This document shows, one piece after another, positions 1-64,000 of a stretch of 64,000 nucleotides of DNA (positions within the stretch are counted from its first letter, which is position 1; the number at the start of each line of letters is the position of its first letter). The position numbers and the translations under genes are program-made. Source of the stretch: Bacteroidota bacterium (GTDB taxonomy: Bacteria > Bacteroidota > Bacteroidia > B-17B0 > Aurantibacillaceae); contig JAHEYF010000008.1 of NCBI GenBank assembly GCA_023251755.1, positions 34,315 to 98,314 of the forward strand. Reading direction: 5' to 3'. Under the pieces are notes generated by a model that saw only the letters and a program-made list of their open reading frames with translations, ran no database searches and had not been told where the DNA came from.

Positions 1-873
1 AATGGTTGTAAGGACAGCATAAATAAATGGGTGCACTTATCGCCGGTACCGGTAGTTCATTTTGGTCGGCCCGAAAGCGGATGTGCGCCGGTGTGCGATC
101 ATTTTACCAATTCAACAACAATAAGCGGGGTTGATACCAACTTAACATGGAGCTGGAATTTTGGAGATCCCTCCTCAGGAGCAACCAATCTCTCTGCATT
201 GCAAGCTCCGGCGCATTGTTATACACAGGCCGGCAGTTATAATGTAAGCCTAACAGCAGTGTCGGGCAAGGGTTGTGCAAACAGTTTAACGATAAACAAC
301 CTGGTGAATGTATATCCTGTTCCCCAAGCCGCCTTCACAGCCAGTCCTGAGGCAACACAGATATTTGATCCCGAAATAAGTTTGTTTGACCAGTCCACAG
401 GAACACCGGTATACTGGCATTGGGACTTTGGTGTTCCGGATACCAACAAGGACACTTCACTATTTCAAAATCCTGTATGGGCCTATACCGACACAGGCAC
501 CTACACCATTTGTCTGCATATTGAAAACGCTTATGGATGCACAGACAGCACCTGCTCACCTGTACTCATTACCGATTATTACACCTTTTATATACCCAAT
601 TCTTTTAGTCCCAACGGAGACGGTGCGAACGATTTTTTCAACGGAAAAGGTTACAACATCATTGATTATCAATTATGGATTTTCGACCGGTGGGGAGATA
701 TGATATATACCACAGGAGCTGCCCGTAGTCCTGAATCATCAGTTCCATGGAATGGCAAAGCGAACAACAGCAAAGAAGTGGCCCAGGAGGATGTTTACAT
801 TTGGAAAGTAAACCTGGTTGATTTATTCAGTAAAACACATACTTATACCGGAAGGGTAACGCTGATAAAATAA
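1..873 (+). CDS. PKD-domain protein with type B T9SS sorting domain, 3' part only
   Basis: The reading frame is open to the first base of the window, so this is the C-terminal part of a longer secreted protein; the GTG at 31 is internal, not a start. Two PKD-like beta-sandwich domains are visible, with W-x-FGD-type cores (WNFGD, WDFGV) and the Y-x-x-x-G-x-Y pattern ahead of the last strands. The last ~90 residues form the gliding-motility-associated C-terminal (CHU_C, type B) sorting domain: a YIPNSFSPNGDG motif, FDRWG, WNGK and a terminal G-x-VTLIK strand. The family is exported through the outer membrane by T9SS and kept at the surface or released. It ends 15 bp from the convergent gene at 889-2385. 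The substrate or partner cannot be read from this fragment. Confidence 0.9.
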   Translation, partial: NGCKDSINKWVHLSPVPVVHFGRPESGCAPVCDHFTNSTTISGVDTNLTWSWNFGDPSSGATNLSALQAPAHCYTQAGSYNVSLTAVSGKGCANSLTINNLVNVYPVPQAAFTASPEATQIFDPEISLFDQSTGTPVYWHWDFGVPDTNKDTSLFQNPVWAYTDTGTYTICLHIENAYGCTDSTCSPVLITDYYTFYIPNSFSPNGDGANDFFNGKGYNIIDYQLWIFDRWGDMIYTTGAARSPESSVPWNGKANNSKEVAQEDVYIWKVNLVDLFSKTHTYTGRVTLIK

Positions 874-888
874 GCAGGGTAAACGGTT

Positions 889-2385
889 TCAATATTTTTC
901 AATGTATTCAAAGCCCTCTTTATTTAATTTACACATCACCCATCCGTAAAAATTGAAGAGTTTAAAAACATTTTCTTCATACTCCGTCTTTTTCAATTCG
1001 AGCAAGGCCTCAGCCAAACTCAGGAATGCAGCCCGCTCCTCGGCTGTGTTACCTGCTGCAATTAATTTTTTAAGCCCTGAGATCAGTACTTTTTCAAACT
1101 TAAAATACAATGAATTTGTAATCAGGTACCGGAATAAATTACTGATAGCATACTCCAGGTAATCCAATTGTTTTAATTCATAATACAACACTAAGCGGTA
1201 AAGTTTAATTACATTGGTCATGTTTTTTAATGTATGATTGCTGGTTGATTCATCCATCTTGTTGATCCATTCCAATGCTTTTTTAAAATCATCCAGCATA
1301 AAATAATTAACCGAAATATTAGTAATGATGTGCAGCTTAAAGTCTGGTTTTAACACCTCCTGTGTAGCGCAAAACAGGGCACGGTTCTTCTTTAAACCTT
1401 CCGCTCTGTTTGTTGCATTTGTATGCCGGAGCCAATATGATTCATACATCAGACAAGCTTCCGTTTTACTGATCTCATTGCTCTTAAATTTCAGTTCCCT
1501 GCTCATCAGGGTGCTCAGTAGCTCAGGCAGCCTATCAGGCCGGCCACTGTATGCGTAAAAATACATGAGGTGAATCAGCGAAGAGACAGAGGTTTGTTCC
1601 AGTTCCTGGTTATTCGTTGCTAAATTTGCAAGCAGCGACACATTCTGTTTGAAATAATATTCTGCCTGCTGATTTTTTTTAATCGCTAAAAAGTAAGTCC
1701 CTGCACCAACGCCATACTTCCACTTCGACATCAGGGACAATGGATAAGTTTCTCCTTTTTGCAAAACCGGCAATACAATCTGTTCAAGCTCTTTCAAATC
1801 GCTTTCATCTCGGATCATTATATTTTGTTTAAGTTTAAATGCCCTCAGCCGGTCCATAAGAATATTAAACTCAATATCTCTTTCTATTTTTTCAAGCAAG
1901 TCGCCCAGCTCTTCTTCAAAGCAATCAATCGCATGGTTTTTAGGATGATTCAGTTTAACATTAACAGTAGAAGTAAATTCGGTAAGTATCAACCCGAAGT
2001 TATACAACTCATGTTTATCCGCTACTGCTTTGGCCTTCTTTAAGATATCCAGGCACTGTTCATACAACATTCGTTTATGAAGGGTCTCTGCGGTCGAGAG
2101 CATCCTGCACAGCTGAGTAACAGGAAGTCCGTTATCCAATTCGGAAATAAAATCGAGCAAACGGCTTTGCAAATAGTTTTTTATACGTGAATAGTTTTTG
2201 AAATTATATTCATGTATTATTTTCTGTTCATTGTGTTCGGTCTGCCGTTCATACATTTCAAACACTGTTAAATATCCTTTTTGTTCAACAATGTTAACGG
2301 AAAGACAACGCTTCTTAAAAAGTCTACGCTCCTTTTCTGTCATAATGTGTATCAAGCCATGGAGACTATTTGAGAATGTCCGCAT
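889..2385 (-). CDS. Uncharacterised ~500-residue helical-repeat protein, paralogue 1
   Basis: I do not recognise a function. The 498-residue product has no signal peptide or membrane segment and looks all-helical, like TPR-type repeats, with many alternating Leu, Lys and Glu. It is closely related to the protein at 28004-29503: both start M-[RK]-TFSN-x-LH-x-LIH, continue with EK/KER-LFK, GYLTVFEMYE and FSRIKNYLQ-like segments, and end with FNFYGW followed by NxEGF. The protein at 4686-6194 is a more distant relative. The C-terminal Tyr/Trp segment is the best-kept feature. It lies between two T9SS cargo genes, tail to tail with the first and 154 bp downstream of the second on the same strand. 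A cytoplasmic scaffold or regulator is possible, but that is inference from context only. Confidence 0.85.
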   Translation of the reverse strand: MRTFSNSLHGLIHIMTEKERRLFKKRCLSVNIVEQKGYLTVFEMYERQTEHNEQKIIHEYNFKNYSRIKNYLQSRLLDFISELDNGLPVTQLCRMLSTAETLHKRMLYEQCLDILKKAKAVADKHELYNFGLILTEFTSTVNVKLNHPKNHAIDCFEEELGDLLEKIERDIEFNILMDRLRAFKLKQNIMIRDESDLKELEQIVLPVLQKGETYPLSLMSKWKYGVGAGTYFLAIKKNQQAEYYFKQNVSLLANLATNNQELEQTSVSSLIHLMYFYAYSGRPDRLPELLSTLMSRELKFKSNEISKTEACLMYESYWLRHTNATNRAEGLKKNRALFCATQEVLKPDFKLHIITNISVNYFMLDDFKKALEWINKMDESTSNHTLKNMTNVIKLYRLVLYYELKQLDYLEYAISNLFRYLITNSLYFKFEKVLISGLKKLIAAGNTAEERAAFLSLAEALLELKKTEYEENVFKLFNFYGWVMCKLNKEGFEYIEKY

Positions 2386-2539
2386 ATAAGTATGTTTTGA
2401 TGTTAAACGCTACAGCTCTATTATTTCCGATTTGCACATGCGTAACACCCTACAACCCGGTTAATCACCCGGTCATTTAAATTAGAAGTCCACGCAATAG
2501 CTTTCCCTGTTCTTATAGTGAAAATGATCCCCCTGCGGG

Positions 2540-4252
2540 TTACCTTTGTCCGACAATTAATTTTCCGTTCTGTACCTGGCCATTTTCCGAAATGATGGTG
2601 TATAAGTAAATACCCTCTTCCATGCCTTCCCTCCCAACTTCGATGCGATTTTTCCTTTCGCTAATCTGTTTCACCATTTTTCCCATCACGTCATATATTA
2701 CAATACTGTGCATGGTGTTTGCAGAAGCATCATCAAATAAAAAATACACCCGCTCATTAAATGGATTTGGGTACAGTTGCAGACGAGCAGAGTAATCCGT
2801 TTTATTTTTAACACCAATTGTTGTTTGTGCAGTTAACAATGCCTGGTAAGCGTCTATTCTTCCCCAGCCCATATACTTGTCCCATCCTGCAATATCTTCA
2901 ACTGGGATACCCACCTGGTCCTTAGCGGTAGTTTCGATAATGTTTTTAACCTGAGCCGGTGTTAAATTCGGATTTACTACGTAGATCAATGAAGCGAGCC
3001 CTGTAACATGAGGAGCAGCCTGCGAAGTTCCGTTATAAGAATTGCCGATCGAATAATTATCCGTTCCGGAAGCCACACAACCCACTATCCAATTTCCGGG
3101 AGCAACAACTGAAATATAATTTCCAAAATTACTTCCCTGTGAGCCGGCCCCTCCGGAACCAAACGGAACACAACGTGAATCATCTACATTGGTTGCTCCA
3201 ACAGCCATTACATGATTTAAGCAGGCCGGTGTCTGAGCGCTCCCACTATTGTTGTTGCCCATGGTGGTAACCAGCAACACATTTTTTCCATAAGCATAAT
3301 CAATGGCACTTTGCATGGCTGCATCGGTAGTAACTCCTGTAAAGCCCAAAGACATGTTGATTACTTTGGCCCCGTTATCGGCAGCGTACTTAATTGCATT
3401 ACAAATTACCGTTGAACTGAAACCGCTTGAGGAAGAAGAGTAATTAGAGACGATCATCAGCTTACATTTCCAGTTTATGCCTGCCCACCCTGTTGAATTA
3501 TTTCCGGTTGCCCCAATGATGCTGGCTACATTTGTTCCATGTCCGCCCGCATCAGCAACATTGTTGTTGTTCATGTTAAAGTTCCAGCCGTTTACATCAT
3601 CCTTAAAACCATTTCCATCATCGTCCAAATTGTTCCCGGCTACTTCAGCAGTATTTGTCCAGATCCTTCCGCTAAACTCCGAATGGTTTAAATTTATTCC
3701 CCCATCAATGATTGCAACTATTGTATTTACATCGCCTGTTGTAATGTCCCATCCCGGTTTTATATTGATATCGGCTCCTGCCTTTGGGGTTTTTCCGTTA
3801 GCATAAGTAAAGCTACCATCATTGTATAAGCCCCATTGCAATTTAAATTTTGCAGCGGGTTCATTGGGTGTGAGACAGGTTTCTTGTTCTCCGTCTCTGT
3901 GGCCGATGTAGTTTGCCTGTGCATATTCAAACAAGCCTGTGGCTGAATATTCTTCGGCGAGAGCGGACACATTCTCCTCATTTTCAAACGTGAGAATAAA
4001 AGAGTTTTGCAAAGCAGCTGATGGAGGACCCTGAAAAAGGCCGGCAACACTTTTACAGTGATGAAACGCATTTAATTCATCCAAAGCAGGGATGCCACAA
4101 TACACGATGCTTTTGTTCGTTTCAAATTCTACAGGCGCTGTTTGTTTAAATTTAACGATCAACTGCCTTTTCTCATATTCGGCAGGTACCTGGCTCCATG
4201 CTACTGATATTGGTATGAGCAAAACCATTACTGTACTTAGTTTATTTTTCAT
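2540..4252 (-). CDS. Secreted subtilisin-like (S8) serine protease with type A T9SS sorting domain
   Basis: The 570-residue product starts at the ATG ending at 4252; an in-frame upstream extension of 27 residues lacks signal-peptide character, whereas residues 1-20 from this ATG form a normal signal peptide (Lys-rich start, VMVLLIPISVAW). A propeptide-like region covers about 25-120. The catalytic triad of the S8 family is intact: Asp183 (AIIDGG), His238 (GGHGT) and Ser410 (NGTSQAAPH). An Asp/Asn-rich loop at 208-220 resembles a calcium site. Residues from ~490 form a type A sorting domain: LYPNPFN, GIYLY and a final G-KL-V-G-like strand. It should be exported by the Sec and type IX pathways and act outside the cell on proteins. 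The stop lies 154 bp before the start of paralogue 1 on the same strand. Confidence 0.93.
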   Translation of the reverse strand: MKNKLSTVMVLLIPISVAWSQVPAEYEKRQLIVKFKQTAPVEFETNKSIVYCGIPALDELNAFHHCKSVAGLFQGPPSAALQNSFILTFENEENVSALAEEYSATGLFEYAQANYIGHRDGEQETCLTPNEPAAKFKLQWGLYNDGSFTYANGKTPKAGADINIKPGWDITTGDVNTIVAIIDGGINLNHSEFSGRIWTNTAEVAGNNLDDDGNGFKDDVNGWNFNMNNNNVADAGGHGTNVASIIGATGNNSTGWAGINWKCKLMIVSNYSSSSSGFSSTVICNAIKYAADNGAKVINMSLGFTGVTTDAAMQSAIDYAYGKNVLLVTTMGNNNSGSAQTPACLNHVMAVGATNVDDSRCVPFGSGGAGSQGSNFGNYISVVAPGNWIVGCVASGTDNYSIGNSYNGTSQAAPHVTGLASLIYVVNPNLTPAQVKNIIETTAKDQVGIPVEDIAGWDKYMGWGRIDAYQALLTAQTTIGVKNKTDYSARLQLYPNPFNERVYFLFDDASANTMHSIVIYDVMGKMVKQISERKNRIEVGREGMEEGIYLYTIISENGQVQNGKLIVGQR

Positions 4253-4685
4253 GCTGGTGTTATTATATGAATAAAGATTTGATTGAAGTCTGGAAGTATC
4301 TATTTTATTAGTGTAACAAAGCCGGTAAGTCAATTTTTCTCATTGTTGAAAGCTAAATAAATGGACAACCGCTCTATGCATTCAATAAATTATTCTTGTT
4401 GTGCTGAAGGCATTTTTATAAGCCCGCTGATGGTCCTCCAGGCTACAGTGAATATGATTGTTAGTTGTTGAAACATGATGAAGAGTTTATGGCATCAAAA
4501 ATCTGTCATTTGAAATGCATTTGAAAATCAAAAATTGTCAATAATCGGGAAATCAGAAGGTTTATCTGAATTGATTTCAGGCATAAACTGATCGCTGCGG
4601 AAGGAGTTGATGAACAGGAAATTCACTTGTAAAAGCCTACTACGAGGGGAATACGAATTAAATAACAATCGGAAAAGCAGGTGCT
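4253..4685. other. Intergenic region upstream of the S8 protease
   Basis: This 433-bp gap holds no convincing gene. The first 81 bp read in frame with the protease but lack signal-peptide features and are taken as leader. I saw no tRNA-like fold, no TAnnTTTG promoter box on the minus strand, and none of the word repeats found in other gaps. Confidence 0.5.
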
Positions 4686-6194
4686 TTATTTAATATTGGA
4701 TTTGGTATCAATCTGGTTATCGACCCATGCTAAATAATCAAAATATTTTTTTGTGATCTGCTCGTTGTGCGGATCGGTAAACAGGGAACTCAGTGTGCTT
4801 TTCAACTGCAATAATACTTCCCGGCGTTCGGCAGGAACGTAAAACCTATCCGTCTGTTTCGAAAAAAACACAAGCAATGCAGTATAAACAGGGTTGGGCT
4901 CACCATATTTTACAATAAACCGTTTTGCTTTAATTACCATAGATGGAAGCTGATCGTAATTTGCAAGGCAAAAATGAACCAGCAATGAATAGATGTGTGC
5001 TAAACAAAATAAATCGACCCGTAAATTCTTATACCCCTCATTCAAAATATTGTTAATATAAATAAGTGCTTTTTTTACGTTGTTCACCTGTATATAGGCT
5101 TCCGATAAATTTAACCACAAGGCAAGCCTATTGTTGAGCTTAAACCGCTCATACTCTTCCTGCAAAATAGGAGTCGATAAATAATAACTGATCCCTTCAT
5201 CATACCTGCCCTGAATATTAAACCACTTTAACTTCGCCACATAAAAATTGCTCACCATTTCAACAATTTCCGATTCGTGCATAGTGCCAATAAGCTTGTG
5301 AACATTGTCAATTGCATTGTTAAATTCCTGAAGCGATATAATTTCGAGGTTTGAATACAACCAGTTGAAAAGGTTTAAAAGGTAATCGCGGTAATACACT
5401 GTTTTAAGCAAAGGCTCTTTTTCGAAAAGTTTATTTGCACTGATCACAAACGAGGTTTCTTCCTTGTCCATTAAAAAACAATGAAAAATATGGCGCTGCC
5501 GCAATAAAACTATTTGTGCTACCTGAGAGGAGGCCGCTTTATTGTTGTTTAGCCATTCAAATTGTTTTACATGTTGTCTGATCGTTGGTTCATCCACGCC
5601 TGAAAGGGCCCCTCCGGTTTTCATTCCCAAAAGATACATCTCCACATGCAAATGTTTTATATCATAATACTCCTGTAATTGACCAATGTTGTGCTGTATT
5701 TTATTAAAGATGTCGGAATACACCAGGTTCATTTCATCTTCCTGTTTAGGATCCCAGAAAGTAAAAAGGTAAAGCTCCCTTGCTTCAATCAGGCAATTTA
5801 AAAGGGAGGCCTGTTCAGCCAGACTTATTGCTTTGAATGCTTTCTTTCTGGCCTGGTTCATCAGGGTTTTTTTGATCAGTATCCTGCATTGATCAAGCAA
5901 CGAATTTACTTCCGACCGGACTGTTTTATTGTTGTAGAACATTTCCAATGAAAACATTATACGCTTGTGTAAATAATTTTTAAGGTCGGGGAAATGAGCA
6001 GGCGAAATTTTAAGACGATGCATGATCTTTTTTTCATCGTACTCTTTACTGGCTGCTATGGCATCAAACAACCTGAGGTAGTGCTCGTTTTGACTGCTCC
6101 GGTAAGTACTGGCCACTAATTTAAAATTGGCCTTTTCAGTTTTGCTTAAGGTTTTAATTAATTCAAATAATTCTTTAGATGAAGTTTTTGCCAT
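4686..6194 (-). CDS. Uncharacterised ~500-residue helical-repeat protein, paralogue 2
   Basis: The 502-residue product shares its overall plan with the proteins at 889-2385 and 28004-29503: an N-terminal ELFELI-x-x-L-SKTEK-x-NFK segment (compare LIH-x-LTKKER-LFK), a LRLFDAI and DLKNYLHKRI stretch, all-helical repeats through the middle, and a C-terminal KKYFDYLAWVDNQI segment matching the FNFYGW region of the others. It is clearly more divergent than the other two are from each other. There is no signal peptide or membrane segment, so it should be cytoplasmic. It is on the same strand as the S8 protease and divergent from the large T9SS protein at 6615. The function is unknown to me. Confidence 0.85.
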   Translation of the reverse strand: MAKTSSKELFELIKTLSKTEKANFKLVASTYRSSQNEHYLRLFDAIAASKEYDEKKIMHRLKISPAHFPDLKNYLHKRIMFSLEMFYNNKTVRSEVNSLLDQCRILIKKTLMNQARKKAFKAISLAEQASLLNCLIEARELYLFTFWDPKQEDEMNLVYSDIFNKIQHNIGQLQEYYDIKHLHVEMYLLGMKTGGALSGVDEPTIRQHVKQFEWLNNNKAASSQVAQIVLLRQRHIFHCFLMDKEETSFVISANKLFEKEPLLKTVYYRDYLLNLFNWLYSNLEIISLQEFNNAIDNVHKLIGTMHESEIVEMVSNFYVAKLKWFNIQGRYDEGISYYLSTPILQEEYERFKLNNRLALWLNLSEAYIQVNNVKKALIYINNILNEGYKNLRVDLFCLAHIYSLLVHFCLANYDQLPSMVIKAKRFIVKYGEPNPVYTALLVFFSKQTDRFYVPAERREVLLQLKSTLSSLFTDPHNEQITKKYFDYLAWVDNQIDTKSNIK

Positions 6195-6614
6195 AAATTT
6201 TCTTTAGCTGTTAACATATAACGCAAATCGTTCCGGAAGTCGTCTCAAAATCAATTTGCAATTTATCATTCAAACAGGCTCCATTTTGCCCCTTTCACTT
6301 AAGATTGCCCGTGTTTTTGGCTGCAATTTTTTAATAAAATAACTCGACTTTTTTAGGATTAAATTTTTTTCTCCCCTTTTAATGTCTTTGTTCTGAATAA
6401 AATACAGCGACTTCATGTTATCATTACTTACCAAAAAAGTGATGCCGCCTGCTATCTCAATTACCTCTTTTAATTTGTCTTTCAGTTTTAATAGTTCTAA
6501 AATTGCTTTTATTCCACTTAAGATCAGCAATTCACTTATTAAGGTATGAATTTAATTCTTCTTCACTATAAGATTGAATAAAATTAATTGAACCTAAAAA
6601 ACACTAAGGCCACA
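6195..6614. other. Divergent intergenic region with a doubtful 86-codon frame
   Basis: This 420-bp AT-rich gap lies between two divergent genes and probably holds both promoters, though neither strand shows a clean TTTG/TAnnTTTG pair. A minus-strand frame at 6270-6530 begins at TTG and would give an 86-residue Lys- and Ile-rich product, with its only internal Met at codon 39. It lies just upstream of paralogue 2 and reads the same way. It has no recognisable motif and may be chance coding potential in AT-rich DNA or a decayed gene; I do not call it. Confidence 0.4.
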
Positions 6615-9600
6615 ATGAACAGGAGCAGGTATTTTCAGTTTCAAAAAACCGTTTTAGCAAAAATTCTTTTTGTTATTATTTTTCCATTCAGTGTTCAGTC
6701 CGCTGATATTGTTTTAAATTTTTGCCCCATAACAAAAATCCAAGCCTCTCATGAATGGAGCGCCGGTATTCAAATTCAAAACAACAGCGGTGTTGTGCTT
6801 GACCTGCTCAACAACAATTTTATTTTAAACTGGCCCGGCCTGGTTTCCCTGCAATATCCATTTTCCAATGTTACCCATACCGGAACAAACTGGAGTTTTA
6901 CCATCAATTTGAATTGGCCCGGTACCATGTCTGTTGGTGCAACTGCCAACCTCTCTGTTTCTGGAAATAATTTTTCTGGTGCATTACAATTTCCAACAAG
7001 TGGCACGTATACACAGAATGGAACAACTTATTCGGTTGAAGTAAAAAACTGCAACCAAACTCAGAATTATGAATTGTATAATTCCACTTATGAGTTTAAC
7101 CGCGATTGTTTTTTATATTCACCTGCTAAGTTCTGCCTGGGGCAGGGGGCAACCGAAATATGGTATGGCGAAGGAGTTTTTGATGCGATGATCCCCACCA
7201 ATCGTCCAAGCTGGGCAATTGGTGTAATGGTAGCGCACCGGCTTTTTACAAATTTAGTTGGAGAGGATATTTTATCGCCTAATTTCTGGATGGCAACAGC
7301 CATGAATGAATCCCGGATGACCTGCGACCCAACTATTGCACCCAATCTTAGCGGCGGGCATTTTCCAATTAACGGAAATGCAAACACAGGAACAGGTGTG
7401 TACAATCCAACCAACAATTGTTTTCAGGTGTTAAGTATCGGTTATGCCCAGATTGCCAACAACCAACCCGATTTATTTGCCCAGACCAATGCCTATGGAA
7501 CTGCCCAATACGCGAATGTAGTGGACAACGGAAATTGGGAAACAGGCGCATTGGCCCTTGCTTATTACCATTACCAGGATATGCGCTACTGGGATCAGAT
7601 TTATTGTTTTAATGTAATGAAGACCTGGAAAGATGCGGCAGACCCATATACAGTTGAAAAAATTTTTTACCACGCTTATCACGATGGCCCTAATGCAGGA
7701 ATTGCTCTTTTAAACGACATTAAAGCCAACTACACCGCAGCTACCGCGGCAACAAACATGAACACCGTTGTTACAACAGGAGGCACCTGGAGCCAGGTCA
7801 ATGCCGGTGGCAGCTCACAAAAGGTGGGCAATTTTACGTATTTGCTCGATGGAAACAATGGCACAATTTACCCTTGTTCAAAAGCAGATTATACCACAAA
7901 CTATTTGGGTTGTTATAATGATCCGATCAAATGGACTGATGTTGTTTATTACCTGGACAGAATTAAAATACTATATCCTGCATTACAACAAGGCCCTGTA
8001 CAAGCTGCTATTCAGGCTGTTTTCAACAGCATCAACGGTGGGGCCACTATCAACTTCGAAGACCTCGGAAAAGTAATTGATGAAATTGTCATACAGATGG
8101 GGGGTCATGACCCATCCAAATACATTGCTACACAATTTGCCGCTTCAAAAACCTGTACGGATAATGCAATGGGGGTTTCTTTGCAAACCAACGATACCAT
8201 TTGCCCCGGAACAGCTGGTGAATTACAGGTTTGGTTATCGGGCAACAAGAATTTTAAGTTCACTTTGTTATATCCCAACGGATCAACACAAACATTTTCC
8301 AATGTCGACCATTCCCCTTTTATTGTTCCAATCAACCAACCCGGGCCTTATGAAATTATTTATTTTGAAGACAGCAGCAGGGTTGGAGACCTGAATTGTT
8401 TATTTAGTAAACTTACCGTGCAAAGTAAAAACGGGAACATTGTTCAATGGGACAAGAGTACTTTAACCGGGAACCCGCCTTGCACCTATGGTCCGCTTGT
8501 AATAAAAAACACCGGACCCGATCAGGTAAGTGTTACCTATACATATAATGGTGGCTTTCCGCAAACAGTCAACATTCCAGCAGGTACAAGCTTATATACT
8601 GTTTCCACAAACCCTGCTCCCGGGCAATACATCATCACTACCATGACCCCTAATAAATGCGGTACTCCCGTTAACGATACCATTCGCATCTGCTCAGATT
8701 GTACAAAGCCCCGTGCTGTAATTTCAGGAGGTGCTTCTATATGTGCGGGCGATAGTGTACAACTGACTGTAACTGTTTCAGGCGGTATTGGCCCTTATAA
8801 CATAAAACTTAGCGACGGCACAAACAACTGGAACGTTTTTAATATAAACGGGCCGGTCTATACCTTTTATGTTGCCCAGACCGGCACCTATATGGTTGAT
8901 TCGGTTTGGAATTCAAATTGTGATACCCTGGGATCGGGGTTGGCTGTGGTAAACATACAGGCATTGCCCACCCTCACTGTTTCGGGCGATACAACAATTT
9001 GTGCCGGGGACACCGCATTGCTTCACCTTGCTTTAACAGGCCATCCTCCTTTTGCACTTGTTATTTCGAATGGAAGTCTATCTGTTCCGCTTACTACCGG
9101 ATCAACAACTTATTCGGTTGCTTTAACAACGCCGGGAACTTATACGCTCAGTCTTACAGATTCAACTGCCTGTGTTGTTACTAAAAATGTGACGGTACTT
9201 GTTGCACCTGATCCAACGGTGGATTTAGGCGCAGACATTTTTTTATGTTATGGCGAAAGTGTTGCGCTTGACGCGGGAAGTGGCTTTGCTGTTTATGCAT
9301 GGTCGGGCACAGGCACAGGATCAGCTCAAACCAGTATAGCCGACACCAGTGGAACCTATTTTGTGCAGGTAACCAATGCAGCCGGTTGTAGTGCAGGTGA
9401 TAGTGTACAGGTAGACATCAATCCTAAAATCAACGCGACATTTGCAAGTGATTCAATCAGTATTTGTCCGGGCGACAGCATACAACTTTCTGTTACGCCT
9501 ACCGGCGGAGCCCCTGCCTATACCTATACCTGGGGCGGCCTGGCCAGTGGAACAGCAACAAGCTTTACTGCGGGAGCAAACGGTTGGTACACTGTAACCG

Positions 9601-11081
9601 TGAGCGATGCGAAAGTCTGTTTTTCGACAGACAGCATTTATGTAAAAACAAGCAGTACCCTAAGCATAAACCTTGCTGATAAAACAATATGTGAAAACGA
9701 TAGTGCCCTGTTGGATTGTGGCTACAATCCGGGCAATTATACCATAGCGTGGTCGGGAGGACAAACCACACAGGCTATTTATATAAACACCGCAGGCACC
9801 TATAGCGTATCAGTTACCAACAATGGCGCCTGCAGTGGTGCCGACAGCATGCTCTTAACTGTTCACCCGCTTCCTGACTTAACAGGAATAGCCGACACAA
9901 CTGCCGTATGCAGCGGAACTGCGGCAATCATCAACAGCAATTTAGGAATTGGGTATAGCTGTAATTGGAACCCCGGCAATGTAACAACACCTAACTTAAC
10001 TACAAGCAACGCCGGCACTTATACGCTTACGGTTACCAATACAAATACAACCTGTGTTAACCATACCCAGGTCAATGTAGGGCTGTATCCTTTGCCACCG
10101 CTTAGTTTACACCAGGACCTCGATACCTGCACGGGCATCACCCTGACCCTGCAGAATTATACCAATACATCGCCGGGCTTAATTTACAACTGGACCAAAT
10201 CAAGTACCGGTACTACAAGTATTGGTACCTCGCCTACCCTGCAAATTACAACAGCCGATATGTATCAATTAGAAATCAGTGATGCGCATGGATGCAAAAA
10301 TTCAGATACTGTACAGGTAAATTTCCGCCTCCAGCCATTTATTGATTTATCGGGAGGGGCGGATACACTTGCGATCTGCAAAGGAAAAACACTGGCACTC
10401 AATGCCGGAAACCCCGGCATGACTTACGCCTGGTCTCCGGGAGGACAAAGCACCCAAAGCATTGTCGTTTCAATGAATGGACTATTCAGCGTTGTGGTGA
10501 GCAATGGCAATTGCAAAGATACCGATGCTGTGTATATTCAAACAATAGTACTCCCACACAATGTGCTGCATGATACGTTGAAAGCCATCAGGCCTTTTTA
10601 TTGTTTTGATGAGCTTGGTTCAGGGGTAGTGTTATCAGCCCTTGCCCAGGATAATACAATGTATAATTATTTGTGGGCACCGGGTGGCGAAACAACACAG
10701 GCTATTGTAATTACTACCGCTGGAACCTACCAGCTAACATTAAGTATTGATGGCTGTACAGAGGAAGAAGAAATAACAATTATTGATTATTGTGAACCGG
10801 CGATATATGTACCCAATGCATTTACACCCAACAATGATAACAGCAACGACACCTTCGGACCCAAAGGAATATATGTGAACGATTATCATTTTATGATTTT
10901 TGACCGCTGGGGAGAACTTGTATTTGAAACAAGTGATTTAACAAAAGGATGGAATGGTTCTTATAAGGGCAACGAAGTCCAGGAAGCTGTGTTTGTATGG
11001 AAGCTGGATTACAGCGAAAACCTAAGCAATGGCAAATCACGCAATCAACAAAAATTTGGAACCGTAACCTTGCTTCGATAA
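6615..11081 (+). CDS. Large secreted T9SS protein: CBM-like domain, lysozyme-like domain, Ig-like repeats, type B sorting domain
   Basis: The start is the ATG at 6615; the TTG at 6588 would add nine residues ahead of a good signal peptide (residues 1 to ~29). Residues ~30-145 are Trp-rich and resemble a family 2 carbohydrate-binding module (WSAGIQIQNNSG, NWPG twice). Residues ~165-370 carry a pattern like lysozyme or soluble lytic transglycosylase: MNES with candidate acid Glu232, then IGYAQI at ~275 (compare GLMQI), then ALALAYYHY and AYHDGPN (compare AYNAGPG). Long runs of PKD/Ig-like beta domains follow, each opening with a cysteine-containing 'I-C-x-GD/N' strand. The C-terminus is a type B (CHU_C) sorting domain: YVPNAFTPNNDN, FDRWGE, GWNG, GTVTLLR. 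The product is predicted to be a surface or secreted enzyme or adhesin acting on a polysaccharide. Sorting domain certain; enzyme fold inferred from motif order. Confidence 0.88.
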   Translation: MNRSRYFQFQKTVLAKILFVIIFPFSVQSADIVLNFCPITKIQASHEWSAGIQIQNNSGVVLDLLNNNFILNWPGLVSLQYPFSNVTHTGTNWSFTINLNWPGTMSVGATANLSVSGNNFSGALQFPTSGTYTQNGTTYSVEVKNCNQTQNYELYNSTYEFNRDCFLYSPAKFCLGQGATEIWYGEGVFDAMIPTNRPSWAIGVMVAHRLFTNLVGEDILSPNFWMATAMNESRMTCDPTIAPNLSGGHFPINGNANTGTGVYNPTNNCFQVLSIGYAQIANNQPDLFAQTNAYGTAQYANVVDNGNWETGALALAYYHYQDMRYWDQIYCFNVMKTWKDAADPYTVEKIFYHAYHDGPNAGIALLNDIKANYTAATAATNMNTVVTTGGTWSQVNAGGSSQKVGNFTYLLDGNNGTIYPCSKADYTTNYLGCYNDPIKWTDVVYYLDRIKILYPALQQGPVQAAIQAVFNSINGGATINFEDLGKVIDEIVIQMGGHDPSKYIATQFAASKTCTDNAMGVSLQTNDTICPGTAGELQVWLSGNKNFKFTLLYPNGSTQTFSNVDHSPFIVPINQPGPYEIIYFEDSSRVGDLNCLFSKLTVQSKNGNIVQWDKSTLTGNPPCTYGPLVIKNTGPDQVSVTYTYNGGFPQTVNIPAGTSLYTVSTNPAPGQYIITTMTPNKCGTPVNDTIRICSDCTKPRAVISGGASICAGDSVQLTVTVSGGIGPYNIKLSDGTNNWNVFNINGPVYTFYVAQTGTYMVDSVWNSNCDTLGSGLAVVNIQALPTLTVSGDTTICAGDTALLHLALTGHPPFALVISNGSLSVPLTTGSTTYSVALTTPGTYTLSLTDSTACVVTKNVTVLVAPDPTVDLGADIFLCYGESVALDAGSGFAVYAWSGTGTGSAQTSIADTSGTYFVQVTNAAGCSAGDSVQVDINPKINATFASDSISICPGDSIQLSVTPTGGAPAYTYTWGGLASGTATSFTAGANGWYTVTVSDAKVCFSTDSIYVKTSSTLSINLADKTICENDSALLDCGYNPGNYTIAWSGGQTTQAIYINTAGTYSVSVTNNGACSGADSMLLTVHPLPDLTGIADTTAVCSGTAAIINSNLGIGYSCNWNPGNVTTPNLTTSNAGTYTLTVTNTNTTCVNHTQVNVGLYPLPPLSLHQDLDTCTGITLTLQNYTNTSPGLIYNWTKSSTGTTSIGTSPTLQITTADMYQLEISDAHGCKNSDTVQVNFRLQPFIDLSGGADTLAICKGKTLALNAGNPGMTYAWSPGGQSTQSIVVSMNGLFSVVVSNGNCKDTDAVYIQTIVLPHNVLHDTLKAIRPFYCFDELGSGVVLSALAQDNTMYNYLWAPGGETTQAIVITTAGTYQLTLSIDGCTEEEEITIIDYCEPAIYVPNAFTPNNDNSNDTFGPKGIYVNDYHFMIFDRWGELVFETSDLTKGWNGSYKGNEVQEAVFVWKLDYSENLSNGKSRNQQKFGTVTLLR

Positions 11082-11095
11082 CTAAAAAACCAATT

Positions 11096-12112
11096 CTAAA
11101 ATTCTTTTACCTGCTGTACAGGATTTAAGTTTAAGCTTCCTTCTTTTACCTGCATTCCTTTAAAGGGGTCGTTTGAAATTAAATAAGGCCCGTCGAGATC
11201 AACCCAATCAACAAGTGGGGCAAGGTGTGCGGCAGCCGTACAACCTACCGATGATTCACTCATGCAACCAATCAGTGTTTTTAATCCACACTCACGCGCT
11301 TTTAAAATGATTTGATAAGCTTCAGTAATTCCACCGCACTTCATGAGTTTGATATTGACTCCATCAAAGCCGTCTTTTATTTTTTCCAGGTCGTTTAAAC
11401 CCTGGCAACTTTCATCGGCGTATAGCAAAGAAGGAAACTGAGCCTTTAGTGTTTTCATTTCATTGAGCATACTTTTATTCATTGGTTGCTCAATAATTTT
11501 ACATTTTTTTGTATGCAGGTATTCAATAAAAATTGCCGCATCGCCTGCATTGGTATATCCGCTGTTCATGTCTACTGCAAAATCATCATCGGGACGAAGG
11601 GATATAAAATTCTCAATTACTTTAGAATCACTTTCTGCACCACTTAATTTTAACTTGAATAATTTAAAGCCGTTTTGTAAACCGTCTTCAATTTTAATCT
11701 TCATTTCTTCGGCTGTCCCAAGTCCAATGGTATAAAAACAATTGGGTTTATCCGGCGCACTGTTTTCTATCCCCAGCAATTGACGGATGGTGGTGTTTTG
11801 CCTACTTGCTTTCAATTGCCACAGGGCCATATCCAAGGCTGCTTTGGCGGCCATGTTATGCCTTTCACCTTTTAATTTATCAAACCAATCTTCAACAGAG
11901 TTGAATGAAAATGATTGCTGAAAATTATTCAAAAATTCAATTACCGATCGCTGTGTTTCGGGAAGGTAAGGTGGAAGGGCTGCTTCGCCCCAGGCCACGT
12001 GTCCTTCATGTTCAAGTTTTACATACACAATATCAGTATGGGTACGCATCCCGTGTGCAATACGAAAAGGGAATTTATATTGAAGCTGAAAGGGATAAAG
12101 GCTTAGTTGCAT
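11096..12112 (-). CDS. Dipeptide epimerase (L-Ala-D/L-Glu epimerase type), enolase superfamily
   Basis: The 338-residue product has the full set of enolase-superfamily residues in the muconate-lactonising subgroup: the K-x-K pair Lys153/Lys155 (FKLKLSG), metal ligands Asp181 (VDMN), Glu208 (IEQP) and Asp233 (ADES), and the opposite base Lys255 (NIKLMKCGG). The CMSES and DLDGPYL segments near the C-terminus match dipeptide epimerases. The family interconverts L-Ala-D-Glu and L-Ala-L-Glu, releasing murein tripeptide breakdown products for reuse; related members act on other dipeptides, so the exact substrate is open. It is cytoplasmic. It follows the OmpA-family gene on the same strand with a hairpin between them, and ends 14 bp from the convergent T9SS gene. 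Confidence 0.9.
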   Translation of the reverse strand: MQLSLYPFQLQYKFPFRIAHGMRTHTDIVYVKLEHEGHVAWGEAALPPYLPETQRSVIEFLNNFQQSFSFNSVEDWFDKLKGERHNMAAKAALDMALWQLKASRQNTTIRQLLGIENSAPDKPNCFYTIGLGTAEEMKIKIEDGLQNGFKLFKLKLSGAESDSKVIENFISLRPDDDFAVDMNSGYTNAGDAAIFIEYLHTKKCKIIEQPMNKSMLNEMKTLKAQFPSLLYADESCQGLNDLEKIKDGFDGVNIKLMKCGGITEAYQIILKARECGLKTLIGCMSESSVGCTAAAHLAPLVDWVDLDGPYLISNDPFKGMQVKEGSLNLNPVQQVKEF

Positions 12113-12154
12113 ATTTGATAAAGCTAAGCAAAGTTAAGATGAATTGCCCTAAAC

Positions 12155-12188
12155 TATAATGCCAATACTAAAAAGCATTGGCATTATA
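12155..12188 (-). terminator. 12-bp perfect hairpin after the OmpA-family gene
   Basis: The arms 12155-12166 and 12177-12188 are perfect reverse complements (TATAATGCCAAT) around a 10-base loop. It starts 18 bp past the stop of the gene ending at 12207 and lies 42 bp before the start of the dipeptide epimerase. No U-run follows on either strand, so it may be a weak terminator or an mRNA 3'-end stabiliser. Confidence 0.45.
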
Positions 12189-12206
12189 AATATTTTCTAT
12201 TGTATT

Positions 12207-14582
12207 CTATTTGAACAACACCTTCATCTCCACACGCCTGTTTTTCTGACGGCCTGCTTCTGTGTCGTTCGAATCTATCGGTCTCGACTGTCCAAACCAT
12301 TCTGCAATTATTCTATCCGCTTTGGCGCCTTTGGCCGTTAAATATTTTTTTACAGCCAGCACACGCTTTTCAGATAACTTCATATTCGACTGTGGTGTTC
12401 CCTGGTTATCGGTGTGGCCCGACAGTTTTAAGGTCCAGTCGGTACTGTGTTCTTTCATCAGTTTGGCCAATGCATCTAAGGAAGGATAGGATGTTTTTTT
12501 AATAATATCTTTTCCCGAAGCAAATTCAAGACTGGAGAAAGCCTGTTCCAGGATTTTCTGTTCTTCCTGTTTTATCACCGGACAACCTTTGTTTTCGGGT
12601 GGACCAGGAGTGTTCACACACTCATCGTCTTTATCGTATACACCGTCTTTATCGGTATCAGGGTACGGACAGCCTTTGTTGTCAACCGCTCCGGGTACAT
12701 CCGGGCAATCGTCATTTTTATCCAGCACTTTATCCCCGTCCCTGTCCGGGCAACCTTTGTATTCTGCTGGGCCTGGAAGATCGGGACAGGCATCAAACCT
12801 GTCGGGTACTTTATCCCCGTCCCTGTCGGGGCAGCCCATAAATTCCACTAAGCCTGAATCTGTAGGGCATTCATCATCGTGGTCAATAATTTTATCCCCG
12901 TCTCTATCGGGGCAACCTTTGAATTCCACCAAGCCTGAATCATCCGGACAGGCATCTTCTGCATCGGTAATTTTATCCCCGTCTTTATCCGGGCAACCGT
13001 TCAATTCTTTTAAGCCTGGTATATCCGGGCATTTGTCTTCGTGGTCCTGAACGTGATCGCCGTCTTTATCCGCACAACCCATAAACTCCCATGTACCCGG
13101 AACATCGGGGCATTTATCCTTTTTATTAGACACACCGTCCTTGTCTTTATCATGTGGATGAGGTATTTCAATAGGTATTTTTATTAAAAAGTGAAAGTCT
13201 GTACCAAAGAAATCTTGTTTGCTCACCAATGGACCAAGGTTGCTGGTTCCAAACACAATAGGCCCCAGGCGCAATGTGAGTCCACACCTGAAATGGTCGA
13301 AGGTGTTGTAACGCACCGGAATAAAAACACCAAACCAGCGGTGGTCCCAACGTGGGCTGATACTCAAAGTCGTGTAGTCGTGAATTTTAGAATCCCTGTT
13401 GGCAAATTGAAAATGGTTAAACTGAAAAGCATAATAAGGAGTGGCATTGATGTAAAAATCTTTCCATATATGATAATCTATTTGTAAACTCAGGGCGGTA
13501 GGAAGGCTCATTTTGTAGGTTGAACTATTATCCTGGGGAGGAAAAGTTTTACGAAGACTGTCGTCAAACTCTTTCATCGAACCTACCGCAAATTTATTCA
13601 GGTTCAATAAATTAATATTCGCTACAAAGTCATTGCTACCTTCATTTTTCTTAAATTTTATTCCACCAAGGTCTAACACAGAAAAACCTATCCTTAATTT
13701 GTATTTGTCTTTATCCCTGCGCCATAAGCCCTTTTCCCCGTCCATATCGTATTTGAATTTTTGATAATCCGGACGGTATTCATATACAATTCCTAAATCG
13801 GCGCCAATTCCTGGATAGGAGCCGTAAATATCTAAGTTGGGTTTACCGTCTTTAATTTCAACGTTATCAGAGTGGCCGTATCCAATATGAGATTGTACAA
13901 TACTTATAGTGTCGTCGGTAGTGAATTGAAATTTAAAATCTTTGGCAAACATATAGGCCGAAAAAATACCCTGCAATAATTTTAAACGCCCTGCTGCCTT
14001 AAAATAATGCTCATTGTCTTCTTTTAAAACGTGTCCGAAGGTAAAACCATACTCAGACCACATCATGGTAGATAAACTCAGGTTTTTATTTGTAAAGTCA
14101 CTAAGGAAATAACTGGGGTAATCAACCGTTTTTAATATCAGTTTTGCAAGCTGCGGGGAAACACCATCAATATTGGTAAAAGAGCGCACATCCCAGGTAA
14201 AGGCAAAGGCTGTTTTGTGATTGGCGTACACCATAAACGAAGGCATGTTAACCCTTGCCGAAGTAAATATGGCTTTGTCCTTGTTGTCTTCACGGATGTT
14301 CAGGTAATTGTCCATAAACTTATCGTCGCTGAAAGCCGGGTATTCGCCATTTACCTTTTTAAAAGCGCTGCGTTTAATGCCAATGTAATTGTTGTACAAA
14401 GACATATTGCCGCCAATAATAGTCATATCGAACTCTAAGCGGTCGTCCACAATACAGGCGGGTTGAAGCGAGATACCCGTAACCCCGACGTTGTTACTGT
14501 TGCTGTAGCCCAGAAAGTCCTGGGCAATAGCCGTGTTCATTAAAGCGAGAGCGGATAAAATGAGTAAACGGATTTTAAGCAT
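12207..14582 (-). CDS. OmpA-family protein: DUF5723-like beta-barrel, TSP3 repeats, peptidoglycan-binding domain
   Basis: The 791-residue product has a signal peptide (residues 1-20, ending AIAQ). Residues ~21-475 look like an outer-membrane beta-barrel related to DUF5723 proteins of Bacteroidota (LGYSNSNNVG near the N-terminus, many aromatic-ended strands). Residues ~485-665 hold seven thrombospondin type 3 repeats of about 26 residues, each D-x-DGD...D...CPD..G...-GC, predicted to bind calcium and form a stiff rod. The last ~115 residues are an OmpA C-terminal domain with LSGHTDNQGT and a NRRVE segment, which should bind peptidoglycan. The protein probably tethers the outer membrane to the cell wall; the barrel's cargo is unknown. 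The repeats also make the DNA at about 12590-13145 internally repetitive. Confidence 0.88.
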   Translation of the reverse strand: MLKIRLLILSALALMNTAIAQDFLGYSNSNNVGVTGISLQPACIVDDRLEFDMTIIGGNMSLYNNYIGIKRSAFKKVNGEYPAFSDDKFMDNYLNIREDNKDKAIFTSARVNMPSFMVYANHKTAFAFTWDVRSFTNIDGVSPQLAKLILKTVDYPSYFLSDFTNKNLSLSTMMWSEYGFTFGHVLKEDNEHYFKAAGRLKLLQGIFSAYMFAKDFKFQFTTDDTISIVQSHIGYGHSDNVEIKDGKPNLDIYGSYPGIGADLGIVYEYRPDYQKFKYDMDGEKGLWRRDKDKYKLRIGFSVLDLGGIKFKKNEGSNDFVANINLLNLNKFAVGSMKEFDDSLRKTFPPQDNSSTYKMSLPTALSLQIDYHIWKDFYINATPYYAFQFNHFQFANRDSKIHDYTTLSISPRWDHRWFGVFIPVRYNTFDHFRCGLTLRLGPIVFGTSNLGPLVSKQDFFGTDFHFLIKIPIEIPHPHDKDKDGVSNKKDKCPDVPGTWEFMGCADKDGDHVQDHEDKCPDIPGLKELNGCPDKDGDKITDAEDACPDDSGLVEFKGCPDRDGDKIIDHDDECPTDSGLVEFMGCPDRDGDKVPDRFDACPDLPGPAEYKGCPDRDGDKVLDKNDDCPDVPGAVDNKGCPYPDTDKDGVYDKDDECVNTPGPPENKGCPVIKQEEQKILEQAFSSLEFASGKDIIKKTSYPSLDALAKLMKEHSTDWTLKLSGHTDNQGTPQSNMKLSEKRVLAVKKYLTAKGAKADRIIAEWFGQSRPIDSNDTEAGRQKNRRVEMKVLFK

Positions 14583-14597
14583 AGTTTATTTTTTTTA

Positions 14598-14700
14598 AGT
14601 TCTTTCGTTCAAAAGCTCTTTCGTTTAATCGTTTTACGTGAAGATGATCCCGAACGAATAAACGAAAGAACAAGTAAACTAATAAACGGGTAAACAAATG
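14598..14700. repeat. Intergenic word repeat, family A, copy 1
   Basis: A hairpin-forming element made of TTCGTTT and AAACGAA words. Perfect 11-bp arms lie at 14599-14609 and 14661-14671 (GTTCTTTCGTT and complement). The core 14631-14665 matches 17553-17587 at 34 of 35 positions. It fills the gap between two genes read leftward. Confidence 0.8.
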
Positions 14701-14738
14701 TATGACAAAATATTAAAGTTCAAAAGCGCTGGTTTTTG

Positions 14739-17420
14739 TTAATTCATCAACTGAAAAGTATAACAAATAACCTTGTTCCCCGAAACAGAAAGCAAATAAC
14801 TTTGTGCGTCGTTGTTGATGTTTGATAAAACCGGCTCACAGGTAGCGTTATAGGAAGCCGTTTCAATCTCTTTCCCATCTGTCCCGATTATTTTGCACAA
14901 GCCGTTTTCTTTTAGCACCACCATAAAATAAGCCTGTTTATCGAAGTTCATAACTTTTAATAAAGGCATTAGTTCCTGTTTGCTGTTGTACGACAATAAA
15001 ATTTTCCCGGCATCGTCGTGTATTTCAAATCCGTTTTCATCCAGCAATACATAGTCGTTCAACTGGTCGTCGTTGACGAGGGCAATTTTTACCTGTTTTG
15101 TTTTCAGCTCGCTTTCAAAAGAGATGTTTTGCAGTTCATCGCTTAAGGAAAGTTTGACCATGTTTTTATTCCCCGCATCAATACAATGAATATAACTTTT
15201 ACCAATGTCTTTTCCCGGATCGGGGTACCAGGCATTGATACCGGCCGGTAGCCTGTGTTTAAAACTTAAGCGGGCTTCTCCCCTTCTGCCTGTTCCATAT
15301 ACGTTTCCGGCTGAATCGGCCACCAGGAGGTAATCTTTTTGATTGATCCTCAGCCATTCAACCGGTAAGCTTACCTTGGCCTGCGTAGGCGGGAAAACAA
15401 AACCCTCCACTTCTTTTCCGAAAATATTATAATCGTAAATCTTTTTATCCTCGCAGGCCAAGAGGATGCGGTAGTCTTTGTTCAACTCATAATCGAAAAC
15501 TGAAATTCCGTTGGTAGCCCTTGATTTTAGTCCAACAGGATAACCCTGCACATAGTTTCCATTCCGGTCAATTAAGTGTATGGCTGTTTCTGTATTGAAC
15601 AACAGCTGTAATTTTTCGTTTTTAAAATAATCCACCTGCACCACTTTGCCCATAATTGAGCCTTCAATTTTTTTGCTCCAAATTATTTTTCCGGTATTGC
15701 TGATGAGGTAAATTTTACCCGCAGCATCCTGTATAAAAACTTCTTTCCCGCCTGTTTTGTGGTTCGTTACCACCTGCGGCTGCATCACTGTTAAAGTATC
15801 CAATTGGGTTTCCCAAACGCTGTTGTTTTGTTTGTTTTCGGCGGGGCTATACAATACATAAGCCTGATCTAATAATTTACCTTTATAAGAAGTGATTTGA
15901 TAAGCGAGGGCATTAAATTTTTCGAACAACTGATTGTAGCGGTTAAACAAGTCTTTGATGTCCTGATTAAAAAAAGAGCTCAGGAAGTTTTGGGAACCTG
16001 AAAACGAAGTATAGAGGTAAAAATTTGTTTCATTGCCCAAATGATTGTCTGCAAAATGAACAAACTGTTCGTTGCGGGCCAGGGTTTGGTTTTGACTGAG
16101 GCAGGCCTTGTAGCGCTGAAGTTTGCTACAACTTTCGGCAAATAAAATATAATCGTTGATTACAGTACAATACCTGGGCTGAAAAGAGTACAAATGAAAG
16201 GAGAACACATTGAATACAGCAGCATCATTAAATACACAAACAGAGTCGCCGGGCAAAAGCCCGATGATACTATCGGCTACCTGGTGCAAAAAATTAAGCG
16301 CTTTATCCCTGTCGTTTATTTTTGCGAGTGCGTAATCAGCTGTTGTATCGTGGTCGTTGGTGTGCAGTAAAATAATTTCTTCGCCGGCTATTTGCTGTAT
16401 ACTGTTTATTAAATCAATGTCTAATTTTTTATCGTATTTGTTTTTTTCTTCAGCTGTTTCTGTAGTAAAGAAAATATCCCCTGCAAATTTTTCCCTGTCG
16501 CTTATTCCCAGAAAAACAAATGAAGACGTTGTGGCCGGTGCGATGCTTGTGAATTCTATTTCGCAGGGCTCCTGTTTGCCCAATGCCTTCAATAATACCG
16601 ACGAATCACAAAGGGTATAACCGTTCATCATCAGTTCATTCGGTGTAAAATCAACATCTAATTCCGTCCAGCCTTTTGCATTGCGGATACTCATGATCCC
16701 CTCCTGAGGAATAGCCTTGTCAAAATATTCTGCGTGTTGTTGGTTGAACTGGTGATTGACAAAAAACCTGAAATCGGCATCCGTTCCCGCACTTTCTTCC
16801 AGCTTTGAAAAATAAGCGTCGTTGGCCAGTACATTTTTATTTTTCTGTTCAACAGTGTTTTTCAATAGCTCCTGGTTCGCTGAAATGGCAAGCATGCCGG
16901 AATTACTATAAAAATATACCGGTTGTAATGACTGCTTAAAATAAACGGTGGTGATTTTTTCTCCTTCGGCCGCATCGCTTGTTTCGTATTTCTGTGCATT
17001 TGATTTCAGGTAATTGTTTACTTCTTCGGTGTAATTAATATCGGGCAGGTTTAAAACAAAAAGAAAATCAGTGTGTGTGTCTTTACCGGGATAGGCAGCA
17101 ATGTAAACTTTGTTGTTGTCAAAAATTGCTTTTATCCGTTCGTTGCTATTGATAATGGAATCAACAAGTCCATAGTGCTGGTTCAGTTCTTTAACCCCGG
17201 TAATTTGCTGCAGTTCTTCCCAGATCAAATTGGTTTCATTCAGTTTTTTAAAGAGTTTCAAAAAATCATCCGACTCGATAACAAAGCTGCATCCCTGGGG
17301 GATGGCCTGAGTAGCGAGTATTTTCGGTTTTTTAAGATTTTTTATATAGAGATAGCCATAGGTTCCGGCTACAAGTGTCGAAACAATCAGCAACACAAAT
17401 AAAATCTTTTTTAGCATCAT
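14739..17420 (-). CDS. Membrane-anchored protein with a beta-propeller-like C-terminal half, function unknown
   Basis: I do not recognise a named family. The 893-residue product has one N-terminal membrane segment (about residues 5-25), so most of it should lie in the periplasm. The first ~500 residues loosely resemble DUF3352-type proteins (GCSFVIESDD opening, TDFLFVLNLP, repeated self-similar halves). Residues ~555-800 contain repeated blade-like units of a PQQ/WD-type propeller: GKIYLISNTGKIIWSK, AIHLIDRNGNYVQGYP, KKIYDYNIFGKEV. Such blades often bind other proteins. It sits between word repeats on both sides and is on the same strand as the OmpA-family gene and rnhB. The start could be either of two adjacent Met codons. 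Confidence 0.8.
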   Translation of the reverse strand: MMLKKILFVLLIVSTLVAGTYGYLYIKNLKKPKILATQAIPQGCSFVIESDDFLKLFKKLNETNLIWEELQQITGVKELNQHYGLVDSIINSNERIKAIFDNNKVYIAAYPGKDTHTDFLFVLNLPDINYTEEVNNYLKSNAQKYETSDAAEGEKITTVYFKQSLQPVYFYSNSGMLAISANQELLKNTVEQKNKNVLANDAYFSKLEESAGTDADFRFFVNHQFNQQHAEYFDKAIPQEGIMSIRNAKGWTELDVDFTPNELMMNGYTLCDSSVLLKALGKQEPCEIEFTSIAPATTSSFVFLGISDREKFAGDIFFTTETAEEKNKYDKKLDIDLINSIQQIAGEEIILLHTNDHDTTADYALAKINDRDKALNFLHQVADSIIGLLPGDSVCVFNDAAVFNVFSFHLYSFQPRYCTVINDYILFAESCSKLQRYKACLSQNQTLARNEQFVHFADNHLGNETNFYLYTSFSGSQNFLSSFFNQDIKDLFNRYNQLFEKFNALAYQITSYKGKLLDQAYVLYSPAENKQNNSVWETQLDTLTVMQPQVVTNHKTGGKEVFIQDAAGKIYLISNTGKIIWSKKIEGSIMGKVVQVDYFKNEKLQLLFNTETAIHLIDRNGNYVQGYPVGLKSRATNGISVFDYELNKDYRILLACEDKKIYDYNIFGKEVEGFVFPPTQAKVSLPVEWLRINQKDYLLVADSAGNVYGTGRRGEARLSFKHRLPAGINAWYPDPGKDIGKSYIHCIDAGNKNMVKLSLSDELQNISFESELKTKQVKIALVNDDQLNDYVLLDENGFEIHDDAGKILLSYNSKQELMPLLKVMNFDKQAYFMVVLKENGLCKIIGTDGKEIETASYNATCEPVLSNINNDAQSYLLSVSGNKVICYTFQLMN

Positions 17421-17503
17421 ACAGGCTTATGCTAAATTAAGGTATGTGAAGACCCGGAATGTTAATGCAGAGGATAGTATTAAACACTTGTATGTGGATA
17501 AGT

Positions 17504-17610
17504 AGTTCTTTCGTTTACAAGTTTATTCGTTCAAAAGTTCTTTCGTTTAATAGTTTTACGTGAAGGTGATCCCGAACGAATAAACGAGTGAACGAATAAA
17601 CTATTAAACG
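17504..17610. repeat. Intergenic word repeat, family A, copy 2
   Basis: Same family as 14598-14700. Nested inverted repeats are perfect: 17521-17532 pairs with 17574-17585 and also with 17590-17601, and 17544-17553 pairs with 17601-17610 (CGTTTAATAG). The core 17553-17587 is shared with copy 1. It runs up to the stop codon of rnhB at 17614. Confidence 0.8.
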
Positions 17611-17613
17611 CTG

Positions 17614-18219
17614 TTACTCTCCGAAATTGAGTTGAAGCTGGGAAGGCAACAAGGTGAAGGTCATGCGGTGGTATTTGCAGGGGCCGTGGGTTGTAATCCC
17701 TTTCCGGTGTTCAAGGGTGGGATAGCCTTTGTTTTTATTCCAGGCATAATGAGGGAGCTCGGTATGTAATTTCTCCATGATATCGTCCCGGTATGTTTTG
17801 GCCAATACCGAAGCTGCGGCAATGTTTAAAAAACGGGCATCCCCTTTTACCATACACTGGTGTTGAATTCCTTTGTAGGGATTAAAGCGGTTGCCGTCAA
17901 TTAATAAAAATTCCGGTTTTAGCTGCAAGCCGTCAACAGCTCTGTGCATAGCCAAAAATGAGGCGTTCAGGATATTTATTTCATCTATCTCGGTGTGACT
18001 TACCTCTGCCCAGGCCCAGGCTAAGGCTTCCTGCTGAATTTGTTCCCTTAAACGATACCGCTGCTTTTCACTTAATTTTTTTGAATCGTTGAGCTCATTG
18101 TTTTTATAATCAGGGGGCAATATCACCGCAGCTGCTACCACCGGGCCGGCTAAGCAACCTCTACCGGCTTCGTCGCAACCGGCTTCGGTTAAGTGTTTAT
18201 TAAAACAGGTTTTTAACAT
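17614..18219 (-). CDS. rnhB: Ribonuclease HII
   Basis: The 201-residue product removes RNA from RNA-DNA hybrids, including single ribonucleotides in DNA. The four metal-binding acidic residues of type 2 RNase H are visible: Asp16 and Glu17 in AGCDEAGRGCLAGPV, an Asp in LLIDGN, and an Asp in AKTYRDD. The start at the ATG ending at 18219 was chosen because the 30-residue in-frame extension upstream lies inside an inverted repeat and is not family-like. Length fits the family. It is cytoplasmic and divergent from the Rel gene. Confidence 0.95.
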   Translation of the reverse strand: MLKTCFNKHLTEAGCDEAGRGCLAGPVVAAAVILPPDYKNNELNDSKKLSEKQRYRLREQIQQEALAWAWAEVSHTEIDEINILNASFLAMHRAVDGLQLKPEFLLIDGNRFNPYKGIQHQCMVKGDARFLNIAAASVLAKTYRDDIMEKLHTELPHYAWNKNKGYPTLEHRKGITTHGPCKYHRMTFTLLPSQLQLNFGE

Positions 18220-18227
18220 TATGAAAT

Positions 18228-18345
18228 AAGTAAAAAGCCAAAAGGGTGATCTCGTTTCTGATACAATCTTCTGCTTAGTATAAGCATCTGAGGCGGAAGA
18301 TTTAGTCATAACCGGAATCGTTTTTTGGCTTTTGGCTTTTTACTT
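18228..18345. repeat. Inverted repeat between rnhB and rel (TTGGC word family J)
   Basis: Arms 18228-18244 and 18329-18345 are perfect 17-bp reverse complements built on GCCAAAAG/CTTTTGGC words, 84 bp apart. The right side carries further TTTTGGCTTTT words and an AATCG lead-in as seen at 54051, 54119, 58473 and 62344. It lies between divergent genes and starts 8 bp ahead of the rnhB start codon. Confidence 0.75.
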
Positions 18346-18467
18346 TTGGCTTAATTGACTTTCATCGTTTTTTTAATCGTTCTCAAAGATATTTATTTCC
18401 AGGCAATTGTATAATCAAATAGTTTCAGCTAATTTTAAACTTTTACCACATTTTCCCCAATTTCCTT

Positions 18468-20687
18468 ATGCATAGCATGAACGCCATAGACCTTGAAGCT
18501 GAAAAAAAAGAAATACTTAACCGTTATAAAACCTTACTAAGAGCCTGTAAGCGCACCCTCGAAAAAGGTGACAAGGAGTTGATAAGAAAGGCTTTTGAGG
18601 TTGCAGTAGATGCTCACAGGGAGATGCGCCGTAAATCGGGCGAACCGTACATATACCACCCCATTGCTGTTGCACAAATTTGCGCCGAAGAAATCGGACT
18701 GGGAACAACTTCGATTGTTTGCGCTTTATTGCACGATACCGTAGAAGATACAGACCTTACCCTTGACGATATCAAGGGGATGTTTGGAGAAAAAGTAACC
18801 CAGATTATTGACGGACTTACCAAAATTTCGGGCGTATTTGACAACACCTCTTCCCTACAGGCCGAGAACTTCCGGAAGATGATGCTCACCCTTTCGGATG
18901 ATGTACGCGTTATTTTAATCAAGCTGGCCGACAGGTTGCACAATATGCGTACGCTCGACAGTATGAAGCGCGACAAGCAACTGAAAATTGCATCTGAAAC
19001 CTTGTACTTATACGCGCCACTGGCACACCGGCTTGGGCTGAACAGCATTAAATCGGAGCTGGAAGATTTGGGTTTAAAGTATACCGATACCGAATCGTAC
19101 GACGAAATAATACTGCGCTTAAAAGAAACCGAGCCCGACCGGAAAAAATTCATTCAGAAATTTATTGAACCAATCAAGGAAATATTAGGAGAACAAGGTT
19201 TCAAATTCAAAATTTTCGGCCGGCCCAAGTCTATTCATTCCATTTACAATAAAATAAAATTTAAGGCCGTTACGTTTGAGGAAATTTATGACCTGTTTGC
19301 TATCCGTATTGTGATTGATACACCCTACGAACAGGAAAAATCGGATTGCTGGCGCATCTATTCTATTATCACGGACTTCTATCATCCAAGCCCCGAACGC
19401 CTGCGCGACTGGATCTCCACACCCAAAGCCAATGGTTACGAATCACTGCATACTACTGTAATGGGCCCTGAAGGAAAGTGGGTGGAAGTGCAGATACGTA
19501 CAGTAAGAATGGATGACCTGGCGGAGAAGGGCTATGCCGCCCACTGGAAATACAAAGACGCTGCGGCGGAACGGGAGAGTCAATTGGAAGATTGGATCGG
19601 TAGAATCCGTGAAATGCTGGAAAGCCCTGAAGAAAATGCACTCGACTTTATTGATGATTTTAAACTGAACCTGTTTGCAGAAGAAATTTTTGCGTTTACT
19701 CCAACCGGGGAAATGAAAACTCTTCCGATAGGTGCAACCGCATTAGACTTTGCTTTTGAAATACACAGCAAGGTTGGCGAACAATGTATAGGTGCTAAAG
19801 TAAATCACAAATTGGTTGCATTAAGTTATGAATTAAAAAGTGGTGACCAGATCGAAATCCTGACTTCTTCCAAACAAATGCCGAAGGAAGACTGGATTAA
19901 TTTTGTAATTACCGCAAAAGCAAAAAGCAAAATTAAACATGCCCTGAAAGAACAACGCCGCAAGGTTGCTGAAGATGGCCGCGAAATCTTAGAGCGGAAA
20001 TTTTACAAAGCCAAACTTGATTTCACAGTTCAAAATATTCAGGAATTTACGAGCTTCCTTAAATTGCCCAATTCGCAGGAGTTGTTTTACCGGGTAGCGA
20101 AGGATGTTGTAGAAGTAAAACAAATTAAAGAGTTTGCAAAATTCAAAGCACATCCGGAAAAATTTGCAGCTAAAAAACAGGAGCAACACGTAAGTCTTGA
20201 ACAACTTGTGGCCGGAGCCAGAGGGAAAACAGACATGCTGGTGATTGGGGATGATATGCAAAAGCTGGACTACAAACTTTCGCCCTGCTGCAACCCGATA
20301 CCCGGAGACGATGTGTTTGGATTTATTACTATTAATGAAGGAATAAAAATACACCGCATCAATTGCCCGAATGCTATACAACTCTTGTCAAACTATGCTT
20401 ACAGGGTTGTTAAAGCCAAGTGGAACAGCCAGCAACTCATTTCGTTTCTGGCCGGAATTAAAGTGGTGGGAACCGACGAACTGGGTATTGTAAATAACAT
20501 TACAAAAATTATCTCTACACAATACAACGTAAACATGCGTTCCATTAGTTTTGATACCGAGGGGGGCGTTTTTGAAGGAACAATCATGATTTTTGTACAC
20601 AGCACCGACCACCTGACTCAACTCATCAATAAACTTAAAAAAGTTAACGGGGTACAGAATGTAACGAGGGTGGATGGGGAACAGTAA
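18468..20687 (+). CDS. Bifunctional (p)ppGpp synthetase/hydrolase, Rel/SpoT family
   Basis: The 739-residue product makes and degrades the stringent-response alarmones ppGpp and pppGpp. The HD hydrolase site is intact: His64 (YHP), His89-Asp90 followed by TVED, and Asp155-R-L-H-Asn159. The synthetase domain (~230-360) keeps Asp275 in YDLFAIR and Glu340 in VEVQIRT. It is followed by a TGS domain (EIFAFTPTGEMKTLP), a Cys/His segment (SPCCNPIPGDD and HRINCPN) and a C-terminal ACT domain. With both active sites kept, it is probably the main or only long Rel enzyme. The ATG at 18477 is an alternative start that changes three residues. It converges with paaD across a word repeat. Confidence 0.96.
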   Translation: MHSMNAIDLEAEKKEILNRYKTLLRACKRTLEKGDKELIRKAFEVAVDAHREMRRKSGEPYIYHPIAVAQICAEEIGLGTTSIVCALLHDTVEDTDLTLDDIKGMFGEKVTQIIDGLTKISGVFDNTSSLQAENFRKMMLTLSDDVRVILIKLADRLHNMRTLDSMKRDKQLKIASETLYLYAPLAHRLGLNSIKSELEDLGLKYTDTESYDEIILRLKETEPDRKKFIQKFIEPIKEILGEQGFKFKIFGRPKSIHSIYNKIKFKAVTFEEIYDLFAIRIVIDTPYEQEKSDCWRIYSIITDFYHPSPERLRDWISTPKANGYESLHTTVMGPEGKWVEVQIRTVRMDDLAEKGYAAHWKYKDAAAERESQLEDWIGRIREMLESPEENALDFIDDFKLNLFAEEIFAFTPTGEMKTLPIGATALDFAFEIHSKVGEQCIGAKVNHKLVALSYELKSGDQIEILTSSKQMPKEDWINFVITAKAKSKIKHALKEQRRKVAEDGREILERKFYKAKLDFTVQNIQEFTSFLKLPNSQELFYRVAKDVVEVKQIKEFAKFKAHPEKFAAKKQEQHVSLEQLVAGARGKTDMLVIGDDMQKLDYKLSPCCNPIPGDDVFGFITINEGIKIHRINCPNAIQLLSNYAYRVVKAKWNSQQLISFLAGIKVVGTDELGIVNNITKIISTQYNVNMRSISFDTEGGVFEGTIMIFVHSTDHLTQLINKLKKVNGVQNVTRVDGEQ

Positions 20688-20696
20688 ATATTTAGT

Positions 20697-20781
20697 TTAT
20701 TTGTTCACTTGTTCTTTAGTTCATTCGTTCGGAATCACCTTAGTCTGTAACTATTAAACGTTTGAACGATTAAACAATTGA
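20697..20781. repeat. Intergenic word repeat, family A, copy 3 (inverted)
   Basis: An inverted copy of the family A core: 20719-20742 read on the minus strand resembles 17562-17585 (AAGGTGAT-x-CCGAACGAAT). CTATTAAACG at 20751-20760 equals the right arm of copy 2. It fills the gap between the convergent rel and paaD genes. Confidence 0.7.
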
Positions 20782-20783
20782 AC

Positions 20784-21278
20784 TTAAATGCATTTAAAAT
20801 AATCGAAAGGCTCAAGGCAATCTTTACATTGATACAAAGCCTTACAGGCGGTGCTTCCAAACTGGCTGACGAGTTGTGTATGAATGGAACCGCAACGGGG
20901 ACAAGTCACTTTTTTTTCTTTTCCCAGCAATATGCTTTTATCTGAAGTACTGTGTTCGGGCGGGGCAATGCCGTATTGTTTTAATCTTTCTTTTGCTTCG
21001 TTGTTGAGCCAGTCAGTTGTCCAGGCCGGCGTATAAGTTGTAATGACCTCAACACTTTCAAAGCCCTTTTGTTTCAACAGCTTTACAATATCATCCTCCA
21101 TTTGTTTCATAGCCGGGCAGCCACTGTAGGTTGGGGTAATGGTAACAATGGCATTGGTTCCATTTAGTTCTACGTTCCGCACCACACCTAAATCAATAAT
21201 GCTAATCACAGGGATTTCCGGGTCGGGAATTTCTTTTAAAATATCCCACACCTCTTTAGTGTCAAGTGTTTTACTCAT
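20784..21278 (-). CDS. paaD: Phenylacetyl-CoA epoxidase subunit PaaD (PaaJ-type, MIP18 family)
   Basis: The 164-residue product has an N-terminal MIP18/DUF59 domain (EIPDPEIPVISIIDLG, TPTYSGCPAM) and a C-terminal zinc-ribbon-like segment (CPRCGS ... CKALYQCKDCLEPFDYFKC). This layout identifies the PaaD subunit of the ring 1,2-phenylacetyl-CoA epoxidase. In studied systems PaaD is not in the catalytic core and is thought to help build or insert the iron centre. It is the last gene of paaA-paaB-paaC-small gene-paaD, and is separated from paaC by a 35-codon gene and a block of direct repeats. Confidence 0.94.
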   Translation of the reverse strand: MSKTLDTKEVWDILKEIPDPEIPVISIIDLGVVRNVELNGTNAIVTITPTYSGCPAMKQMEDDIVKLLKQKGFESVEVITTYTPAWTTDWLNNEAKERLKQYGIAPPEHSTSDKSILLGKEKKVTCPRCGSIHTQLVSQFGSTACKALYQCKDCLEPFDYFKCI

Positions 21279-21303
21279 TTGTAGAGGGTTGTTTTTTTAA
21301 GAG

Positions 21304-21541
21304 AATAATTAACTTATATGATCTTATGTGCCTTATATGATTCAAAAACCTCTTTAAACCATATAAGGCACATAAGGCATATAAGATTTTACTTTCGCTT
21401 TATTCAACATTTAACTTATGTGAACTTATATGCCTTATGTGGTTCAAAAAAAATTAAACTCTATAAGGCACAAAAGATTTTACTTTAGCTTTATTCGACA
21501 TTTAACTTATGTGAACTTATATGCCTTATGTGGTTCAAAAA
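21304..21541. repeat. Direct and inverted repeats, CTTATGTGCCTTATATG word family B
   Basis: Two 68-bp direct copies, 21383-21450 and 21474-21541, agree at 66 of 68 positions. Both contain AACTTATATGCCTTATGTGG. Ahead of them, 21311-21340 and 21359-21386 carry the same words in opposite orientation (CTTATGTGCCTTATATG against ATATAAGGCACATAAG), so a hairpin can form. The block lies inside the paa cluster, upstream of paaD. Confidence 0.85.
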
Positions 21542-21555
21542 CACCTTACCGACAT

Positions 21556-21663
21556 TTATAAAATAAAAATAGCAGCAATGATCATAATGACAATGATAAC
21601 GATGTATTGCCAGACATCAACAAAATAAGGAGAGTATTTTTTCCAGGATTCTTTAAGTCCCAT
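21556..21663 (-). CDS. Small 35-residue single-membrane-segment protein within the paa cluster
   Basis: A short gene that usual length cut-offs would miss. It reads ATG to TAA, starts 18 bp after the paaC stop on the same strand, and encodes a charged/aromatic head (MGLKESWKKYSPYFVDVW) followed by a purely hydrophobic run of Ile, Val, Met and Ala to the end. This is the composition of a real single-pass membrane peptide rather than random AT-rich sequence. I know no named family. Its place between paaC and paaD suggests co-transcription. Its role is unknown; it could also be an unrelated inserted membrane peptide. Confidence 0.55.
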   Translation of the reverse strand: MGLKESWKKYSPYFVDVWQYIVIIVIMIIAAIFIL

Positions 21664-21681
21664 AAAAAGTATGTTTAAATT

Positions 21682-22440
21682 CTACCATTTCGCGTTCGGG
21701 TGCATACGTGCCAGGTGCTGCATTTCGGCCAATATAAATCCTAAATGCTCAGTATGCACTGCTTTACGGCTGCCCGATTGCATAAAACTTTGTTCGGGCA
21801 ATTTTAATGTGGAACGTGCAATCACTTCACGCACTGTCTTTTCCCACTTCGGTTGAATGGTAGTCAGGTCAACAGCAATGCCTTCTTTAATTAACAGCGC
21901 ATCCACTTCATTCATCTCAAACAACTCTCCGGTATAGCGCCAGAGTTCATTCAATCCGTTTTGTACCCGCTCATGGCTTTCTTCGGTACCATCCCCAAAA
22001 CGCTCCACCCAGCTCGAAGAATGCCGAAGGTGATAAGTGATTTCTTTTACCGATTTCGCAGCAATAGCAGCCAGTGTGGCATCTTTGCTTTTGGTAAGTT
22101 CCTGGTAAAAATAAAGATCAAAAGCATCCATTAAAAACTGGCGGACAATTGTTTTGGCATAATCGCCATTGGGTTGCTCAACCAACAAGGTGTTGTAAAA
22201 TTCGCGTTCTGTTCTGAAATAAGCCAGGTCATCTTCCATGCGTCCTGCCCCTTCAACTTTTCCTGCGTAATCGAGCAATGATTTTGACTGACCCAGCATA
22301 TCCAGGGCTATATTGGTTAAAGCCAAATCTTCTTCCAGAAAAGGCCCGTGACTGGTCCATTCCGAAAGGCGTTGAGACAATATTAAACTGTTATCGCCAA
22401 GGCGTAAACAATAATTAAAAAGCGCTTCCTGTATTGTCAT
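21682..22440 (-). CDS. paaC: Phenylacetyl-CoA epoxidase subunit PaaC
   Basis: The 252-residue product is the structural ferritin-like partner of PaaA in the multicomponent oxygenase that converts phenylacetyl-CoA to its ring 1,2-epoxide. Visible family features include LRLGDN, the paired helices with EDLALTNIALDMLGQ, YNTLLVEQPNGD, and the EITYHLRHSS-x-WV segment. PaaC resembles PaaA in fold but lacks a working di-iron site; it stabilises PaaA and helps bind CoA. The length is normal. It follows paaB after a 147-bp repeat-filled gap and precedes a small membrane-protein gene. Confidence 0.95.
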   Translation of the reverse strand: MTIQEALFNYCLRLGDNSLILSQRLSEWTSHGPFLEEDLALTNIALDMLGQSKSLLDYAGKVEGAGRMEDDLAYFRTEREFYNTLLVEQPNGDYAKTIVRQFLMDAFDLYFYQELTKSKDATLAAIAAKSVKEITYHLRHSSSWVERFGDGTEESHERVQNGLNELWRYTGELFEMNEVDALLIKEGIAVDLTTIQPKWEKTVREVIARSTLKLPEQSFMQSGSRKAVHTEHLGFILAEMQHLARMHPNAKW

Positions 22441-22445
22441 GTTTA

Positions 22446-22590
22446 AAGTTTAGAGTCTATAGTTGAGAGTCCAGAGTTTGTAGTTGACTGTTTAGAGTTT
22501 AGAGTCTATAGTTGAGTGTTTGTCGTGTAGAGTGTAAAGAGTCAACATTAGGTCTGTCTCTCTCAACTCTAAACTATAGACTCTCAACTA
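22446..22590. repeat. Direct and inverted repeats, AGAGTCTATAGTT word family C
   Basis: AGTTTAGAGTCTATAGTTGAG occurs at 22447-22467 and 22496-22516. The complementary words (CTCAACTCTAAACTATAGAC) stand at 22562-22581, so the gap can fold on itself. The right edge includes the stop codon of paaB (22588-22590). The block separates paaB from paaC. Confidence 0.75.
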
Positions 22591-22884
22591 AATATGTTTA
22601 ACCCCCTCCGGTATCTGGTAAAAAGTTGGATGTCTGTATACCTTATCATTGGCCGGTTCAAAAAACGGCCCTATGTCTTCAGGTGAACTCGACACGATGG
22701 CCGATGAAAGAACGACCCATATTGCGGTTCCTTCGCCACGGCGGGTGTATAAATCGCGGGCATTTTGCAAAGCCATTTCTTTGTCAAAAGCATGCAGACT
22801 TCCGCAATGTACAAATGGCTGACCTGATTTTCTCTGTAAAAAAACTTCCCAAATGGGCCCTTGTGTATCTTTAGTATTGCTCAT
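22588..22884 (-). CDS. paaB: Phenylacetyl-CoA epoxidase subunit PaaB
   Basis: The 98-residue product matches the small PaaB subunit: WEVFLQRKSGQPFVHCGSLHA, the DLYTRRGEGTAIWVV segment, and a C-terminal Y-x-HPTFYQIP. PaaB bridges PaaAC heterodimers and is needed for activity. The ATG ending at 22884 was chosen because the upstream in-frame extension overlaps the 3' end of paaA and is not family-like. It starts 25 bp after paaA. Its stop codon lies in a word repeat. Confidence 0.94.
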   Translation of the reverse strand: MSNTKDTQGPIWEVFLQRKSGQPFVHCGSLHAFDKEMALQNARDLYTRRGEGTAIWVVLSSAIVSSSPEDIGPFFEPANDKVYRHPTFYQIPEGVKHI

Positions 22885-22909
22885 ATTCAAATTATTCGAA
22901 AATTTATTT

Positions 22910-23851
22910 TTAAGCGGCCACTGCGCTTTCTTTTCTTTTGTCGGCAAAAGCCTGTGCGGCTTCCCGCACCCAGGCACCTTCGGTGTGAGCTTTGACCCTT
23001 GCTGTAATCCGTTCTTTGTTGCAAGGCCCGTTGCCTTTAATTACGTTTTCAAACTCTGTCCAGTCGGGTGTGCCAAAATCGTAAGCCTGTCTTTCTTCGT
23101 TCCATTTCAAATCCTTATCCGGAATGGTGAGTCCCAGGTATTCAGTTTGCGAAATGGTTTGGTTCACAAAACGCTGGCGCAGCTGATCGTTGCTTTCGCG
23201 TTTTATTTTCCATTTAACCGCATTGGCACTGTTGGGCGATTTATCATCGGTAGGGCCAAACATCATTAAAGTAGGCCACCACCAACGGTTCAACGCATCC
23301 TGCGCCATTTGTTTCTGCGCAGGAGTTCCAAAAGCAAGGTGGCACATAATCTCATAGCCCTGGCGTTGGTGAAAACTTTCTTCTTTACAAATTCTAATCA
23401 TAGCGCGGCTGTATGGCCCATAAGAAGTGCGCTGCAACATCACCTGGTTCATAATGGCTGCACCGTCCACCAACCAGCCCACTGCGCCGATATCGGCCCA
23501 GGTCAGGGTAGGGTAATTAAATATGGAAGAGTATTTGGCTTTTCCGGTGTGAAGGGCATCCAGCAATTCATCACGACTGATACCAAGTGTTTCGGCTGCA
23601 GTGTATAAATATAAACCGTGACCGCCTTCATCCTGAACCTTTGCCAGCAACACCATTTTAGCCCTCAGGCTGGGTGCGCGGCTAATCCAGTTGCCTTCGG
23701 GCAGCATACCTATTATTTCGGAATGGGCATGCTGGGATATCTGGCGAATCAGGTGCTTGCGGTAATTGTCAGGCATCCAGTCCTTGGGTTCAATCATTTC
23801 GTTGCGCTGAAGCTTGTCTTCAAAAACAACCTCAAAGTTTGTATTTTCCAT
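22910..23851 (-). CDS. paaA: Phenylacetyl-CoA epoxidase catalytic subunit PaaA
   Basis: The 313-residue product is the di-iron monooxygenase subunit that epoxidises the aromatic ring of phenylacetyl-CoA, the step committing it to the aerobic hybrid pathway. Carboxylate-bridged iron ligands are visible: Glu45 (HAHSEIIGM), the E-x-x-H pair Glu75/His78 (QDEGGHG), and the second E-x-x-H pair Glu158/His161 ([10 protein letters not shown]). It is the first gene of the paa block and has a textbook Bacteroidota promoter 27 bp upstream of its start. Confidence 0.97.
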
Positions 23852-23877
23852 TTTTCAAAGGGGTTGGGTGAACATTA

Positions 23878-23909
23878 CAAATATACTTTCTTAGCCGTAT
23901 ATATTCAAA
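23878..23909 (-). promoter_or_regulatory. Bacteroidota-type promoter of paaA
   Basis: On the minus strand TTTG (23906-23909) is followed after exactly 20 bp by TATATTTG (23878-23885), matching the -33 TTTG and -7 TAnnTTTG consensus. Transcription should start near 23872, giving a leader of about 20 bases. Confidence 0.7.
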
Positions 23910-23929
23910 TTCTATCTGAATGAGATTTA

Positions 23930-24706
23930 TCAGCTCCTGCCGAGTTTTTTGGCCTCGTTCCAGAATACATCCATTTCGGCCAGGGTACAATCGCTCAGTT
24001 GTTTGCCTTGTTCCCCGATTTTTTGTTCGATGTACTGAAAACGCTGAATAAATTTTTTATTGGTGCGTTCAAGGGCATCTTCGGGGTTGATGTTGTTAAA
24101 ACGGGCATAATTGATCAAAGCAAACAATATATCCCCGAATTCATCCTCTAACTTTTCAGCCGCTGAGTTGTTTTCTACTTCCTGTTTAAACTCCTGCAAC
24201 TCTTCCAGCACCTTTTCCCACACCTGCTCCTTGTGTTCCCAGTCAAAGCCTGCCCCGCGTGCCTTTTCCTGTATACGCATGGCTTTTACCAGGGCAGGCA
24301 AACTTTTCGGAACGCCACCCAGCACCGATTTATTCCCTTCTTTGAGTTTTAACTTCTCCCAGTTTTGTTTTACTTCCTCTTCGTTGTTTACTTTTACATC
24401 TCCGTATATATGCGGATGCCGTGCAATTAATTTTTCACACAAAGTGTTGAGTACATCGGCTATATCAAAATCCCCTGTTTCGCTGGCTATGCGGGCATAA
24501 AATACAATGTGCAGCAACACATCGCCCAGCTCTTTTTTAATATTGGGCATATCTTTTTCAAGCAGGGCATCGCTCAGTTCAAAGGTTTCTTCTAAGGTAA
24601 GGTAGCGCAGGCTGTCCATGGTTTGTTTCTTATCCCAGGGGCATTGTTCCCTTAATTCGTCCATTATTTTTAACAGGCGCGCAAAGGCTTCCGTTTTTTT
24701 CTGCAT
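23930..24706 (-). CDS. mazG: Nucleoside triphosphate pyrophosphohydrolase MazG
   Basis: The 258-residue product hydrolyses (d)NTPs to the monophosphate and pyrophosphate, cleaning up abnormal nucleotides and in some bacteria lowering ppGpp. It has two MazG domains: the first with CPWDKKQT, LEETFEL and ELGDVLLHIVFYARI, the second with EELQEFKQEVEN and EDEFGDILFALINYAR. The ATG ending at 24706 was chosen; the longer frame reads through a word repeat at 24728-24789. It follows paaA on neither operon nor strand logic, being upstream of it on the same strand with the paaA promoter between them. Confidence 0.94.
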   Translation of the reverse strand: MQKKTEAFARLLKIMDELREQCPWDKKQTMDSLRYLTLEETFELSDALLEKDMPNIKKELGDVLLHIVFYARIASETGDFDIADVLNTLCEKLIARHPHIYGDVKVNNEEEVKQNWEKLKLKEGNKSVLGGVPKSLPALVKAMRIQEKARGAGFDWEHKEQVWEKVLEELQEFKQEVENNSAAEKLEDEFGDILFALINYARFNNINPEDALERTNKKFIQRFQYIEQKIGEQGKQLSDCTLAEMDVFWNEAKKLGRS

Positions 24707-24727
24707 TCCGTTTTTTTTTACGAAGAT

Positions 24728-24789
24728 ACGAAGGATTGACGAGGTACGAATTCCGAAGTACGATTGACGAGGTACGAATCTACGAATAC
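24728..24789. repeat. Word repeat, GATTGACGAGGTACGAA family (D/G)
   Basis: GATTGACGAGGTACGAA is present exactly at 24734-24750 and 24762-24778, followed by TCTACGAATAC. The same words recur at 63920-63950, and inverted at 60347-60377. The block lies between the divergent mazG and the PagL-like gene. Confidence 0.75.
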
Positions 24790-24799
24790 TAAATTCTTT

Positions 24800-24807
24800 T
24801 ATCTTTG
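24800..24807 (+). promoter_or_regulatory. -7 promoter box ahead of the PagL-like gene
   Basis: TATCTTTG fits TAnnTTTG and lies 7 bp before the ATG at 24815, so the transcript would have almost no leader. No TTTG is present 20 bp upstream. Confidence 0.4.
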
Positions 24808-24814
24808 CCTCTTC

Positions 24815-25942
24815 ATGTTTGGTAGGGCATACATATTTATTTTCCTGATTGTTGAGCTGGCCGCTAAAGCCCAAACCGATAACCCCTATTCATATTATAT
24901 CAGGGCAAGCGGGAATTTTGGTTTTATTATGCAGCACCGCAACAATATGGGGCATTTGGTAAAAGGCCACGTCTGGGGCGCAGAGCTGAATGTTATAAAA
25001 CCCACCAAAGGAACAAAGCTGTGGCATTACGAAAATAATTTTCCGGAACGGGGACTTAATTTTTGTTATTATAATCTGGGCAACCCTCAGCAATTAGGGC
25101 AACTGTTTGCGATTGCCCCCTTTTACGATATTCCTTTAAAAGACCGGAACAGCCCTTTCAGGTTGTATATGCGGGTTTCTTCAGGGCTTGCATACGTTAC
25201 AAAAGAATTCGACCCGATCAGCAATCATAAAAACAATGTGATCAGTGTTGGGTTCAACCCTTTTGTAAATTTTAAATGGTTTTATCATTTTGATATTAGC
25301 CCCCGCTTGCGATGGGAAGCAGGCCTGAATTTTGCCCATGCGTCCAACGGGAAATTTAAAGCGCCAAACCTGGGTATAAATATTTTAACGTTTAACAGTG
25401 GTATTACCTGGAAATTTGGACAGGAAGTTCCTCAAACACCAGGCAGGCTACTTGTTGATTCTTCCTCAAAAGCCCCTTCACGGCATGAACTGTATGTTAT
25501 GGGCGCCATTGGCTTTAATGAAATTGAACCGCCCGGGGGGTCGAAGTACACAGCACAAACACATACCATTGGTTATTATTACAACAAGCGCAATACACAC
25601 AAATTTGGTGGTGGTTTTGATTTTTATTACAGCACCGCCCTCATTGAACAAATATACCGTGATGATAGTGTAAAATACAGCAATAAATTAAAGTATGTTC
25701 AATACGGCGTAAAGTTCAGCTATTGTTACAATGTTGGAAGAACCAGCTTTCCTGTTGAATTCGGGTATTACCTTCACACACCTTACTTAGGCGATGGGCT
25801 GTTTTTCCACCGGATCGGGGTACGTTATTATTTACCACAAAATATTATTCTTAATTTTTCGTTAAAAACCCATTGGGCTGTAGCGAATTATTTCGAATTT
25901 GGGGCTGGTTACCGTTTAGCTTTAAAAAATAAAAAACATTAA
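24815..25942 (+). CDS. Acyloxyacyl hydrolase / PagL-like lipid A deacylase family outer-membrane protein
   Basis: The 375-residue product starts at the ATG at 24815; the TTG frame upstream lies in a word repeat. Residues 1-20 are a signal peptide ending AAKAQ. The rest has alternating aromatic beta-strands of an outer-membrane barrel. FAHASNGKFKAPNLGIN carries the His175-x-Ser177 pair that corresponds to the catalytic His-x-Ser of PagL, which removes the 3-O acyl chain from lipid A. A matching Glu twelve residues on, as in Pseudomonas PagL, is not seen, so activity is uncertain. The C-terminal half (200-375) is another barrel-like stretch. It leads a three-gene operon ending with the T9SS plug. 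Confidence 0.8.
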   Translation: MFGRAYIFIFLIVELAAKAQTDNPYSYYIRASGNFGFIMQHRNNMGHLVKGHVWGAELNVIKPTKGTKLWHYENNFPERGLNFCYYNLGNPQQLGQLFAIAPFYDIPLKDRNSPFRLYMRVSSGLAYVTKEFDPISNHKNNVISVGFNPFVNFKWFYHFDISPRLRWEAGLNFAHASNGKFKAPNLGINILTFNSGITWKFGQEVPQTPGRLLVDSSSKAPSRHELYVMGAIGFNEIEPPGGSKYTAQTHTIGYYYNKRNTHKFGGGFDFYYSTALIEQIYRDDSVKYSNKLKYVQYGVKFSYCYNVGRTSFPVEFGYYLHTPYLGDGLFFHRIGVRYYLPQNIILNFSLKTHWAVANYFEFGAGYRLALKNKKH

Positions 25943-25947
25943 GACAA

Positions 25948-26694
25948 ATGAACAAACAGATTTTCACCTCTATTGTTCTGCTGCTTGCAATTGGTTTTAT
26001 ACTCAGTGGCTGCAAACGCGAGAATTTATGCGATTGTGTAAAAGGTACAGGAAAAAGAAAAACTGAAACCAGGGATGTTTCCGGTTTTACCAAAATATAC
26101 ATGGAAGATAAAATTGATGTGTATTTTACGCAATCTTTAGACTCATCCTTTGAAGTAATGGTTGAAGCCGGTAATCATTTGCTTAACCTTATAAAAACAG
26201 AGGTGGTGGATGGAGAGCTTCGGATTAAAAACAACAACAAGTGCGGCTGGATGCGCAGTTATAAAAAGGATGAGATCAAAGTGTTTGTCAAAGCGCCTCA
26301 TCTTTATTTTCTGAACAATAATTCTGTTGGAAATTTTTATTGTGAAAACACCCTCAATGAAAAGCTTATCGATTATTCTGTACGCAACTCAGGAGATGTT
26401 TATTTGAATGTAATTTGCACACAAGCTGTGGGGCATCTGCACGGTGCCGGGGATATTTATATTTCGGGGGCTGCGGGTGAGCACGATGTGCATTGTACCG
26501 GACAGGGTTTTGTGAATGCCGGTGAATTGACCACCAACTATACCTGGATTCATTATGATTCCAGCGGAAGGGCCCGTGTGAAAACTTCCGGCCTGCTTTA
26601 TGTTATGTTATACGGTAGCGGAGATGTGTACTATACCGGGGCCAATACTATACACAGTGAAATTTATGGCAAAGGAAAACTGATTAGTTATTAA
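25948..26694 (+). CDS. DUF2807 (GIN-domain) lipoprotein
   Basis: The 248-residue product has a lipoprotein signal with lipobox LSGC (Cys22). The body matches the DUF2807 head domain, a right-handed beta-helix of short repeats seen here as FTKIYMEDKIDVYF, NSGDVYLN, GAGDIYISG and GSGDVYYTG. Such proteins are common in Bacteroidota and are thought to be surface or periplasmic, but no reaction is known. It starts 5 bp after the PagL-like gene, and its stop overlaps the next start (TAATG), so the three genes are co-transcribed and probably translationally coupled. Confidence 0.88.
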   Translation: MNKQIFTSIVLLLAIGFILSGCKRENLCDCVKGTGKRKTETRDVSGFTKIYMEDKIDVYFTQSLDSSFEVMVEAGNHLLNLIKTEVVDGELRIKNNNKCGWMRSYKKDEIKVFVKAPHLYFLNNNSVGNFYCENTLNEKLIDYSVRNSGDVYLNVICTQAVGHLHGAGDIYISGAAGEHDVHCTGQGFVNAGELTTNYTWIHYDSSGRARVKTSGLLYVMLYGSGDVYYTGANTIHSEIYGKGKLISY

Positions 26695-28001
26695 TGAAAT
26701 TAAAACCTTTAATATTTATAACACTGAGCATCCTTGCTCAAATTACCCTGCATGGGCAAAGCGGCAAAGACGATTATGTGAACGATAATTACATCCGTTA
26801 CCAGGACTGGGTTTACAAACGCAACATCAAAACCGTTCAACTGCATGAAATATCCTGGGAACTATCAGCGCCCTTGCTTGAATGGGGAACGGAACAGCAA
26901 TTGGAATTAAGTTTTGATGATTTGGATGCGGGGTCTAAACAATATACCTATACGCTGGTTCACTGTGATGCCGCCTGGAACCCAACCGATTTAATGCAGG
27001 CCGAATACCTTGGCGGGTATTTTGAAGACAATATTTCGAATTATAATTATTCATTTAACACTCTTCAAAAATACACGCATTACAAGGTTGTTTTTCCAAA
27101 CAACTCAATGAAAATTACCAAGAAGGGAAATTATATTGTAAAAGTTTACCAGGACAGCGATAAAGAAAACCTTGTACTCACCAAACGTTTTATGGTGTTT
27201 CAGAATTTAATTACCATTGTTGGCAATGTACACCAGGGCGCGGCAGCCGATGATTATTTTAATAAACAGGAAGTTGATTTCAGTATTTTATTCGGAGGCT
27301 ACAACCTTACGAATCCCTTTGCCGATTTAAAAGTGGTCATTGCCCAAAACAACCGATGGGACAATGCCTTGTATGGACTAAAACCCATGTTTGTAAAAGA
27401 CAAAGAGCTTACTTACGATTACGACGACAACAGCAACACCTTTGAAGGCGGCAATGAATTCAGGAACTTTGACATGAAAAGCATCCGTTTTCTGAGCCAG
27501 TTTTTAAAAGCTGCGTACAAAGATTCCAACAATGTAAACCACGTTGATTTACTGACCGATGAATTAAAAACCTATAAGCGTTATACGCAGGTGCAGGATA
27601 TTAACGGCGGCTACCTAGTTAAAATTCAGGAGCGCGACAACAGCGAAATAGAAGCCGATTATTGTATGGTTAATTTTTTCTTCCCTTATGATAACCCTAT
27701 GCACAATGGTAATTTTTATGTGATGGGTAAATTAAGCGACTGGAGAATGAACAAAGAAAACCGTATGATTTACAATTACAAACGTATGGGGTATGAATGC
27801 AATATATATTTAAAGCAGGGTTATTACAATTATGAATATGTTTTTTTAGAAGATGGTAAAACAGCGGCTGATGAAACACTGATTGAGGGCAAGCACTGGG
27901 AAACGGAAAACGAATACACTATATATGTATACCACCGTGCCCAGGGAACCTACTACGACCAGTTGATTGGATTGAAACGCATGAATTCGATGCGGAAATA
28001 G
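26694..28001 (+). CDS. Type IX secretion system plug protein (DUF5103 family)
   Basis: The 435-residue product has a signal peptide (to about residue 22, HGQ) and the beta-rich layout of DUF5103, the family identified as the periplasmic plug of the SprA translocon. Family-typical segments include IKTVQLHEISWELSAPLLE near the N-terminus, FDDLDAGSKQYTYTLVHCDAAW, and DYCMVNFFFPYDNP followed by FYVMGKLSDWR in the C-terminal domain. The plug closes the translocon pore when the PorV-bound form is absent. The start overlaps the DUF2807 stop by one base. It ends 2 bp from the convergent gene at 28004. Confidence 0.88.
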   Translation: MKLKPLIFITLSILAQITLHGQSGKDDYVNDNYIRYQDWVYKRNIKTVQLHEISWELSAPLLEWGTEQQLELSFDDLDAGSKQYTYTLVHCDAAWNPTDLMQAEYLGGYFEDNISNYNYSFNTLQKYTHYKVVFPNNSMKITKKGNYIVKVYQDSDKENLVLTKRFMVFQNLITIVGNVHQGAAADDYFNKQEVDFSILFGGYNLTNPFADLKVVIAQNNRWDNALYGLKPMFVKDKELTYDYDDNSNTFEGGNEFRNFDMKSIRFLSQFLKAAYKDSNNVNHVDLLTDELKTYKRYTQVQDINGGYLVKIQERDNSEIEADYCMVNFFFPYDNPMHNGNFYVMGKLSDWRMNKENRMIYNYKRMGYECNIYLKQGYYNYEYVFLEDGKTAADETLIEGKHWETENEYTIYVYHRAQGTYYDQLIGLKRMNSMRK

Positions 28002-28003
28002 AA

Positions 28004-29503
28004 TTAAAACGTTTCTATTTTATCAAAGCCTTCGTTGTTGAATTTACACCTGGCCCAGCCATAAAAATTGAAGACCCAAAACACATTGTTTTCATAAAAA
28101 TCATTTTTCAGTTTCGATAATTTATCACTTAATATTTCGAATATTTCTTTTTGTTTAACGGGTGTGTTGGCAACAATTAATTTTTTAAGTGAGGAAATAA
28201 TTATTTTTTCAAACTGGTAATAGGCTGTATTTACTAATAAATTACGGTAGGTGTTGTTTATCGCGTATTCTAAATAATCAAACTGTCCCATCTCATAAAA
28301 TAAAATAAGCCTGTATATTTTCAACAGGTTGGTCACGCTTTTCATGACTGCCGGGTTTTCTAAATTATCCATTTTATTTACCCAGTAAAGCGCCTTTTTA
28401 AAATCGCTTTGCATAAAATAATTCACCGATAAATTATTAATGGTGTGAATCCTGAAATCTATCCGTATTTCTTCCTGTTTCAACTCAAATTCCTTATCAA
28501 GTTTTTTCAGCAGGTTTGTTTTATTGGCAGGAGCCCCGTGCCGCAACCAATACACCTCATACAGAAAGCAGGTGTCTGTTTTGTAATGTTCATTGCTTTT
28601 GAATTTAACCTGAATATTTTTTAATTCATCCAGGGTTTGTTTCATCATCTTGTAATTTCTGATACTGGAATAAGAATACATTAAATTGGTTAAGGAATAA
28701 ATAGAGGTTTGCTCCTGTTCCCGGTTTTTATTTTTTATTTTTTCAAACAGCACTACGCATTGTTTAAAATGATAGCTGGCCGATTCGTAATTTTTTATGG
28801 TCACATAATACAAGCCAAGCCCCATGTAATACTTCCATTTTGAGGCCAGCGACAAGGGGTAATTCTCCCCTTTTTTAAGTATGGGTGCAATAATTTCTGT
28901 GAGCTCCTTCAGGTCCACCTCGTTTCTAATCACTATATTTTTCTTCAGTTTAAATGCACGCACCCTGCCCATAAAATTATTGAATTCAATTTCCCTTTTT
29001 ATTTTTTCAAGCAACTCATCCAGTTCACGTTCACTGTCGTTGGCTTTTGCATAGTTCCCCGATAAATTGAGTTCAAGGTTTATTTTAGAAACAAATTCCG
29101 TAATTATTAAACTGTAAGAATACAGCTCATTCTTTTGAGCCAGTTTAAGGGCCTTGGTTAATATATCAAGGCTTTGCTTGTACAGCGAACGTTTATACAT
29201 TGTTTCGGCTGCCGATAACATTTTACCCAGGTGACTGATGGGTGAACCGGTATTGAACTCCGAAATAAAATCCTCCACCTGCACCTGCAGGTAATTTTTT
29301 ATCCGGGAGAAATTTTTTAGTTTGCACTGGTCTTTTATTTCCTGTTCGTTTGCTTTTGCCTGTTTCTCATACATTTCAAACACGGTTAAATACCCGCTGT
29401 TGTCATGTACAGAGTGGGACAAACATTGTTGTTTAAAAAGCAGACGTTCTTTTTTTGTCAAGGAATGGATCAGTTCATGCAGTTTATTGGAAAAGGTTTT
29501 CAT
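28004..29503 (-). CDS. Uncharacterised ~500-residue helical-repeat protein, paralogue 3
   Basis: The 499-residue product is the close sister of the protein at 889-2385: MKTFSNKLHELIHSLTKKERLLFK, SGYLTVFEMYEKQ, FSRIKNYLQ, LSAAETMYKRSLY and the terminal FNFYGWARCKFNNEGF all match in order. It is all-helical with TPR-like spacing, and has no signal peptide or membrane segment. It converges tail to tail on the T9SS plug gene with only 2 bp between stops, and is divergent from the lipoprotein gene at 29608. The function is unknown. The neighbourhood again involves type IX secretion, as for the other two paralogues. Confidence 0.87.
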   Translation of the reverse strand: MKTFSNKLHELIHSLTKKERLLFKQQCLSHSVHDNSGYLTVFEMYEKQAKANEQEIKDQCKLKNFSRIKNYLQVQVEDFISEFNTGSPISHLGKMLSAAETMYKRSLYKQSLDILTKALKLAQKNELYSYSLIITEFVSKINLELNLSGNYAKANDSERELDELLEKIKREIEFNNFMGRVRAFKLKKNIVIRNEVDLKELTEIIAPILKKGENYPLSLASKWKYYMGLGLYYVTIKNYESASYHFKQCVVLFEKIKNKNREQEQTSIYSLTNLMYSYSSIRNYKMMKQTLDELKNIQVKFKSNEHYKTDTCFLYEVYWLRHGAPANKTNLLKKLDKEFELKQEEIRIDFRIHTINNLSVNYFMQSDFKKALYWVNKMDNLENPAVMKSVTNLLKIYRLILFYEMGQFDYLEYAINNTYRNLLVNTAYYQFEKIIISSLKKLIVANTPVKQKEIFEILSDKLSKLKNDFYENNVFWVFNFYGWARCKFNNEGFDKIETF

Positions 29504-29607
29504 AGGGGGAATTAAGTTAAAGAATTAAAGTTTAAAATTCAAAGGATAATATTCCTTTGGCATCACTTATCTTTACACCTTTTTAAACATAAGCAAAAGT
29601 ACTGATT

Positions 29608-30552
29608 ATGCAGGTGAAATTTATTCTTTTTATATGTATACTCATCGGCCTTGCCGGCTGTAGTGATAATGATAGTATAGGGAACAGGGATGAATTTATT
29701 GAACACAATGGTTTTCCGAAAAAAGTGCAGGTGCCCGAAAACTTTACCGATCCCAAATGGCAGGTGCTTGGCGGGGATTATATGTTTTATGTAGAAGAAA
29801 TTGATTTTGGAGGAGCCAAAAAAAGTATGCTGGTGGTAGGCAATAAAAAGGAAAAACTTTTTTGCTCTTCCCTGAACATAAACAGGTTTTTAATTTTGGG
29901 CCGGCAGGGGGATGACAAGCACGGGGGGAAATTTATTGTCCCTTACGAACATATACAAAAAAGCGATTATGAATTTTCGACTGATTTAACCGAGTTCAAC
30001 AGGATGCTTACCTCTGTTGCTGTGCTTAAAAATTTTACATGGAAAAACGAAATGAAGAACAGGATACTGAGTACCCTGCTTATGAACAGTCAGCTCCGTG
30101 GCCTGAGTGCGCTTGAAAACGAGGCTTTGCTGGAAGACAGTCTGATGCCTAAGGAAAGGAAGATTCAGGAACTGTTTAAAGGCCGGAGCCAGTGGAACCT
30201 TCGCAATTTTTTACGTTTTAACAGCGAAACAGATTTGTGTATAGAAATAGAACGATCGGGGTTTTCTGATTTTACAAGACCGGAGGCCATGAATTCACTT
30301 TGCCTTGGAAGGGAAATTTTTAAGAACAACGAATTTGATTTTAAAGACAAGCGCAACCTGTTTATATATTACCCTTTTGTATCGTACACAAAAGAACTTC
30401 AGAATAAACAGGGGGATTACAAAATCTATTATTGGCCGGCTGTGAATATACTAAGCTTTAAAATGTCCTTTACCCCCGATGGTTATCCGCAGTTTACGCG
30501 CAAAAACCTGTATGTTTCTTTATTGGACAGGAAAATAAAAAAGTTTGATTAG
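29608..30552 (+). CDS. Lipoprotein of unknown function
   Basis: The 314-residue product has a lipoprotein signal with lipobox LAGC (Cys18), so it should be anchored to a membrane facing the periplasm or surface. I do not recognise its family. The body is mixed alpha/beta with many charged residues; there are no cysteines forming obvious pairs and no repeat. A TATCTTTA box at 29568-29575 resembles the -7 promoter element with a G-to-A change. The stop is 4 bp from the convergent rodA stop. Confidence 0.8.
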   Translation: MQVKFILFICILIGLAGCSDNDSIGNRDEFIEHNGFPKKVQVPENFTDPKWQVLGGDYMFYVEEIDFGGAKKSMLVVGNKKEKLFCSSLNINRFLILGRQGDDKHGGKFIVPYEHIQKSDYEFSTDLTEFNRMLTSVAVLKNFTWKNEMKNRILSTLLMNSQLRGLSALENEALLEDSLMPKERKIQELFKGRSQWNLRNFLRFNSETDLCIEIERSGFSDFTRPEAMNSLCLGREIFKNNEFDFKDKRNLFIYYPFVSYTKELQNKQGDYKIYYWPAVNILSFKMSFTPDGYPQFTRKNLYVSLLDRKIKKFD

Positions 30553-30556
30553 GAAA

Positions 30557-31858
30557 TTACCTTAGGATCAACAGACGGTTTGCATCTAATTTAATAAAGA
30601 TAAAGAGCAAAATAGTAAAACTCCACAAGGAGGAACCCCCATAACTAAAGAAGGGAAGCGGAATTCCAATGACCGGGGCCAGGCCTATTGTCATACCAAT
30701 ATTTACAGCGAGGTGGAAAAACAACACACTGGCTACACCATACCCATAAATACGGCCAAAGGGCGAACGCTGCCTTTCAGAGATATTTATGACTCTTAAA
30801 ATAAGGGCTAATTGCAACAGAATTACAACAGAGCTTCCGATAAAACCCCATTCTTCGCCAACGGTACAAAATATAAAATCGGTGTCCTGCTCCGGAACAA
30901 AATCGTATTTGGTTTGTGTACCCTTTAAATACCCTTTGCCAGCAAAGCCACCGGAACCAATCGCTATTTTGGCCTGGTTCACATTATAGCCTTCTTTTTT
31001 TAAATCAACGGTTCCCCTTCCCAGCAATACATCTATTCTTATTTTTTGATGCGGTTCCAACTTTTCATAAATTTTACTGGTACCCATTACCATGGAACAG
31101 GCAACGGAGCCAATCAACACAACGAGGAAAAAATTTTTACGGTTGCGCTTAATAAACAAAAATGAAACAAGGCAGAGGGAGCCAATAATAACAAATAAAT
31201 AAGTATTGTTTACCAATAAGGCCAGTATAAATAAAACCACCGCCAGCAAGCCGATTAATAAAAAATTTACCGAAAGGCCTTCGCGGTACAGGGTAAATAC
31301 AAAGGCTATAAACACAATAGCGAGCCCCGTTTCGTCCTGAAGCAGTTTAATGATAATGAGTGGTGCGCCAATAATTATTCCTGCAATAATGGTGTTTTTA
31401 TATTTTGTAAGTAAGCTGGATTCATTGGATCTGTGTTCATCTATTTTAAGGTTCACGTTGCTTAAAAACTTAGCGAGGGCCAGGTTGGCTGCAAACTTCA
31501 TAAACTCTGCAGGTTGTATGCCCACATCCCCAAACCTGAACCAGGATCTGCTTCCCTTTACTTCACGTCCAAGGTACGGAACAGCTATACAGGCGATTAC
31601 AACTATACTATAAAAAATATAAGCGAACACAGTGTAAAAATTGGCGTCCAGCATCAGTATCAGAATCGCAAGCAGTGCGGCCCCTCCAATCCAGATAAGC
31701 TGCTTGCCATATTTTTGTGAGATGTCGAGGATGTTGCTGTGCTGGTCGTTGTATACTGCTGCATATATATTGAGCCAGCCCATAAACACAAGCAAAGCAT
31801 ATATCAACACGGTAACGCGGTCAACATTATAAAACAACTGTTTTTCTTTTTCTCTCAC
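30557..31858 (-). CDS. rodA: Peptidoglycan glycosyltransferase RodA
   Basis: The 433-residue, ten-segment membrane protein belongs to the SEDS family (FtsW/RodA/SpoVE), which polymerises lipid II into glycan strands during cell elongation. Visible motifs are YLGREVKGSRSWFRFG, GxxQPAEFMKFAANLALAKFL, PEQDTDFIFCTVGEEWGFIG with the conserved acidic run, and GLAPVIGIPLPFFSYGGSS. It follows mrdA (its PBP2 partner) after 3 bp, and the pair should form one complex guided by MreBCD. Confidence 0.95.
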   Translation of the reverse strand: MREKEKQLFYNVDRVTVLIYALLVFMGWLNIYAAVYNDQHSNILDISQKYGKQLIWIGGAALLAILILMLDANFYTVFAYIFYSIVVIACIAVPYLGREVKGSRSWFRFGDVGIQPAEFMKFAANLALAKFLSNVNLKIDEHRSNESSLLTKYKNTIIAGIIIGAPLIIIKLLQDETGLAIVFIAFVFTLYREGLSVNFLLIGLLAVVLFILALLVNNTYLFVIIGSLCLVSFLFIKRNRKNFFLVVLIGSVACSMVMGTSKIYEKLEPHQKIRIDVLLGRGTVDLKKEGYNVNQAKIAIGSGGFAGKGYLKGTQTKYDFVPEQDTDFIFCTVGEEWGFIGSSVVILLQLALILRVINISERQRSPFGRIYGYGVASVLFFHLAVNIGMTIGLAPVIGIPLPFFSYGGSSLWSFTILLFIFIKLDANRLLILR

Positions 31859-31861
31859 GGC

Positions 31862-33712
31862 TCAATGCTTTTTTTCAGGTGGAACATTTTTTCCTGTTAT
31901 CAGGTCTGCTTCCAGCATACGTTTCTCTATTTCCTTCCGCTCTACTTTTCTTTTAATATACTTTTCAATAATTAAACTCGAAATAGGGGCCGCCCAGGTG
32001 CCACCAAAACCGGAGTTTTCTACCACACAGGCGATCGCAATTTTTGGGTTGTCGCGCGGGGCAAATGCCACAAATACAGCGTGGTCTTTACCATGCGGGT
32101 TTTGAGCGGTACCTGTTTTACCACAAATAACAATGTCTTTAATTTTAGAAGCCGCAGCAGTTCCCGCCTCCACTACTTTTTGCATACCGTTGATTACGTT
32201 GTCGTAATACTCCGGGTTTTGAACCAGGGTGTATTGTTTTACTTTGTACTTCGGGTCTATTTTATTGGGATCGTTGCCCACCGCCCTTATTACATGCGGA
32301 ATATAATAAAAGCCTTTGTTGGCAATGGCACAAATTACATTGGCCATTTGTATGGGGACAATGGTTAACTCAGCCTGCCCTATACCCAAAGAAACAATGG
32401 TGTTTGAGCGCCAGCCGTTTTCTCCGAACACTTTGTTGTAATATTTTATACTCGGTACATTCCCCGGTTTTTCATAGGGAATATCGTAACCCAATTTTTT
32501 TCCTACACCAAAACTCATTACATTGTCGCGCCAGTGCTGGTAACCATCCTTAAAATGCGGGTACCTGGCCTGGTCAACAATACTCCGGAAAACATAACTA
32601 TAATAGGAGTTGCAGGAGTACTGAATAGAAGCGGTTAAATCGGCAGCAGGGTGACGATGGCATTTGGGTTTACCCCCCATGGGCGGATAACCCATGTTGC
32701 AGGGGTAAACGGTATGTATGCCCAACACGCCGTCGTTTTGCCCCACCAGCGCATCAATTAATTTAAAAATGGAGCCGGGAGGGTACATAGCTTGTGATGC
32801 CCTGTTGAACAAAGGGTTGTACAAAGTATCCTGGTACATTTTAGAAAAGTTTTTGGCGCGGTCGTGCCCCACCAATAAATTTGGGTCGTAGGCCGGAGAA
32901 GAAACAATGCAAAGCACCTCTCCGTTGGAAGGGTCAATAGCAACTATACTTCCTTTTTTTCCCTGCATCAACTGCTCGCCATAGGCTTGTATTTCCGCAT
33001 CAAGTGTACAGGTCAAACCTAAACCTGATACTCCGGCGGTATCAAACTTCCCGTTCATGTAACTTCCCTTTTCCTGGTTGTGTACGTCTACCATCACTAC
33101 CCTTACTCCTTTTTTTCCTCTTAAAGGTATTTCATACGACCGTTCAATTCCGCTCACACCAATGTAATCACCCTCGTGGTAATAAGGATCTTTTTCCGCT
33201 TTTTCTTTGCTCACCTCACCAATATAACCTAATAAGTGTCCTGCTATTTTCATCGGGTAGCTGCGCACCGAACGTTTCTGAAAATAAAAACCGTTGAAAC
33301 GGAACATTTTTTCCTGCAGCTTGGCATACATTTCAGTGGTCAGGGCCTTTTCAAATATGGATGATTTACGGCGCCCATTCACCAGCTTCGCGCGGTCGAT
33401 CCGTTTTTTAAATGTCTGCGGATCAATGTTTAATATTTTGCAGAGTGTAAGTGTATCGCAACCTTTTACATCAATAGGAATCACCATTAAATCGTTGGAA
33501 GGTTCATTCACCACTAATTTTTTTCCGTTGCGGTCAAATATATAACCACGGGGCGGGTAATCGGTCAGGTACCTGAAAGCATTGTTGTTGGCGGCGTCCT
33601 TGTATTGTTCATCCATTATCTGAATGTAAAAAAGCCGGAAAATGTAGATGACAACTACAAATACAAACAAACCACCTATAATGTATTTCCGGTCGGACAG
33701 CTGGTTGTTCAT
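31862..33712 (-). CDS. mrdA: Penicillin-binding protein 2 (elongation transpeptidase)
   Basis: The 616-residue product has a single N-terminal membrane segment (about 11-30), a dimerisation domain with PPRGYIFDRNG, and a transpeptidase domain with the full penicillin-binding set: Ser314-x-x-Lys317 (PGSIFK), Ser366-Cys-Asn368, and Lys532-Thr-Gly-Thr535. It cross-links peptidoglycan peptides with RodA in the elongasome and is the target of beta-lactams. Its start overlaps mreD by 4 bp (ATGA type), so the genes are translationally coupled. Confidence 0.96.
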   Translation of the reverse strand: MNNQLSDRKYIIGGLFVFVVVIYIFRLFYIQIMDEQYKDAANNNAFRYLTDYPPRGYIFDRNGKKLVVNEPSNDLMVIPIDVKGCDTLTLCKILNIDPQTFKKRIDRAKLVNGRRKSSIFEKALTTEMYAKLQEKMFRFNGFYFQKRSVRSYPMKIAGHLLGYIGEVSKEKAEKDPYYHEGDYIGVSGIERSYEIPLRGKKGVRVVMVDVHNQEKGSYMNGKFDTAGVSGLGLTCTLDAEIQAYGEQLMQGKKGSIVAIDPSNGEVLCIVSSPAYDPNLLVGHDRAKNFSKMYQDTLYNPLFNRASQAMYPPGSIFKLIDALVGQNDGVLGIHTVYPCNMGYPPMGGKPKCHRHPAADLTASIQYSCNSYYSYVFRSIVDQARYPHFKDGYQHWRDNVMSFGVGKKLGYDIPYEKPGNVPSIKYYNKVFGENGWRSNTIVSLGIGQAELTIVPIQMANVICAIANKGFYYIPHVIRAVGNDPNKIDPKYKVKQYTLVQNPEYYDNVINGMQKVVEAGTAAASKIKDIVICGKTGTAQNPHGKDHAVFVAFAPRDNPKIAIACVVENSGFGGTWAAPISSLIIEKYIKRKVERKEIEKRMLEADLITGKNVPPEKKH

Positions 33713-34230
33713 ATTGAGATTTTATCGTTGCGGTAAAACAAAAACTGAACTATGTAAATAAATACAAAAGTAGCCAGGGTGCTGCCCAATGCCCTTAGGA
33801 GGGTGGAGAAAAATTCAGAAAAGCCAAACACTTCGAGGTAGAAAAAAACAAAATGATGTATAAAAATTAAGATGAGTGCATAAGTAGAAAACCATGTTTT
33901 ACCCATGTATTGTACAGTTGGTTTCATTACATTGTCGTAGCCTTCACGCGGGGAAATCAGTTTTAAAATATGCGTCCTCGAAAACCCCATCAACACACAG
34001 GCTGCGGCATGCATACCGCCTGTATCGTAAAAAGCATCCATGGTTAAGCCCAGTACAAATGAAGCAAAAAGAACAATGATTTTAGGGGTTTCAAAAGGAA
34101 GCATTAAAATAAACAACACATAAGGCAACAACACGAAATGCGAACCTAAAGGGACGTGTGATATCACCAATACCTGTAACAAGGAGAGGATCAGGAAGCG
34201 CGCAATATTTTTTAATACATCAATGATCAT
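33709..34230 (-). CDS. mreD: Rod shape-determining protein MreD
   Basis: The 173-residue product is a small integral membrane protein with about five hydrophobic segments and the MreD-type start (ARFLILSLLQVLVISHVPLG). It links MreC to the rest of the elongasome in the inner membrane. Sequence conservation in this family is low, and gene position between mreC and mrdA is the main support. It overlaps both neighbours by 4 bp. Confidence 0.88.
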   Translation of the reverse strand: MIIDVLKNIARFLILSLLQVLVISHVPLGSHFVLLPYVLFILMLPFETPKIIVLFASFVLGLTMDAFYDTGGMHAAACVLMGFSRTHILKLISPREGYDNVMKPTVQYMGKTWFSTYALILIFIHHFVFFYLEVFGFSEFFSTLLRALGSTLATFVFIYIVQFLFYRNDKISI

Positions 34231-35075
34231 TTGTTCTTTTTCTCCTCTTCTTTTGTTATAATCAGCTCCAGACTGTCCTGTTCCAGCTTGGAATTGTTTT
34301 TTACCACGTAGACATAATTCAGTTTTTTGAAATCGGCATTCAGTTTTATTTTTAATGTTAAAAAAGCATCTCCCTGTTTTCGTTCAAAACTCTCCACAAA
34401 ACCAACCATTACCCCTTCCGGAAAAATATCTGACAAGGCACTGGTTACAATGGTGTCTCCTTTTATTAACCTTACGTGAGTGGGAATATCGATCACGGTA
34501 GCGTAACGGTAATCACCTCCATCCCAGATGAGGCCTCCGTAAGACCCGTCTTTCTTTACTTTGCAGGGAACTTTAGGGTCTTTGTGCAGAATAGAATACG
34601 CTGTAGAAAAATTAGGCGATACATCCTTTACCCAGCCAATTACTCCGTCTGTATTGATCACAGCGTTGTCTTTTTCTACTCCCTGATCAGAGCCTATGTT
34701 GAGTGTAATGTAATTGGACCTTCGGTTGGTGGTGCTGTTGATGACCTTGCCCTGTGTGTAGACATATTTTTTCCGGTACAAAGTATCGTTGATGGTAAAA
34801 ACTTTTTGTGGCAAAATATCGTAACTTGATTTTAACTGGTTGCGCAAACGGGCATTTTCATCTGCTAATTTCAGGTTGGCATCTTTCAGTAATAAATATT
34901 CCCTTCCGTTAGATACGGCAGCATACAGGTTGCCGGAAACTGAATTAGCAGAGTTTAGCAGGCTTGTACTTTGATAACTGCGGCTCTGTATGATAAGCAC
35001 AAAACAGCTTACTTCCAGCAGCAGGAACAAAAAGAAAAAATGATTTCTATATATAAAACTGATTAGGTTGCGCAT
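34227..35075 (-). CDS. mreC: Rod shape-determining protein MreC
   Basis: The 282-residue product has one N-terminal membrane segment (about 10-30), a short coiled coil (LKDANLKLADENARLRNQL) and a periplasmic beta-domain with INSTTNRRSNYITLNIGSDQGV and GVIGWV, typical of MreC. It scaffolds MreD, PBP2 and RodA in the periplasm. The C-terminus ends in an unusual Lys/Glu run (KEEEKKNK) that overlaps the mreD start by 4 bp. Confidence 0.93.
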   Translation of the reverse strand: MRNLISFIYRNHFFFLFLLLEVSCFVLIIQSRSYQSTSLLNSANSVSGNLYAAVSNGREYLLLKDANLKLADENARLRNQLKSSYDILPQKVFTINDTLYRKKYVYTQGKVINSTTNRRSNYITLNIGSDQGVEKDNAVINTDGVIGWVKDVSPNFSTAYSILHKDPKVPCKVKKDGSYGGLIWDGGDYRYATVIDIPTHVRLIKGDTIVTSALSDIFPEGVMVGFVESFERKQGDAFLTLKIKLNADFKKLNYVYVVKNNSKLEQDSLELIITKEEEKKNK

Positions 35076-35202
35076 CTGCGGCTCTGATTTTTATCTTCTA
35101 AAAACCCCAATAGTATTGAGATTACTCATGAACCAATTGAAAAAACAATCATGATTTTCTCTGATTAATTCAATAAATAAAGCTACAAAGCAAAAAGGCG
35201 GC

Positions 35203-36225
35203 TTACTTGATCAGGAATGGGAATTTATGAACATTTTTAAGTGCAATACCTGTCCCACGGGCAACAGCGCGAAGCGGGTCTTCGGCAATGTGTACCGGAA
35301 GTTTTGTTTTCATGGAGATGCGTTTGTCCAAACCACGCAACAGGGAACCACCACCGGCTAAGTAAATACCTGTACGGTAAATATCGGCAGATAGTTCAGG
35401 AGGGGTCATTTCAAGGGCATTTAAAATCGCTTCTTCTATTTTCGAAATGGATTTATCCAATGCGTGTGCGATCTCAATATAGGATACATAAATTTCTTTA
35501 GGAATACCCGTCATTAAGTCGCGGCCATGTACAGCGTAGTCAGACGGAGGGTTTTCAATTTCGGTCATGGCTGCGCCCACTTCAATTTTTACGCGTTCTG
35601 CACTGCGTTCACCAATCAGTATGTTGTGCTGGCGGCGCATATATTCCTCAATGTTAGCGGTAAAATCATCACCGGCTATACGAATGGATTTATCGCAAAC
35701 AATTCCACCCAATGCGATAACCGCAATTTCGCTGGTACCGCCGCCAATGTCAATAATCATATTTCCCATTGGTTCTTCCACGTCAATGCCCATACCAATT
35801 GCAGCGGCCATGGGTTCGTGAATCATGTACACCTCTTTGGCTCCGGCATGTTCAGCGCTATCGCGTACCGCACGTTTCTCCACCTCGGTAATGCCCGAAG
35901 GAATACAAATTACCATGCGCAATGAAGGCTGGAACAAACGTTTGCCGGGATTGATCATCTTGATCATCCCTTTAATCATTTCTTCTGCTGCCTGGAAATC
36001 TGCGATAACCCCGTCTTTTAAGGGACGGATGGTCTTGATGTTTTCGTGGGTTTTACCGTGCATCTGCTGGGCCTGTTTACCAACGGCAATTACCCTGCCC
36101 GTGGTCCGGTCAACTGCTACAATCGAAGGTTCGTCAACTACTACTTTGTCGTTATGTATGATCAGCGTATTGGCTGTACCTAAATCTATTGCTATTTCCT
36201 GTGATAAAAAGTTAAATAAGCCCAT
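35203..36225 (-). CDS. mreB: Rod shape-determining protein MreB
   Basis: The 340-residue actin homologue forms membrane-bound filaments that guide lateral wall synthesis. Nucleotide-binding motifs are present: phosphate 1 DLGTANTLI (residues ~14-22), phosphate 2 IDIGGGTSEIAV, and the adenosine motif LAGGGSLLRGLDKRI. It is the first shape gene of mreBCD-mrdA-rodA, 86 bp downstream of purH on the same strand, an order common in this phylum. The rest of the gap holds no clear promoter box. Confidence 0.97.
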   Translation of the reverse strand: MGLFNFLSQEIAIDLGTANTLIIHNDKVVVDEPSIVAVDRTTGRVIAVGKQAQQMHGKTHENIKTIRPLKDGVIADFQAAEEMIKGMIKMINPGKRLFQPSLRMVICIPSGITEVEKRAVRDSAEHAGAKEVYMIHEPMAAAIGMGIDVEEPMGNMIIDIGGGTSEIAVIALGGIVCDKSIRIAGDDFTANIEEYMRRQHNILIGERSAERVKIEVGAAMTEIENPPSDYAVHGRDLMTGIPKEIYVSYIEIAHALDKSISKIEEAILNALEMTPPELSADIYRTGIYLAGGGSLLRGLDKRISMKTKLPVHIAEDPLRAVARGTGIALKNVHKFPFLIK

Positions 36226-36311
36226 CTATAAATATGATATTAATAAAGACTAAAAATACGTTTAATAATTAGCTGTAAGTAAAAAGTTTCTTACCGATTT
36301 TTTAACAAGGC

Positions 36312-37838
36312 TTAATGTTTGAAATGCCTTGTTCCGGTAAACACCATCGCCAGCTTGTGCTGGTTGCAGTATTCAATACTGTCCTTGTCTTTTATTGAGC
36401 CCCCCGGTTGAATCACCGCTGTTATCCCTGCTTTATCAGCTATTTCAACACAGTCGGCAAAAGGGAAGAAAGCATCACTGGCCATTACAGCCCCTTTTAA
36501 GTCGAAGTTAAAACTCTGTGCTTTTGCAATGGCTTGCTTAAGGGCGTCAACACGCGATGTTTGCCCGGTTCCACTGGCCAGCAGCGTATTGTTTTTAGCC
36601 AGTACAATGGTATTGGATTTGGTGTGTTTTACCAATTTGTTGGCAAACAGTAAATCACGCACCTCTTCTGCTGTAGGCTGTGTGTTGGTTACGGGGCTAA
36701 GCGCTGTGGCCGATTCCGATTTTAAATCCTTGTCCTGTTCAATCACCCCGTTCAATAAAGTGCGGAATGATTTAGAGGCCAGCTGAACCGGTTTTTGAAC
36801 CAATACAATGCGGTTGGGTTTTGCTGTTAAAATTTCAAGGGCCTTTGCATCATAAGCAGGGGCGATAATGACTTCAAAAAATAATTTAGTGATTTCATTT
36901 GCAGTTGCTTCATCCACCTTTGCATTGGTAATTAATATTCCTCCAAAAGCCGATACGGGATCGCCGGCCAATGCGGCTGTCCAGGCATCCAGCAATACAG
37001 GGCGCGATGCAATACCGCAGGCATTGTTGTGTTTTAAAATGGCGAAGGTGGTTTCGGTAAACTCTGCAATCAGCGCTACTGCAGCATCAACGTCCAGCAG
37101 GTTGTTGTACGAAAGTTCCTTGCCGTTTAACTTGTCAAATATTTCATCTAATTTCCCATAAAAAGTCCCCTTCTGATGCGGGTTTTCACCATAACGCAGC
37201 ACCGAACTGTCCAATATACTTTGTTTCAATACAGGGATGTTTTCGCTTTGGTTGAAAAAATTAAAAATAGCGGTGTCGTAATGGCTGCTCATAGCGAAAG
37301 CTTTGGCGGCAAAGTGTTTGCGGTCGGCGAGCTGTGTTGTTCCGTTTTTTTCTTCCAGCACATTCAGCAGGGAGCCGTAGTCGTTGCGGGAAGAAACAAT
37401 CAGTACATCGTTAAAGTTTTTAGCAGCGGCGCGGATCAAAGAGATGCCACCAATGTCTATTTTTTCGATGATGTCTTCTTCTGAAGCGCCATTGGAAACA
37501 GTTTCTTCAAAAGGGTACAAATCCACAATCACCAGGTCAATGTTTGGAATATCGTGTTGTTCCATTTGGGCCACATCGCTTTGCAATTCGCGTCTTCCGA
37601 GTATTCCTCCAAAAATTTTAGGGTGCAGTGTTTTCACCCGGCCACCCAATATCTCCGGAAAAGAAGTCAATGATTCAACGGCTACAACCGGGATCCCTAA
37701 TTTTTCGATAAAGCTTTGTGTACCACCGGTGCTGTATAGGGTAACACCCAGCTGGTGTAATTTTTTTATAACAGGTTCAAGATTGTCTTTGTAATACACT
37801 GACACCAGTGCGCTTTTAATTTGTTTCGAATCGCTCAT
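36312..37838 (-). CDS. purH: Bifunctional AICAR transformylase / IMP cyclohydrolase PurH
   Basis: The 508-residue product catalyses the last two steps of purine synthesis: formylation of AICAR with 10-formyl-tetrahydrofolate, then ring closure to IMP. The N-terminal cyclohydrolase domain shows SVYYKDNLEP, STGGT and GGRVKTLHPKI; the C-terminal transformylase domain carries LRYGENPHQ and the catalytic KHNNACGIA. The ATG ending at 37838 is preferred over an upstream ATG that would add seven residues and sit on the promoter. It precedes mreB. Confidence 0.96.
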   Translation of the reverse strand: MSDSKQIKSALVSVYYKDNLEPVIKKLHQLGVTLYSTGGTQSFIEKLGIPVVAVESLTSFPEILGGRVKTLHPKIFGGILGRRELQSDVAQMEQHDIPNIDLVIVDLYPFEETVSNGASEEDIIEKIDIGGISLIRAAAKNFNDVLIVSSRNDYGSLLNVLEEKNGTTQLADRKHFAAKAFAMSSHYDTAIFNFFNQSENIPVLKQSILDSSVLRYGENPHQKGTFYGKLDEIFDKLNGKELSYNNLLDVDAAVALIAEFTETTFAILKHNNACGIASRPVLLDAWTAALAGDPVSAFGGILITNAKVDEATANEITKLFFEVIIAPAYDAKALEILTAKPNRIVLVQKPVQLASKSFRTLLNGVIEQDKDLKSESATALSPVTNTQPTAEEVRDLLFANKLVKHTKSNTIVLAKNNTLLASGTGQTSRVDALKQAIAKAQSFNFDLKGAVMASDAFFPFADCVEIADKAGITAVIQPGGSIKDKDSIEYCNQHKLAMVFTGTRHFKH

Positions 37839-37856
37839 AAATATTCTTGTAAGGTG

Positions 37857-37864
37857 CAAAATTA
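37857..37864 (-). promoter_or_regulatory. -7 promoter box ahead of purH
   Basis: On the minus strand TAATTTTG fits TAnnTTTG and lies 18 bp before the ATG. A TTG about 16 bp upstream may serve as a weak -33 element. Confidence 0.45.
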
Positions 37865-38012
37865 CGCAATTTTACGGGCACAACATCTGTAAAAACACTT
37901 TGTTGATAACTGTGAGGTATTGTTAAAAACAAGCCGGTATTTTTTCGCTTATCCCTGTGTTTTACCACTCACAAAAAGAAAATTTAAGGTATATTATTTT
38001 CAGCTATTTTTG

Positions 38013-38178
38013 TTGAGTATTGAGATGTTAGATATTAGTATTGAGAGTTGGGGTATTTAGCCTATAAACTTTATCTATTGGAGTGATAGTAAACTAATAA
38101 GCAAATCGTATCGATGAGCCAATCTCAAATCTATGTACTCAATACTAACATCTCAATACTCAAATCTATGTACTCAAT
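38013..38178. repeat. Inverted repeat of GAGTATTGAGATGTTAG words (family I)
   Basis: Perfect 19-bp arms lie at 38013-38031 and 38145-38163. CTCAATACT and CAAATCTATGTACTCAATACT are repeated on the right side up to 7 bp before the permease ATG, so the permease leader is made of this repeat. Related words occur at 62193-62230. Confidence 0.85.
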
Positions 38179-38184
38179 ACTGAT

Positions 38185-39432
38185 ATGATATTCCTTACCC
38201 TTCTTAAAGAAAGTTTATTTTTTGCCTGGCATGCATTGATGAACAATAAACTCAGGACATTCCTGTCTTTATTGGGTATTACCATCGGTATTTTTGCCAT
38301 CATTACGGTGTTTACCATTGTGGATAGCCTTGAAAACAATATACGCGGGAGTGTGGCATCGCTGGGGGACAATGTGGTGTATGTTCAAAAAATGCCCTGG
38401 ATTTTTGATGACGATGTTCAGTGGTGGAAAATTATCAACCGGCCATCACCGGTGCTGAAAGAATTAGAGGCCATTAAATTATTGTCACAAAAATCAGCTT
38501 ACGCCACGTTTCATGTAAATGTAAACAAAACGATAAAACAGGGCAACAATTCCATTCAAAACGCTACCATTAGTGGTGTTTCGACTGATTATGAAAAAGT
38601 AACTTCTTTTGAAATTGAGAAGGGAAGGTATTTTTCAGACATAGAATCGGCAACAGGAAAAAATGTAGTTGTTATAGGTGATAAAATTGCTGAAGCCTTG
38701 TTTCAAAAAGTGCAAAGCCCGATAGGCCAACATATAACTATTGCAGGGAGGAAAATAGAAGTAATAGGTGTTGTAAAAAAACAAGGGGAAAGTATAATGG
38801 GGAACAGCATGGATTCGCAGGTACTCCTTCCTTTAAATTTTATAAGAAATTTTACTGATTTAAGGAGCGAAAGTTCTTACCCTTTTATTGTTGTTAAGGC
38901 CAGACCGGGTATAAGCAATGAGGAATTGAAAGATGAACTGACCAGCATTATGCGTGCTGCAAGAAGAATAAAACCCATAGGTGAAGATAATTTTGCACTG
39001 AACGAAATAAAATTACTTTCAGCCGCTTTTGATGAGATGTTTGGGGTGATTGGCCTTGCAGGCTGGATCATCGGAGGCTTCTCGATACTGGTAGGTGGTT
39101 TTGGTATTGCCAACATTATGTTTGTTTCGGTAAGGGAAAGGACCAATTTAATCGGTATTCAAAAATCGCTGGGGGCAAAAAATTATTTTATCCTGTTGCA
39201 ATTTTTAATTGAATCCATTCTTCTTTCTTTGTTAGGCGGCATTATAGGTTTGCTCATTATCTTTGTGGTTACGCTATTGGCGGGTGATGCTTTCGGGATG
39301 GCCATTACGCTTTCGCGCTCCAATATTATTTTAGGATTAACGATCTCTTTTTTAATCGGAATTGTTTCAGGGTTTATTCCCGCTTATGGCGCTTCGCAAA
39401 TGGACCCGGTGGATGCTATACGGAGTAATTAG
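38185..39432 (+). CDS. MacB-like ABC transporter permease
   Basis: The 415-residue product starts with a membrane segment (LRTFLSLLGITIGIFAIITVFTIV, residues ~24-47), followed by a large periplasmic MacB-type domain and three C-terminal FtsX-like membrane segments (~285-310, 330-355, 370-400), ending in GASQMDPVDAIRSN, typical of the family. Such permeases couple a cytoplasmic ATPase to lipoprotein release or efflux by mechanical force. No ATPase gene is adjacent, so its partner is elsewhere. The substrate cannot be told. Confidence 0.92.
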   Translation: MIFLTLLKESLFFAWHALMNNKLRTFLSLLGITIGIFAIITVFTIVDSLENNIRGSVASLGDNVVYVQKMPWIFDDDVQWWKIINRPSPVLKELEAIKLLSQKSAYATFHVNVNKTIKQGNNSIQNATISGVSTDYEKVTSFEIEKGRYFSDIESATGKNVVVIGDKIAEALFQKVQSPIGQHITIAGRKIEVIGVVKKQGESIMGNSMDSQVLLPLNFIRNFTDLRSESSYPFIVVKARPGISNEELKDELTSIMRAARRIKPIGEDNFALNEIKLLSAAFDEMFGVIGLAGWIIGGFSILVGGFGIANIMFVSVRERTNLIGIQKSLGAKNYFILLQFLIESILLSLLGGIIGLLIIFVVTLLAGDAFGMAITLSRSNIILGLTISFLIGIVSGFIPAYGASQMDPVDAIRSN

Positions 39433-39541
39433 CAGATTGATTTGAAGATGTGTTGATTTGAGAATTTGAAGATGTGGGCTCATGTGATGATTAGCTGATC
39501 CAATAACATATAAACGAATAAACCAGCAAACGAATAAACAG
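39433..39541. repeat. Word repeats (families E and A)
   Basis: TGATGATTAGCTGAT at 39485-39499 is identical to 55624-55638 and 55680-55694; GATTTGAAGATGTGTTGATTTGAG is of the same type. AAACGAATAAAC words of family A follow (39513-39540) and run to 5 bp before the next start codon. Confidence 0.7.
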
Positions 39542-39544
39542 TAC

Positions 39545-39898
39545 ATGATAACAACAAAAGTAAAACGGCCTGTCATTCTCACCATCATCTGTTCACTTGG
39601 ATTTGTGGGGGCTTTCGGTTCGTTTATCTATGTGTTTAATCCGGGTTTAAAAAAGTACAACGATTTTTTACCGGCCTTTATCGGCCTGGTGGTTGCCCTT
39701 CGTTTTATTGCGTATGTGGGCATCTGGCACATGAAAAAATGGGGGGTCGAAATTTTTGCCCTTACCTATTTTATATTTTTATTGCTGGGTATTTTTCTTG
39801 GAGATGTATATTCCATCAATTACCTGGGCCTTGCCTTCTCCACCTGGTTCATCATTAACCTGCTGTTTTTTTATAAACGAATGGATAAGAATCTTTAA
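39545..39898 (+). CDS. Small four-segment membrane protein, function unknown
   Basis: The 117-residue product has about four hydrophobic segments (residues ~9-30, 42-62, 69-87, 91-110) with basic ends, an inner-membrane protein. No family is recognised. It follows the permease on the same strand after a 112-bp repeat-bearing gap, and is convergent with the signalling operon. A relation to the permease is possible but unsupported. Confidence 0.7.
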   Translation: MITTKVKRPVILTIICSLGFVGAFGSFIYVFNPGLKKYNDFLPAFIGLVVALRFIAYVGIWHMKKWGVEIFALTYFIFLLLGIFLGDVYSINYLGLAFSTWFIINLLFFYKRMDKNL

Positions 39899-39902
39899 GC
39901 CG

Positions 39903-40024
39903 TATTTTGTATGCTGTATATTGTATCCAGTCTGGGTGCAAAACACGGTGTATAATATCAATTACAACAACACACAGACTTGATACAACATACAAGGTAT
40001 ATTGTACATTGATCTGTACACAAG
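39903..40024. repeat. Word repeats of GTATATTGTA type (family H)
   Basis: Words such as TTGTATCCAGTCTG and, inverted, CAGACTTGATACAA form an imperfect hairpin in this convergent gap. ACAACATACAAGGTA-like words recur at 63089-63140. Confidence 0.6.
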
Positions 40025-40030
40025 GTAGCT

Positions 40031-41887
40031 TCAATTTTCCGACGCGGGTAAGGTAAAATAAAAGGTAGCCCCTTCCTCCATTTTTGCTTCCGCCCACACT
40101 TTGCCCCCATGTTTGTTGATCACCCGTTGTACGATGGCCAAACCAATCCCGGTCCCTTCAAATTGACCGGGATTATGTAAACGCTGAAACACCCCAAATA
40201 ATTTATCCGCGTGTTTCATGTCAAATCCTGCCCCGTTGTCTTTTATGTAAAAAATAATTTCATCCTTGTGTTGAGTTGAGCCAATTTCAATGATAGGCTT
40301 GTCTTTTTTAGCAGAATATTTAATCGCATTGGAAATAAGGTTGATCCATACCTGGCTCAGTAAATTGTAATCGGCTTCAGCGGTATATAATGAATGCATT
40401 GTTATACTTGCCTTGTGGGGTGTTTCCTGTTCTATTTCATAAATAAGCTTCTCCACCATTTCAGTCATATTAATTTTGGATTTTTGAACCGGCTTTTTAC
40501 CCAGTTTAGAAAATGCCAGTAAATCGTCGATCAGGGTTCCCATTTTTCTGGAATTTTGCTGAATAACCTGAAACAATCTTTTTGATTCATCGTCAAAACA
40601 TTGAGCGTAGTCTTCCTCAATTATTTTAGAGAAGCCATTGATAGCTCTTAAAGGTGCCCTTAAATCATGGGAAATAGAATAGGAAAACGATTCTAATTCT
40701 TTGTTGGTGGCTTCAAGCTGTACAACATTGTTTTGCAGTTCATTGTTCAGTTGCCTGATTTGTTCAACAGCAATTTTTTGCTGGGTAATGTCGCGTTCGG
40801 TAATGGCAACAGACTTTTGTTCGTTTCCTGAGTCTGTTATTACAGCGGCTGAAAACAACACATCAATTAATTTTCCGTGTTTGGTTATTCTTTTTGTTTC
40901 AACATCCTGTAGCTTCTCCCCATAAATTATTTTATTCATAATCTCGCCTGTTGCCGGTTGCATATACTCGGGAATGATGTTCCATATTTTCATTTTCAGC
41001 GCCTCCCGCTCCATGTAACCATATATTTTTTCGGCGCCTTCGTTCCAGGATATTATTTTCCCTTCGTGGTCGTGAATGTAAACTGCATCGTTCGACTGCT
41101 TAACAACTGTAGCGAGGTAATTCCTTATTTTTTCCACCTGTTTAATTTCAGTAATGTCACGGGCATTTACAAACCATTTTCCGTATTTAACCATTACATT
41201 CCATTGCAACCATTTAATGCTTCTGTTTTTGCAGTAGATGCGGGTTTCAAACGAAAGCCGTTCTTTTACCTGTTTACTTAGGCGGTTCACCATCACCCTG
41301 TCTTCGTTGCTTAGAAAAAAAGTCAGGGCCGTTTCTTTTGTTTCGGCCAGGCTGTAGCCAAGTATGGTGCTAAATGCATTGTTTATTTCTTCAATCATAA
41401 ATGAAGATGCATCTATAATTCCAATAATATCTGCCGAATTATTAATCAGCAGGGCAGATTTTTCGAGTGAATGATTTTTTTCAATCAGCTCCTTTTTTTG
41501 CAATTGGATTTTTAACAAAACAGCAACTTTTGCTTTTACAATTTCAGGGTCAAGAGGTTTAAAAAGGTAATCGATGGCCCCTTCTTCATAGCCTTTCATC
41601 ATTAAACCATGTTCTTTACTTTCGGCGGTAGCAAAAATAATGGGGATGTCTTTTGTTTTTTTATTTGATTTTAAGATCTGTGCGACTTCAAAACCATTCA
41701 TATCGGGCATTTGTACATCCAGAACAATTAAATCAATGTCTTTGTTTAAAGAAATTTTCAGTGCTTCTGCCCCTTTGGCCGCAGTTAAAATAAGCCGGTC
41801 TTTAGCCGCCAGCAGGCTTTCAATCGCAAGTAAATTAGCCGGTTTATCGTCCACAATTAATATGACTGCTTTGTCTGTCTTTTTCAT
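40031..41887 (-). CDS. Receiver-PAS-PAS sensor histidine kinase
   Basis: The 618-residue product has no membrane segment. An N-terminal receiver (residues 8-125; phospho-acceptor Asp57 in IVLDVQMPDMNG, Lys110) is followed by two PAS domains (~145-250 and ~257-370), a short coiled coil, a dimerisation domain with His407 (SISHDLRAPLR) and a HATPase domain with N-box Asn516/Asn520, DNGAGFD and EGTGIGLAIV. It should be a soluble kinase whose own receiver takes phosphate from another kinase. It starts 1 bp after the cheB stop and is last in the five-gene signalling operon. Confidence 0.93.
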   Translation of the reverse strand: MKKTDKAVILIVDDKPANLLAIESLLAAKDRLILTAAKGAEALKISLNKDIDLIVLDVQMPDMNGFEVAQILKSNKKTKDIPIIFATAESKEHGLMMKGYEEGAIDYLFKPLDPEIVKAKVAVLLKIQLQKKELIEKNHSLEKSALLINNSADIIGIIDASSFMIEEINNAFSTILGYSLAETKETALTFFLSNEDRVMVNRLSKQVKERLSFETRIYCKNRSIKWLQWNVMVKYGKWFVNARDITEIKQVEKIRNYLATVVKQSNDAVYIHDHEGKIISWNEGAEKIYGYMEREALKMKIWNIIPEYMQPATGEIMNKIIYGEKLQDVETKRITKHGKLIDVLFSAAVITDSGNEQKSVAITERDITQQKIAVEQIRQLNNELQNNVVQLEATNKELESFSYSISHDLRAPLRAINGFSKIIEEDYAQCFDDESKRLFQVIQQNSRKMGTLIDDLLAFSKLGKKPVQKSKINMTEMVEKLIYEIEQETPHKASITMHSLYTAEADYNLLSQVWINLISNAIKYSAKKDKPIIEIGSTQHKDEIIFYIKDNGAGFDMKHADKLFGVFQRLHNPGQFEGTGIGLAIVQRVINKHGGKVWAEAKMEEGATFYFTLPASEN

Positions 41888-41888
41888 T

Positions 41889-42470
41889 TTACTCGTCCTG
41901 TATGTTTACTAAAAAAGTTGCAATTTCAGCGATACTCCTTATTTGTTTAACCCCTTTTGTATTTATGGCTGCCTCTGGCATTACCGGGAATTGAGCCTCC
42001 TGAGGGCTCTGTGCAATGGTAAGCCCCCCGGATGCATCAATTGTTTTTATCCCGGCAGCTCCATCGTTATTGGCACCGGTTAAAATTATCCCAATCAGTT
42101 TGTTTCTATATACCATTGCAGCCGACTCAAACAACACATCAATGGAGGGCCTGCTAAAACGAACGTATTCATCGCATGACAATGAAAATGTACGATCGTT
42201 TTCAATTAATAAATGGTAGTCGGGCGGGGCAATGTATACGCAGTTGTCTTCAATCCTTTCTTTTTCATCCACCTGTTTTACTTTTACTTTGCATTTACTT
42301 TGAAGTACTTCCTCCAGTATTTCCCTGTGGTCTTTTGAGCGGTGCTGAACAACAATTAAAGGAAGCCGGAAATCAGCAGGCAGTTTTTCAAGCAAAGCCG
42401 AAAGCGCATACAGCCCCCCGGCAGAAGCGCCTATTACAATAGCGAGGTATGCTTGCTCTGTTTTCAACAT
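41889..42470 (-). CDS. CheB-type protein-glutamate methylesterase domain, no receiver
   Basis: The 193-residue product is only the catalytic domain of CheB. The Ser-His-Asp triad is visible: Ser16 (IGASAGG), His43 (VVQHRS) and Asp136 (LTGANNDGAAG). In chemotaxis the enzyme demethylates or deamidates receptors; here the usual N-terminal receiver is missing, and no receptor (MCP), CheA or CheW gene is nearby. The gap to cheR is 4 bp and to the following kinase 1 bp. The substrate may be a non-receptor protein such as the hybrid kinase, but that is inference. Confidence 0.92.
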   Translation of the reverse strand: MLKTEQAYLAIVIGASAGGLYALSALLEKLPADFRLPLIVVQHRSKDHREILEEVLQSKCKVKVKQVDEKERIEDNCVYIAPPDYHLLIENDRTFSLSCDEYVRFSRPSIDVLFESAAMVYRNKLIGIILTGANNDGAAGIKTIDASGGLTIAQSPQEAQFPVMPEAAINTKGVKQIRSIAEIATFLVNIQDE

Positions 42471-42474
42471 CCAC

Positions 42475-43290
42475 TCAACTGTTTTTTATAAATATTTTCT
42501 CTTTCCGGTCTACTTCGTCAAAGTTCATCCTCTTTTCAGAAAAAAGGAGCGATTCTTTATTCCCCAGGCCAAGCAGGCCAAAGGGGCACAGACTTTCGTG
42601 GAAAAGCTGAATGACTTTGTTTTGAAGTTGCTGGTTAAAATAAATGAGTACGTTGCGGCAAATGATGAGTTGAAACTCATTGAATGATTTATCAACGGCA
42701 AGGTTGTGCGGAGAAAAAACAATGTTTTGTTTCAGGGATTTATCAAACATTACGGAGTTGTATTTTGATTTATAATATTCCGAGAAAGAATTGGTACCAC
42801 CTGCTTTTTGATAGTTGATGGTATAGGATTGCATGTTCTCAACCGGGTAAACAGCTTCCCGGGCAACCTGTAAAGATTTTTGATTGATATCGGTCGCATA
42901 AATAACCGAACGGTTTAAAAGCCCCTCTTCCTTTAGCAGTATAGCAATGGAATACACCTCTTCTCCGGTAGCACAACCTGCAATCCATACTTTAATAAAG
43001 GGATACGTCGCGAGCCGTTTGATCGCATTTTCCCGGAGACTCTTATAAAATGCGGGGTCCCGAAACATTTCGGTTACTGTTACGGAGAGTTCCTGAATAA
43101 AACTTTCAAATAATTTTTCATCTTTCAGAATCATTCCTTCCAGCTCATTCAATGCTGTTATTTTTTTGAAATTCATGAAATGGTTGATCCTTCTTCTTAC
43201 AGATGCTTCTGCATAATCAGTAAAATCATAGCCATAGGTGTAACGTATGGATTCCAATAAGCCTCTAAATTCTTTGTCTTCGAAATTCAT
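42475..43290 (-). CDS. CheR-type protein-glutamate methyltransferase
   Basis: The 271-residue product transfers methyl groups from S-adenosylmethionine to glutamates. Visible features are the N-terminal all-helical domain with ASVRRRI, the SAM-binding VWIAGCATGEEVYSIAI, ATDINQKSL, and CRNVLIYF. The ATG ending at 43290 was taken; it follows the response-regulator stop by 1 bp. It has no TPR or pentapeptide-tether partner in the window. It forms one unit with cheB. Confidence 0.93.
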   Translation of the reverse strand: MNFEDKEFRGLLESIRYTYGYDFTDYAEASVRRRINHFMNFKKITALNELEGMILKDEKLFESFIQELSVTVTEMFRDPAFYKSLRENAIKRLATYPFIKVWIAGCATGEEVYSIAILLKEEGLLNRSVIYATDINQKSLQVAREAVYPVENMQSYTINYQKAGGTNSFSEYYKSKYNSVMFDKSLKQNIVFSPHNLAVDKSFNEFQLIICRNVLIYFNQQLQNKVIQLFHESLCPFGLLGLGNKESLLFSEKRMNFDEVDRKEKIFIKNS

Positions 43291-43291
43291 G

Positions 43292-43672
43292 TTACAATAT
43301 CCACCGGGCAATTTTATCAATGAGTAAATTTAAATCAAGGGGTTTCGAAACGTAATCCCATGCGCCGGCCTCCAGGCATTTTTCTTTGTCTCCTTTCATT
43401 GCTTTTGCAGTTACAGCAACAACAGGTATTTGTTTTAAAACCTTGTCCTGCTTTAAGGCCTCAAGGGTTTCAAACCCATCCATCACGGGCATCATCATGT
43501 CCAATAATATGATATCGGCCTTTGTTCTGTTTCGTAAAAGGGCCAGGGCTTCTTCCCCGTTTTTTGCGATTTCAGTTTTCATTTCAAAGGTTTCAAGGTA
43601 GCTCCTGAGTGCAAATATATTTCTGTCGTCGTCGTCAACAATTAATGCCGTTTTACTTTTTAATCTTTCCAT
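43292..43672 (-). CDS. Single-domain response regulator
   Basis: The 126-residue product is a lone receiver: acidic cluster DDDD at residues 13-16, phospho-acceptor Asp58 (LLDMMMPVMDG), Thr in VTAKAMKGD and Lys in VSKPLD. It closely resembles the third receiver of the large kinase upstream (AKAMKGD-x-EKCLEAG in both), suggesting duplication from it. It lacks an output domain and may pass phosphate on or inhibit. The ATG ending at 43672 was chosen; a longer frame runs into a purine-rich tract. Confidence 0.9.
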   Translation of the reverse strand: MERLKSKTALIVDDDDRNIFALRSYLETFEMKTEIAKNGEEALALLRNRTKADIILLDMMMPVMDGFETLEALKQDKVLKQIPVVAVTAKAMKGDKEKCLEAGAWDYVSKPLDLNLLIDKIARWIL

Positions 43673-43801
43673 ACGTAGGTAATTATTTATTGTTCTATAA
43701 ACCTGCCACTCCTCCGGAGTCGGCACCTGCTCCCGCAAAAGGATATTTCTCCTTTCCCCTCTCCTTCCCACTCCCACTCTCTTCTCTCACATCTCACTAC
43801 T

Positions 43802-46800
43802 CTACCTATACAACCAAACCCTCATCAGCGATAACAATTGCTCAATGTTTACAGGCTTTGCAACATAATCCGACATTCCCGCCTCCAGGCATTTTTCCCG
43901 GTCGCCTTTCATTGCTTTTGCAGTTAAGGCAATAATGGGAAGTTTTTCGAATTTACCAATGCTTCTGATTTCTTTGGTGGCTTCATAACCATCCATTTCC
44001 GGCATCATCACATCCATTAATATAATTTCTACCGAAGGGTTTTCTTTTAACAGTTTAATGGCTGCTTTCCCATTTTCGGCGATGATGCAATTCATTCCTT
44101 CTTCTTCCAGTACATTGGTAAGCGAATAAATATTACGTATATCATCGTCCACCACCAATACTTTTTTATTTTTAAGTACTTCGTCTGTTTTATGAAGTCT
44201 GCGGATGATGTTTTGTTTTTCTTTTGGTAAGCGCGATTCCACCCGGTGTAAAAAAAGCATGGTTTCATCCAGGAGGCGTTCCTGCGAATCGGCTGTTTTC
44301 AGTACAACGGTATTGGCGAATTTCATCAGGCGGGAATTTTCATCTTTAGATAAATCTTTACCGGTGTAAACTATAATAGGGATTTTGATTAATTTATCGT
44401 TTCCTTTTATTTTTTCCAATAAATCAAAACCGGTCATATCGGGCAATCCCAGGTCAACAATGACACAATCAAAATTTCCCTTGTCCATTAAATCGTAAGC
44501 TTCACGACCCGAATAAGCAGAAAAACTTTTTACATCTCCGTTTCCAATCAATTCGCGGATGGCTTTGTTTTGTGCCTCATTGTCTTCAACAACGAGGAGT
44601 TTTTTTAATTTTTTACTTACAAAGTCTTCAATCTTATCGAAGGTGTTTTGTAAATCATCTTTACTAATAGGTTTGCGGATAAAATCAAAGGCGCCCAATT
44701 CAAGTCCTTCTTTTCTTCTGTCGTATCCCGAAATAATCTGAACAGGAATATGCCGCAGGTCGGGGTCGTTCTTTAAATGCCTTAGTACATCGGCTCCGTC
44801 CATCACAGGCAATTTCATATCCAATATAATTGCGTCGGGTTTGTGGTGTCTGGCGTAACTCAGGCCGGTATTGCCCTGTGCGGCGATAATCCCTTTGTAA
44901 TTCCGTTCCCTTACAAAGTCGAGCATGATTTTAGAAAATTCAGGATCATCTTCCATAATCAAAATAATCTTATCGTTATCTGCAATATTATAACGATCGT
45001 CGTTTACTTCGTTGCCTTCCGCAACAGCGTATTTTTCGCGCCTGGCTTGTTTTGTGGTCGTTTCAGTTTTTGTGTCTTTTATTGCTATTTTTTGTTCGAG
45101 GGCAGCGGGCATCATCGAAGCGTCAAAATTCAAAGGAAGGTACAGGGTAAAGGTGCTTCCTTTTCCTTCCGCACTTTGCAGATGAATTTCCCCGCCCAGG
45201 GCATTGGCCAGTTCGCGGCTGATAGAAAGTCCAAGGCCGGTACCGCCGTATTTTCTTTTGGTAGAGCCATCTGCCTGTTGAAATGCTTCAAACACAAGCC
45301 CCTGCTTTTCGGGTGAAATACCGATCCCGTTGTCTGTAACGGCAAAGGCTACAATAGCAGGTGCTGTTCCCAATTTTTTGTTTTTGAAAACAACATTGGT
45401 TTTAAGGGGTTCAACAGCAAAAGAAACTGCTCCGTTTTTACCGGTAAATTTAAAGGCATTGGACAATAAGTTCCGGAGAATCTGAATAAGCCTTTGTTTA
45501 TCGGTGGTGATGGATTTTAAATCATTCTCCTTGTAACGAATCGTAAAATCAATGGCTTTACTTTTGGCCAGTTCCGAGAACATGGAATGAATATCGGTAT
45601 TGATTTCTGGAATGGGCACAGCTGTTATGTCCAATTCCATTTTACCCGATTCAACTTTTGAGAGGTCGAGTATTTCATTGATCAGGTTGAGTAAATCAGT
45701 TCCTGAATTGTAAATGTTTTTCGAAAACTCCACTTCTTTATCGCCGATGGATTTGTTTTTATTTTCGGAAAGCAATTGCGAAAGGATAAGGATGCTGTTG
45801 AGCGGTGTGCGCAATTCGTGCGACATGTTGGCCAAAAATTCGGACTTGTACTTGCTGGTGATTTCAAGTTCGCGGGCCTTGGTTTCAATGTCCATCTTGG
45901 CAGACTCCAATTTGTCTTTTTGTTCTTCGAGCAGGTTGGCTTTTTCTTCCAGCTCTTCGTTGGTTTGCTGCAATTCTTCCTGTTGGGCTTTTAGCTCCGA
46001 TTCTGATTTTTCGAGCAAGCCGGTTTTCTCCTGTAGTTCTTCGTTCGATTGTTTGAGTTCTTCCTGCTGCGCTTCTAATTCTTCGGCTTGTCGTTGCGTT
46101 TCTTCCAGCAGTTCTTTTAATTTGGTGCGCGATTGTGCTGCATTAATTACGATCGCAATATTTTCGCCCACCATGTTCAGGAACTGCATATCCAAATCTG
46201 AGAAGCCTTTGGAAGTCCCTATTTCCATCACCCCTTTCAATATCCCGTCCTGTAACAAAGGAATAAGTATAATGTGTTTGGGGGCTGTGTTTCCAAGTCC
46301 CGAATTAATTTTAATATAGTCATCGGGTACTTCGGTAAATACAATTGTTTTTTTCTCTAATGCTGCCTGCCCTACTAAGCCTTCACCCATTTTTATAGCA
46401 TTGGTATTTTGTTTGCGAAAATGGAAAGCATAAGTACCGGCCAGGTTCAGGTAATTGTTCTCTGCTAAATACATCACACCAATCTGAGCATTTAAATAGG
46501 TGCACAACTGACTGATTACTGCCTGTGCCAGGTCTTCCACACTTTTTTCTCCGCGTATGGTTTCATTCAGTTCAAAATTACCGGCCAGTATCCAGTTTTT
46601 ATTGGCGCTTTCCTGTTCGGCTTTTTTAAGTGCTCGTAAATTGGAGGTGATGATGAGGTAAACACTAATCAGTACAATGGAAATAATTAACAAAAGAATA
46701 ATAAAAATGGTATTAAAGCTACGGGCATCCTCTTCGCTTGCGCGCTGCCGGTCACTAAGGAGCTTCTCTTCAATACCCTTGCAATTCGATATCGTTTTTC

Positions 46801-47257
46801 TTATTTCATCCTGCAATCGTTTTCCAATAGTTGCACTTACAAGTTCCCTGGCTTTATCAAAATCAATTTTTCTTGCTTCAATTAATTCTTCCCTGAATTT
46901 TATAACGGCATCCACCTGTGTATTTAACACCCCGATATTTTCCTGCTGAACGGGGTTATCAATCGTCAGGTTTTTAACTTTTTCAAGGTGCCCTTTTAAT
47001 CTGCTTCTGGCTGAGTAATAAGGTTCAAGAAAATTTTCATTGCCTGTTATAACATAACCCCTGGAACCCGTTTCTGCATCAACCGTAGCGGCCAGTATTT
47101 GTTCAAACTCATACAACACTTCGTGCGTGTGGTTGACCCATTCGTTGCTGTCTATAAATTTTTCGTTGTTCCTAAACGAAAAAACAGCGACTACAACCAA
47201 CACCAATGTGCAAAGTATAAATCCTATGAGTATTTTTTGGGTTAATGATATTTTCAT
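43802..47257 (-). CDS. Hybrid histidine kinase: CHASE3, GAF, coiled coil, kinase, three receivers
   Basis: The 1151-residue product has two membrane segments (8-28 and 183-205) flanking a periplasmic CHASE3 domain with the ETGSRGYVITG motif, a GAF domain (~240-375), and a Gln/Glu-rich coiled coil (~380-470) of repeated EELQ and QQEELK units. The kinase core carries His480 (MSHELRTPL), N-box Asn596/Asn600, DNGIGI and GTGLGLS. Three receivers follow with acceptors Asp813, Asp935 and Asp1082. It senses an unknown periplasmic and cytoplasmic cue and should feed the response regulator, CheR, CheB and second kinase transcribed after it. The 129-bp gap to the response regulator is the largest in the operon. 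Confidence 0.95.
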   Translation of the reverse strand: MKISLTQKILIGFILCTLVLVVVAVFSFRNNEKFIDSNEWVNHTHEVLYEFEQILAATVDAETGSRGYVITGNENFLEPYYSARSRLKGHLEKVKNLTIDNPVQQENIGVLNTQVDAVIKFREELIEARKIDFDKARELVSATIGKRLQDEIRKTISNCKGIEEKLLSDRQRASEEDARSFNTIFIILLLIISIVLISVYLIITSNLRALKKAEQESANKNWILAGNFELNETIRGEKSVEDLAQAVISQLCTYLNAQIGVMYLAENNYLNLAGTYAFHFRKQNTNAIKMGEGLVGQAALEKKTIVFTEVPDDYIKINSGLGNTAPKHIILIPLLQDGILKGVMEIGTSKGFSDLDMQFLNMVGENIAIVINAAQSRTKLKELLEETQRQAEELEAQQEELKQSNEELQEKTGLLEKSESELKAQQEELQQTNEELEEKANLLEEQKDKLESAKMDIETKARELEITSKYKSEFLANMSHELRTPLNSILILSQLLSENKNKSIGDKEVEFSKNIYNSGTDLLNLINEILDLSKVESGKMELDITAVPIPEINTDIHSMFSELAKSKAIDFTIRYKENDLKSITTDKQRLIQILRNLLSNAFKFTGKNGAVSFAVEPLKTNVVFKNKKLGTAPAIVAFAVTDNGIGISPEKQGLVFEAFQQADGSTKRKYGGTGLGLSISRELANALGGEIHLQSAEGKGSTFTLYLPLNFDASMMPAALEQKIAIKDTKTETTTKQARREKYAVAEGNEVNDDRYNIADNDKIILIMEDDPEFSKIMLDFVRERNYKGIIAAQGNTGLSYARHHKPDAIILDMKLPVMDGADVLRHLKNDPDLRHIPVQIISGYDRRKEGLELGAFDFIRKPISKDDLQNTFDKIEDFVSKKLKKLLVVEDNEAQNKAIRELIGNGDVKSFSAYSGREAYDLMDKGNFDCVIVDLGLPDMTGFDLLEKIKGNDKLIKIPIIVYTGKDLSKDENSRLMKFANTVVLKTADSQERLLDETMLFLHRVESRLPKEKQNIIRRLHKTDEVLKNKKVLVVDDDIRNIYSLTNVLEEEGMNCIIAENGKAAIKLLKENPSVEIILMDVMMPEMDGYEATKEIRSIGKFEKLPIIALTAKAMKGDREKCLEAGMSDYVAKPVNIEQLLSLMRVWLYR

Positions 47258-47770
47258 ATTAAAGGGTTTAATTTTTTAAAATGGATGGGCATGGAAGAAG
47301 ATCCATGGTGACAAAAAAATGCTTTGAAGAGAGTGTGGGCTTGTACCGGTAATTTTCCCTGCTTACAGAACTTCCCGTACTATTTGAAGTATAAGAGATG
47401 AACGAAATAATGTATTATTTTTTGAAGAATATTTAAAGTTATATATTAATTAGAATGATATAACTTTTTGTTGAAAAATTTAAAGAAAATAAACTGTAAT
47501 AAAGCCATATTTAGACACTTCTGACGGTTTATGACTTCAATTGGAGAGATACGGAAATTTTATGTCGTTTATCTAATTCTAAAAGTAGTATTGGCTCAAA
47601 ATTAAGCTGCGCTTTTTTTGATATGAGAATACAAGTGCCCGGTTTGTTTTAAAGAATAAGAATACCGTCTTCAACTGCCAATTTCAAATAAAGCCCGCTT
47701 AGCTTAAAACCCGCAATGCCTTTCATCAATAAACTGCATAAAAAATACATATTTTGCGTATATTTGACCG
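47258..47770. other. Divergent gap between the hybrid kinase and lpxD
   Basis: This 513-bp AT-rich gap must carry the promoters of both divergent units. I see no gene, RNA fold or word repeat in it. TATATTTG at 47759-47766, 4 bp before the lpxD ATG, fits TAnnTTTG and would give a nearly leaderless lpxD transcript; no TTTG sits 20 bp upstream of it. Confidence 0.45.
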
Positions 47771-48805
47771 ATGGAATTTTCAGCGCAGCAAATAGCCGCT
47801 TTGGTGGAAGGAACAATTGAAGGGAACCCCGAAGTTACAGTCAATAGTCTTTCAAAAATAGAAGAAGGCAGGCCTCAAAGCCTTTCCTTTCTGGCTAACC
47901 CCAAATACCATACACACCTGTATACCACCGAAGCATCGGTGGTGATCGTAAATAAAAACCTTGAATTAGAAAGGCCGCTCAAAGCAGGCTGTACCCTTAT
48001 ACGTGTAGAAGATGCCTACAACAGCTTCGCAAAATTATTGGAACTTTACAACCAGGCAACAGATGACATTGAAGGCATTGAACAACCTGTTTTTATAAGT
48101 TCCTCTGCCAGCTATGGCAATAATTGTTACATCGGCGCGTTTTGCTACTTAGGCAATAATGTGAGCATAGGTAACAATGTAAAAATATACCCGCATTCAT
48201 ATATAGGCAACAATGTTACGGTTGGCGACAATACCATTGTTTACGCCGGGGTTAAAATATACAAGCATTGCCATATAGGTACCAATTGCACATTGCACGC
48301 CGGTGCTGTGATAGGCAGCGATGGTTTTGGTTTTGCCCCAGGCAGCCACAACAATTATAAAAAAGTACCGCAAATTGGCAATGTAATTATTGAAGATTAT
48401 GTGGAGATTGGCGCCAATACAGCCATAGACAGGGCTACACTGGGTTCAACCATCATCCGCAAAGGCGTTAAATTAGACAACCTTATTCAGGTGGCGCACA
48501 ATGTAGAGATTGGTGAGAACACCGTTATTGCCGCACAAACAGGTATTGCGGGCTCTACCAAAATAGGAAAAAACTGTATGATTGGAGGGCAGGCCGGCAT
48601 AAACGGGCACATTAAAATTACAGACGAAGTGAAAGTAGCCGCACAGGCCGGCGTGGTTTCAGGCATCGACAAAGTGGGCGAAATAGTACAGGGGACTCCG
48701 GCTTTTAGCATTGGGGAATTCAGAAGAAGTTTTGTGCTGTTTAAAAAATTACCGGAGCTGACCATCCGCTTACAAAACATAGAAAACAAATTAGCAGATA
48801 AATAA
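47771..48805 (+). CDS. lpxD: UDP-3-O-acylglucosamine N-acyltransferase LpxD
   Basis: The 344-residue product adds the second acyl chain in lipid A synthesis. It has the N-terminal uridine-binding domain (LSFLANPKY) and a left-handed beta-helix of hexapeptide repeats, with catalytic His243 in VAHNVEIG and the C-terminal helix tail. It lies 12 bp ahead of lpxC-fabZ; the three lpx genes form one operon. The length is normal. Confidence 0.97.
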
Positions 48806-48817
48806 TTTAAACGCTAC

Positions 48818-50248
48818 ATGAGCATAAAACAACGCACCATTAAAAACCCTGTATCCTTAACCGGTGTTGGTTTGCATACAGGTAAAAAAGTGACCATCAC
48901 CTTTAAGCCCGCTCCCGAAAACCACTGGTTTAAATTTCAGCGTGTAGATATTGAAGGGCATCCCATTATTGAAGCGGATGCTGATTTAGTGGTAGATACC
49001 TCGCGCGGAACCACCCTCGAAAAAAACGGGGTGCGTGTACACACCACCGAACATGTACTGGCCGCTTTAATGGGCCTGGAAATAGACAATTGCCTGATTC
49101 AGATTGATGCCCCCGAAATGCCCATTATGGACGGAAGCTCGATTAAATTTGTGGAAGCATTAGAAGCAGCTGAAATTGTGGAACAGGCCGCCGAACGCGA
49201 ATACTTTGAACTGAAAGGAAACCTCACTTACGAAGACCCGGTGAAAAAAGTAGAGATGCTGGCCGTGCCACAGGATACCTTCAGGGTGACTGTAATGGTG
49301 GATTACAATTCGGATGTACTGGGAACACAACATGCATCGATGTACCAGGTGAATGAATTTAAAAAAGAAATATCGCGTTGCCGCACCTTTGTTTTCCTGC
49401 ACGAACTGGAAGCTTTGTTGCAACACAACCTGATTAAGGGAGGCGACTTAGACAACGCCATTGTACTGGTGGACCAGGAATTGCCCAAAGACAAACTCGA
49501 TCACCTGAAAAAAGTATTTAACAAGGAACACGTTGAAGTAAAAGGCAAAGGGGTGTTGAACAACACCAAACTGCAGTACTACAACGAACCTGCCCGTCAT
49601 AAATTATTAGACATTGTAGGCGACCTTGCATTGGTGGGCAAACCCATGAAAATACACGTACTGGCTGCAAGGCCGGGGCATGCAGGCAACGTATCCTTCG
49701 CAAAAAAAATAAAAGAACACATTAAAAAAGAACGGTCTGAAAAAAATAACTTTAAGATCGACCTCAACAAAGAAGCCGTGTGTACAACATTAGACATTAT
49801 GAAAATGTTGCCGCACCGCCCGCCCTTTTTATTGGTAGACAAAATTATTGACCTGGCCCCCGAACAGGTGGTGGGTATAAAAAATGTAACCATGAACGAT
49901 TACTGGTTTACCGGACATTTCCCCGATGAACCTGTAATGCCGGCAGTTTTAATAGTGGAAGCCCTGGCACAAACCGGTGGCATTCTTTGCCTGAAGACAG
50001 TACCCGATCCTGAAAACTACCAGACTTATTTCGTAAAAATTGAAAACGCGAAGTTCCGTCAAAAGGTGGTACCCGGCGATTCCTTAGTATTAAGAATGGA
50101 GCTGGCCGAACCTATACGCCGCGGAATGTGCCACATGAAAGGAACAGCTTATGTGAGTGGTAAATTAGTCTGCGAAGCAGACATGATGGCGCAGATCGTA
50201 AAAGTAAGAAACATCAACACCAGTAAAAACGAGCCTCAATTAGCTTAA
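48818..50248 (+). CDS. LpxC-FabZ fusion: UDP-acyl-GlcNAc deacetylase and 3-hydroxyacyl-ACP dehydratase
   Basis: The 476-residue product joins two enzymes. Residues 1 to ~305 are LpxC, the committed step of lipid A synthesis, with zinc ligands His79 (TTEH), His261 and Asp265 (HKLLD) and His288 (GHAGN). Residues ~320-470 are FabZ, with LPHRPPFLLVD, GHFP (His367) and Glu381 (EALAQ). Because LpxC and FabZ compete for hydroxyacyl-ACP, the fusion may balance lipid A and fatty acids. This fusion is characteristic of Bacteroidota. It ends 2 bp before lpxA. Confidence 0.97.
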   Translation: MSIKQRTIKNPVSLTGVGLHTGKKVTITFKPAPENHWFKFQRVDIEGHPIIEADADLVVDTSRGTTLEKNGVRVHTTEHVLAALMGLEIDNCLIQIDAPEMPIMDGSSIKFVEALEAAEIVEQAAEREYFELKGNLTYEDPVKKVEMLAVPQDTFRVTVMVDYNSDVLGTQHASMYQVNEFKKEISRCRTFVFLHELEALLQHNLIKGGDLDNAIVLVDQELPKDKLDHLKKVFNKEHVEVKGKGVLNNTKLQYYNEPARHKLLDIVGDLALVGKPMKIHVLAARPGHAGNVSFAKKIKEHIKKERSEKNNFKIDLNKEAVCTTLDIMKMLPHRPPFLLVDKIIDLAPEQVVGIKNVTMNDYWFTGHFPDEPVMPAVLIVEALAQTGGILCLKTVPDPENYQTYFVKIENAKFRQKVVPGDSLVLRMELAEPIRRGMCHMKGTAYVSGKLVCEADMMAQIVKVRNINTSKNEPQLA

Positions 50249-50250
50249 AC

Positions 50251-51024
50251 ATGATTTCGAACCTGGCCTATATACATCCCGAAGCCCAGCTGGGACAAAA
50301 TGTAACTGTATCGCCTTTTGCAAGCATATACGGCGATGTAACAATCGGCGACAATACCTGGATTGGCCCCAACGCTGTTATAATGGACGGGGCCCGCATA
50401 GGTAAAAATTGTAAAATATTTCCGGGGGCTGTTATCAGCGCCATACCGCAGGATTTAAAATTTAAAGGAGAATACACCACCGCCGAAATAGGCGATAATA
50501 CAGTAATCCGTGAGTGTGTGACCATTAACAAAGGCACTTCGGATCGCAAGGCCACAAAAATCGGAAACAATTGTTTACTGATGGCTTATGTGCACGTGGC
50601 CCACGATTGTTTTATAGGCAACCAGGTTATTATAGCCAACAGTGTAAACCTTGCAGGGCACATTACCATTGAAGACTGGGTGATATTAGAAGGAACCGTA
50701 GCTGCACAACAGTTTATTACCATCGGCGCACATGCCTTTATTGCAGGCGCATCATTGGTGCGCAAAAATGTTCCACCCTACATACGTGTTGCCCGCGAAC
50801 CACTTCAGTTCATTGGTGTAAACACCATAGGCCTTGCACGCAGGGGCTATACCAAGGAAGCCATTACACAAATTGAAGACATCTACCGCCTGATTTTTGT
50901 AAGGGGCCACAATGTAAGCAAAGCGCTTGAGCTGGTTGAATCCGAAATCCCCGTATCGTCGGAGCGTGAACAAATACTTGGATTTATACGGAATTCTAAA
51001 GAAGGGATTGTGAAGGGGATTTAA
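50251..51024 (+). CDS. lpxA: UDP-N-acetylglucosamine O-acyltransferase LpxA
   Basis: The 257-residue product attaches the first hydroxyacyl chain to UDP-GlcNAc. It is a left-handed beta-helix of hexapeptide repeats with catalytic His118 in YVHVAHDC, the IPQDLKFKGE loop, and a helical C-terminal tail. It follows the lpxC-fabZ stop by 2 bp and closes the operon. Confidence 0.97.
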   Translation: MISNLAYIHPEAQLGQNVTVSPFASIYGDVTIGDNTWIGPNAVIMDGARIGKNCKIFPGAVISAIPQDLKFKGEYTTAEIGDNTVIRECVTINKGTSDRKATKIGNNCLLMAYVHVAHDCFIGNQVIIANSVNLAGHITIEDWVILEGTVAAQQFITIGAHAFIAGASLVRKNVPPYIRVAREPLQFIGVNTIGLARRGYTKEAITQIEDIYRLIFVRGHNVSKALELVESEIPVSSEREQILGFIRNSKEGIVKGI

Positions 51025-51133
51025 GAGCCTGATAAATATTACAACACAATAGCCACGAATGCACGAATAATTTCTATATCGAAAACATAATGCTCCTTTG
51101 CCCCCCGGTGCCTTAGTGGTAAAAAGCAGCCAA

Positions 51134-53809
51134 TTAAAAATCCTCCTCCTCTTCTTCCTTCTTCGGGCTTATGCCTTTCTCCTGTTTCTTTGTTTCGTTT
51201 ACAGCACCACTTTTAGTTTCCGTTTTTTTATTTTTGTCCCCTCCAAATTCAATCTGGAATTTCTGATCAGCCTTCATCTTGTCTTCCTTTTTATTTTTGT
51301 AACTGGCCGAGTCTTTTTTATACCAGCCAAACTCCTCGTGTAAAAGTTGTTTCAGGTTTTGTTTTTCCTGCTTCACATCCTCTTTTATTTTTTCTTTTAA
51401 ACCCTTTCTGTCGTATTTAATTATAGGGTTGTCGATGGTACCCGTCATCGTAAGTAGCACACAACGTTTGTTTTCCGGGTCATTTTCCACCGTGGCTAAT
51501 TCCTCGTCCAATTCCCTGCTTTTGCCCGGACGCCTGGCCAATATTTCGCCCAGCAATAATTTAATGTGGTAATTTATTTCGTTGTTAAAGGTATGCTTAC
51601 CATACAAGTCTACGTTTAAGGCCGTGTTTTTTATACTTGTTTTGGTAATAAAAATAGTTTTGTCCTTTATATCAATATGGCTTTGCAGGGTCGAGAATTT
51701 AATACGTTGCAGCTCTTTCAGCTCCACGTATTTTGATAAACTTTCCAAAGGTTTGTAATCAATCAGCTCTCCCTGTTCAATGGTAAGGTCACTAAACACC
51801 TGTATGGAGGCTAAATCACATTCTAATAATTTATTCCAGCGCGTCGAAAAATCTATGTCCATAGTGGCTACACCTTTCAAGTGTTTGTCCTGTATGGCTT
51901 CCTGCCCAAAGTTAGTGAGCTGGTAAAACAATTTATTCACATCTATCCCCACTAATTTTGCTATGCCTTTTATTTCAATGTCCTTTTCATCCGAGGCATC
52001 AATAATACCGCTCAGCGCCACATCCCCGTTCATGGTTTCCAGGCTCAGGTTATCGGTAAACATTTTTTTGTCTTTTATTTTTACATTCCCCGTAATGTTT
52101 TTGGCCGAAAATTTATCTAAGGAAGTCTGCGCAATAAACAGGTTCAGGTTCAGATTAATGTTTTGGCTTATTTTAATTTCGTGTCTGGAAGAACTTGCTG
52201 AAGGTGCAGAACCCGCAGCCATCAACTCATCCAATGAAAGGTTTTTCGAATCTATTTTTGCATCCACTAATAAACGCTGATCGTCTTTAAACAACCATAA
52301 AATAAAGTTTTCGAATTTTCCGTTGACCAGTGCATCACTTTTTCCAACCAGTAAACTGATACTGTCAACGCTGATGGAATTGTTTTCCAACACTAAGGAA
52401 CCCGCCTGTAGCTTAATGAGTTTTTCATCGTTTTTAAATTTCAGACTGATGTCGTTAAAGGCCAGTTTTCCTTTCGACAGGTTGGCCTTGTCTGTAAAGT
52501 TTGTTTTAATGGTATTCAGGGAACCATTAATTTCCGCATTGAATTGAATCCTGCCCGACAGGGAAGATATAGTATCTATGGGGTAAAACCTCAGCGCTTC
52601 TTCCAGGTTCAGTTCTCCGTTTGTACTCAGTTCAATATAGGGGTCGTTAAAATAAGTAATCGCAAAATCTCCTTTTACCGAATTGTTGTTCAACAGGGCC
52701 GAAACATTTTTTAATTCTAATTTTTCCGGCGAGCCTTTCTTCTTTGCGTATGCTCCTTCCAGGTTCACCTGTGTTAATTTCACATCGCTGGATGCATGGG
52801 AAATACTGGCATTCTGTACCCCAAATTTTGCATCAATGCTCAGGCTTTGTATGTCTGATAAATTGCCTTTTAATTTTCCTTCCGCATAAAACGTTCCGTC
52901 GCTTCCGTAGTCTTTTATTTTTTGTTGCTGCGATTCGGGCAATAAAGACAAAGCCGAACGTATATCAATATTTTTTCCCTTCAGATCCAGGTCAGCTATC
53001 CAGGCAGTATCTGCTTTTTCAACGTAGCCTTCGGCCCCCAGCTCTAAACGGTTTATGTTAATGGTCGCTGTTTTTAAGGTATAACGGTTTTCTTTTACAT
53101 CCGCATCAATGGCATAGTGCACTGTTTTATTGTTTAAAAATGAATGTTTATTCACCGCTAATTCATCAATAAACACATCGCCGCTTCCGCTCAGCAAATA
53201 ATTTACATCTTTAAAAGCCCCGCTGATGGTTGTTTCTTTCACACGGGCCATTACCTTCACCAGTTCTTTCCGGTTGCGGTATTTCACATACAGGTTCTGT
53301 AAAAAAACAGCTTCTAATTTAAATTCAACGGGAGAAGTGCCTGTAGTATCTTTTGTACTTTTCCAGAACACATAATTTTCTTTTCCGTTTTTGTCCACCT
53401 TCAGGTTCACTTCCCCGTCTTTAATATCAATGCGGGTAATGTGGTAATTCTTGTGGAAGAGGTCCATCAAATTAAACCGAAGTGCAATGAGGCCCGCCGT
53501 AAACAAGGTGTCCCTTTCTTTTTTCTGCAGGGCCTCGTAAGCCATGGCATCCTTAAACTCTATAGCGGCGTTGGGAAAAGTTTTAATCACCGTGAGGTCG
53601 ATATTGGCCGGGTCAATTTTCACTTCGGCATTCAGGTGCTTGTTTAACTCATCAATTACAGCCAGCTTCACCTCGTCTTCGTACACCACTACCAAAGTAA
53701 CCGCAGTCCCTGCAAGTACAATGAGCAGCAACAGGCTCCCGATAAAAAGCCGGCGGATCAGCCTCCAAAAACTGAAGGATTTTTTTTCCTGAATTTCTTT
53801 CTGCTCCAT
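51134..53809 (-). CDS. AsmA-like protein
   Basis: The 891-residue product has one N-terminal membrane segment (about residues 18-40) and a long beta-rich periplasmic region typical of AsmA/DUF748 proteins (AEVKIDPANIDLTVIKTFPNA at the start, ITGNVKIKDKKM and GDVALSGIIDA near the middle). These proteins form groove-like bridges thought to move phospholipids or other lipids between membranes. The C-terminal ~90 residues are a Lys/Glu-rich tail (KKEDKMKADQK, PKKEEEEEDF), unusual for a periplasmic protein and probably disordered. It converges on lpxA. Confidence 0.88.
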   Translation of the reverse strand: MEQKEIQEKKSFSFWRLIRRLFIGSLLLLIVLAGTAVTLVVVYEDEVKLAVIDELNKHLNAEVKIDPANIDLTVIKTFPNAAIEFKDAMAYEALQKKERDTLFTAGLIALRFNLMDLFHKNYHITRIDIKDGEVNLKVDKNGKENYVFWKSTKDTTGTSPVEFKLEAVFLQNLYVKYRNRKELVKVMARVKETTISGAFKDVNYLLSGSGDVFIDELAVNKHSFLNNKTVHYAIDADVKENRYTLKTATININRLELGAEGYVEKADTAWIADLDLKGKNIDIRSALSLLPESQQQKIKDYGSDGTFYAEGKLKGNLSDIQSLSIDAKFGVQNASISHASSDVKLTQVNLEGAYAKKKGSPEKLELKNVSALLNNNSVKGDFAITYFNDPYIELSTNGELNLEEALRFYPIDTISSLSGRIQFNAEINGSLNTIKTNFTDKANLSKGKLAFNDISLKFKNDEKLIKLQAGSLVLENNSISVDSISLLVGKSDALVNGKFENFILWLFKDDQRLLVDAKIDSKNLSLDELMAAGSAPSASSSRHEIKISQNINLNLNLFIAQTSLDKFSAKNITGNVKIKDKKMFTDNLSLETMNGDVALSGIIDASDEKDIEIKGIAKLVGIDVNKLFYQLTNFGQEAIQDKHLKGVATMDIDFSTRWNKLLECDLASIQVFSDLTIEQGELIDYKPLESLSKYVELKELQRIKFSTLQSHIDIKDKTIFITKTSIKNTALNVDLYGKHTFNNEINYHIKLLLGEILARRPGKSRELDEELATVENDPENKRCVLLTMTGTIDNPIIKYDRKGLKEKIKEDVKQEKQNLKQLLHEEFGWYKKDSASYKNKKEDKMKADQKFQIEFGGDKNKKTETKSGAVNETKKQEKGISPKKEEEEEDF

Positions 53810-54194
53810 TTTACAAATTTCCTCATATTACAAACGACTATAACACGCATTTAGTATAGGATTTAAACAATGTTGGTTTGATAAGTAACTGATTTCACTT
53901 ATTTTAACAAGTGACTATACGGTAATTTTGCATTACTGCTATTTTAAGCTTATGATGAGGCGCGGAGCATGCAAAGTAATCATTCTTTTAATTTTTAACT
54001 TAACAAAGGAAAAGCCATAAGCAATAAAAAATAAGCCATAAGGGGTTTTACATAAACGAAATCGTTTTTGGCTTTTAACTTTTGACTTAACAACCATCTA
54101 TGTATAACACAGAGAATTTAATCGCAACCGTGATCACACTTTTGGCTCCTGGCTTTTAACTTTTGACTTATAAATTTTAACTTAACAACCACAC
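53810..54194. other. Gap between the AsmA-like gene and the UPF0316 gene
   Basis: This 385-bp divergent gap has no gene. Its right half is word repeat J. TAATTTTG at 53923-53930 fits the -7 box on the plus strand but lies 265 bp before the next start, so its use is doubtful. Confidence 0.5.
54051..54183. repeat. TTTTGGCTTTTAACTTTTGACTTA repeats (family J)
   Basis: Two direct copies of the word block (near 54056-54088 and 54141-54171) stand in this leader. The stretch 54119-54183 matches 62344-62408 at 62 of 65 positions, including the palindrome GTGATCAC. The block ends 11 bp before the ATG at 54195. Confidence 0.85.
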
Positions 54195-54776
54195 ATGAAC
54201 GGTCAGGAATTTGATTATTTCAGTTGGATAATTTTACCGCTGCTTATTTTTTTATCACGCTTAGCGGATGTGACCCTTGCAACCATGCGCCATATTTTTG
54301 TTTCGAAAGGATTCAAAAAAGTAGTTCCTTTTTTAGGTTTTATTGAAGTCATCATCTGGCTCGTGGCCATGCGCCAGGTGTTCAGCCACCTCGACAATGC
54401 CGCCTGTTTTATTGCCTGGGCAGCCGGTTTTGCCACCGGTACTTATTGCGGAATGCTGGTAGAAGAGCGCTTAGCCCTCGGTATGCAGATCATCCGTTTT
54501 ATTACCGATAAGGATTGCACCGGCCTGGTTGAATCATTCAAACAACATCACCACGGCATTACACTTGTTGACGCACAGGGCGCCAACGGCCCTGTAAAAC
54601 TTGTTTTTACCGTAGTAAAACGGGTGAATAAAAAAGAAATTCTTGAACTTATACACCAACACCACCCCGATGCTTTTTACAGCATCGAAGACGTCCGAAG
54701 CTCTGATCACGGAGTGTTTACCAACGAGCAGAAAGAAAATTACGCACGCCGTATGTTTACCGAAAAAACAAAATAA
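54195..54776 (+). CDS. UPF0316 membrane protein (DUF5698-DUF2179)
   Basis: The 193-residue product has three N-terminal membrane segments with LSRLADVTLATMRHIFVSKG and FIEVIIWLVAM, matching DUF5698, and a cytoplasmic C-terminal DUF2179 domain (HHHGITLVDAQG, VVKRVNKKEILELIHQHHPDAFYSIEDV). The family is widespread and its role is unknown, although DUF2179 domains are thought to bind small ligands or sense signals. It lies upstream of paaG on the same strand by 57 bp. Confidence 0.9.
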   Translation: MNGQEFDYFSWIILPLLIFLSRLADVTLATMRHIFVSKGFKKVVPFLGFIEVIIWLVAMRQVFSHLDNAACFIAWAAGFATGTYCGMLVEERLALGMQIIRFITDKDCTGLVESFKQHHHGITLVDAQGANGPVKLVFTVVKRVNKKEILELIHQHHPDAFYSIEDVRSSDHGVFTNEQKENYARRMFTEKTK

Positions 54777-54833
54777 GCCCGTTTGTGAATACCCTAAACA
54801 TGTAGTATTATTGTTGCCGCAAAACAAAAAATT

Positions 54834-55610
54834 ATGAGCCTTATACTTACCGAGCAAGTGGGCGGCGTTTTAAAAATAACATTGAACCGCCCCGATAAAT
54901 TCAACAGCTTTAACCGCGAAATGGCGCTGCAATTGCAGGAAGCCTTAGATAAAAGTGCAGGTGATAAAAGCATACGGGCCATTTACCTTACAGGTGAAGG
55001 AAAAGCATTTTGTGCCGGGCAGGACCTGGCCGAAGCCTTAGACCCGAATGGCCCCGGGATCACAAAAATTGTAGAAGAACATTACAACCCCATCATAAAA
55101 AAAATACGCAGCATCGAAAAACCTTTTGTGTGTGCGGTTAACGGTGTAGCCGCCGGAGCAGGCGCCAACATTGCCCTGGCCTGCGATGTGGTGGTGGCCG
55201 CAGCTTCCGCTTCATTTATACAGGCCTTCAGTAAAATAGGTTTGATACCCGATAGCGGCGGAACATTTTATTTGCCCCGCCTGGTTGGTTTTGGTAAAGC
55301 CTCGGCCCTGATGATGCTGGGCGATAAAGTAAGCGCAACAGATGCTGAAAGAATGGGAATGATTTACAAAGTAAGTGATGATGCCCAACTTACAGAAGAA
55401 GCCCTGCAATTGGCGCGTACACTGAGCGATATGCCCACCCGCGGAATTGGCCTTACAAAAAAATTACTGAACCAGGCAATGGACAATACCCTTGAACAAC
55501 AGCTAACCGCCGAAGGAAAGGAACAAACAACTGCCGCATCTACTTACGATTACAAAGAAGGTGTGGGCGCTTTTTTAGAGAAGAGAAAACCGGTGTTTAA
55601 AGGAGAGTAA
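54834..55610 (+). CDS. paaG: Ring-1,2-epoxyphenylacetyl-CoA isomerase PaaG
   Basis: The 258-residue crotonase-fold product is most like PaaG, which isomerises the epoxide formed by PaaABC into the oxepin-CoA. Supporting motifs: oxyanion-hole segments AFCAGQDLAE and AVNGVAAGAGANIALACD, and GLIPDSGGTFYLPRLVG with the Asp characteristic of PaaG-type isomerases rather than the Glu of plain enoyl-CoA hydratases. Context with paaH strengthens the call. Confidence 0.92.
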   Translation: MSLILTEQVGGVLKITLNRPDKFNSFNREMALQLQEALDKSAGDKSIRAIYLTGEGKAFCAGQDLAEALDPNGPGITKIVEEHYNPIIKKIRSIEKPFVCAVNGVAAGAGANIALACDVVVAAASASFIQAFSKIGLIPDSGGTFYLPRLVGFGKASALMMLGDKVSATDAERMGMIYKVSDDAQLTEEALQLARTLSDMPTRGIGLTKKLLNQAMDNTLEQQLTAEGKEQTTAASTYDYKEGVGAFLEKRKPVFKGE

Positions 55611-55612
55611 AG

Positions 55613-55819
55613 ATTAGCTGATGTGATGATTAGCTGATTAGCTGATGGGGAAACAGGTAAATGAAAACCTTATAGGTGTTGATGATTAGCTGATTGATTT
55701 GAGAATGAATTGATTTGAAGATTTGATGATGCACCTATGAACAATTTAGCTACCGTCTTTGAATCTTGAATTTTAAATTTTGAACCACCACTAAGAACTA
55801 AGAACTTTGAACTATAGAC
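55613..55819. repeat. Word repeats between paaG and paaH (families E and F)
   Basis: TGATGATTAGCTGAT occurs at 55624-55638 and 55680-55694. AACTAAGAACTTTGAACTA at 55796-55814 is found exactly at 63962-63980 and 63976-63994, and with one change at 57910-57928. The block runs to within a few bases of the paaH start codon. Confidence 0.8.
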
Positions 55820-55820
55820 T

Positions 55821-56984
55821 ATGAAAAAATCCATTATAGGAATTATCGGCTCCGGAGCCATGGGCAACGGTATAGCCCAGGTAGCTTCAACAGCCGGGCA
55901 TACAACCATTGTGTACGACAACAATGCTGCTGCCCTCGACAAGGCAAAAAATTCCCTGAAAAACACGTTGGAGAAACTGGTAGAGAAACAAAAATTAAGT
56001 TCAACCGAAGCAGATGGGATTTTTAACAGGGTAAGTTATGTTACTTCCTTAAACGAATTCAGCGCCTGCGGATTAATTATTGAAGCCATTGTAGAAAACC
56101 TGGAAGTAAAACAAAAAGTTTTTGCCGAAACCGAAGCCATCGTAAACGAACAATGTATACTCGCCAGCAATACTTCCTCTCTTTCTATCACCTCTATTGC
56201 AGGAGCCTGCAGAAAACCTGAACGTGTTATCGGTATACATTTTTTTAACCCCGCTCCCTTAATGCCTTTGGTAGAAATAGTGCCAGGCATTGCAACAGCT
56301 GCTAATATTAGCACCGAATGCAAAAACCTGGTTGATGCCTGGGGAAAAGTTACAGTAGTATGTAAAGACACGCCCGGCTTTATTGTAAACCGCATTGCAC
56401 GCCCCTTTTACGGAGAAGCCATGCGCATTTACGAAGAAGGAATTGCCGACATGGCTACCATCGATTGGGCCATGCGCGAAATTGGAGGCTTCAGGATGGG
56501 CCCTTTTGAATTAACCGATTTAATAGGGCACGATGTAAATTACACCGTTACCGAAACCGTTTGGAAACAATTTTATTTCGACCCCCGTTACAAACCCGCC
56601 CTATGCCAGAAACGCCTGGTAGAAGCGAAATTTTACGGAAGAAAAAGCGGGAAGGGTTTTTACGACTATGCCGAAAATGCAATAAAACCTGAACCTAAAA
56701 AAGACGCGGCGCTCGGTCAACAGGTGTTTTTACGGATTATAAGTATGCTGATTAACGAAGCAGCAGACGCCCTTTACCTTGGTGTAGGTAGCAAACAAGA
56801 CATTGACCTGGCCATGACCAAAGGGGTAAATTACCCCAAAGGCCTTTTAAAATGGGCTGATGAAATAGGGCATGAGCTTGTATTGAACCAATTGGAGGCT
56901 TTGCGAAACCTGTATTGCGAAGACCGGTACCGGCCAGGTGTCTTGTTAAAAAAAGCAGTGGCTGAGAAAAAGAATTTTTATTGA
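55821..56984 (+). CDS. paaH: 3-hydroxyacyl-CoA dehydrogenase PaaH
   Basis: The 387-residue product oxidises 3-hydroxyadipyl-CoA to 3-oxoadipyl-CoA with NAD in the lower phenylacetate pathway. It has a Rossmann motif [11 protein letters not shown] (residues 10-20), the catalytic His/Glu region [17 protein letters not shown], the Ser-containing SNTSSLSIT, and two C-terminal 3HCDH domains. It is shorter than E. coli PaaH. Butyryl-chain substrates cannot be ruled out by sequence. Neighbours paaG, paaI and the thiolase support the call. Confidence 0.91.
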
Positions 56985-57072
56985 TTCTTAATTTTTATAT
57001 ATTTCGGAGTTGATTTGTGTTTAATCCTCCTAAACAATACAAGCGCAGCACAAATCTTAAACTATATTACTC

Positions 57073-57705
57073 ATGAAGAAAACTATTCTATCCATTACAA
57101 GTGTTGCAGCAATTGTTGTTACCTTGTTGTTTGCCTGTACAAAAACAGATAACAGCAGTAGTGCAATAGGCGTAAGCTACGCAAGCCAAAACAACAATGG
57201 AACCGGCGGCAACCCGAATACTACTGCGGGTACTACAACTTCAGGTGGAGTAACTACAGGCTCAACAGGAACTACAGCAGGTAGCACAACAGGCTCAACC
57301 ACCGGAAACACAACAGGCTCAAATACGGCTGCCTGTTCGTTTATGCTGAATACTACCAATTACCCGGGAACATGTTCAGATAACCTGGCTACAGGTTCAG
57401 GAAATCATTATACTGCAAGTTGCCTCAGCTCATCATACAATTGCCAGATCGTATTTGGGGTAAATTGCCCCACTACCCCGGCGGTTGGAAGTTATAACAT
57501 AACCACCACCACAACACCTTCGGCTACCCAGTGTGCATTAGCTGTTCAAAACGGCACCTCGGCTCTTTGGCAGGCGCAAAGTGGAACGGTGAGTGTTACT
57601 TCGGTGAGTGGAAAATTAAAATTTACTTTCGCCAGCCTTCCTGTAAAAAATGCCTTAAACCCAACTCAGACAGGAACAGTAAGCGGTACCATCACACAAC
57701 CTTAG
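57073..57705 (+). CDS. Lipoprotein with Thr/Gly/Ser-rich linker, tandem relative 1
   Basis: The 210-residue product has a lipoprotein signal with Cys22 (LLFAC). A low-complexity Gly/Thr/Ser linker (about residues 43-80, repeats of GSTTG and NTTG) follows, then a Cys-containing beta domain with VNCPTTPAVGSYNITTTTTP. It shares SYASQN...GTGGNPNTT with the next gene, so the two are paralogues. The linker's DNA is repetitive and could change length. The function is unknown. Confidence 0.8.
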   Translation: MKKTILSITSVAAIVVTLLFACTKTDNSSSAIGVSYASQNNNGTGGNPNTTAGTTTSGGVTTGSTGTTAGSTTGSTTGNTTGSNTAACSFMLNTTNYPGTCSDNLATGSGNHYTASCLSSSYNCQIVFGVNCPTTPAVGSYNITTTTTPSATQCALAVQNGTSALWQAQSGTVSVTSVSGKLKFTFASLPVKNALNPTQTGTVSGTITQP

Positions 57706-57733
57706 CTCTATATACCTAAAACATTGTTGAAAA

Positions 57734-57758
57734 ACCCGGTTCATAAATAGTACCGGGT
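57734..57758 (+). terminator. Hairpin after the first lipoprotein gene
   Basis: ACCCGGT (57734-57740) pairs with ACCGGGT (57752-57758) around an 11-base loop, 28 bp past the stop. The T-run comes only about 15 bases later, so termination strength is uncertain. Confidence 0.4.
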
Positions 57759-57820
57759 ATTCGTCTTACTGCTTGTTTTTTTGCAGAGAACTGTTTATCT
57801 TTCGATATACGATCAACAGA

Positions 57821-57899
57821 TACAAATTTTGTACGAATATACTAATGATGTAATATACAGCGATCACACGCAGATTAGTATATTCGTACAAAATTTGTA
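57821..57899. repeat. Perfect 26-bp inverted repeat (family D)
   Basis: The arms 57821-57846 and 57874-57899 are exact reverse complements with a 27-base spacer. Key words are TACGAATATACTAAT and ATTAGTATATTCGTA. The same words recur at 60190-60352. It lies in the leader of the second lipoprotein gene. Confidence 0.9.
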
Positions 57900-57937
57900 A
57901 TTAGTAGACAACTAAGAACTCTGAACTAAAGACAATT

Positions 57938-58468
57938 ATGAAAAAAGTCATTTTCACCTGCATATCCCTCACACTTACCACTGTGCTGTTGCTCTTTGCC
58001 TGTTCAAAGGATGAGAGCACGGGTATAACCGCTGGTTATGCAAGTCAGAATGGTGGTACCGGCAACAACCCAAATACAACAGGCGCTACCACCTCTGCTG
58101 TAGTTACACATTATTATGGTTCAATAACCCTGGCCACCAATCCGGCTGATTCCCTGACCATTGTGAATTGTACCGCACCCAATAACTCTTCCTACCAGAC
58201 AATGGGTTTAACAGCCAGCGGCAAGTCCTGTATCATTGCTTTTGATACCATACCCAAACAGGGTTTTTACAACATCACCACCAATAGTTCCCCCGGCATG
58301 AACCAGGCAACAGTTACTTTTTCTCAAAACTCAGTTAATTACACCGGACAATCAGGAGTAGTGAAAGTAAGCGTAACCAATAACAAAGTAAAAACCGAAA
58401 TCACCAATATTTCCTGTATAGGTGCCGGCAACCCGCTTACCGTTTCAGCAACAATTATATGCCAGTGA
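57938..58468 (+). CDS. Lipoprotein, tandem relative 2
   Basis: The 176-residue product has a lipoprotein signal with Cys22 (LLFAC) and shares the GYASQN...GTGNNPNTTGA segment with the preceding gene, but lacks its long linker. The rest is a beta domain with two Cys (VNCTAPNNS, GKSCIIAFD). No known family. The two tandem copies are parted by a 232-bp gap holding a hairpin and a 26-bp inverted repeat. Confidence 0.8.
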   Translation: MKKVIFTCISLTLTTVLLLFACSKDESTGITAGYASQNGGTGNNPNTTGATTSAVVTHYYGSITLATNPADSLTIVNCTAPNNSSYQTMGLTASGKSCIIAFDTIPKQGFYNITTNSSPGMNQATVTFSQNSVNYTGQSGVVKVSVTNNKVKTEITNISCIGAGNPLTVSATIICQ

Positions 58469-58472
58469 TATT

Positions 58473-58522
58473 AAGTTAGAAGTCAAAAGTTAAAAGCCAG
58501 GAGCCAAAAAGCGATTTCGGTT
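58473..58522 (-). repeat. TTTTGGCTCCTGGCTTTTAAC block, inverted copy of family J
   Basis: Read on the minus strand, this stretch repeats the words at 54141-54171 and 62361-62393, including GGCTCCTGGCTTTTAACTTT. It starts 5 bp after the stop of the second lipoprotein gene. Confidence 0.75.
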
Positions 58523-58626
58523 AAAATTAAACTCCTGGTGTCTTTGCGAGTAATAAGTTAAAAGAGTAATGCCGAACATTAAAAATTCTTCAAAAACAAA
58601 AATTCAAGGCTATAAAAATTTCTAAG

Positions 58627-58650
58627 GGCGGGATTTCCTGCCTTTTTTAT
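58627..58650 (+). terminator. Rho-independent-type terminator
   Basis: GGCGGG (58627-58632) pairs with CCTGCC (58637-58642), including one G-U pair, around ATTT; six Ts follow. It would end transcription from the lipoprotein genes before the HTTM gene. Confidence 0.5.
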
Positions 58651-58666
58651 TTTATTACATTCCCTG

Positions 58667-60160
58667 ATGTTTTACAAATGGCTTGAATACATACAAAAAC
58701 AATTTTCATTAGACCTGCGGGCGCTGGCCCTCCTGCGCATTGGCATCGGATGTACGCTGATCGCTGATATCTGCATACGCTCCGGATCTATCCTTGCACA
58801 TTATACCAACGAAGGAGTATTGCCCATTGATGCAATGAAATCCTGGTGCTGGAATCAATACTATTTTTCCTTTCATGCATTCAGTGGAAACTTAAGCTGG
58901 CAGCTTGTTTTGTTTAGCATAGCGTTTATTGCAGCTGTGTGTATTAGTCTTGGTTATAAAACCCGCCTCTTTACCTTTATTTCCTGGCTCCTGCTCATTT
59001 CCCTGCAAAACCGCAACAGCCTTGTTGTACAGGGTGGCGATGATTTACTCCGCTTAATTTTGTTCTGGGGATTGTTTTTACCCTGGAACCAGCGTTATTC
59101 CCTTGATAAATTAAAACACACCCTTCTTCCTCAAAACAACAGCTGCTTTCATATTGCCGGATTGGGCTACCTTTTATTGATATTTTCTGTGTATTTTTTT
59201 TCCGCCCTCTTAAAAGATTCCACCGAATGGAAAACAGATGGAACAGCCCTGTATTACGCCCTTAGCCTCGACCAGCTTGCATTGCCCTTCGGGAAATTAA
59301 TTTACCCTCATCCCCAATTATTAAAAACACTTACTTATACCGTATACTACACCGAACTCATCGCTCCCTGTTTACTCCTTGTGCCGGTATTCAATCCCTT
59401 CTCCCGTAGCCTGGCTATTATGGCCATCATCTTCCTTCACATTGGCATTTCCTTAACCATTTATGTGGGTTTATTTTTTATGATTGGAATCGTAACCGCC
59501 ATTGGCTTAATCCCAACTCCGGTAATGGATAAAATTGAAAAACGTTTAGCACCTGTACTTCATTTTATCTCAGACTTTATTTCTGCACCTCAACAAAACG
59601 ATCCTGAAAGTTCACATGTTAAAAAAATAATTTTATCTGTAAAAACCAATTTTTATTTCAGCCTTGTTCAAAATTCGTTTTTAGCTTTTATTATTGCTTT
59701 TAGCCTGCTTTGGTGCATTGGTGCTTTGCCAGGCTCACATTACGGCGTATCTCAGAATTTCCGCCCGCTTGCCCATGTATTGCGGCTCGACCAAAACTGG
59801 AGCATGTTTGCCCCCACCGTATTAAAAGACGATGGCTGGTACATTTACGAAGGATTAACAAACGATTCAACAAGTATTGATATAAACCGGAAAGGAAAAC
59901 CTGTGGACTATGCAAAACCAGCCTGTGTATTAAGTTATATTGATAACGACCGCTGGAGAAAATTCGGGGAGAATTATATGTTTCTTCAGAACACTCCTGT
60001 CCGAATTTATTTTTGCAAGTACCTTTTTAAAAAATGGAACAGGGAGCACCCTGAAAAAAAAATAAAAACACTCAACATTATTTACATGAAAGAAACAACG
60101 CAGCCCAATTACAAAACGGTGGTGCCGCAGAAGGAAATACTTTGTTCGTGTAGTCATTAG
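58667..60160 (+). CDS. HTTM-domain membrane protein (vitamin K-dependent carboxylase-like)
   Basis: The 497-residue product has about eight membrane segments and the HTTM start typical of the family: LRALALLRIGIGCTLIADICIRS, then SLGYKTRLFTFISWLLLISLQNRNSLVVQGGDDLLRLILFWGLFLPW. The human relative gamma-carboxylates glutamate, but bacterial HTTM proteins have no settled reaction. The last ~130 residues (WSMFAP onward) form a soluble domain, common in Bacteroidota HTTM proteins. It separates paaH from paaI without an evident tie to phenylacetate. Confidence 0.88.
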   Translation: MFYKWLEYIQKQFSLDLRALALLRIGIGCTLIADICIRSGSILAHYTNEGVLPIDAMKSWCWNQYYFSFHAFSGNLSWQLVLFSIAFIAAVCISLGYKTRLFTFISWLLLISLQNRNSLVVQGGDDLLRLILFWGLFLPWNQRYSLDKLKHTLLPQNNSCFHIAGLGYLLLIFSVYFFSALLKDSTEWKTDGTALYYALSLDQLALPFGKLIYPHPQLLKTLTYTVYYTELIAPCLLLVPVFNPFSRSLAIMAIIFLHIGISLTIYVGLFFMIGIVTAIGLIPTPVMDKIEKRLAPVLHFISDFISAPQQNDPESSHVKKIILSVKTNFYFSLVQNSFLAFIIAFSLLWCIGALPGSHYGVSQNFRPLAHVLRLDQNWSMFAPTVLKDDGWYIYEGLTNDSTSIDINRKGKPVDYAKPACVLSYIDNDRWRKFGENYMFLQNTPVRIYFCKYLFKKWNREHPEKKIKTLNIIYMKETTQPNYKTVVPQKEILCSCSH

Positions 60161-60179
60161 TTCTTAATTATCTACTAAT

Positions 60180-60402
60180 TACGAATCTTGTACGAATATA
60201 CCAATCTGTGTGTAGCGTTACTGTATAGTTACATCATACCCGTATTATTTGCGGGCTCATTATCCCAACATTAGTATATTCGTATAAAATTCGTATTCAT
60301 AACTTCAACTAACTCGTTATTCCAACATTAGTATATTCGTACAAGATTCGTATTCGTAGATCCGTCAATCGTAATTCGTAATTCGTAATTCGTAATTCGT
60401 AA
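60180..60402. repeat. Inverted repeat, direct copies and 7-bp tandem repeat (families D/G)
   Basis: Perfect 21-bp arms lie at 60180-60200 and 60332-60352. AACATTAGTATATTCGTA is repeated at 60268-60285 and 60325-60342. GTAATTC is repeated four times in tandem at 60371-60398. The words overlap with those at 57821 and, inverted, at 24760. The block ends about 12 bp before the paaI start. Confidence 0.85.
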
Positions 60403-60413
60403 CTTGTAAACCT

Positions 60414-60827
60414 ATGACCGATAAAGCAAACCGTATAGTACAAAAAATGTTTGACCAGGACTGGTTCAGCCAGTGGCTCGGCATTACACTTGTTGAAGTA
60501 AAAGAAAGCAGCTGTACTTTAAAAATGAAAGTGCGCAAAGAAATGCTCAATGGTTTTGGTATTGCCCACGGCGGGATCACCTATTCCTTTGCCGACAGTG
60601 CACTGGCCTTTGCTTCCAATTCCCACGGCAGAAAAAGTGTTTCGGTGGAGACTTCCATCTCCCATACCGAATCCCTGCTCGAAGGGGATGAACTCACCGC
60701 TGTTGCCGAAGAGCTCAGCCTCTCCAATAAAATAGCCGTGTACCAGATTAAAATCTTTAACCAGCACAACAAAATTGTGGCTCTGTTTAAAGGCACCGTT
60801 TACCGCACAAGTAAAGAATGGGAATAA
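60414..60827 (+). CDS. paaI: Hotdog-fold phenylacetate-pathway thioesterase PaaI
   Basis: The 137-residue product is a hotdog thioesterase with GFGIAHGGITYSFADSALAFA and Asp61, the catalytic aspartate of PaaI. It hydrolyses ring-hydroxylated phenylacetyl-CoA and is thought to rescue CoA from dead-end products. The length and context fit. Confidence 0.92.
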   Translation: MTDKANRIVQKMFDQDWFSQWLGITLVEVKESSCTLKMKVRKEMLNGFGIAHGGITYSFADSALAFASNSHGRKSVSVETSISHTESLLEGDELTAVAEELSLSNKIAVYQIKIFNQHNKIVALFKGTVYRTSKEWE

Positions 60828-60832
60828 GAAAG

Positions 60833-60950
60833 TTTAATTGTTTAATCGTTCTTGTGTTTATGACACTCCCGCAGATACTACTTTGAAAGTGTGTCTGGAA
60901 CCGCTTCAACTGATCAACAAATAAACGAATAAACTGGTAAACGAAATTCG
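60833..60950. repeat. AAACGAATAAAC words (family A-like) ahead of the thiolase gene
   Basis: GTTTAATTGTTTAATCGTTC on the left and AATAAACGAATAAAC on the right repeat the arm words of family A around an unrelated centre. Confidence 0.6.
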
Positions 60951-60958
60951 TATCTTTG
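60951..60958 (+). promoter_or_regulatory. -7 promoter box ahead of the thiolase gene
   Basis: TATCTTTG fits TAnnTTTG and lies 28 bp before the ATG at 60987, giving a leader of about 20 bases. No TTTG is seen 20 bp upstream. Confidence 0.5.
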
Positions 60959-60986
60959 TAGCCATCTTATTAAACAGAACCGCACA

Positions 60987-62192
60987 ATGAAACAAGCCTA
61001 TATAATTGATGGTGTCCGCACACCGATTGGAAGTTTTGGGGGTACTTTGTCCTCCATTCGTACCGATGATTTAGCCGCCCTGGTATTAAAAAAATTAATA
61101 GAGCGCAATCCACAAATCAACCCTTCCGAAATTGGTGATGTAATAATGGGTTGTGCCAACCAAAGTGGTGAAGACAACCGCAATGTAGCCCGCATGGCCC
61201 TCTTGCTGGCCGGCCTCCCCCACTCAGTTCCCGGCGAAACAGTGAACAGGTTGTGTGCTTCCGGCTTATCCGCATCCATGGCTGCTGCCCGTTACATTAT
61301 AAACAACGAAGCCGAATTAATGATTGCAGGTGGCGTTGAAAACATGACCCGTGGCCCCTGGGTGATTTCAAAAACTTCTACCCCCTTTGGCCGCGATGCA
61401 CAAATGTTCGATAGCAGCTTCGGCTGGCGTTTTATCAACCCAAAATTGAAAGAGCTATATGGTGTGGACGGAATGGGCGAAACAGCAGAAAACCTGAACG
61501 ATATTCATAAAATAAGCCGCGAAGACCAGGATCAATTCTCCTTGTGGAGCCAGCAAAAAGCTGCAAAAGCAATTCAAAATAAACGTTTTGAAAAAGAAAT
61601 TACCGCTGTTGAAATTCCACAAAAAAAAGGAGACCCGAAAATTTTCGATACAGATGAATTTGTAAAACCGGATTCCACCATGGATATATTGACCAAATTA
61701 AAACCGGCCTTTAGAAAAGACGGAACCGTAACCGCCGGCAATGCTTCCGGTTTAAACGATGGAGCTGCTGCTTTATTATTGGCCTCAGAAGAAGCCATTA
61801 AAAAATACAACCTGAAACCCCGCGCACGTATAGTGGCTGCCGGAGTGGCCGGAGTAGAGCCACGCATTATGGGCATAGGCCCGGTGGAAGCCAGTAAAAA
61901 AGCCCTTAAAAATGCGGGGCTTACCATCGACCAGATAGACATTATTGAATTGAACGAAGCCTTTGCCGTACAGGCCCTTTCCTGCATACGCTCCTGGGGC
62001 CTTGCAGACAACGACCCACGTATCAACCCCAACGGGGGCGCTATTGCATTAGGGCATCCATTGGGAATGAGTGGTGCAAGAATATTGAACACAGCAGCCA
62101 TCGAATTGCATGAACGGAATAAACGTTATGCTTTAGTTACCATGTGTATCGGTGTGGGGCAGGGTTATGCAGTAATTATTGAAAGAGTTTGA
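60987..62192 (+). CDS. Thiolase, probable 3-oxoadipyl-CoA thiolase (PaaJ/PcaF type)
   Basis: The 401-residue product has the thiolase acyl-accepting Cys90 (NRLCASGLSA), GGVENMTRGPW, the His motif NPNGGAIALGHPLGMSGAR and the C-terminal Cys region TMCIGVGQGYAV. Length equals that of PcaF/PaaJ thiolases, which cleave 3-oxoadipyl-CoA to succinyl-CoA and acetyl-CoA. Placement between paaI and paaY supports that substrate, though acetyl-CoA acetyltransferase cannot be excluded by motifs alone. No symbol is given because PaaJ is used for two proteins in the field. Confidence 0.88.
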   Translation: MKQAYIIDGVRTPIGSFGGTLSSIRTDDLAALVLKKLIERNPQINPSEIGDVIMGCANQSGEDNRNVARMALLLAGLPHSVPGETVNRLCASGLSASMAAARYIINNEAELMIAGGVENMTRGPWVISKTSTPFGRDAQMFDSSFGWRFINPKLKELYGVDGMGETAENLNDIHKISREDQDQFSLWSQQKAAKAIQNKRFEKEITAVEIPQKKGDPKIFDTDEFVKPDSTMDILTKLKPAFRKDGTVTAGNASGLNDGAAALLLASEEAIKKYNLKPRARIVAAGVAGVEPRIMGIGPVEASKKALKNAGLTIDQIDIIELNEAFAVQALSCIRSWGLADNDPRINPNGGAIALGHPLGMSGARILNTAAIELHERNKRYALVTMCIGVGQGYAVIIERV

Positions 62193-62408
62193 TGAGATGT
62201 GAGATGTTAGTATTGAGATGTGAGATAGCAGACCCTTAACTTTGCAACTAATCTCTTCTTACTTTCTCACATTCTCACTTTGGGCTTTTGACTTATTTCT
62301 CGCAGAGAAGCGCTGATTAAAACGCGAAGTTCCGCAGAGGATGTAATCGTAACCGTGATCACACTTTTGGCTCTTGGCTTTTAACTTTTGACTTATAATT
62401 TTTAACTT
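62193..62408. repeat. GAGATGTGAGATGTTAGTATTGAG words and the family J leader
   Basis: 62193-62230 repeats the words of the inverted repeat at 38013-38178 and has complementary CTCACATTCTCAC at 62265-62277. 62344-62408 is the second copy of the 65-bp leader found at 54119-54183, with the GTGATCAC palindrome, ending 6 bp before the paaY ATG. Confidence 0.8.
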
Positions 62409-62414
62409 GTTCCC

Positions 62415-62999
62415 ATGATTTATTCCTTTAACGGCTACATTCCAGTAATACACGAAAGTGCTTTTGTACATCCACAGGCCTGTGTTACCGGCAATGTAAT
62501 TATCGGTAAAAATGTTTACATAGGCCCCGGTGCTGCTGTTCGTGGCGACTGGGGGGAAATCATCATCGAAGACGGCTGCAATGTACAGGAAAACTGTACC
62601 ATTCACATGTTTCCCGGAACCACTGTTTTATTAAAAGAAGGCGCTCACATAGGGCACGGTGCTATTATTCACGGTGCAACCATCGGTAGAAATGTATTAA
62701 TAGGCATGAACGCTGTAATAATGGACCATGTAGTAATCGGCGACAATTGCGTTATCGGATCATTAGCCTTTGTACCTACTGAGATGATTATCCCCGAACG
62801 AAAAGTAGTGGTAGGCAACCCGGCTAAAATAATTAAAGAGGTGAGCGATGAAATGATAGCCTGGAAAACCAAAGGCACACAGCTTTATCAGCAATTGCCG
62901 GCCGATTGTTACGCCGGCTTAAAAGCCTGCGAACCTTTGCGCGAAATACCCAAAGACAGGCCCAGACAACAGGAGCTGTATAAAACGTGGAAACATTGA
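62415..62999 (+). CDS. paaY: Hexapeptide-repeat (gamma-carbonic-anhydrase-like) protein PaaY
   Basis: The 194-residue product is a left-handed beta-helix of hexapeptide repeats with His residues in metal-binding positions (ENCTIHMFPG, GAHIGHGAIIHGATIG). PaaY is a thioesterase-like helper that clears inhibitory CoA adducts formed in the phenylacetate pathway; other members are carbonic anhydrase-like. The paa neighbours favour PaaY. It has an unusual 5' leader shared with the UPF0316 gene. Confidence 0.85.
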   Translation: MIYSFNGYIPVIHESAFVHPQACVTGNVIIGKNVYIGPGAAVRGDWGEIIIEDGCNVQENCTIHMFPGTTVLLKEGAHIGHGAIIHGATIGRNVLIGMNAVIMDHVVIGDNCVIGSLAFVPTEMIIPERKVVVGNPAKIIKEVSDEMIAWKTKGTQLYQQLPADCYAGLKACEPLREIPKDRPRQQELYKTWKH

Positions 63000-63140
63000 T
63001 TTGAAGATGAGTTGAATTGAAGATTTGAGAATGGGAGAATGATTAGCTGATGAATGGGATGCTGAGCGAAGCCGAAGCATGATTTGAAAATGTGTATACA
63101 ACACACAAACTGAATACAAGGTACAATGTACAACATACAA
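63000..63140. repeat. GATTTGAAGATGAGTTGA and GTACAACATACAA words (families E and H)
   Basis: ATGATTAGCTGAT recurs here (63040-63052) as at 39487, 55626 and 55682. ATACAAGGTACAATGTACAACATACAA at 63113-63139 recalls 39990-40010. The gap separates paaY from kdsB. Confidence 0.65.
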
Positions 63141-63178
63141 ATCCCATACCTTCTTCATAAAATAAAAAACTGTAAACT

Positions 63179-63919
63179 ATGATTTTAGGAGTTATACCCG
63201 CACGCTACGCTTCATCCCGCTTTCCGGGCAAACCACTCATTGACATTCAGGGAAAAACCATGATACAAAGAGTGTACGAACAAGCCAGTGCTTCCGAAAA
63301 ACTAAGTAAAGTTGTTGTAGCCACCGACGATCAACGAATATTCGATCACGTTGTTTCATTTGGAGGAGAAGCCATAATGACTAAGGAAGATCATCCCAGT
63401 GGTACCGACCGCTGTTATGAAGCCCTTCAAAAAACCGGAACTCACTACAACTATGTTATCAATATACAGGGCGATGAACCCTTTATTGACCCTTCGCAAA
63501 TTAATTTGTTGGCAGACTTGTTAAACGATGAAACAGTAGAATTAGCTACTTTAATGATTCCCGTCGATTCGCATGAAGTACTGTTTGATGCAGGCGAAGT
63601 AAAAATTGTGCTGAACGAAAACAACGAAGCCCTGTATTTCAGCCGCATGGTGATTCCTTATATAAAAGGCATTGATCAAAAAGACTGGCATAAACATTTT
63701 AATTATTACCGTCATGTTGGTATGTATGCCTACCGCAACGATGTATTAAAAAAAATAACCGGGCTCCCACCCTCTTCTTTGGAAAAAGCAGAATCATTAG
63801 AACAATTGCGCTGGCTCGAAAACGGCTTAAAAATTAAATGTGCCCTTACCCAACACGACAGCCATTGCATTGATACCCCCGAAGATGTAGAGAAAGTGTT
63901 GAGGCGATTGACGAAGTAG
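63179..63919 (+). CDS. kdsB: 3-deoxy-manno-octulosonate cytidylyltransferase KdsB
   Basis: The 246-residue product activates Kdo as CMP-Kdo for the lipopolysaccharide core. Motifs: VIPARYASSRFPGKPL, HPSGTDRCYEAL, NIQGDEPFIDP and HVGMYAYRNDVL. The length is normal. It ends LRRLTK, and the last codons with the stop are themselves one of the GATTGACGAAGTA repeat words, so the repeat touches coding sequence here. Confidence 0.96.
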   Translation: MILGVIPARYASSRFPGKPLIDIQGKTMIQRVYEQASASEKLSKVVVATDDQRIFDHVVSFGGEAIMTKEDHPSGTDRCYEALQKTGTHYNYVINIQGDEPFIDPSQINLLADLLNDETVELATLMIPVDSHEVLFDAGEVKIVLNENNEALYFSRMVIPYIKGIDQKDWHKHFNYYRHVGMYAYRNDVLKKITGLPPSSLEKAESLEQLRWLENGLKIKCALTQHDSHCIDTPEDVEKVLRRLTK

Positions 63920-63994
63920 GATTGACGAGGTATGATTGACGAAGTACGAACAGCCACTATGAACTAAGAACTTTGAACTAAGAACTTTGAACTA
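63908..63994. repeat. GATTGACGAGGTA and AACTAAGAACTTTGAACTA repeats (families G and F)
   Basis: The words GATTGACGAAG/GAGG occur three times between 63906 and 63950, starting inside the kdsB 3' end. AACTAAGAACTTTGAACTA occurs twice, overlapping, at 63962-63980 and 63976-63994. Confidence 0.75.
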
Positions 63995-64000
63995 TCTAAG

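Follow-up and report, generated by a model that had tools for sequence, protein, structure and literature searches.

Why are many gaps between genes in a stretch of a Bacteroidota chromosome filled with short repeated words of many spellings, and do these words share one origin? An earlier note on this stretch, a window of 64,000 nt from a genome of the class that also comprises Flavobacterium, had claimed that such words occupy at least fifteen gaps, in several families, next to unrelated genes whose start and stop codons they touch, and all of this is borne out. A hand-picked list of ORFs gives 27 gaps of more than 40 nt from position 14583 onward, and in 14583-64000 arms of eight of the ten families counted here (A to J, with periods 7 and 8) lie in 18 gaps (Table 1), among them single, short matches at 35113 and 47453 that may be due to chance. 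Besides these 18, gaps with differently spelled words are found at 21279-21681 and 22441-22587. The family A dyad at 17505..17609 is 88% identical over 97 nt to that at 14592-14688, and these two dyads flank the same 893-aa ORF. A search of the window against Rfam returned 0 matches at the gathering score.

Table 1. Word arrays in the window
Feature	Position	Strand	Remarks
Family A dyad, period 8	14599..14695	.	GTTY words 14599-14638, loop, RAAC words 14648-14695
Family A dyad, period 8	17505..17609	.	
Family D single arm, C-type (TTTTGGC words, period 7)	18318..18352	.	divergent gap, RNase HII / RelA/SpoT genes
Family A dyad	20695..20783	.	fills convergent gap, relA/spoT-like / paaD-like genes
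Uncounted word family, CATATAAGGC/GCCTTATGTG words, repeated blocks	21279..21541	.	outside the ten families
Uncounted heptamer dyad, GTTTAGAGTCTATAGTTGAG words then CTCAACTCTAAACTATAGAC words	22441..22591	.	outside the ten families
Family F dyad (TGAGAT/ATCTCA words, period 7)	38017..38184	.	right arm reaches start codon 38185
Different-family set	39438..39539	.	family G arms 39438-39504; family A C-type arm 39508-39539
Family J words, convergent gap	39899..40020	.	called arm 39980-39995 (C-type); G-type words at left end by eye
Family D	54010..54183	.	dispersed two-arm element 54010-54083; second C-type arm 54142-54164
Families G and E	55612..55820	.	G arms after stop 55612-55726; E C-type arm 55791-55813 beside start 55821
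Family E C-type arm and repeated TTAGTATATTCGTA block	57860..57937	.	arm 57912-57927; ahead of start 57938
Family D single arm, G-type	58485..58507	.	after stop
Family I words	60161..60401	.	C-type arm 60362-60401 (GTAATTC words) ahead of start 60414
Family A dyad, 63-nt loop	60832..60942	.	
Three families, order G, C, C	62193..62409	.	F G-type 62193-62230; C C-type 62249-62270; D C-type 62367-62389
Family G arms and family J C-type arm	63000..63140	.	G arms after stop; J arm 63111-63140
Different-family pair, near-direct meeting	63906..63993	.	family I G-type words, then family E C-type words

The words were followed in a sample of 1,121,704 of the 4,640,944 bases of the genome, which is 93% complete. 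Genes were taken as ORFs of at least 100 aa chosen by length, so that small genes may count as gap, and arms were located by regular expressions composed after inspection of the gaps, overlaps being removed and the longest match kept. The contigs beyond the first 464 kb were mostly taken from a list of family A matches, which biases the frequency of family A upward; the figures for polarity and placement should not be biased by this choice. Across the sample the words consist of near-invariant bases beside free spacers, and in family A the number of units per arm peaks at four (33 of 70 G-type and 33 of 70 C-type arms, with a threshold of three units). An eleventh family, K (AAATTTAGAATTT words in 16 gaps), in which the arms labelled G-type lie nearer to starts, was dropped from the later polarity counts because its label is doubtful.

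Of the 589 intergenic gaps in this 1.12-Mb sample, 237 contain tandem words, degenerate and with a period of 7 or 8, against 7-14 in three shuffles, and the self-match of intergenic DNA peaks at lags 7, 8, 14, 16, 21 and 24, none of which appears in coding DNA. The first 464 kb hold 47 period-7 and 37 period-8 arrays (0.6 and 0.0 per shuffle), the corresponding counts in 413 kb of coding DNA being 4 and 1, and the five-base core TAACT/AGTTA recurs at period 7 in 13 cases against 1.0 in shuffles. The words are therefore not the background of AT-rich gaps, since shuffles yield no such arrays, nor are the families confined to the window, as one 13-mer of family A was counted 101 times in the whole genome, against 0 times for its backwards control. 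Gene interiors are avoided as the earlier note had proposed: at an equal threshold, and with 60 nt excluded at each ORF end, 843 ORFs (1.01 Mb in total) contain 6 arrays, whereas gaps amounting to 115 kb contain 163. The further claim that the words never pass a start or stop codon holds for these nearly empty interiors but not for the gene ends, where 41 of 153 genes with an arm at the stop carry a word of the same family within their final 24 nt, compared with 15 of 153 for a control position lying 300 nt deeper in the gene. At 63906..63993, for instance, the family I words begin inside the gene end and the stop codon (63917-63919) falls within a word. In fact, words often supply the stop codon (TAG in 67 of 133 cases versus 89 of 425, p = 3e-10).

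The feature that unites the families is the polarity of their arms. Of the arms at most 15 nt from a gene edge, read outward from the gene, 163 of 172 beside stops and 65 of 77 beside starts show the one orientation of their family (ten families). These counts express consistency within each family, as the label G-type or C-type was set per family after looking. Every one of the ten families leans one way at stop codons, B, E and J with only 3, 5 and 1 arms and hence little weight, which indicates one process or constraint behind all families, as had been suggested. Since the orientation is outward at each edge, the two arms of a gap meet head to head: in family A the order G-type then C-type outnumbers its reverse 70:0, or 72:0 by a second chain rule and 83:2 by a looser expression, and arms of different families, some of which meet within a few bases, keep to it in a ratio of 51:4. 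Classing by base composition alone, within 20 nt, gives 53 of 69 stops, 52 of 59 starts and an arm order of 20:2 once arrays with near-equal G and C are excluded; a looser threshold gives 51:11. The order is independent of gene direction, same-family pairs reading GC:CG in 77:5 codirectional, 21:3 convergent and 12:2 divergent cases, and single arms in codirectional gaps are symmetric: in gene sense, 35 are G-type, of which 24 lie nearer the stop, and 34 are C-type, of which 24 lie nearer the start. Among gaps with several arms, 181 of 195 have a single switch point, where random orientation gives 129.5 and at most 151. A general G/C skew of gaps was considered as the cause and is rejected for codirectional and convergent gaps only: the skew switch amounts to 0.215 +- 0.024 in codirectional gaps with arrays and to 0.022 +- 0.032 in those without, whereas in divergent gaps arrays do not strengthen it (0.119 +- 0.042 with, 0.091 +- 0.050 without).

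The earlier note had placed the common design in a hairpin, which stands for pairs of the same family, 81 of 86 having a fold with z under -2, but fails for pairs of different families (3 of 16); the pairs folded were separated by less than 60 nt and spanned no more than 250 nt. Moreover, in-register spacers of family A do not covary (identity 0.442 against a null of 0.469 +- 0.016), their purine/pyrimidine match of 0.432 against 0.499 +- 0.030 gives no compensatory change, and swapping arms between elements leaves folding unchanged, the own arms being better in 33 of 70. RNAalifold found no pair in 28 Flavobacterium gaps, in an alignment that is weak in the arms. The non-folding different-family pairs, the missing covariation and the arm swaps rule out the RNA hairpin as common design; the shared feature is polarity, not the hairpin. 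The G-quadruplex is likewise rejected as the basis here, since only 2 of 592 arms are capable of forming one.

One alternative is a function at the 3' ends of genes. The dyads would then be bidirectional 3'-end elements, in which RNA coming out of a gene runs into G-type words directly behind the stop and, in same-family dyads, a loose, multi-register hairpin ends transcription or protects the mRNA end, the layout being kept by selection while the words turn over. The good folding of same-family pairs agrees with such a role, as do the position of family A at a median of 6 nt after the stop (22 of 26 stop distances in convergent gaps being at most 11 nt) and the distribution of dyads, found in 50 of 359 codirectional, 13 of 89 convergent and 4 of 108 divergent gaps. 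An apparent excess of arrays in codirectional over convergent gaps in the first 464 kb (69 of 167 versus 5 of 26) disappeared in the larger sample. Promoter-like TANNTTTG motifs in dyad gaps, which lie after the dyad in 8 cases and before it in 2, also favor a 3'-end element; the promoter content of codirectional gaps is no different between family A dyads (10 of 50) and array-free gaps (23 of 88, p = 0.53). In a simple scan, intrinsic-terminator-like sites (a GC-rich stem and a T run) were found in 1 of 63 family A gaps versus 23 of 174 (p = 0.006), a scarcity that suits the functional reading too but may be a mere matter of space, because a filled gap leaves no room. Against such elements stand the absence of a U-tract behind the family A arms read, the start-type single arms, which are as common as stop-type ones although outward RNA there would be antisense, and the folding results for different-family pairs, spacers and swapped arms. 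Taking both sides together, we regard a 3'-end function as rather doubtful. RRM proteins were also considered as binders of the words and set aside as a lead only, the genome having a single RRM gene and the available part of the main text on RbpB containing no 'repeats'.

Could the dyads instead have been carried from gap to gap? Spreading of small mobile dyads, MITE- or REP-like, by a transposase or by recombination, with later divergence, is suggested by families D and G, whose dispersed copies lie on both strands and are 75-96% identical over ~60-110 nt, with loops in common that contain no words (in alignments that have 16, 13 and 18 rows when the query is counted); some dyads of these families are spread as whole copies. 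Sharing of 16-mers in family A (332 pairs against a unit-shuffled null of 242 +- 25, maximum 286) is a sign of some copying, and sharing of 20-mers (105 against 58 +- 14) also exceeds the null, whereas that of 24-mers (5 against 4.8) is at its level. Loops recur by eye in a few family A cases (GGGATCACCTT-like in four elements, GTTAGTACCC in two), but only 2 loop pairs have a common 10-mer, and side-by-side dyads with a CG junction are rare except in family D. REP and BIME elements, mobilized by RAYT transposases, are likewise short, intergenic, palindromic as pairs and present in many copies. The genome does contain RAYT-like genes, which the earlier note had proposed to look for: there are seven Y1 transposase matches (PF01797), six of which fall within open frames 155-165 aa long. 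However, inspection by eye of the 260-nt flanks on both sides of six of the seven genes showed no word arrays but other palindromes, compact and rich in GC, on one side or both, and copies of family A share little homology apart from their words. The comparison with REP elements is thus weak, membership of the arrays in a RAYT-REP system is not supported, and we consider mobility unlikely as the general origin.

Neutral microsatellites, arising by slipped-strand synthesis in steps of 7-8 nt and expanding wherever selection tolerates them, would account for arrays that fill space up to the genes, with 7- and 8-nt steps, and that are rarest in divergent gaps. Slippage alone would, however, produce no gap-level polarity common to unrelated words, the ratio as it stands being against its plain form, and would leave unexplained both the near-invariant bases beside free spacers and the four-unit peak per arm; we hold it to be very unlikely.

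From the polarity at stops and starts, its independence of gene direction and largely of word family, the missing covariation in family A, the arms that extend to and into the stop codon and the recurrence of the layout in other genomes, we tentatively favor, as the likeliest of the origins considered though not a probable one, that the arrays were extended into the gap from both of its edges by recurrent DNA synthesis at 3' ends and were then joined head to head. Each arm would be a tail added to a 3' end. With the 3' end of each strand at the gap extended by G-type words, the joined product would read G-type and then C-type. Repeated trimming and tailing would bring the arms as far as the gene edge, which selection protects, and realignment of the polymerase on short words, the near-invariant bases being the putative realigning stretch, could make the period of 7 or 8 bases. 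Such growth and joining would be comparable to telomere-type tailing and fusion: telomeres consist of degenerate units of 6-8 nt whose G-bearing strand leads at the 3' end, and fused telomeres show head-to-head polarity where two ends join. The likeness in units, leading strand and junction is one of analogy only, given that the present arrays lie inside a bacterial chromosome and belong to many word families. We know of no enzyme with such a tailing activity; the 93% complete genome has no match to the reverse transcriptase domain PF00078, therefore a telomerase-like enzyme is unlikely and telomerase proper is rejected.

Several observations count against end-growth. In divergent gaps single arms have no clear side preference and, as described above, arrays do not strengthen the skew switch; family D, the main exception to the polarity, has an arm order of 17:9 and a ratio of 9:6 at starts, and family C at starts runs against the expected orientation (1:2). 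In addition, arms within one gap belong to the same family more often than chance predicts (100 of 155, null 52; without family A 22 of 60, null 8.0), an excess that is not needed if two ends are tailed independently. Pairs of different families are also more widely spaced (median 57 nt versus 11 nt for same-family pairs), and many of them may therefore be remnants of separate dyads. The whole-copy spread of families D and G and the 16-mers shared in family A speak against end-growth as well.

The layout recurs in other genomes, mostly of Bacteroidota. The genomes returned all belong to genera other than that of the window. At 80 loci picked by a TAAAC pattern, listed from at least 114 stretches, several of them from one genome and some not from Bacteroidota, the order GC:CG is 30:3 (arrays with near-equal G and C excluded), and the ratios at stops and starts are 44:16 and 47:6. 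At one orthologous gap in Flavobacterium, the dyad has been retained in 25-28 of the 30 nearest loci read, as judged by raw word counts without shuffle. This persistence favors a 3'-end element, and it weighs against end-growth in that a long-kept dyad needs either recurrent growth or selection. A Flavobacterium sugar kinase gene has single-arm arrays upstream, beside a promoter-like motif, a case that falls outside the argument on dyads. A search of one genus for the orthologous gap of a Prevotella-locus gene gave only distant matches, with a best identity of 34% among the matches listed, and a first protein scan of named genomes gave no matches.

The statement in the earlier note that no described element of this design was known has to be qualified. 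According to Rehm et al. 2015 (PMC4692102), heptamer arrays of GGGAATC / GGGGA(C/T)T in Xanthomonas and Nostoc are intergenic, prefer four units, are rare between divergent genes, overlap stops and form some inverted pairs, and their G-rich strand is the coding one close after stops and the non-coding one close before starts, whatever the gene direction. These words are G-quadruplex-capable and the rule is discussed there in that light; assembled transcripts of Xanthomonas start or stop more often at G4-forming than at control repeats, which would also agree with a 3'-end role for the present dyads. The same placement rule is found here at stops and starts, and the four-unit preference in family A, but the present arrays lack G4 potential, comprise at least ten families of periods 7 and 8 which may be combined in one gap, and in family A have two-arm dyads as the rule. 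MacGregor 2015 (PMC4679880) describes TAACTGA heptamers lying between genes of Beggiatoaceae, cyanobacteria and five Bacteroidetes. They mostly point forward ahead of starts, are read as the site of a translational regulator and consist of one exact word, with related heptamers seldom repeated and only a single inverted pair in the main genome. One F. litoralis set lying in reverse directly after a stop fits the outward rule, whereas 13 of 14 sets over the end of an upstream ORF are forward, against it. Accordingly, the rule for G4-forming heptamers is already published, and here it holds without G4 potential; for words of the latter kind we did not find it described in the literature searched, which left subscription journals mostly outside.

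If the polarity described for two G-quadruplex heptamers extends to many unrelated words that can form neither quadruplexes nor hairpins, neither structure is its cause, and a general process which recognizes the edges of gaps must be sought. Such a process would explain the recurrence of heptamer and octamer arrays in bacteria, their origin would be testable in strains or repair assays, and it would be a warning that stop codons and 3' ends in these genomes owe part of their sequence to repeats. A broader form of the end-growth hypothesis, which we consider unlikely as well, and slightly more so than mobility, is that in Bacteroidota, and perhaps in Xanthomonas and Nostoc, gaps are repaired or remodelled by telomere-like tailing with words of 7-8 bases at both 3' ends and joining, without a reverse transcriptase, and that stop codons and gap sequence are continually rewritten in this manner.

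The genome of the window, a draft of 4.64 Mb in 217 contigs from the same class as Flavobacterium, carries in its gaps arrays of degenerate tandem words of 7 or 8 bases. Intergenic DNA matched itself above dinucleotide shuffles at lags 7 (+0.030) and 8 (+0.025), and also at 14, 16, 21 and 24, peaks that were absent from coding DNA in the same analysis. In 464 kb (the window and 20 stretches) 47 period-7 and 37 period-8 arrays were found, against 0.6 and 0.0 per shuffle. Five-base repeats exceeded shuffles about five-fold (1179 versus 215 for period 7, 972 versus 217 for period 8). The earlier note described several word families that keep to gaps and out of gene interiors, and this description holds, with 163 arrays in 115 kb of gaps and 6 within 1.01 Mb of ORF interiors at the stricter threshold. 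Nor are the families limited to the window, since one 13-mer of family A has 101 occurrences genome-wide (backwards control, 0), or explained by background composition, since at a looser threshold 237 of the 589 gaps in the full 1,121,704-base sample hold an array, compared with 7, 14 and 9 in three shuffles. Unit composition was read on the middle unit between two cores, so that the unit itself was not selected on. In family A (245 cases) each base of AAC is kept at 98%, the preceding base is A (56%) or G (42%), the following one is T (72%) or A (22%), and C is nearly absent from the three variable spacer bases. Families E, F, I and J (14-39 cases) likewise place some near-fixed bases next to variable ones, family D (60 cases) is less clean, and few cases (8-24) were available for B, C, G and H.

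Each arm, a run of same-family words, reads in one of two orientations (in family A, GTTY words are G-type and RAAC words C-type), and in opposite close pairs of family A the G-type arm precedes the C-type arm in 70 of 70 cases (72 of 72 under a second rule, 83 of 85 with a looser expression). For arms of ten families lying no more than 15 nt from a gene edge, the outward reading was G-type at stops in 163 of 172 cases and at starts in 65 of 77; these counts test constancy inside a family, because the labels were assigned per family after the gaps had been read. The G-type to C-type ratios were 86:4 (A), 15:0 (F), 15:0 (G), 10:0 (I) and 11:3 (D) at stops, and 34:3 (A), 9:6 (D) and 1:2 (C) at starts; the arm order is most clearly violated in family D (17:9). 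When orientation was taken from base composition only, stops gave 53:16, starts 52:7 and arm order 20:2, or 51:11 for arm order at a looser threshold. Arm order was kept or broken in ratios of 77:5 for same-family and 39:1 for different-family arms in codirectional gaps, 12:2 and 4:2 in divergent gaps, and 21:3 and 4:1 in convergent gaps. Since the rule holds at starts and stops and in all three kinds of gap, it belongs to the gap itself and not to the sense strand of a gene. Among single arms in codirectional gaps the two types balance in gene sense (35 G-type, of which 24 lie closer to the stop; 34 C-type, of which 24 lie closer to the start), and a single switch point was found in 181 of 195 gaps with at least two arms (null 129.5, null maximum 151). 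Array-free gaps show no left-right switch of skew when codirectional (0.022 +- 0.032) or convergent (-0.059 +- 0.077), and in divergent gaps the switch is about equal without (0.091 +- 0.050) and with arrays (0.119 +- 0.042).

Codirectional gaps hold arrays in 163 of 359 cases, convergent gaps in 36 of 89 and divergent gaps in 25 of 108 (codirectional versus divergent, p = 3e-5). In 50 codirectional gaps, family A elements start at a median of 6 nt past the stop and end at a median of 27 nt ahead of the next start (p = 2e-6), and in convergent gaps they lie within 11 nt of a stop in 22 of 26 cases. The stop codon is often provided by the word itself, and TAG closes 67 of the 133 genes that have an arm no further than 8 nt away, versus 89 of the 425 that lack one (chi-square over three stops, p = 3e-10). 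Sites resembling intrinsic terminators occur in 1 of 63 family A gaps versus 23 of 174 array-free gaps (p = 0.006), a scarcity that may reflect function or lack of room.

A hairpin architecture common to all families, as had been proposed from the sequence, did not survive. Same-family pairs do fold (81 of 86 at z < -2, mean -4.78; array-free gaps, 23 of 94), but different-family pairs do so in only 3 of 16 cases (mean -0.10), and different-family neighbours keep the arm order 51 to 4 despite this poor folding, some of their arms lying only a few bases apart at the junction. In family A, paired-unit spacers match no better than chance (0.442 vs 0.469 +- 0.016), the paired R/Y bases do not covary (0.432 vs 0.499 +- 0.030), and shifting the register by 1 or 2 units gains little (maximum 0.483 vs 0.461 +- 0.017). 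When C-type arms were swapped between family A elements the energy was about the same, the own arm being better in 33 of 70. The hairpin was thus rejected as the layout rule. A bidirectional 3'-end element, the strongest competing explanation, would account for the position at stops, the folding and the persistence of the arrays but leaves the start side and the different-family pairs unexplained, and we give it slightly less weight than the proposal that follows. The rule goes with the edges of a gap on either strand, whatever the direction of the genes and largely whatever the word, and this is the outcome expected of two-sided growth of 3' ends followed by joining. Under this tentative proposal, which we consider possible and whose growth and joining steps we infer, 3' ends at both gap edges would be extended with words into the gap, the G-type strand would always be the extended one, and the two tails would then be joined.

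Outermost arms in G-type then C-type order belong to the same family in 100 of 155 gaps (null 52), and in 22 of 60 with family A left out (null 8.0); arms on the two sides of a gene do not share a family above chance (30 of 121, null 33). Judged from shared strings, family A elements are hardly copies of one another: 24-mers are common to 5 pairs (unit-shuffled null 4.8), although 20-mers (105 pairs, null 58 +- 14) and 16-mers (332 pairs, null maximum 286) exceed the null mean. A 10-mer is common to 2 loop pairs, and a few loops recur by eye. Two family A dyads (opposite arms in one gap) that flank one ORF are closer to each other than most family A elements are, possibly through local duplication. 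Families D and G have dispersed copies with non-word parts in common, and a block of CGCAGAG type is perhaps a further word family. The genome has no RVT_1 match. The comparison with REP elements is weak, for RAYT-like genes are present but their palindromes differ from the word arrays: six RAYT-like Y1 transposase genes adjoin compact GC-rich palindromes (e.g. CCCCGAAGGGG, GACTCCGGAGGAGTC), apparently a classical REP system distinct from the arrays.

Positions of individual features in the window and, where stated, at another locus
Feature	Position	Observation
Family A dyads	14592-14688 and 17514-17610	Either side of one 893-aa ORF; 88% identical, loop included
Paired coding stretches	43341-43947	77% identical over 94 nt, 513 nt apart; perhaps tandem receiver domains
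Segment CAGAG..TAATCG..ACCGTGATCACAC	54110-54183, 62335-62408	Ahead of D words; also at other loci
CGCAGAG-type word block	62300-62340	Recurs by eye, also at locus L044
Different-family arms	63920-63993	Example of close junction
Long gap, locus L038	16974-17626	Several arrays; by eye, an apparent short regulator-like reading frame, absent from ORF picks

Matches to the strict form of family A number 531 in this genome; of the 86 other genomes in its family, 5 have 1-19. Among 296 phylum genomes drawn evenly, this genome included, a related pattern has any match in 26, one Flavobacterium-genus genome holding 95, and family D words are present in 18. In 80 listed loci of named genomes, mostly Bacteroidota, which are biased to one word type because they were picked with a TAAAC pattern, the first match lay outside ORFs in 80 of 80, arm order stood at 30:3, and outward orientation at 44:16 for stops and 47:6 for starts; 20 stretches from other genomes gave 1:0, 4:1 and 7:3, respectively. 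An orthologous Flavobacterium gap was located via its preceding gene (matched in 292 of 299 genomes), and in the best 30 loci 71 of 74 G-type words lie in the left half and 101 of 131 C-type words in the right, with at least two G-type words on the left in 25 of 30 and at least two C-type words on the right in 28 of 30. The gap measures 85-121 nt in 28 aligned loci; the remaining two have gaps of 66 and 69 nt. Since the arms are kept in 25-28 of 30 loci and the preceding gene shows an agreement of 0.51-0.74 at third codon positions (pairs in register), this dyad persists while its words are respelled. In one case, two Flavobacterium loci (L319, L320) compared upstream of an orthologous sugar kinase, the DNA differs beyond the outer edge of a TAAAC array, as would be seen if a rearrangement had broken at the array.

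Heptamer arrays have been described before. Rehm et al. 2015 (PMC4692102) report on Xanthomonas GGGAATC and Nostoc GGGGA(C/T)T arrays, with intergenic repeats nearer the 5' neighbouring ORF whatever its orientation, near or overlapping stops on the coding strand, preferably of four units and seldom between divergent genes; in two Xanthomonas they lie mostly between the same genes and vary in length and sequence. Their placement rule is the same as that of the arrays described here. In MacGregor 2015 (PMC4679880), TAACTGA heptamers lie mostly forward ahead of starts and, in F. litoralis, once in reverse directly after a stop, which agrees with the present rule, but in the main genome 13 of the 14 sets that overlap the end of an upstream ORF are forward, contrary to it. 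New in the present arrays is the extension of this rule to ten or more word families that lack quadruplex potential and to periods 7 and 8 both, together with its reach across different families inside one gap, its strictly two-armed form in family A and its wide occurrence in Bacteroidota.
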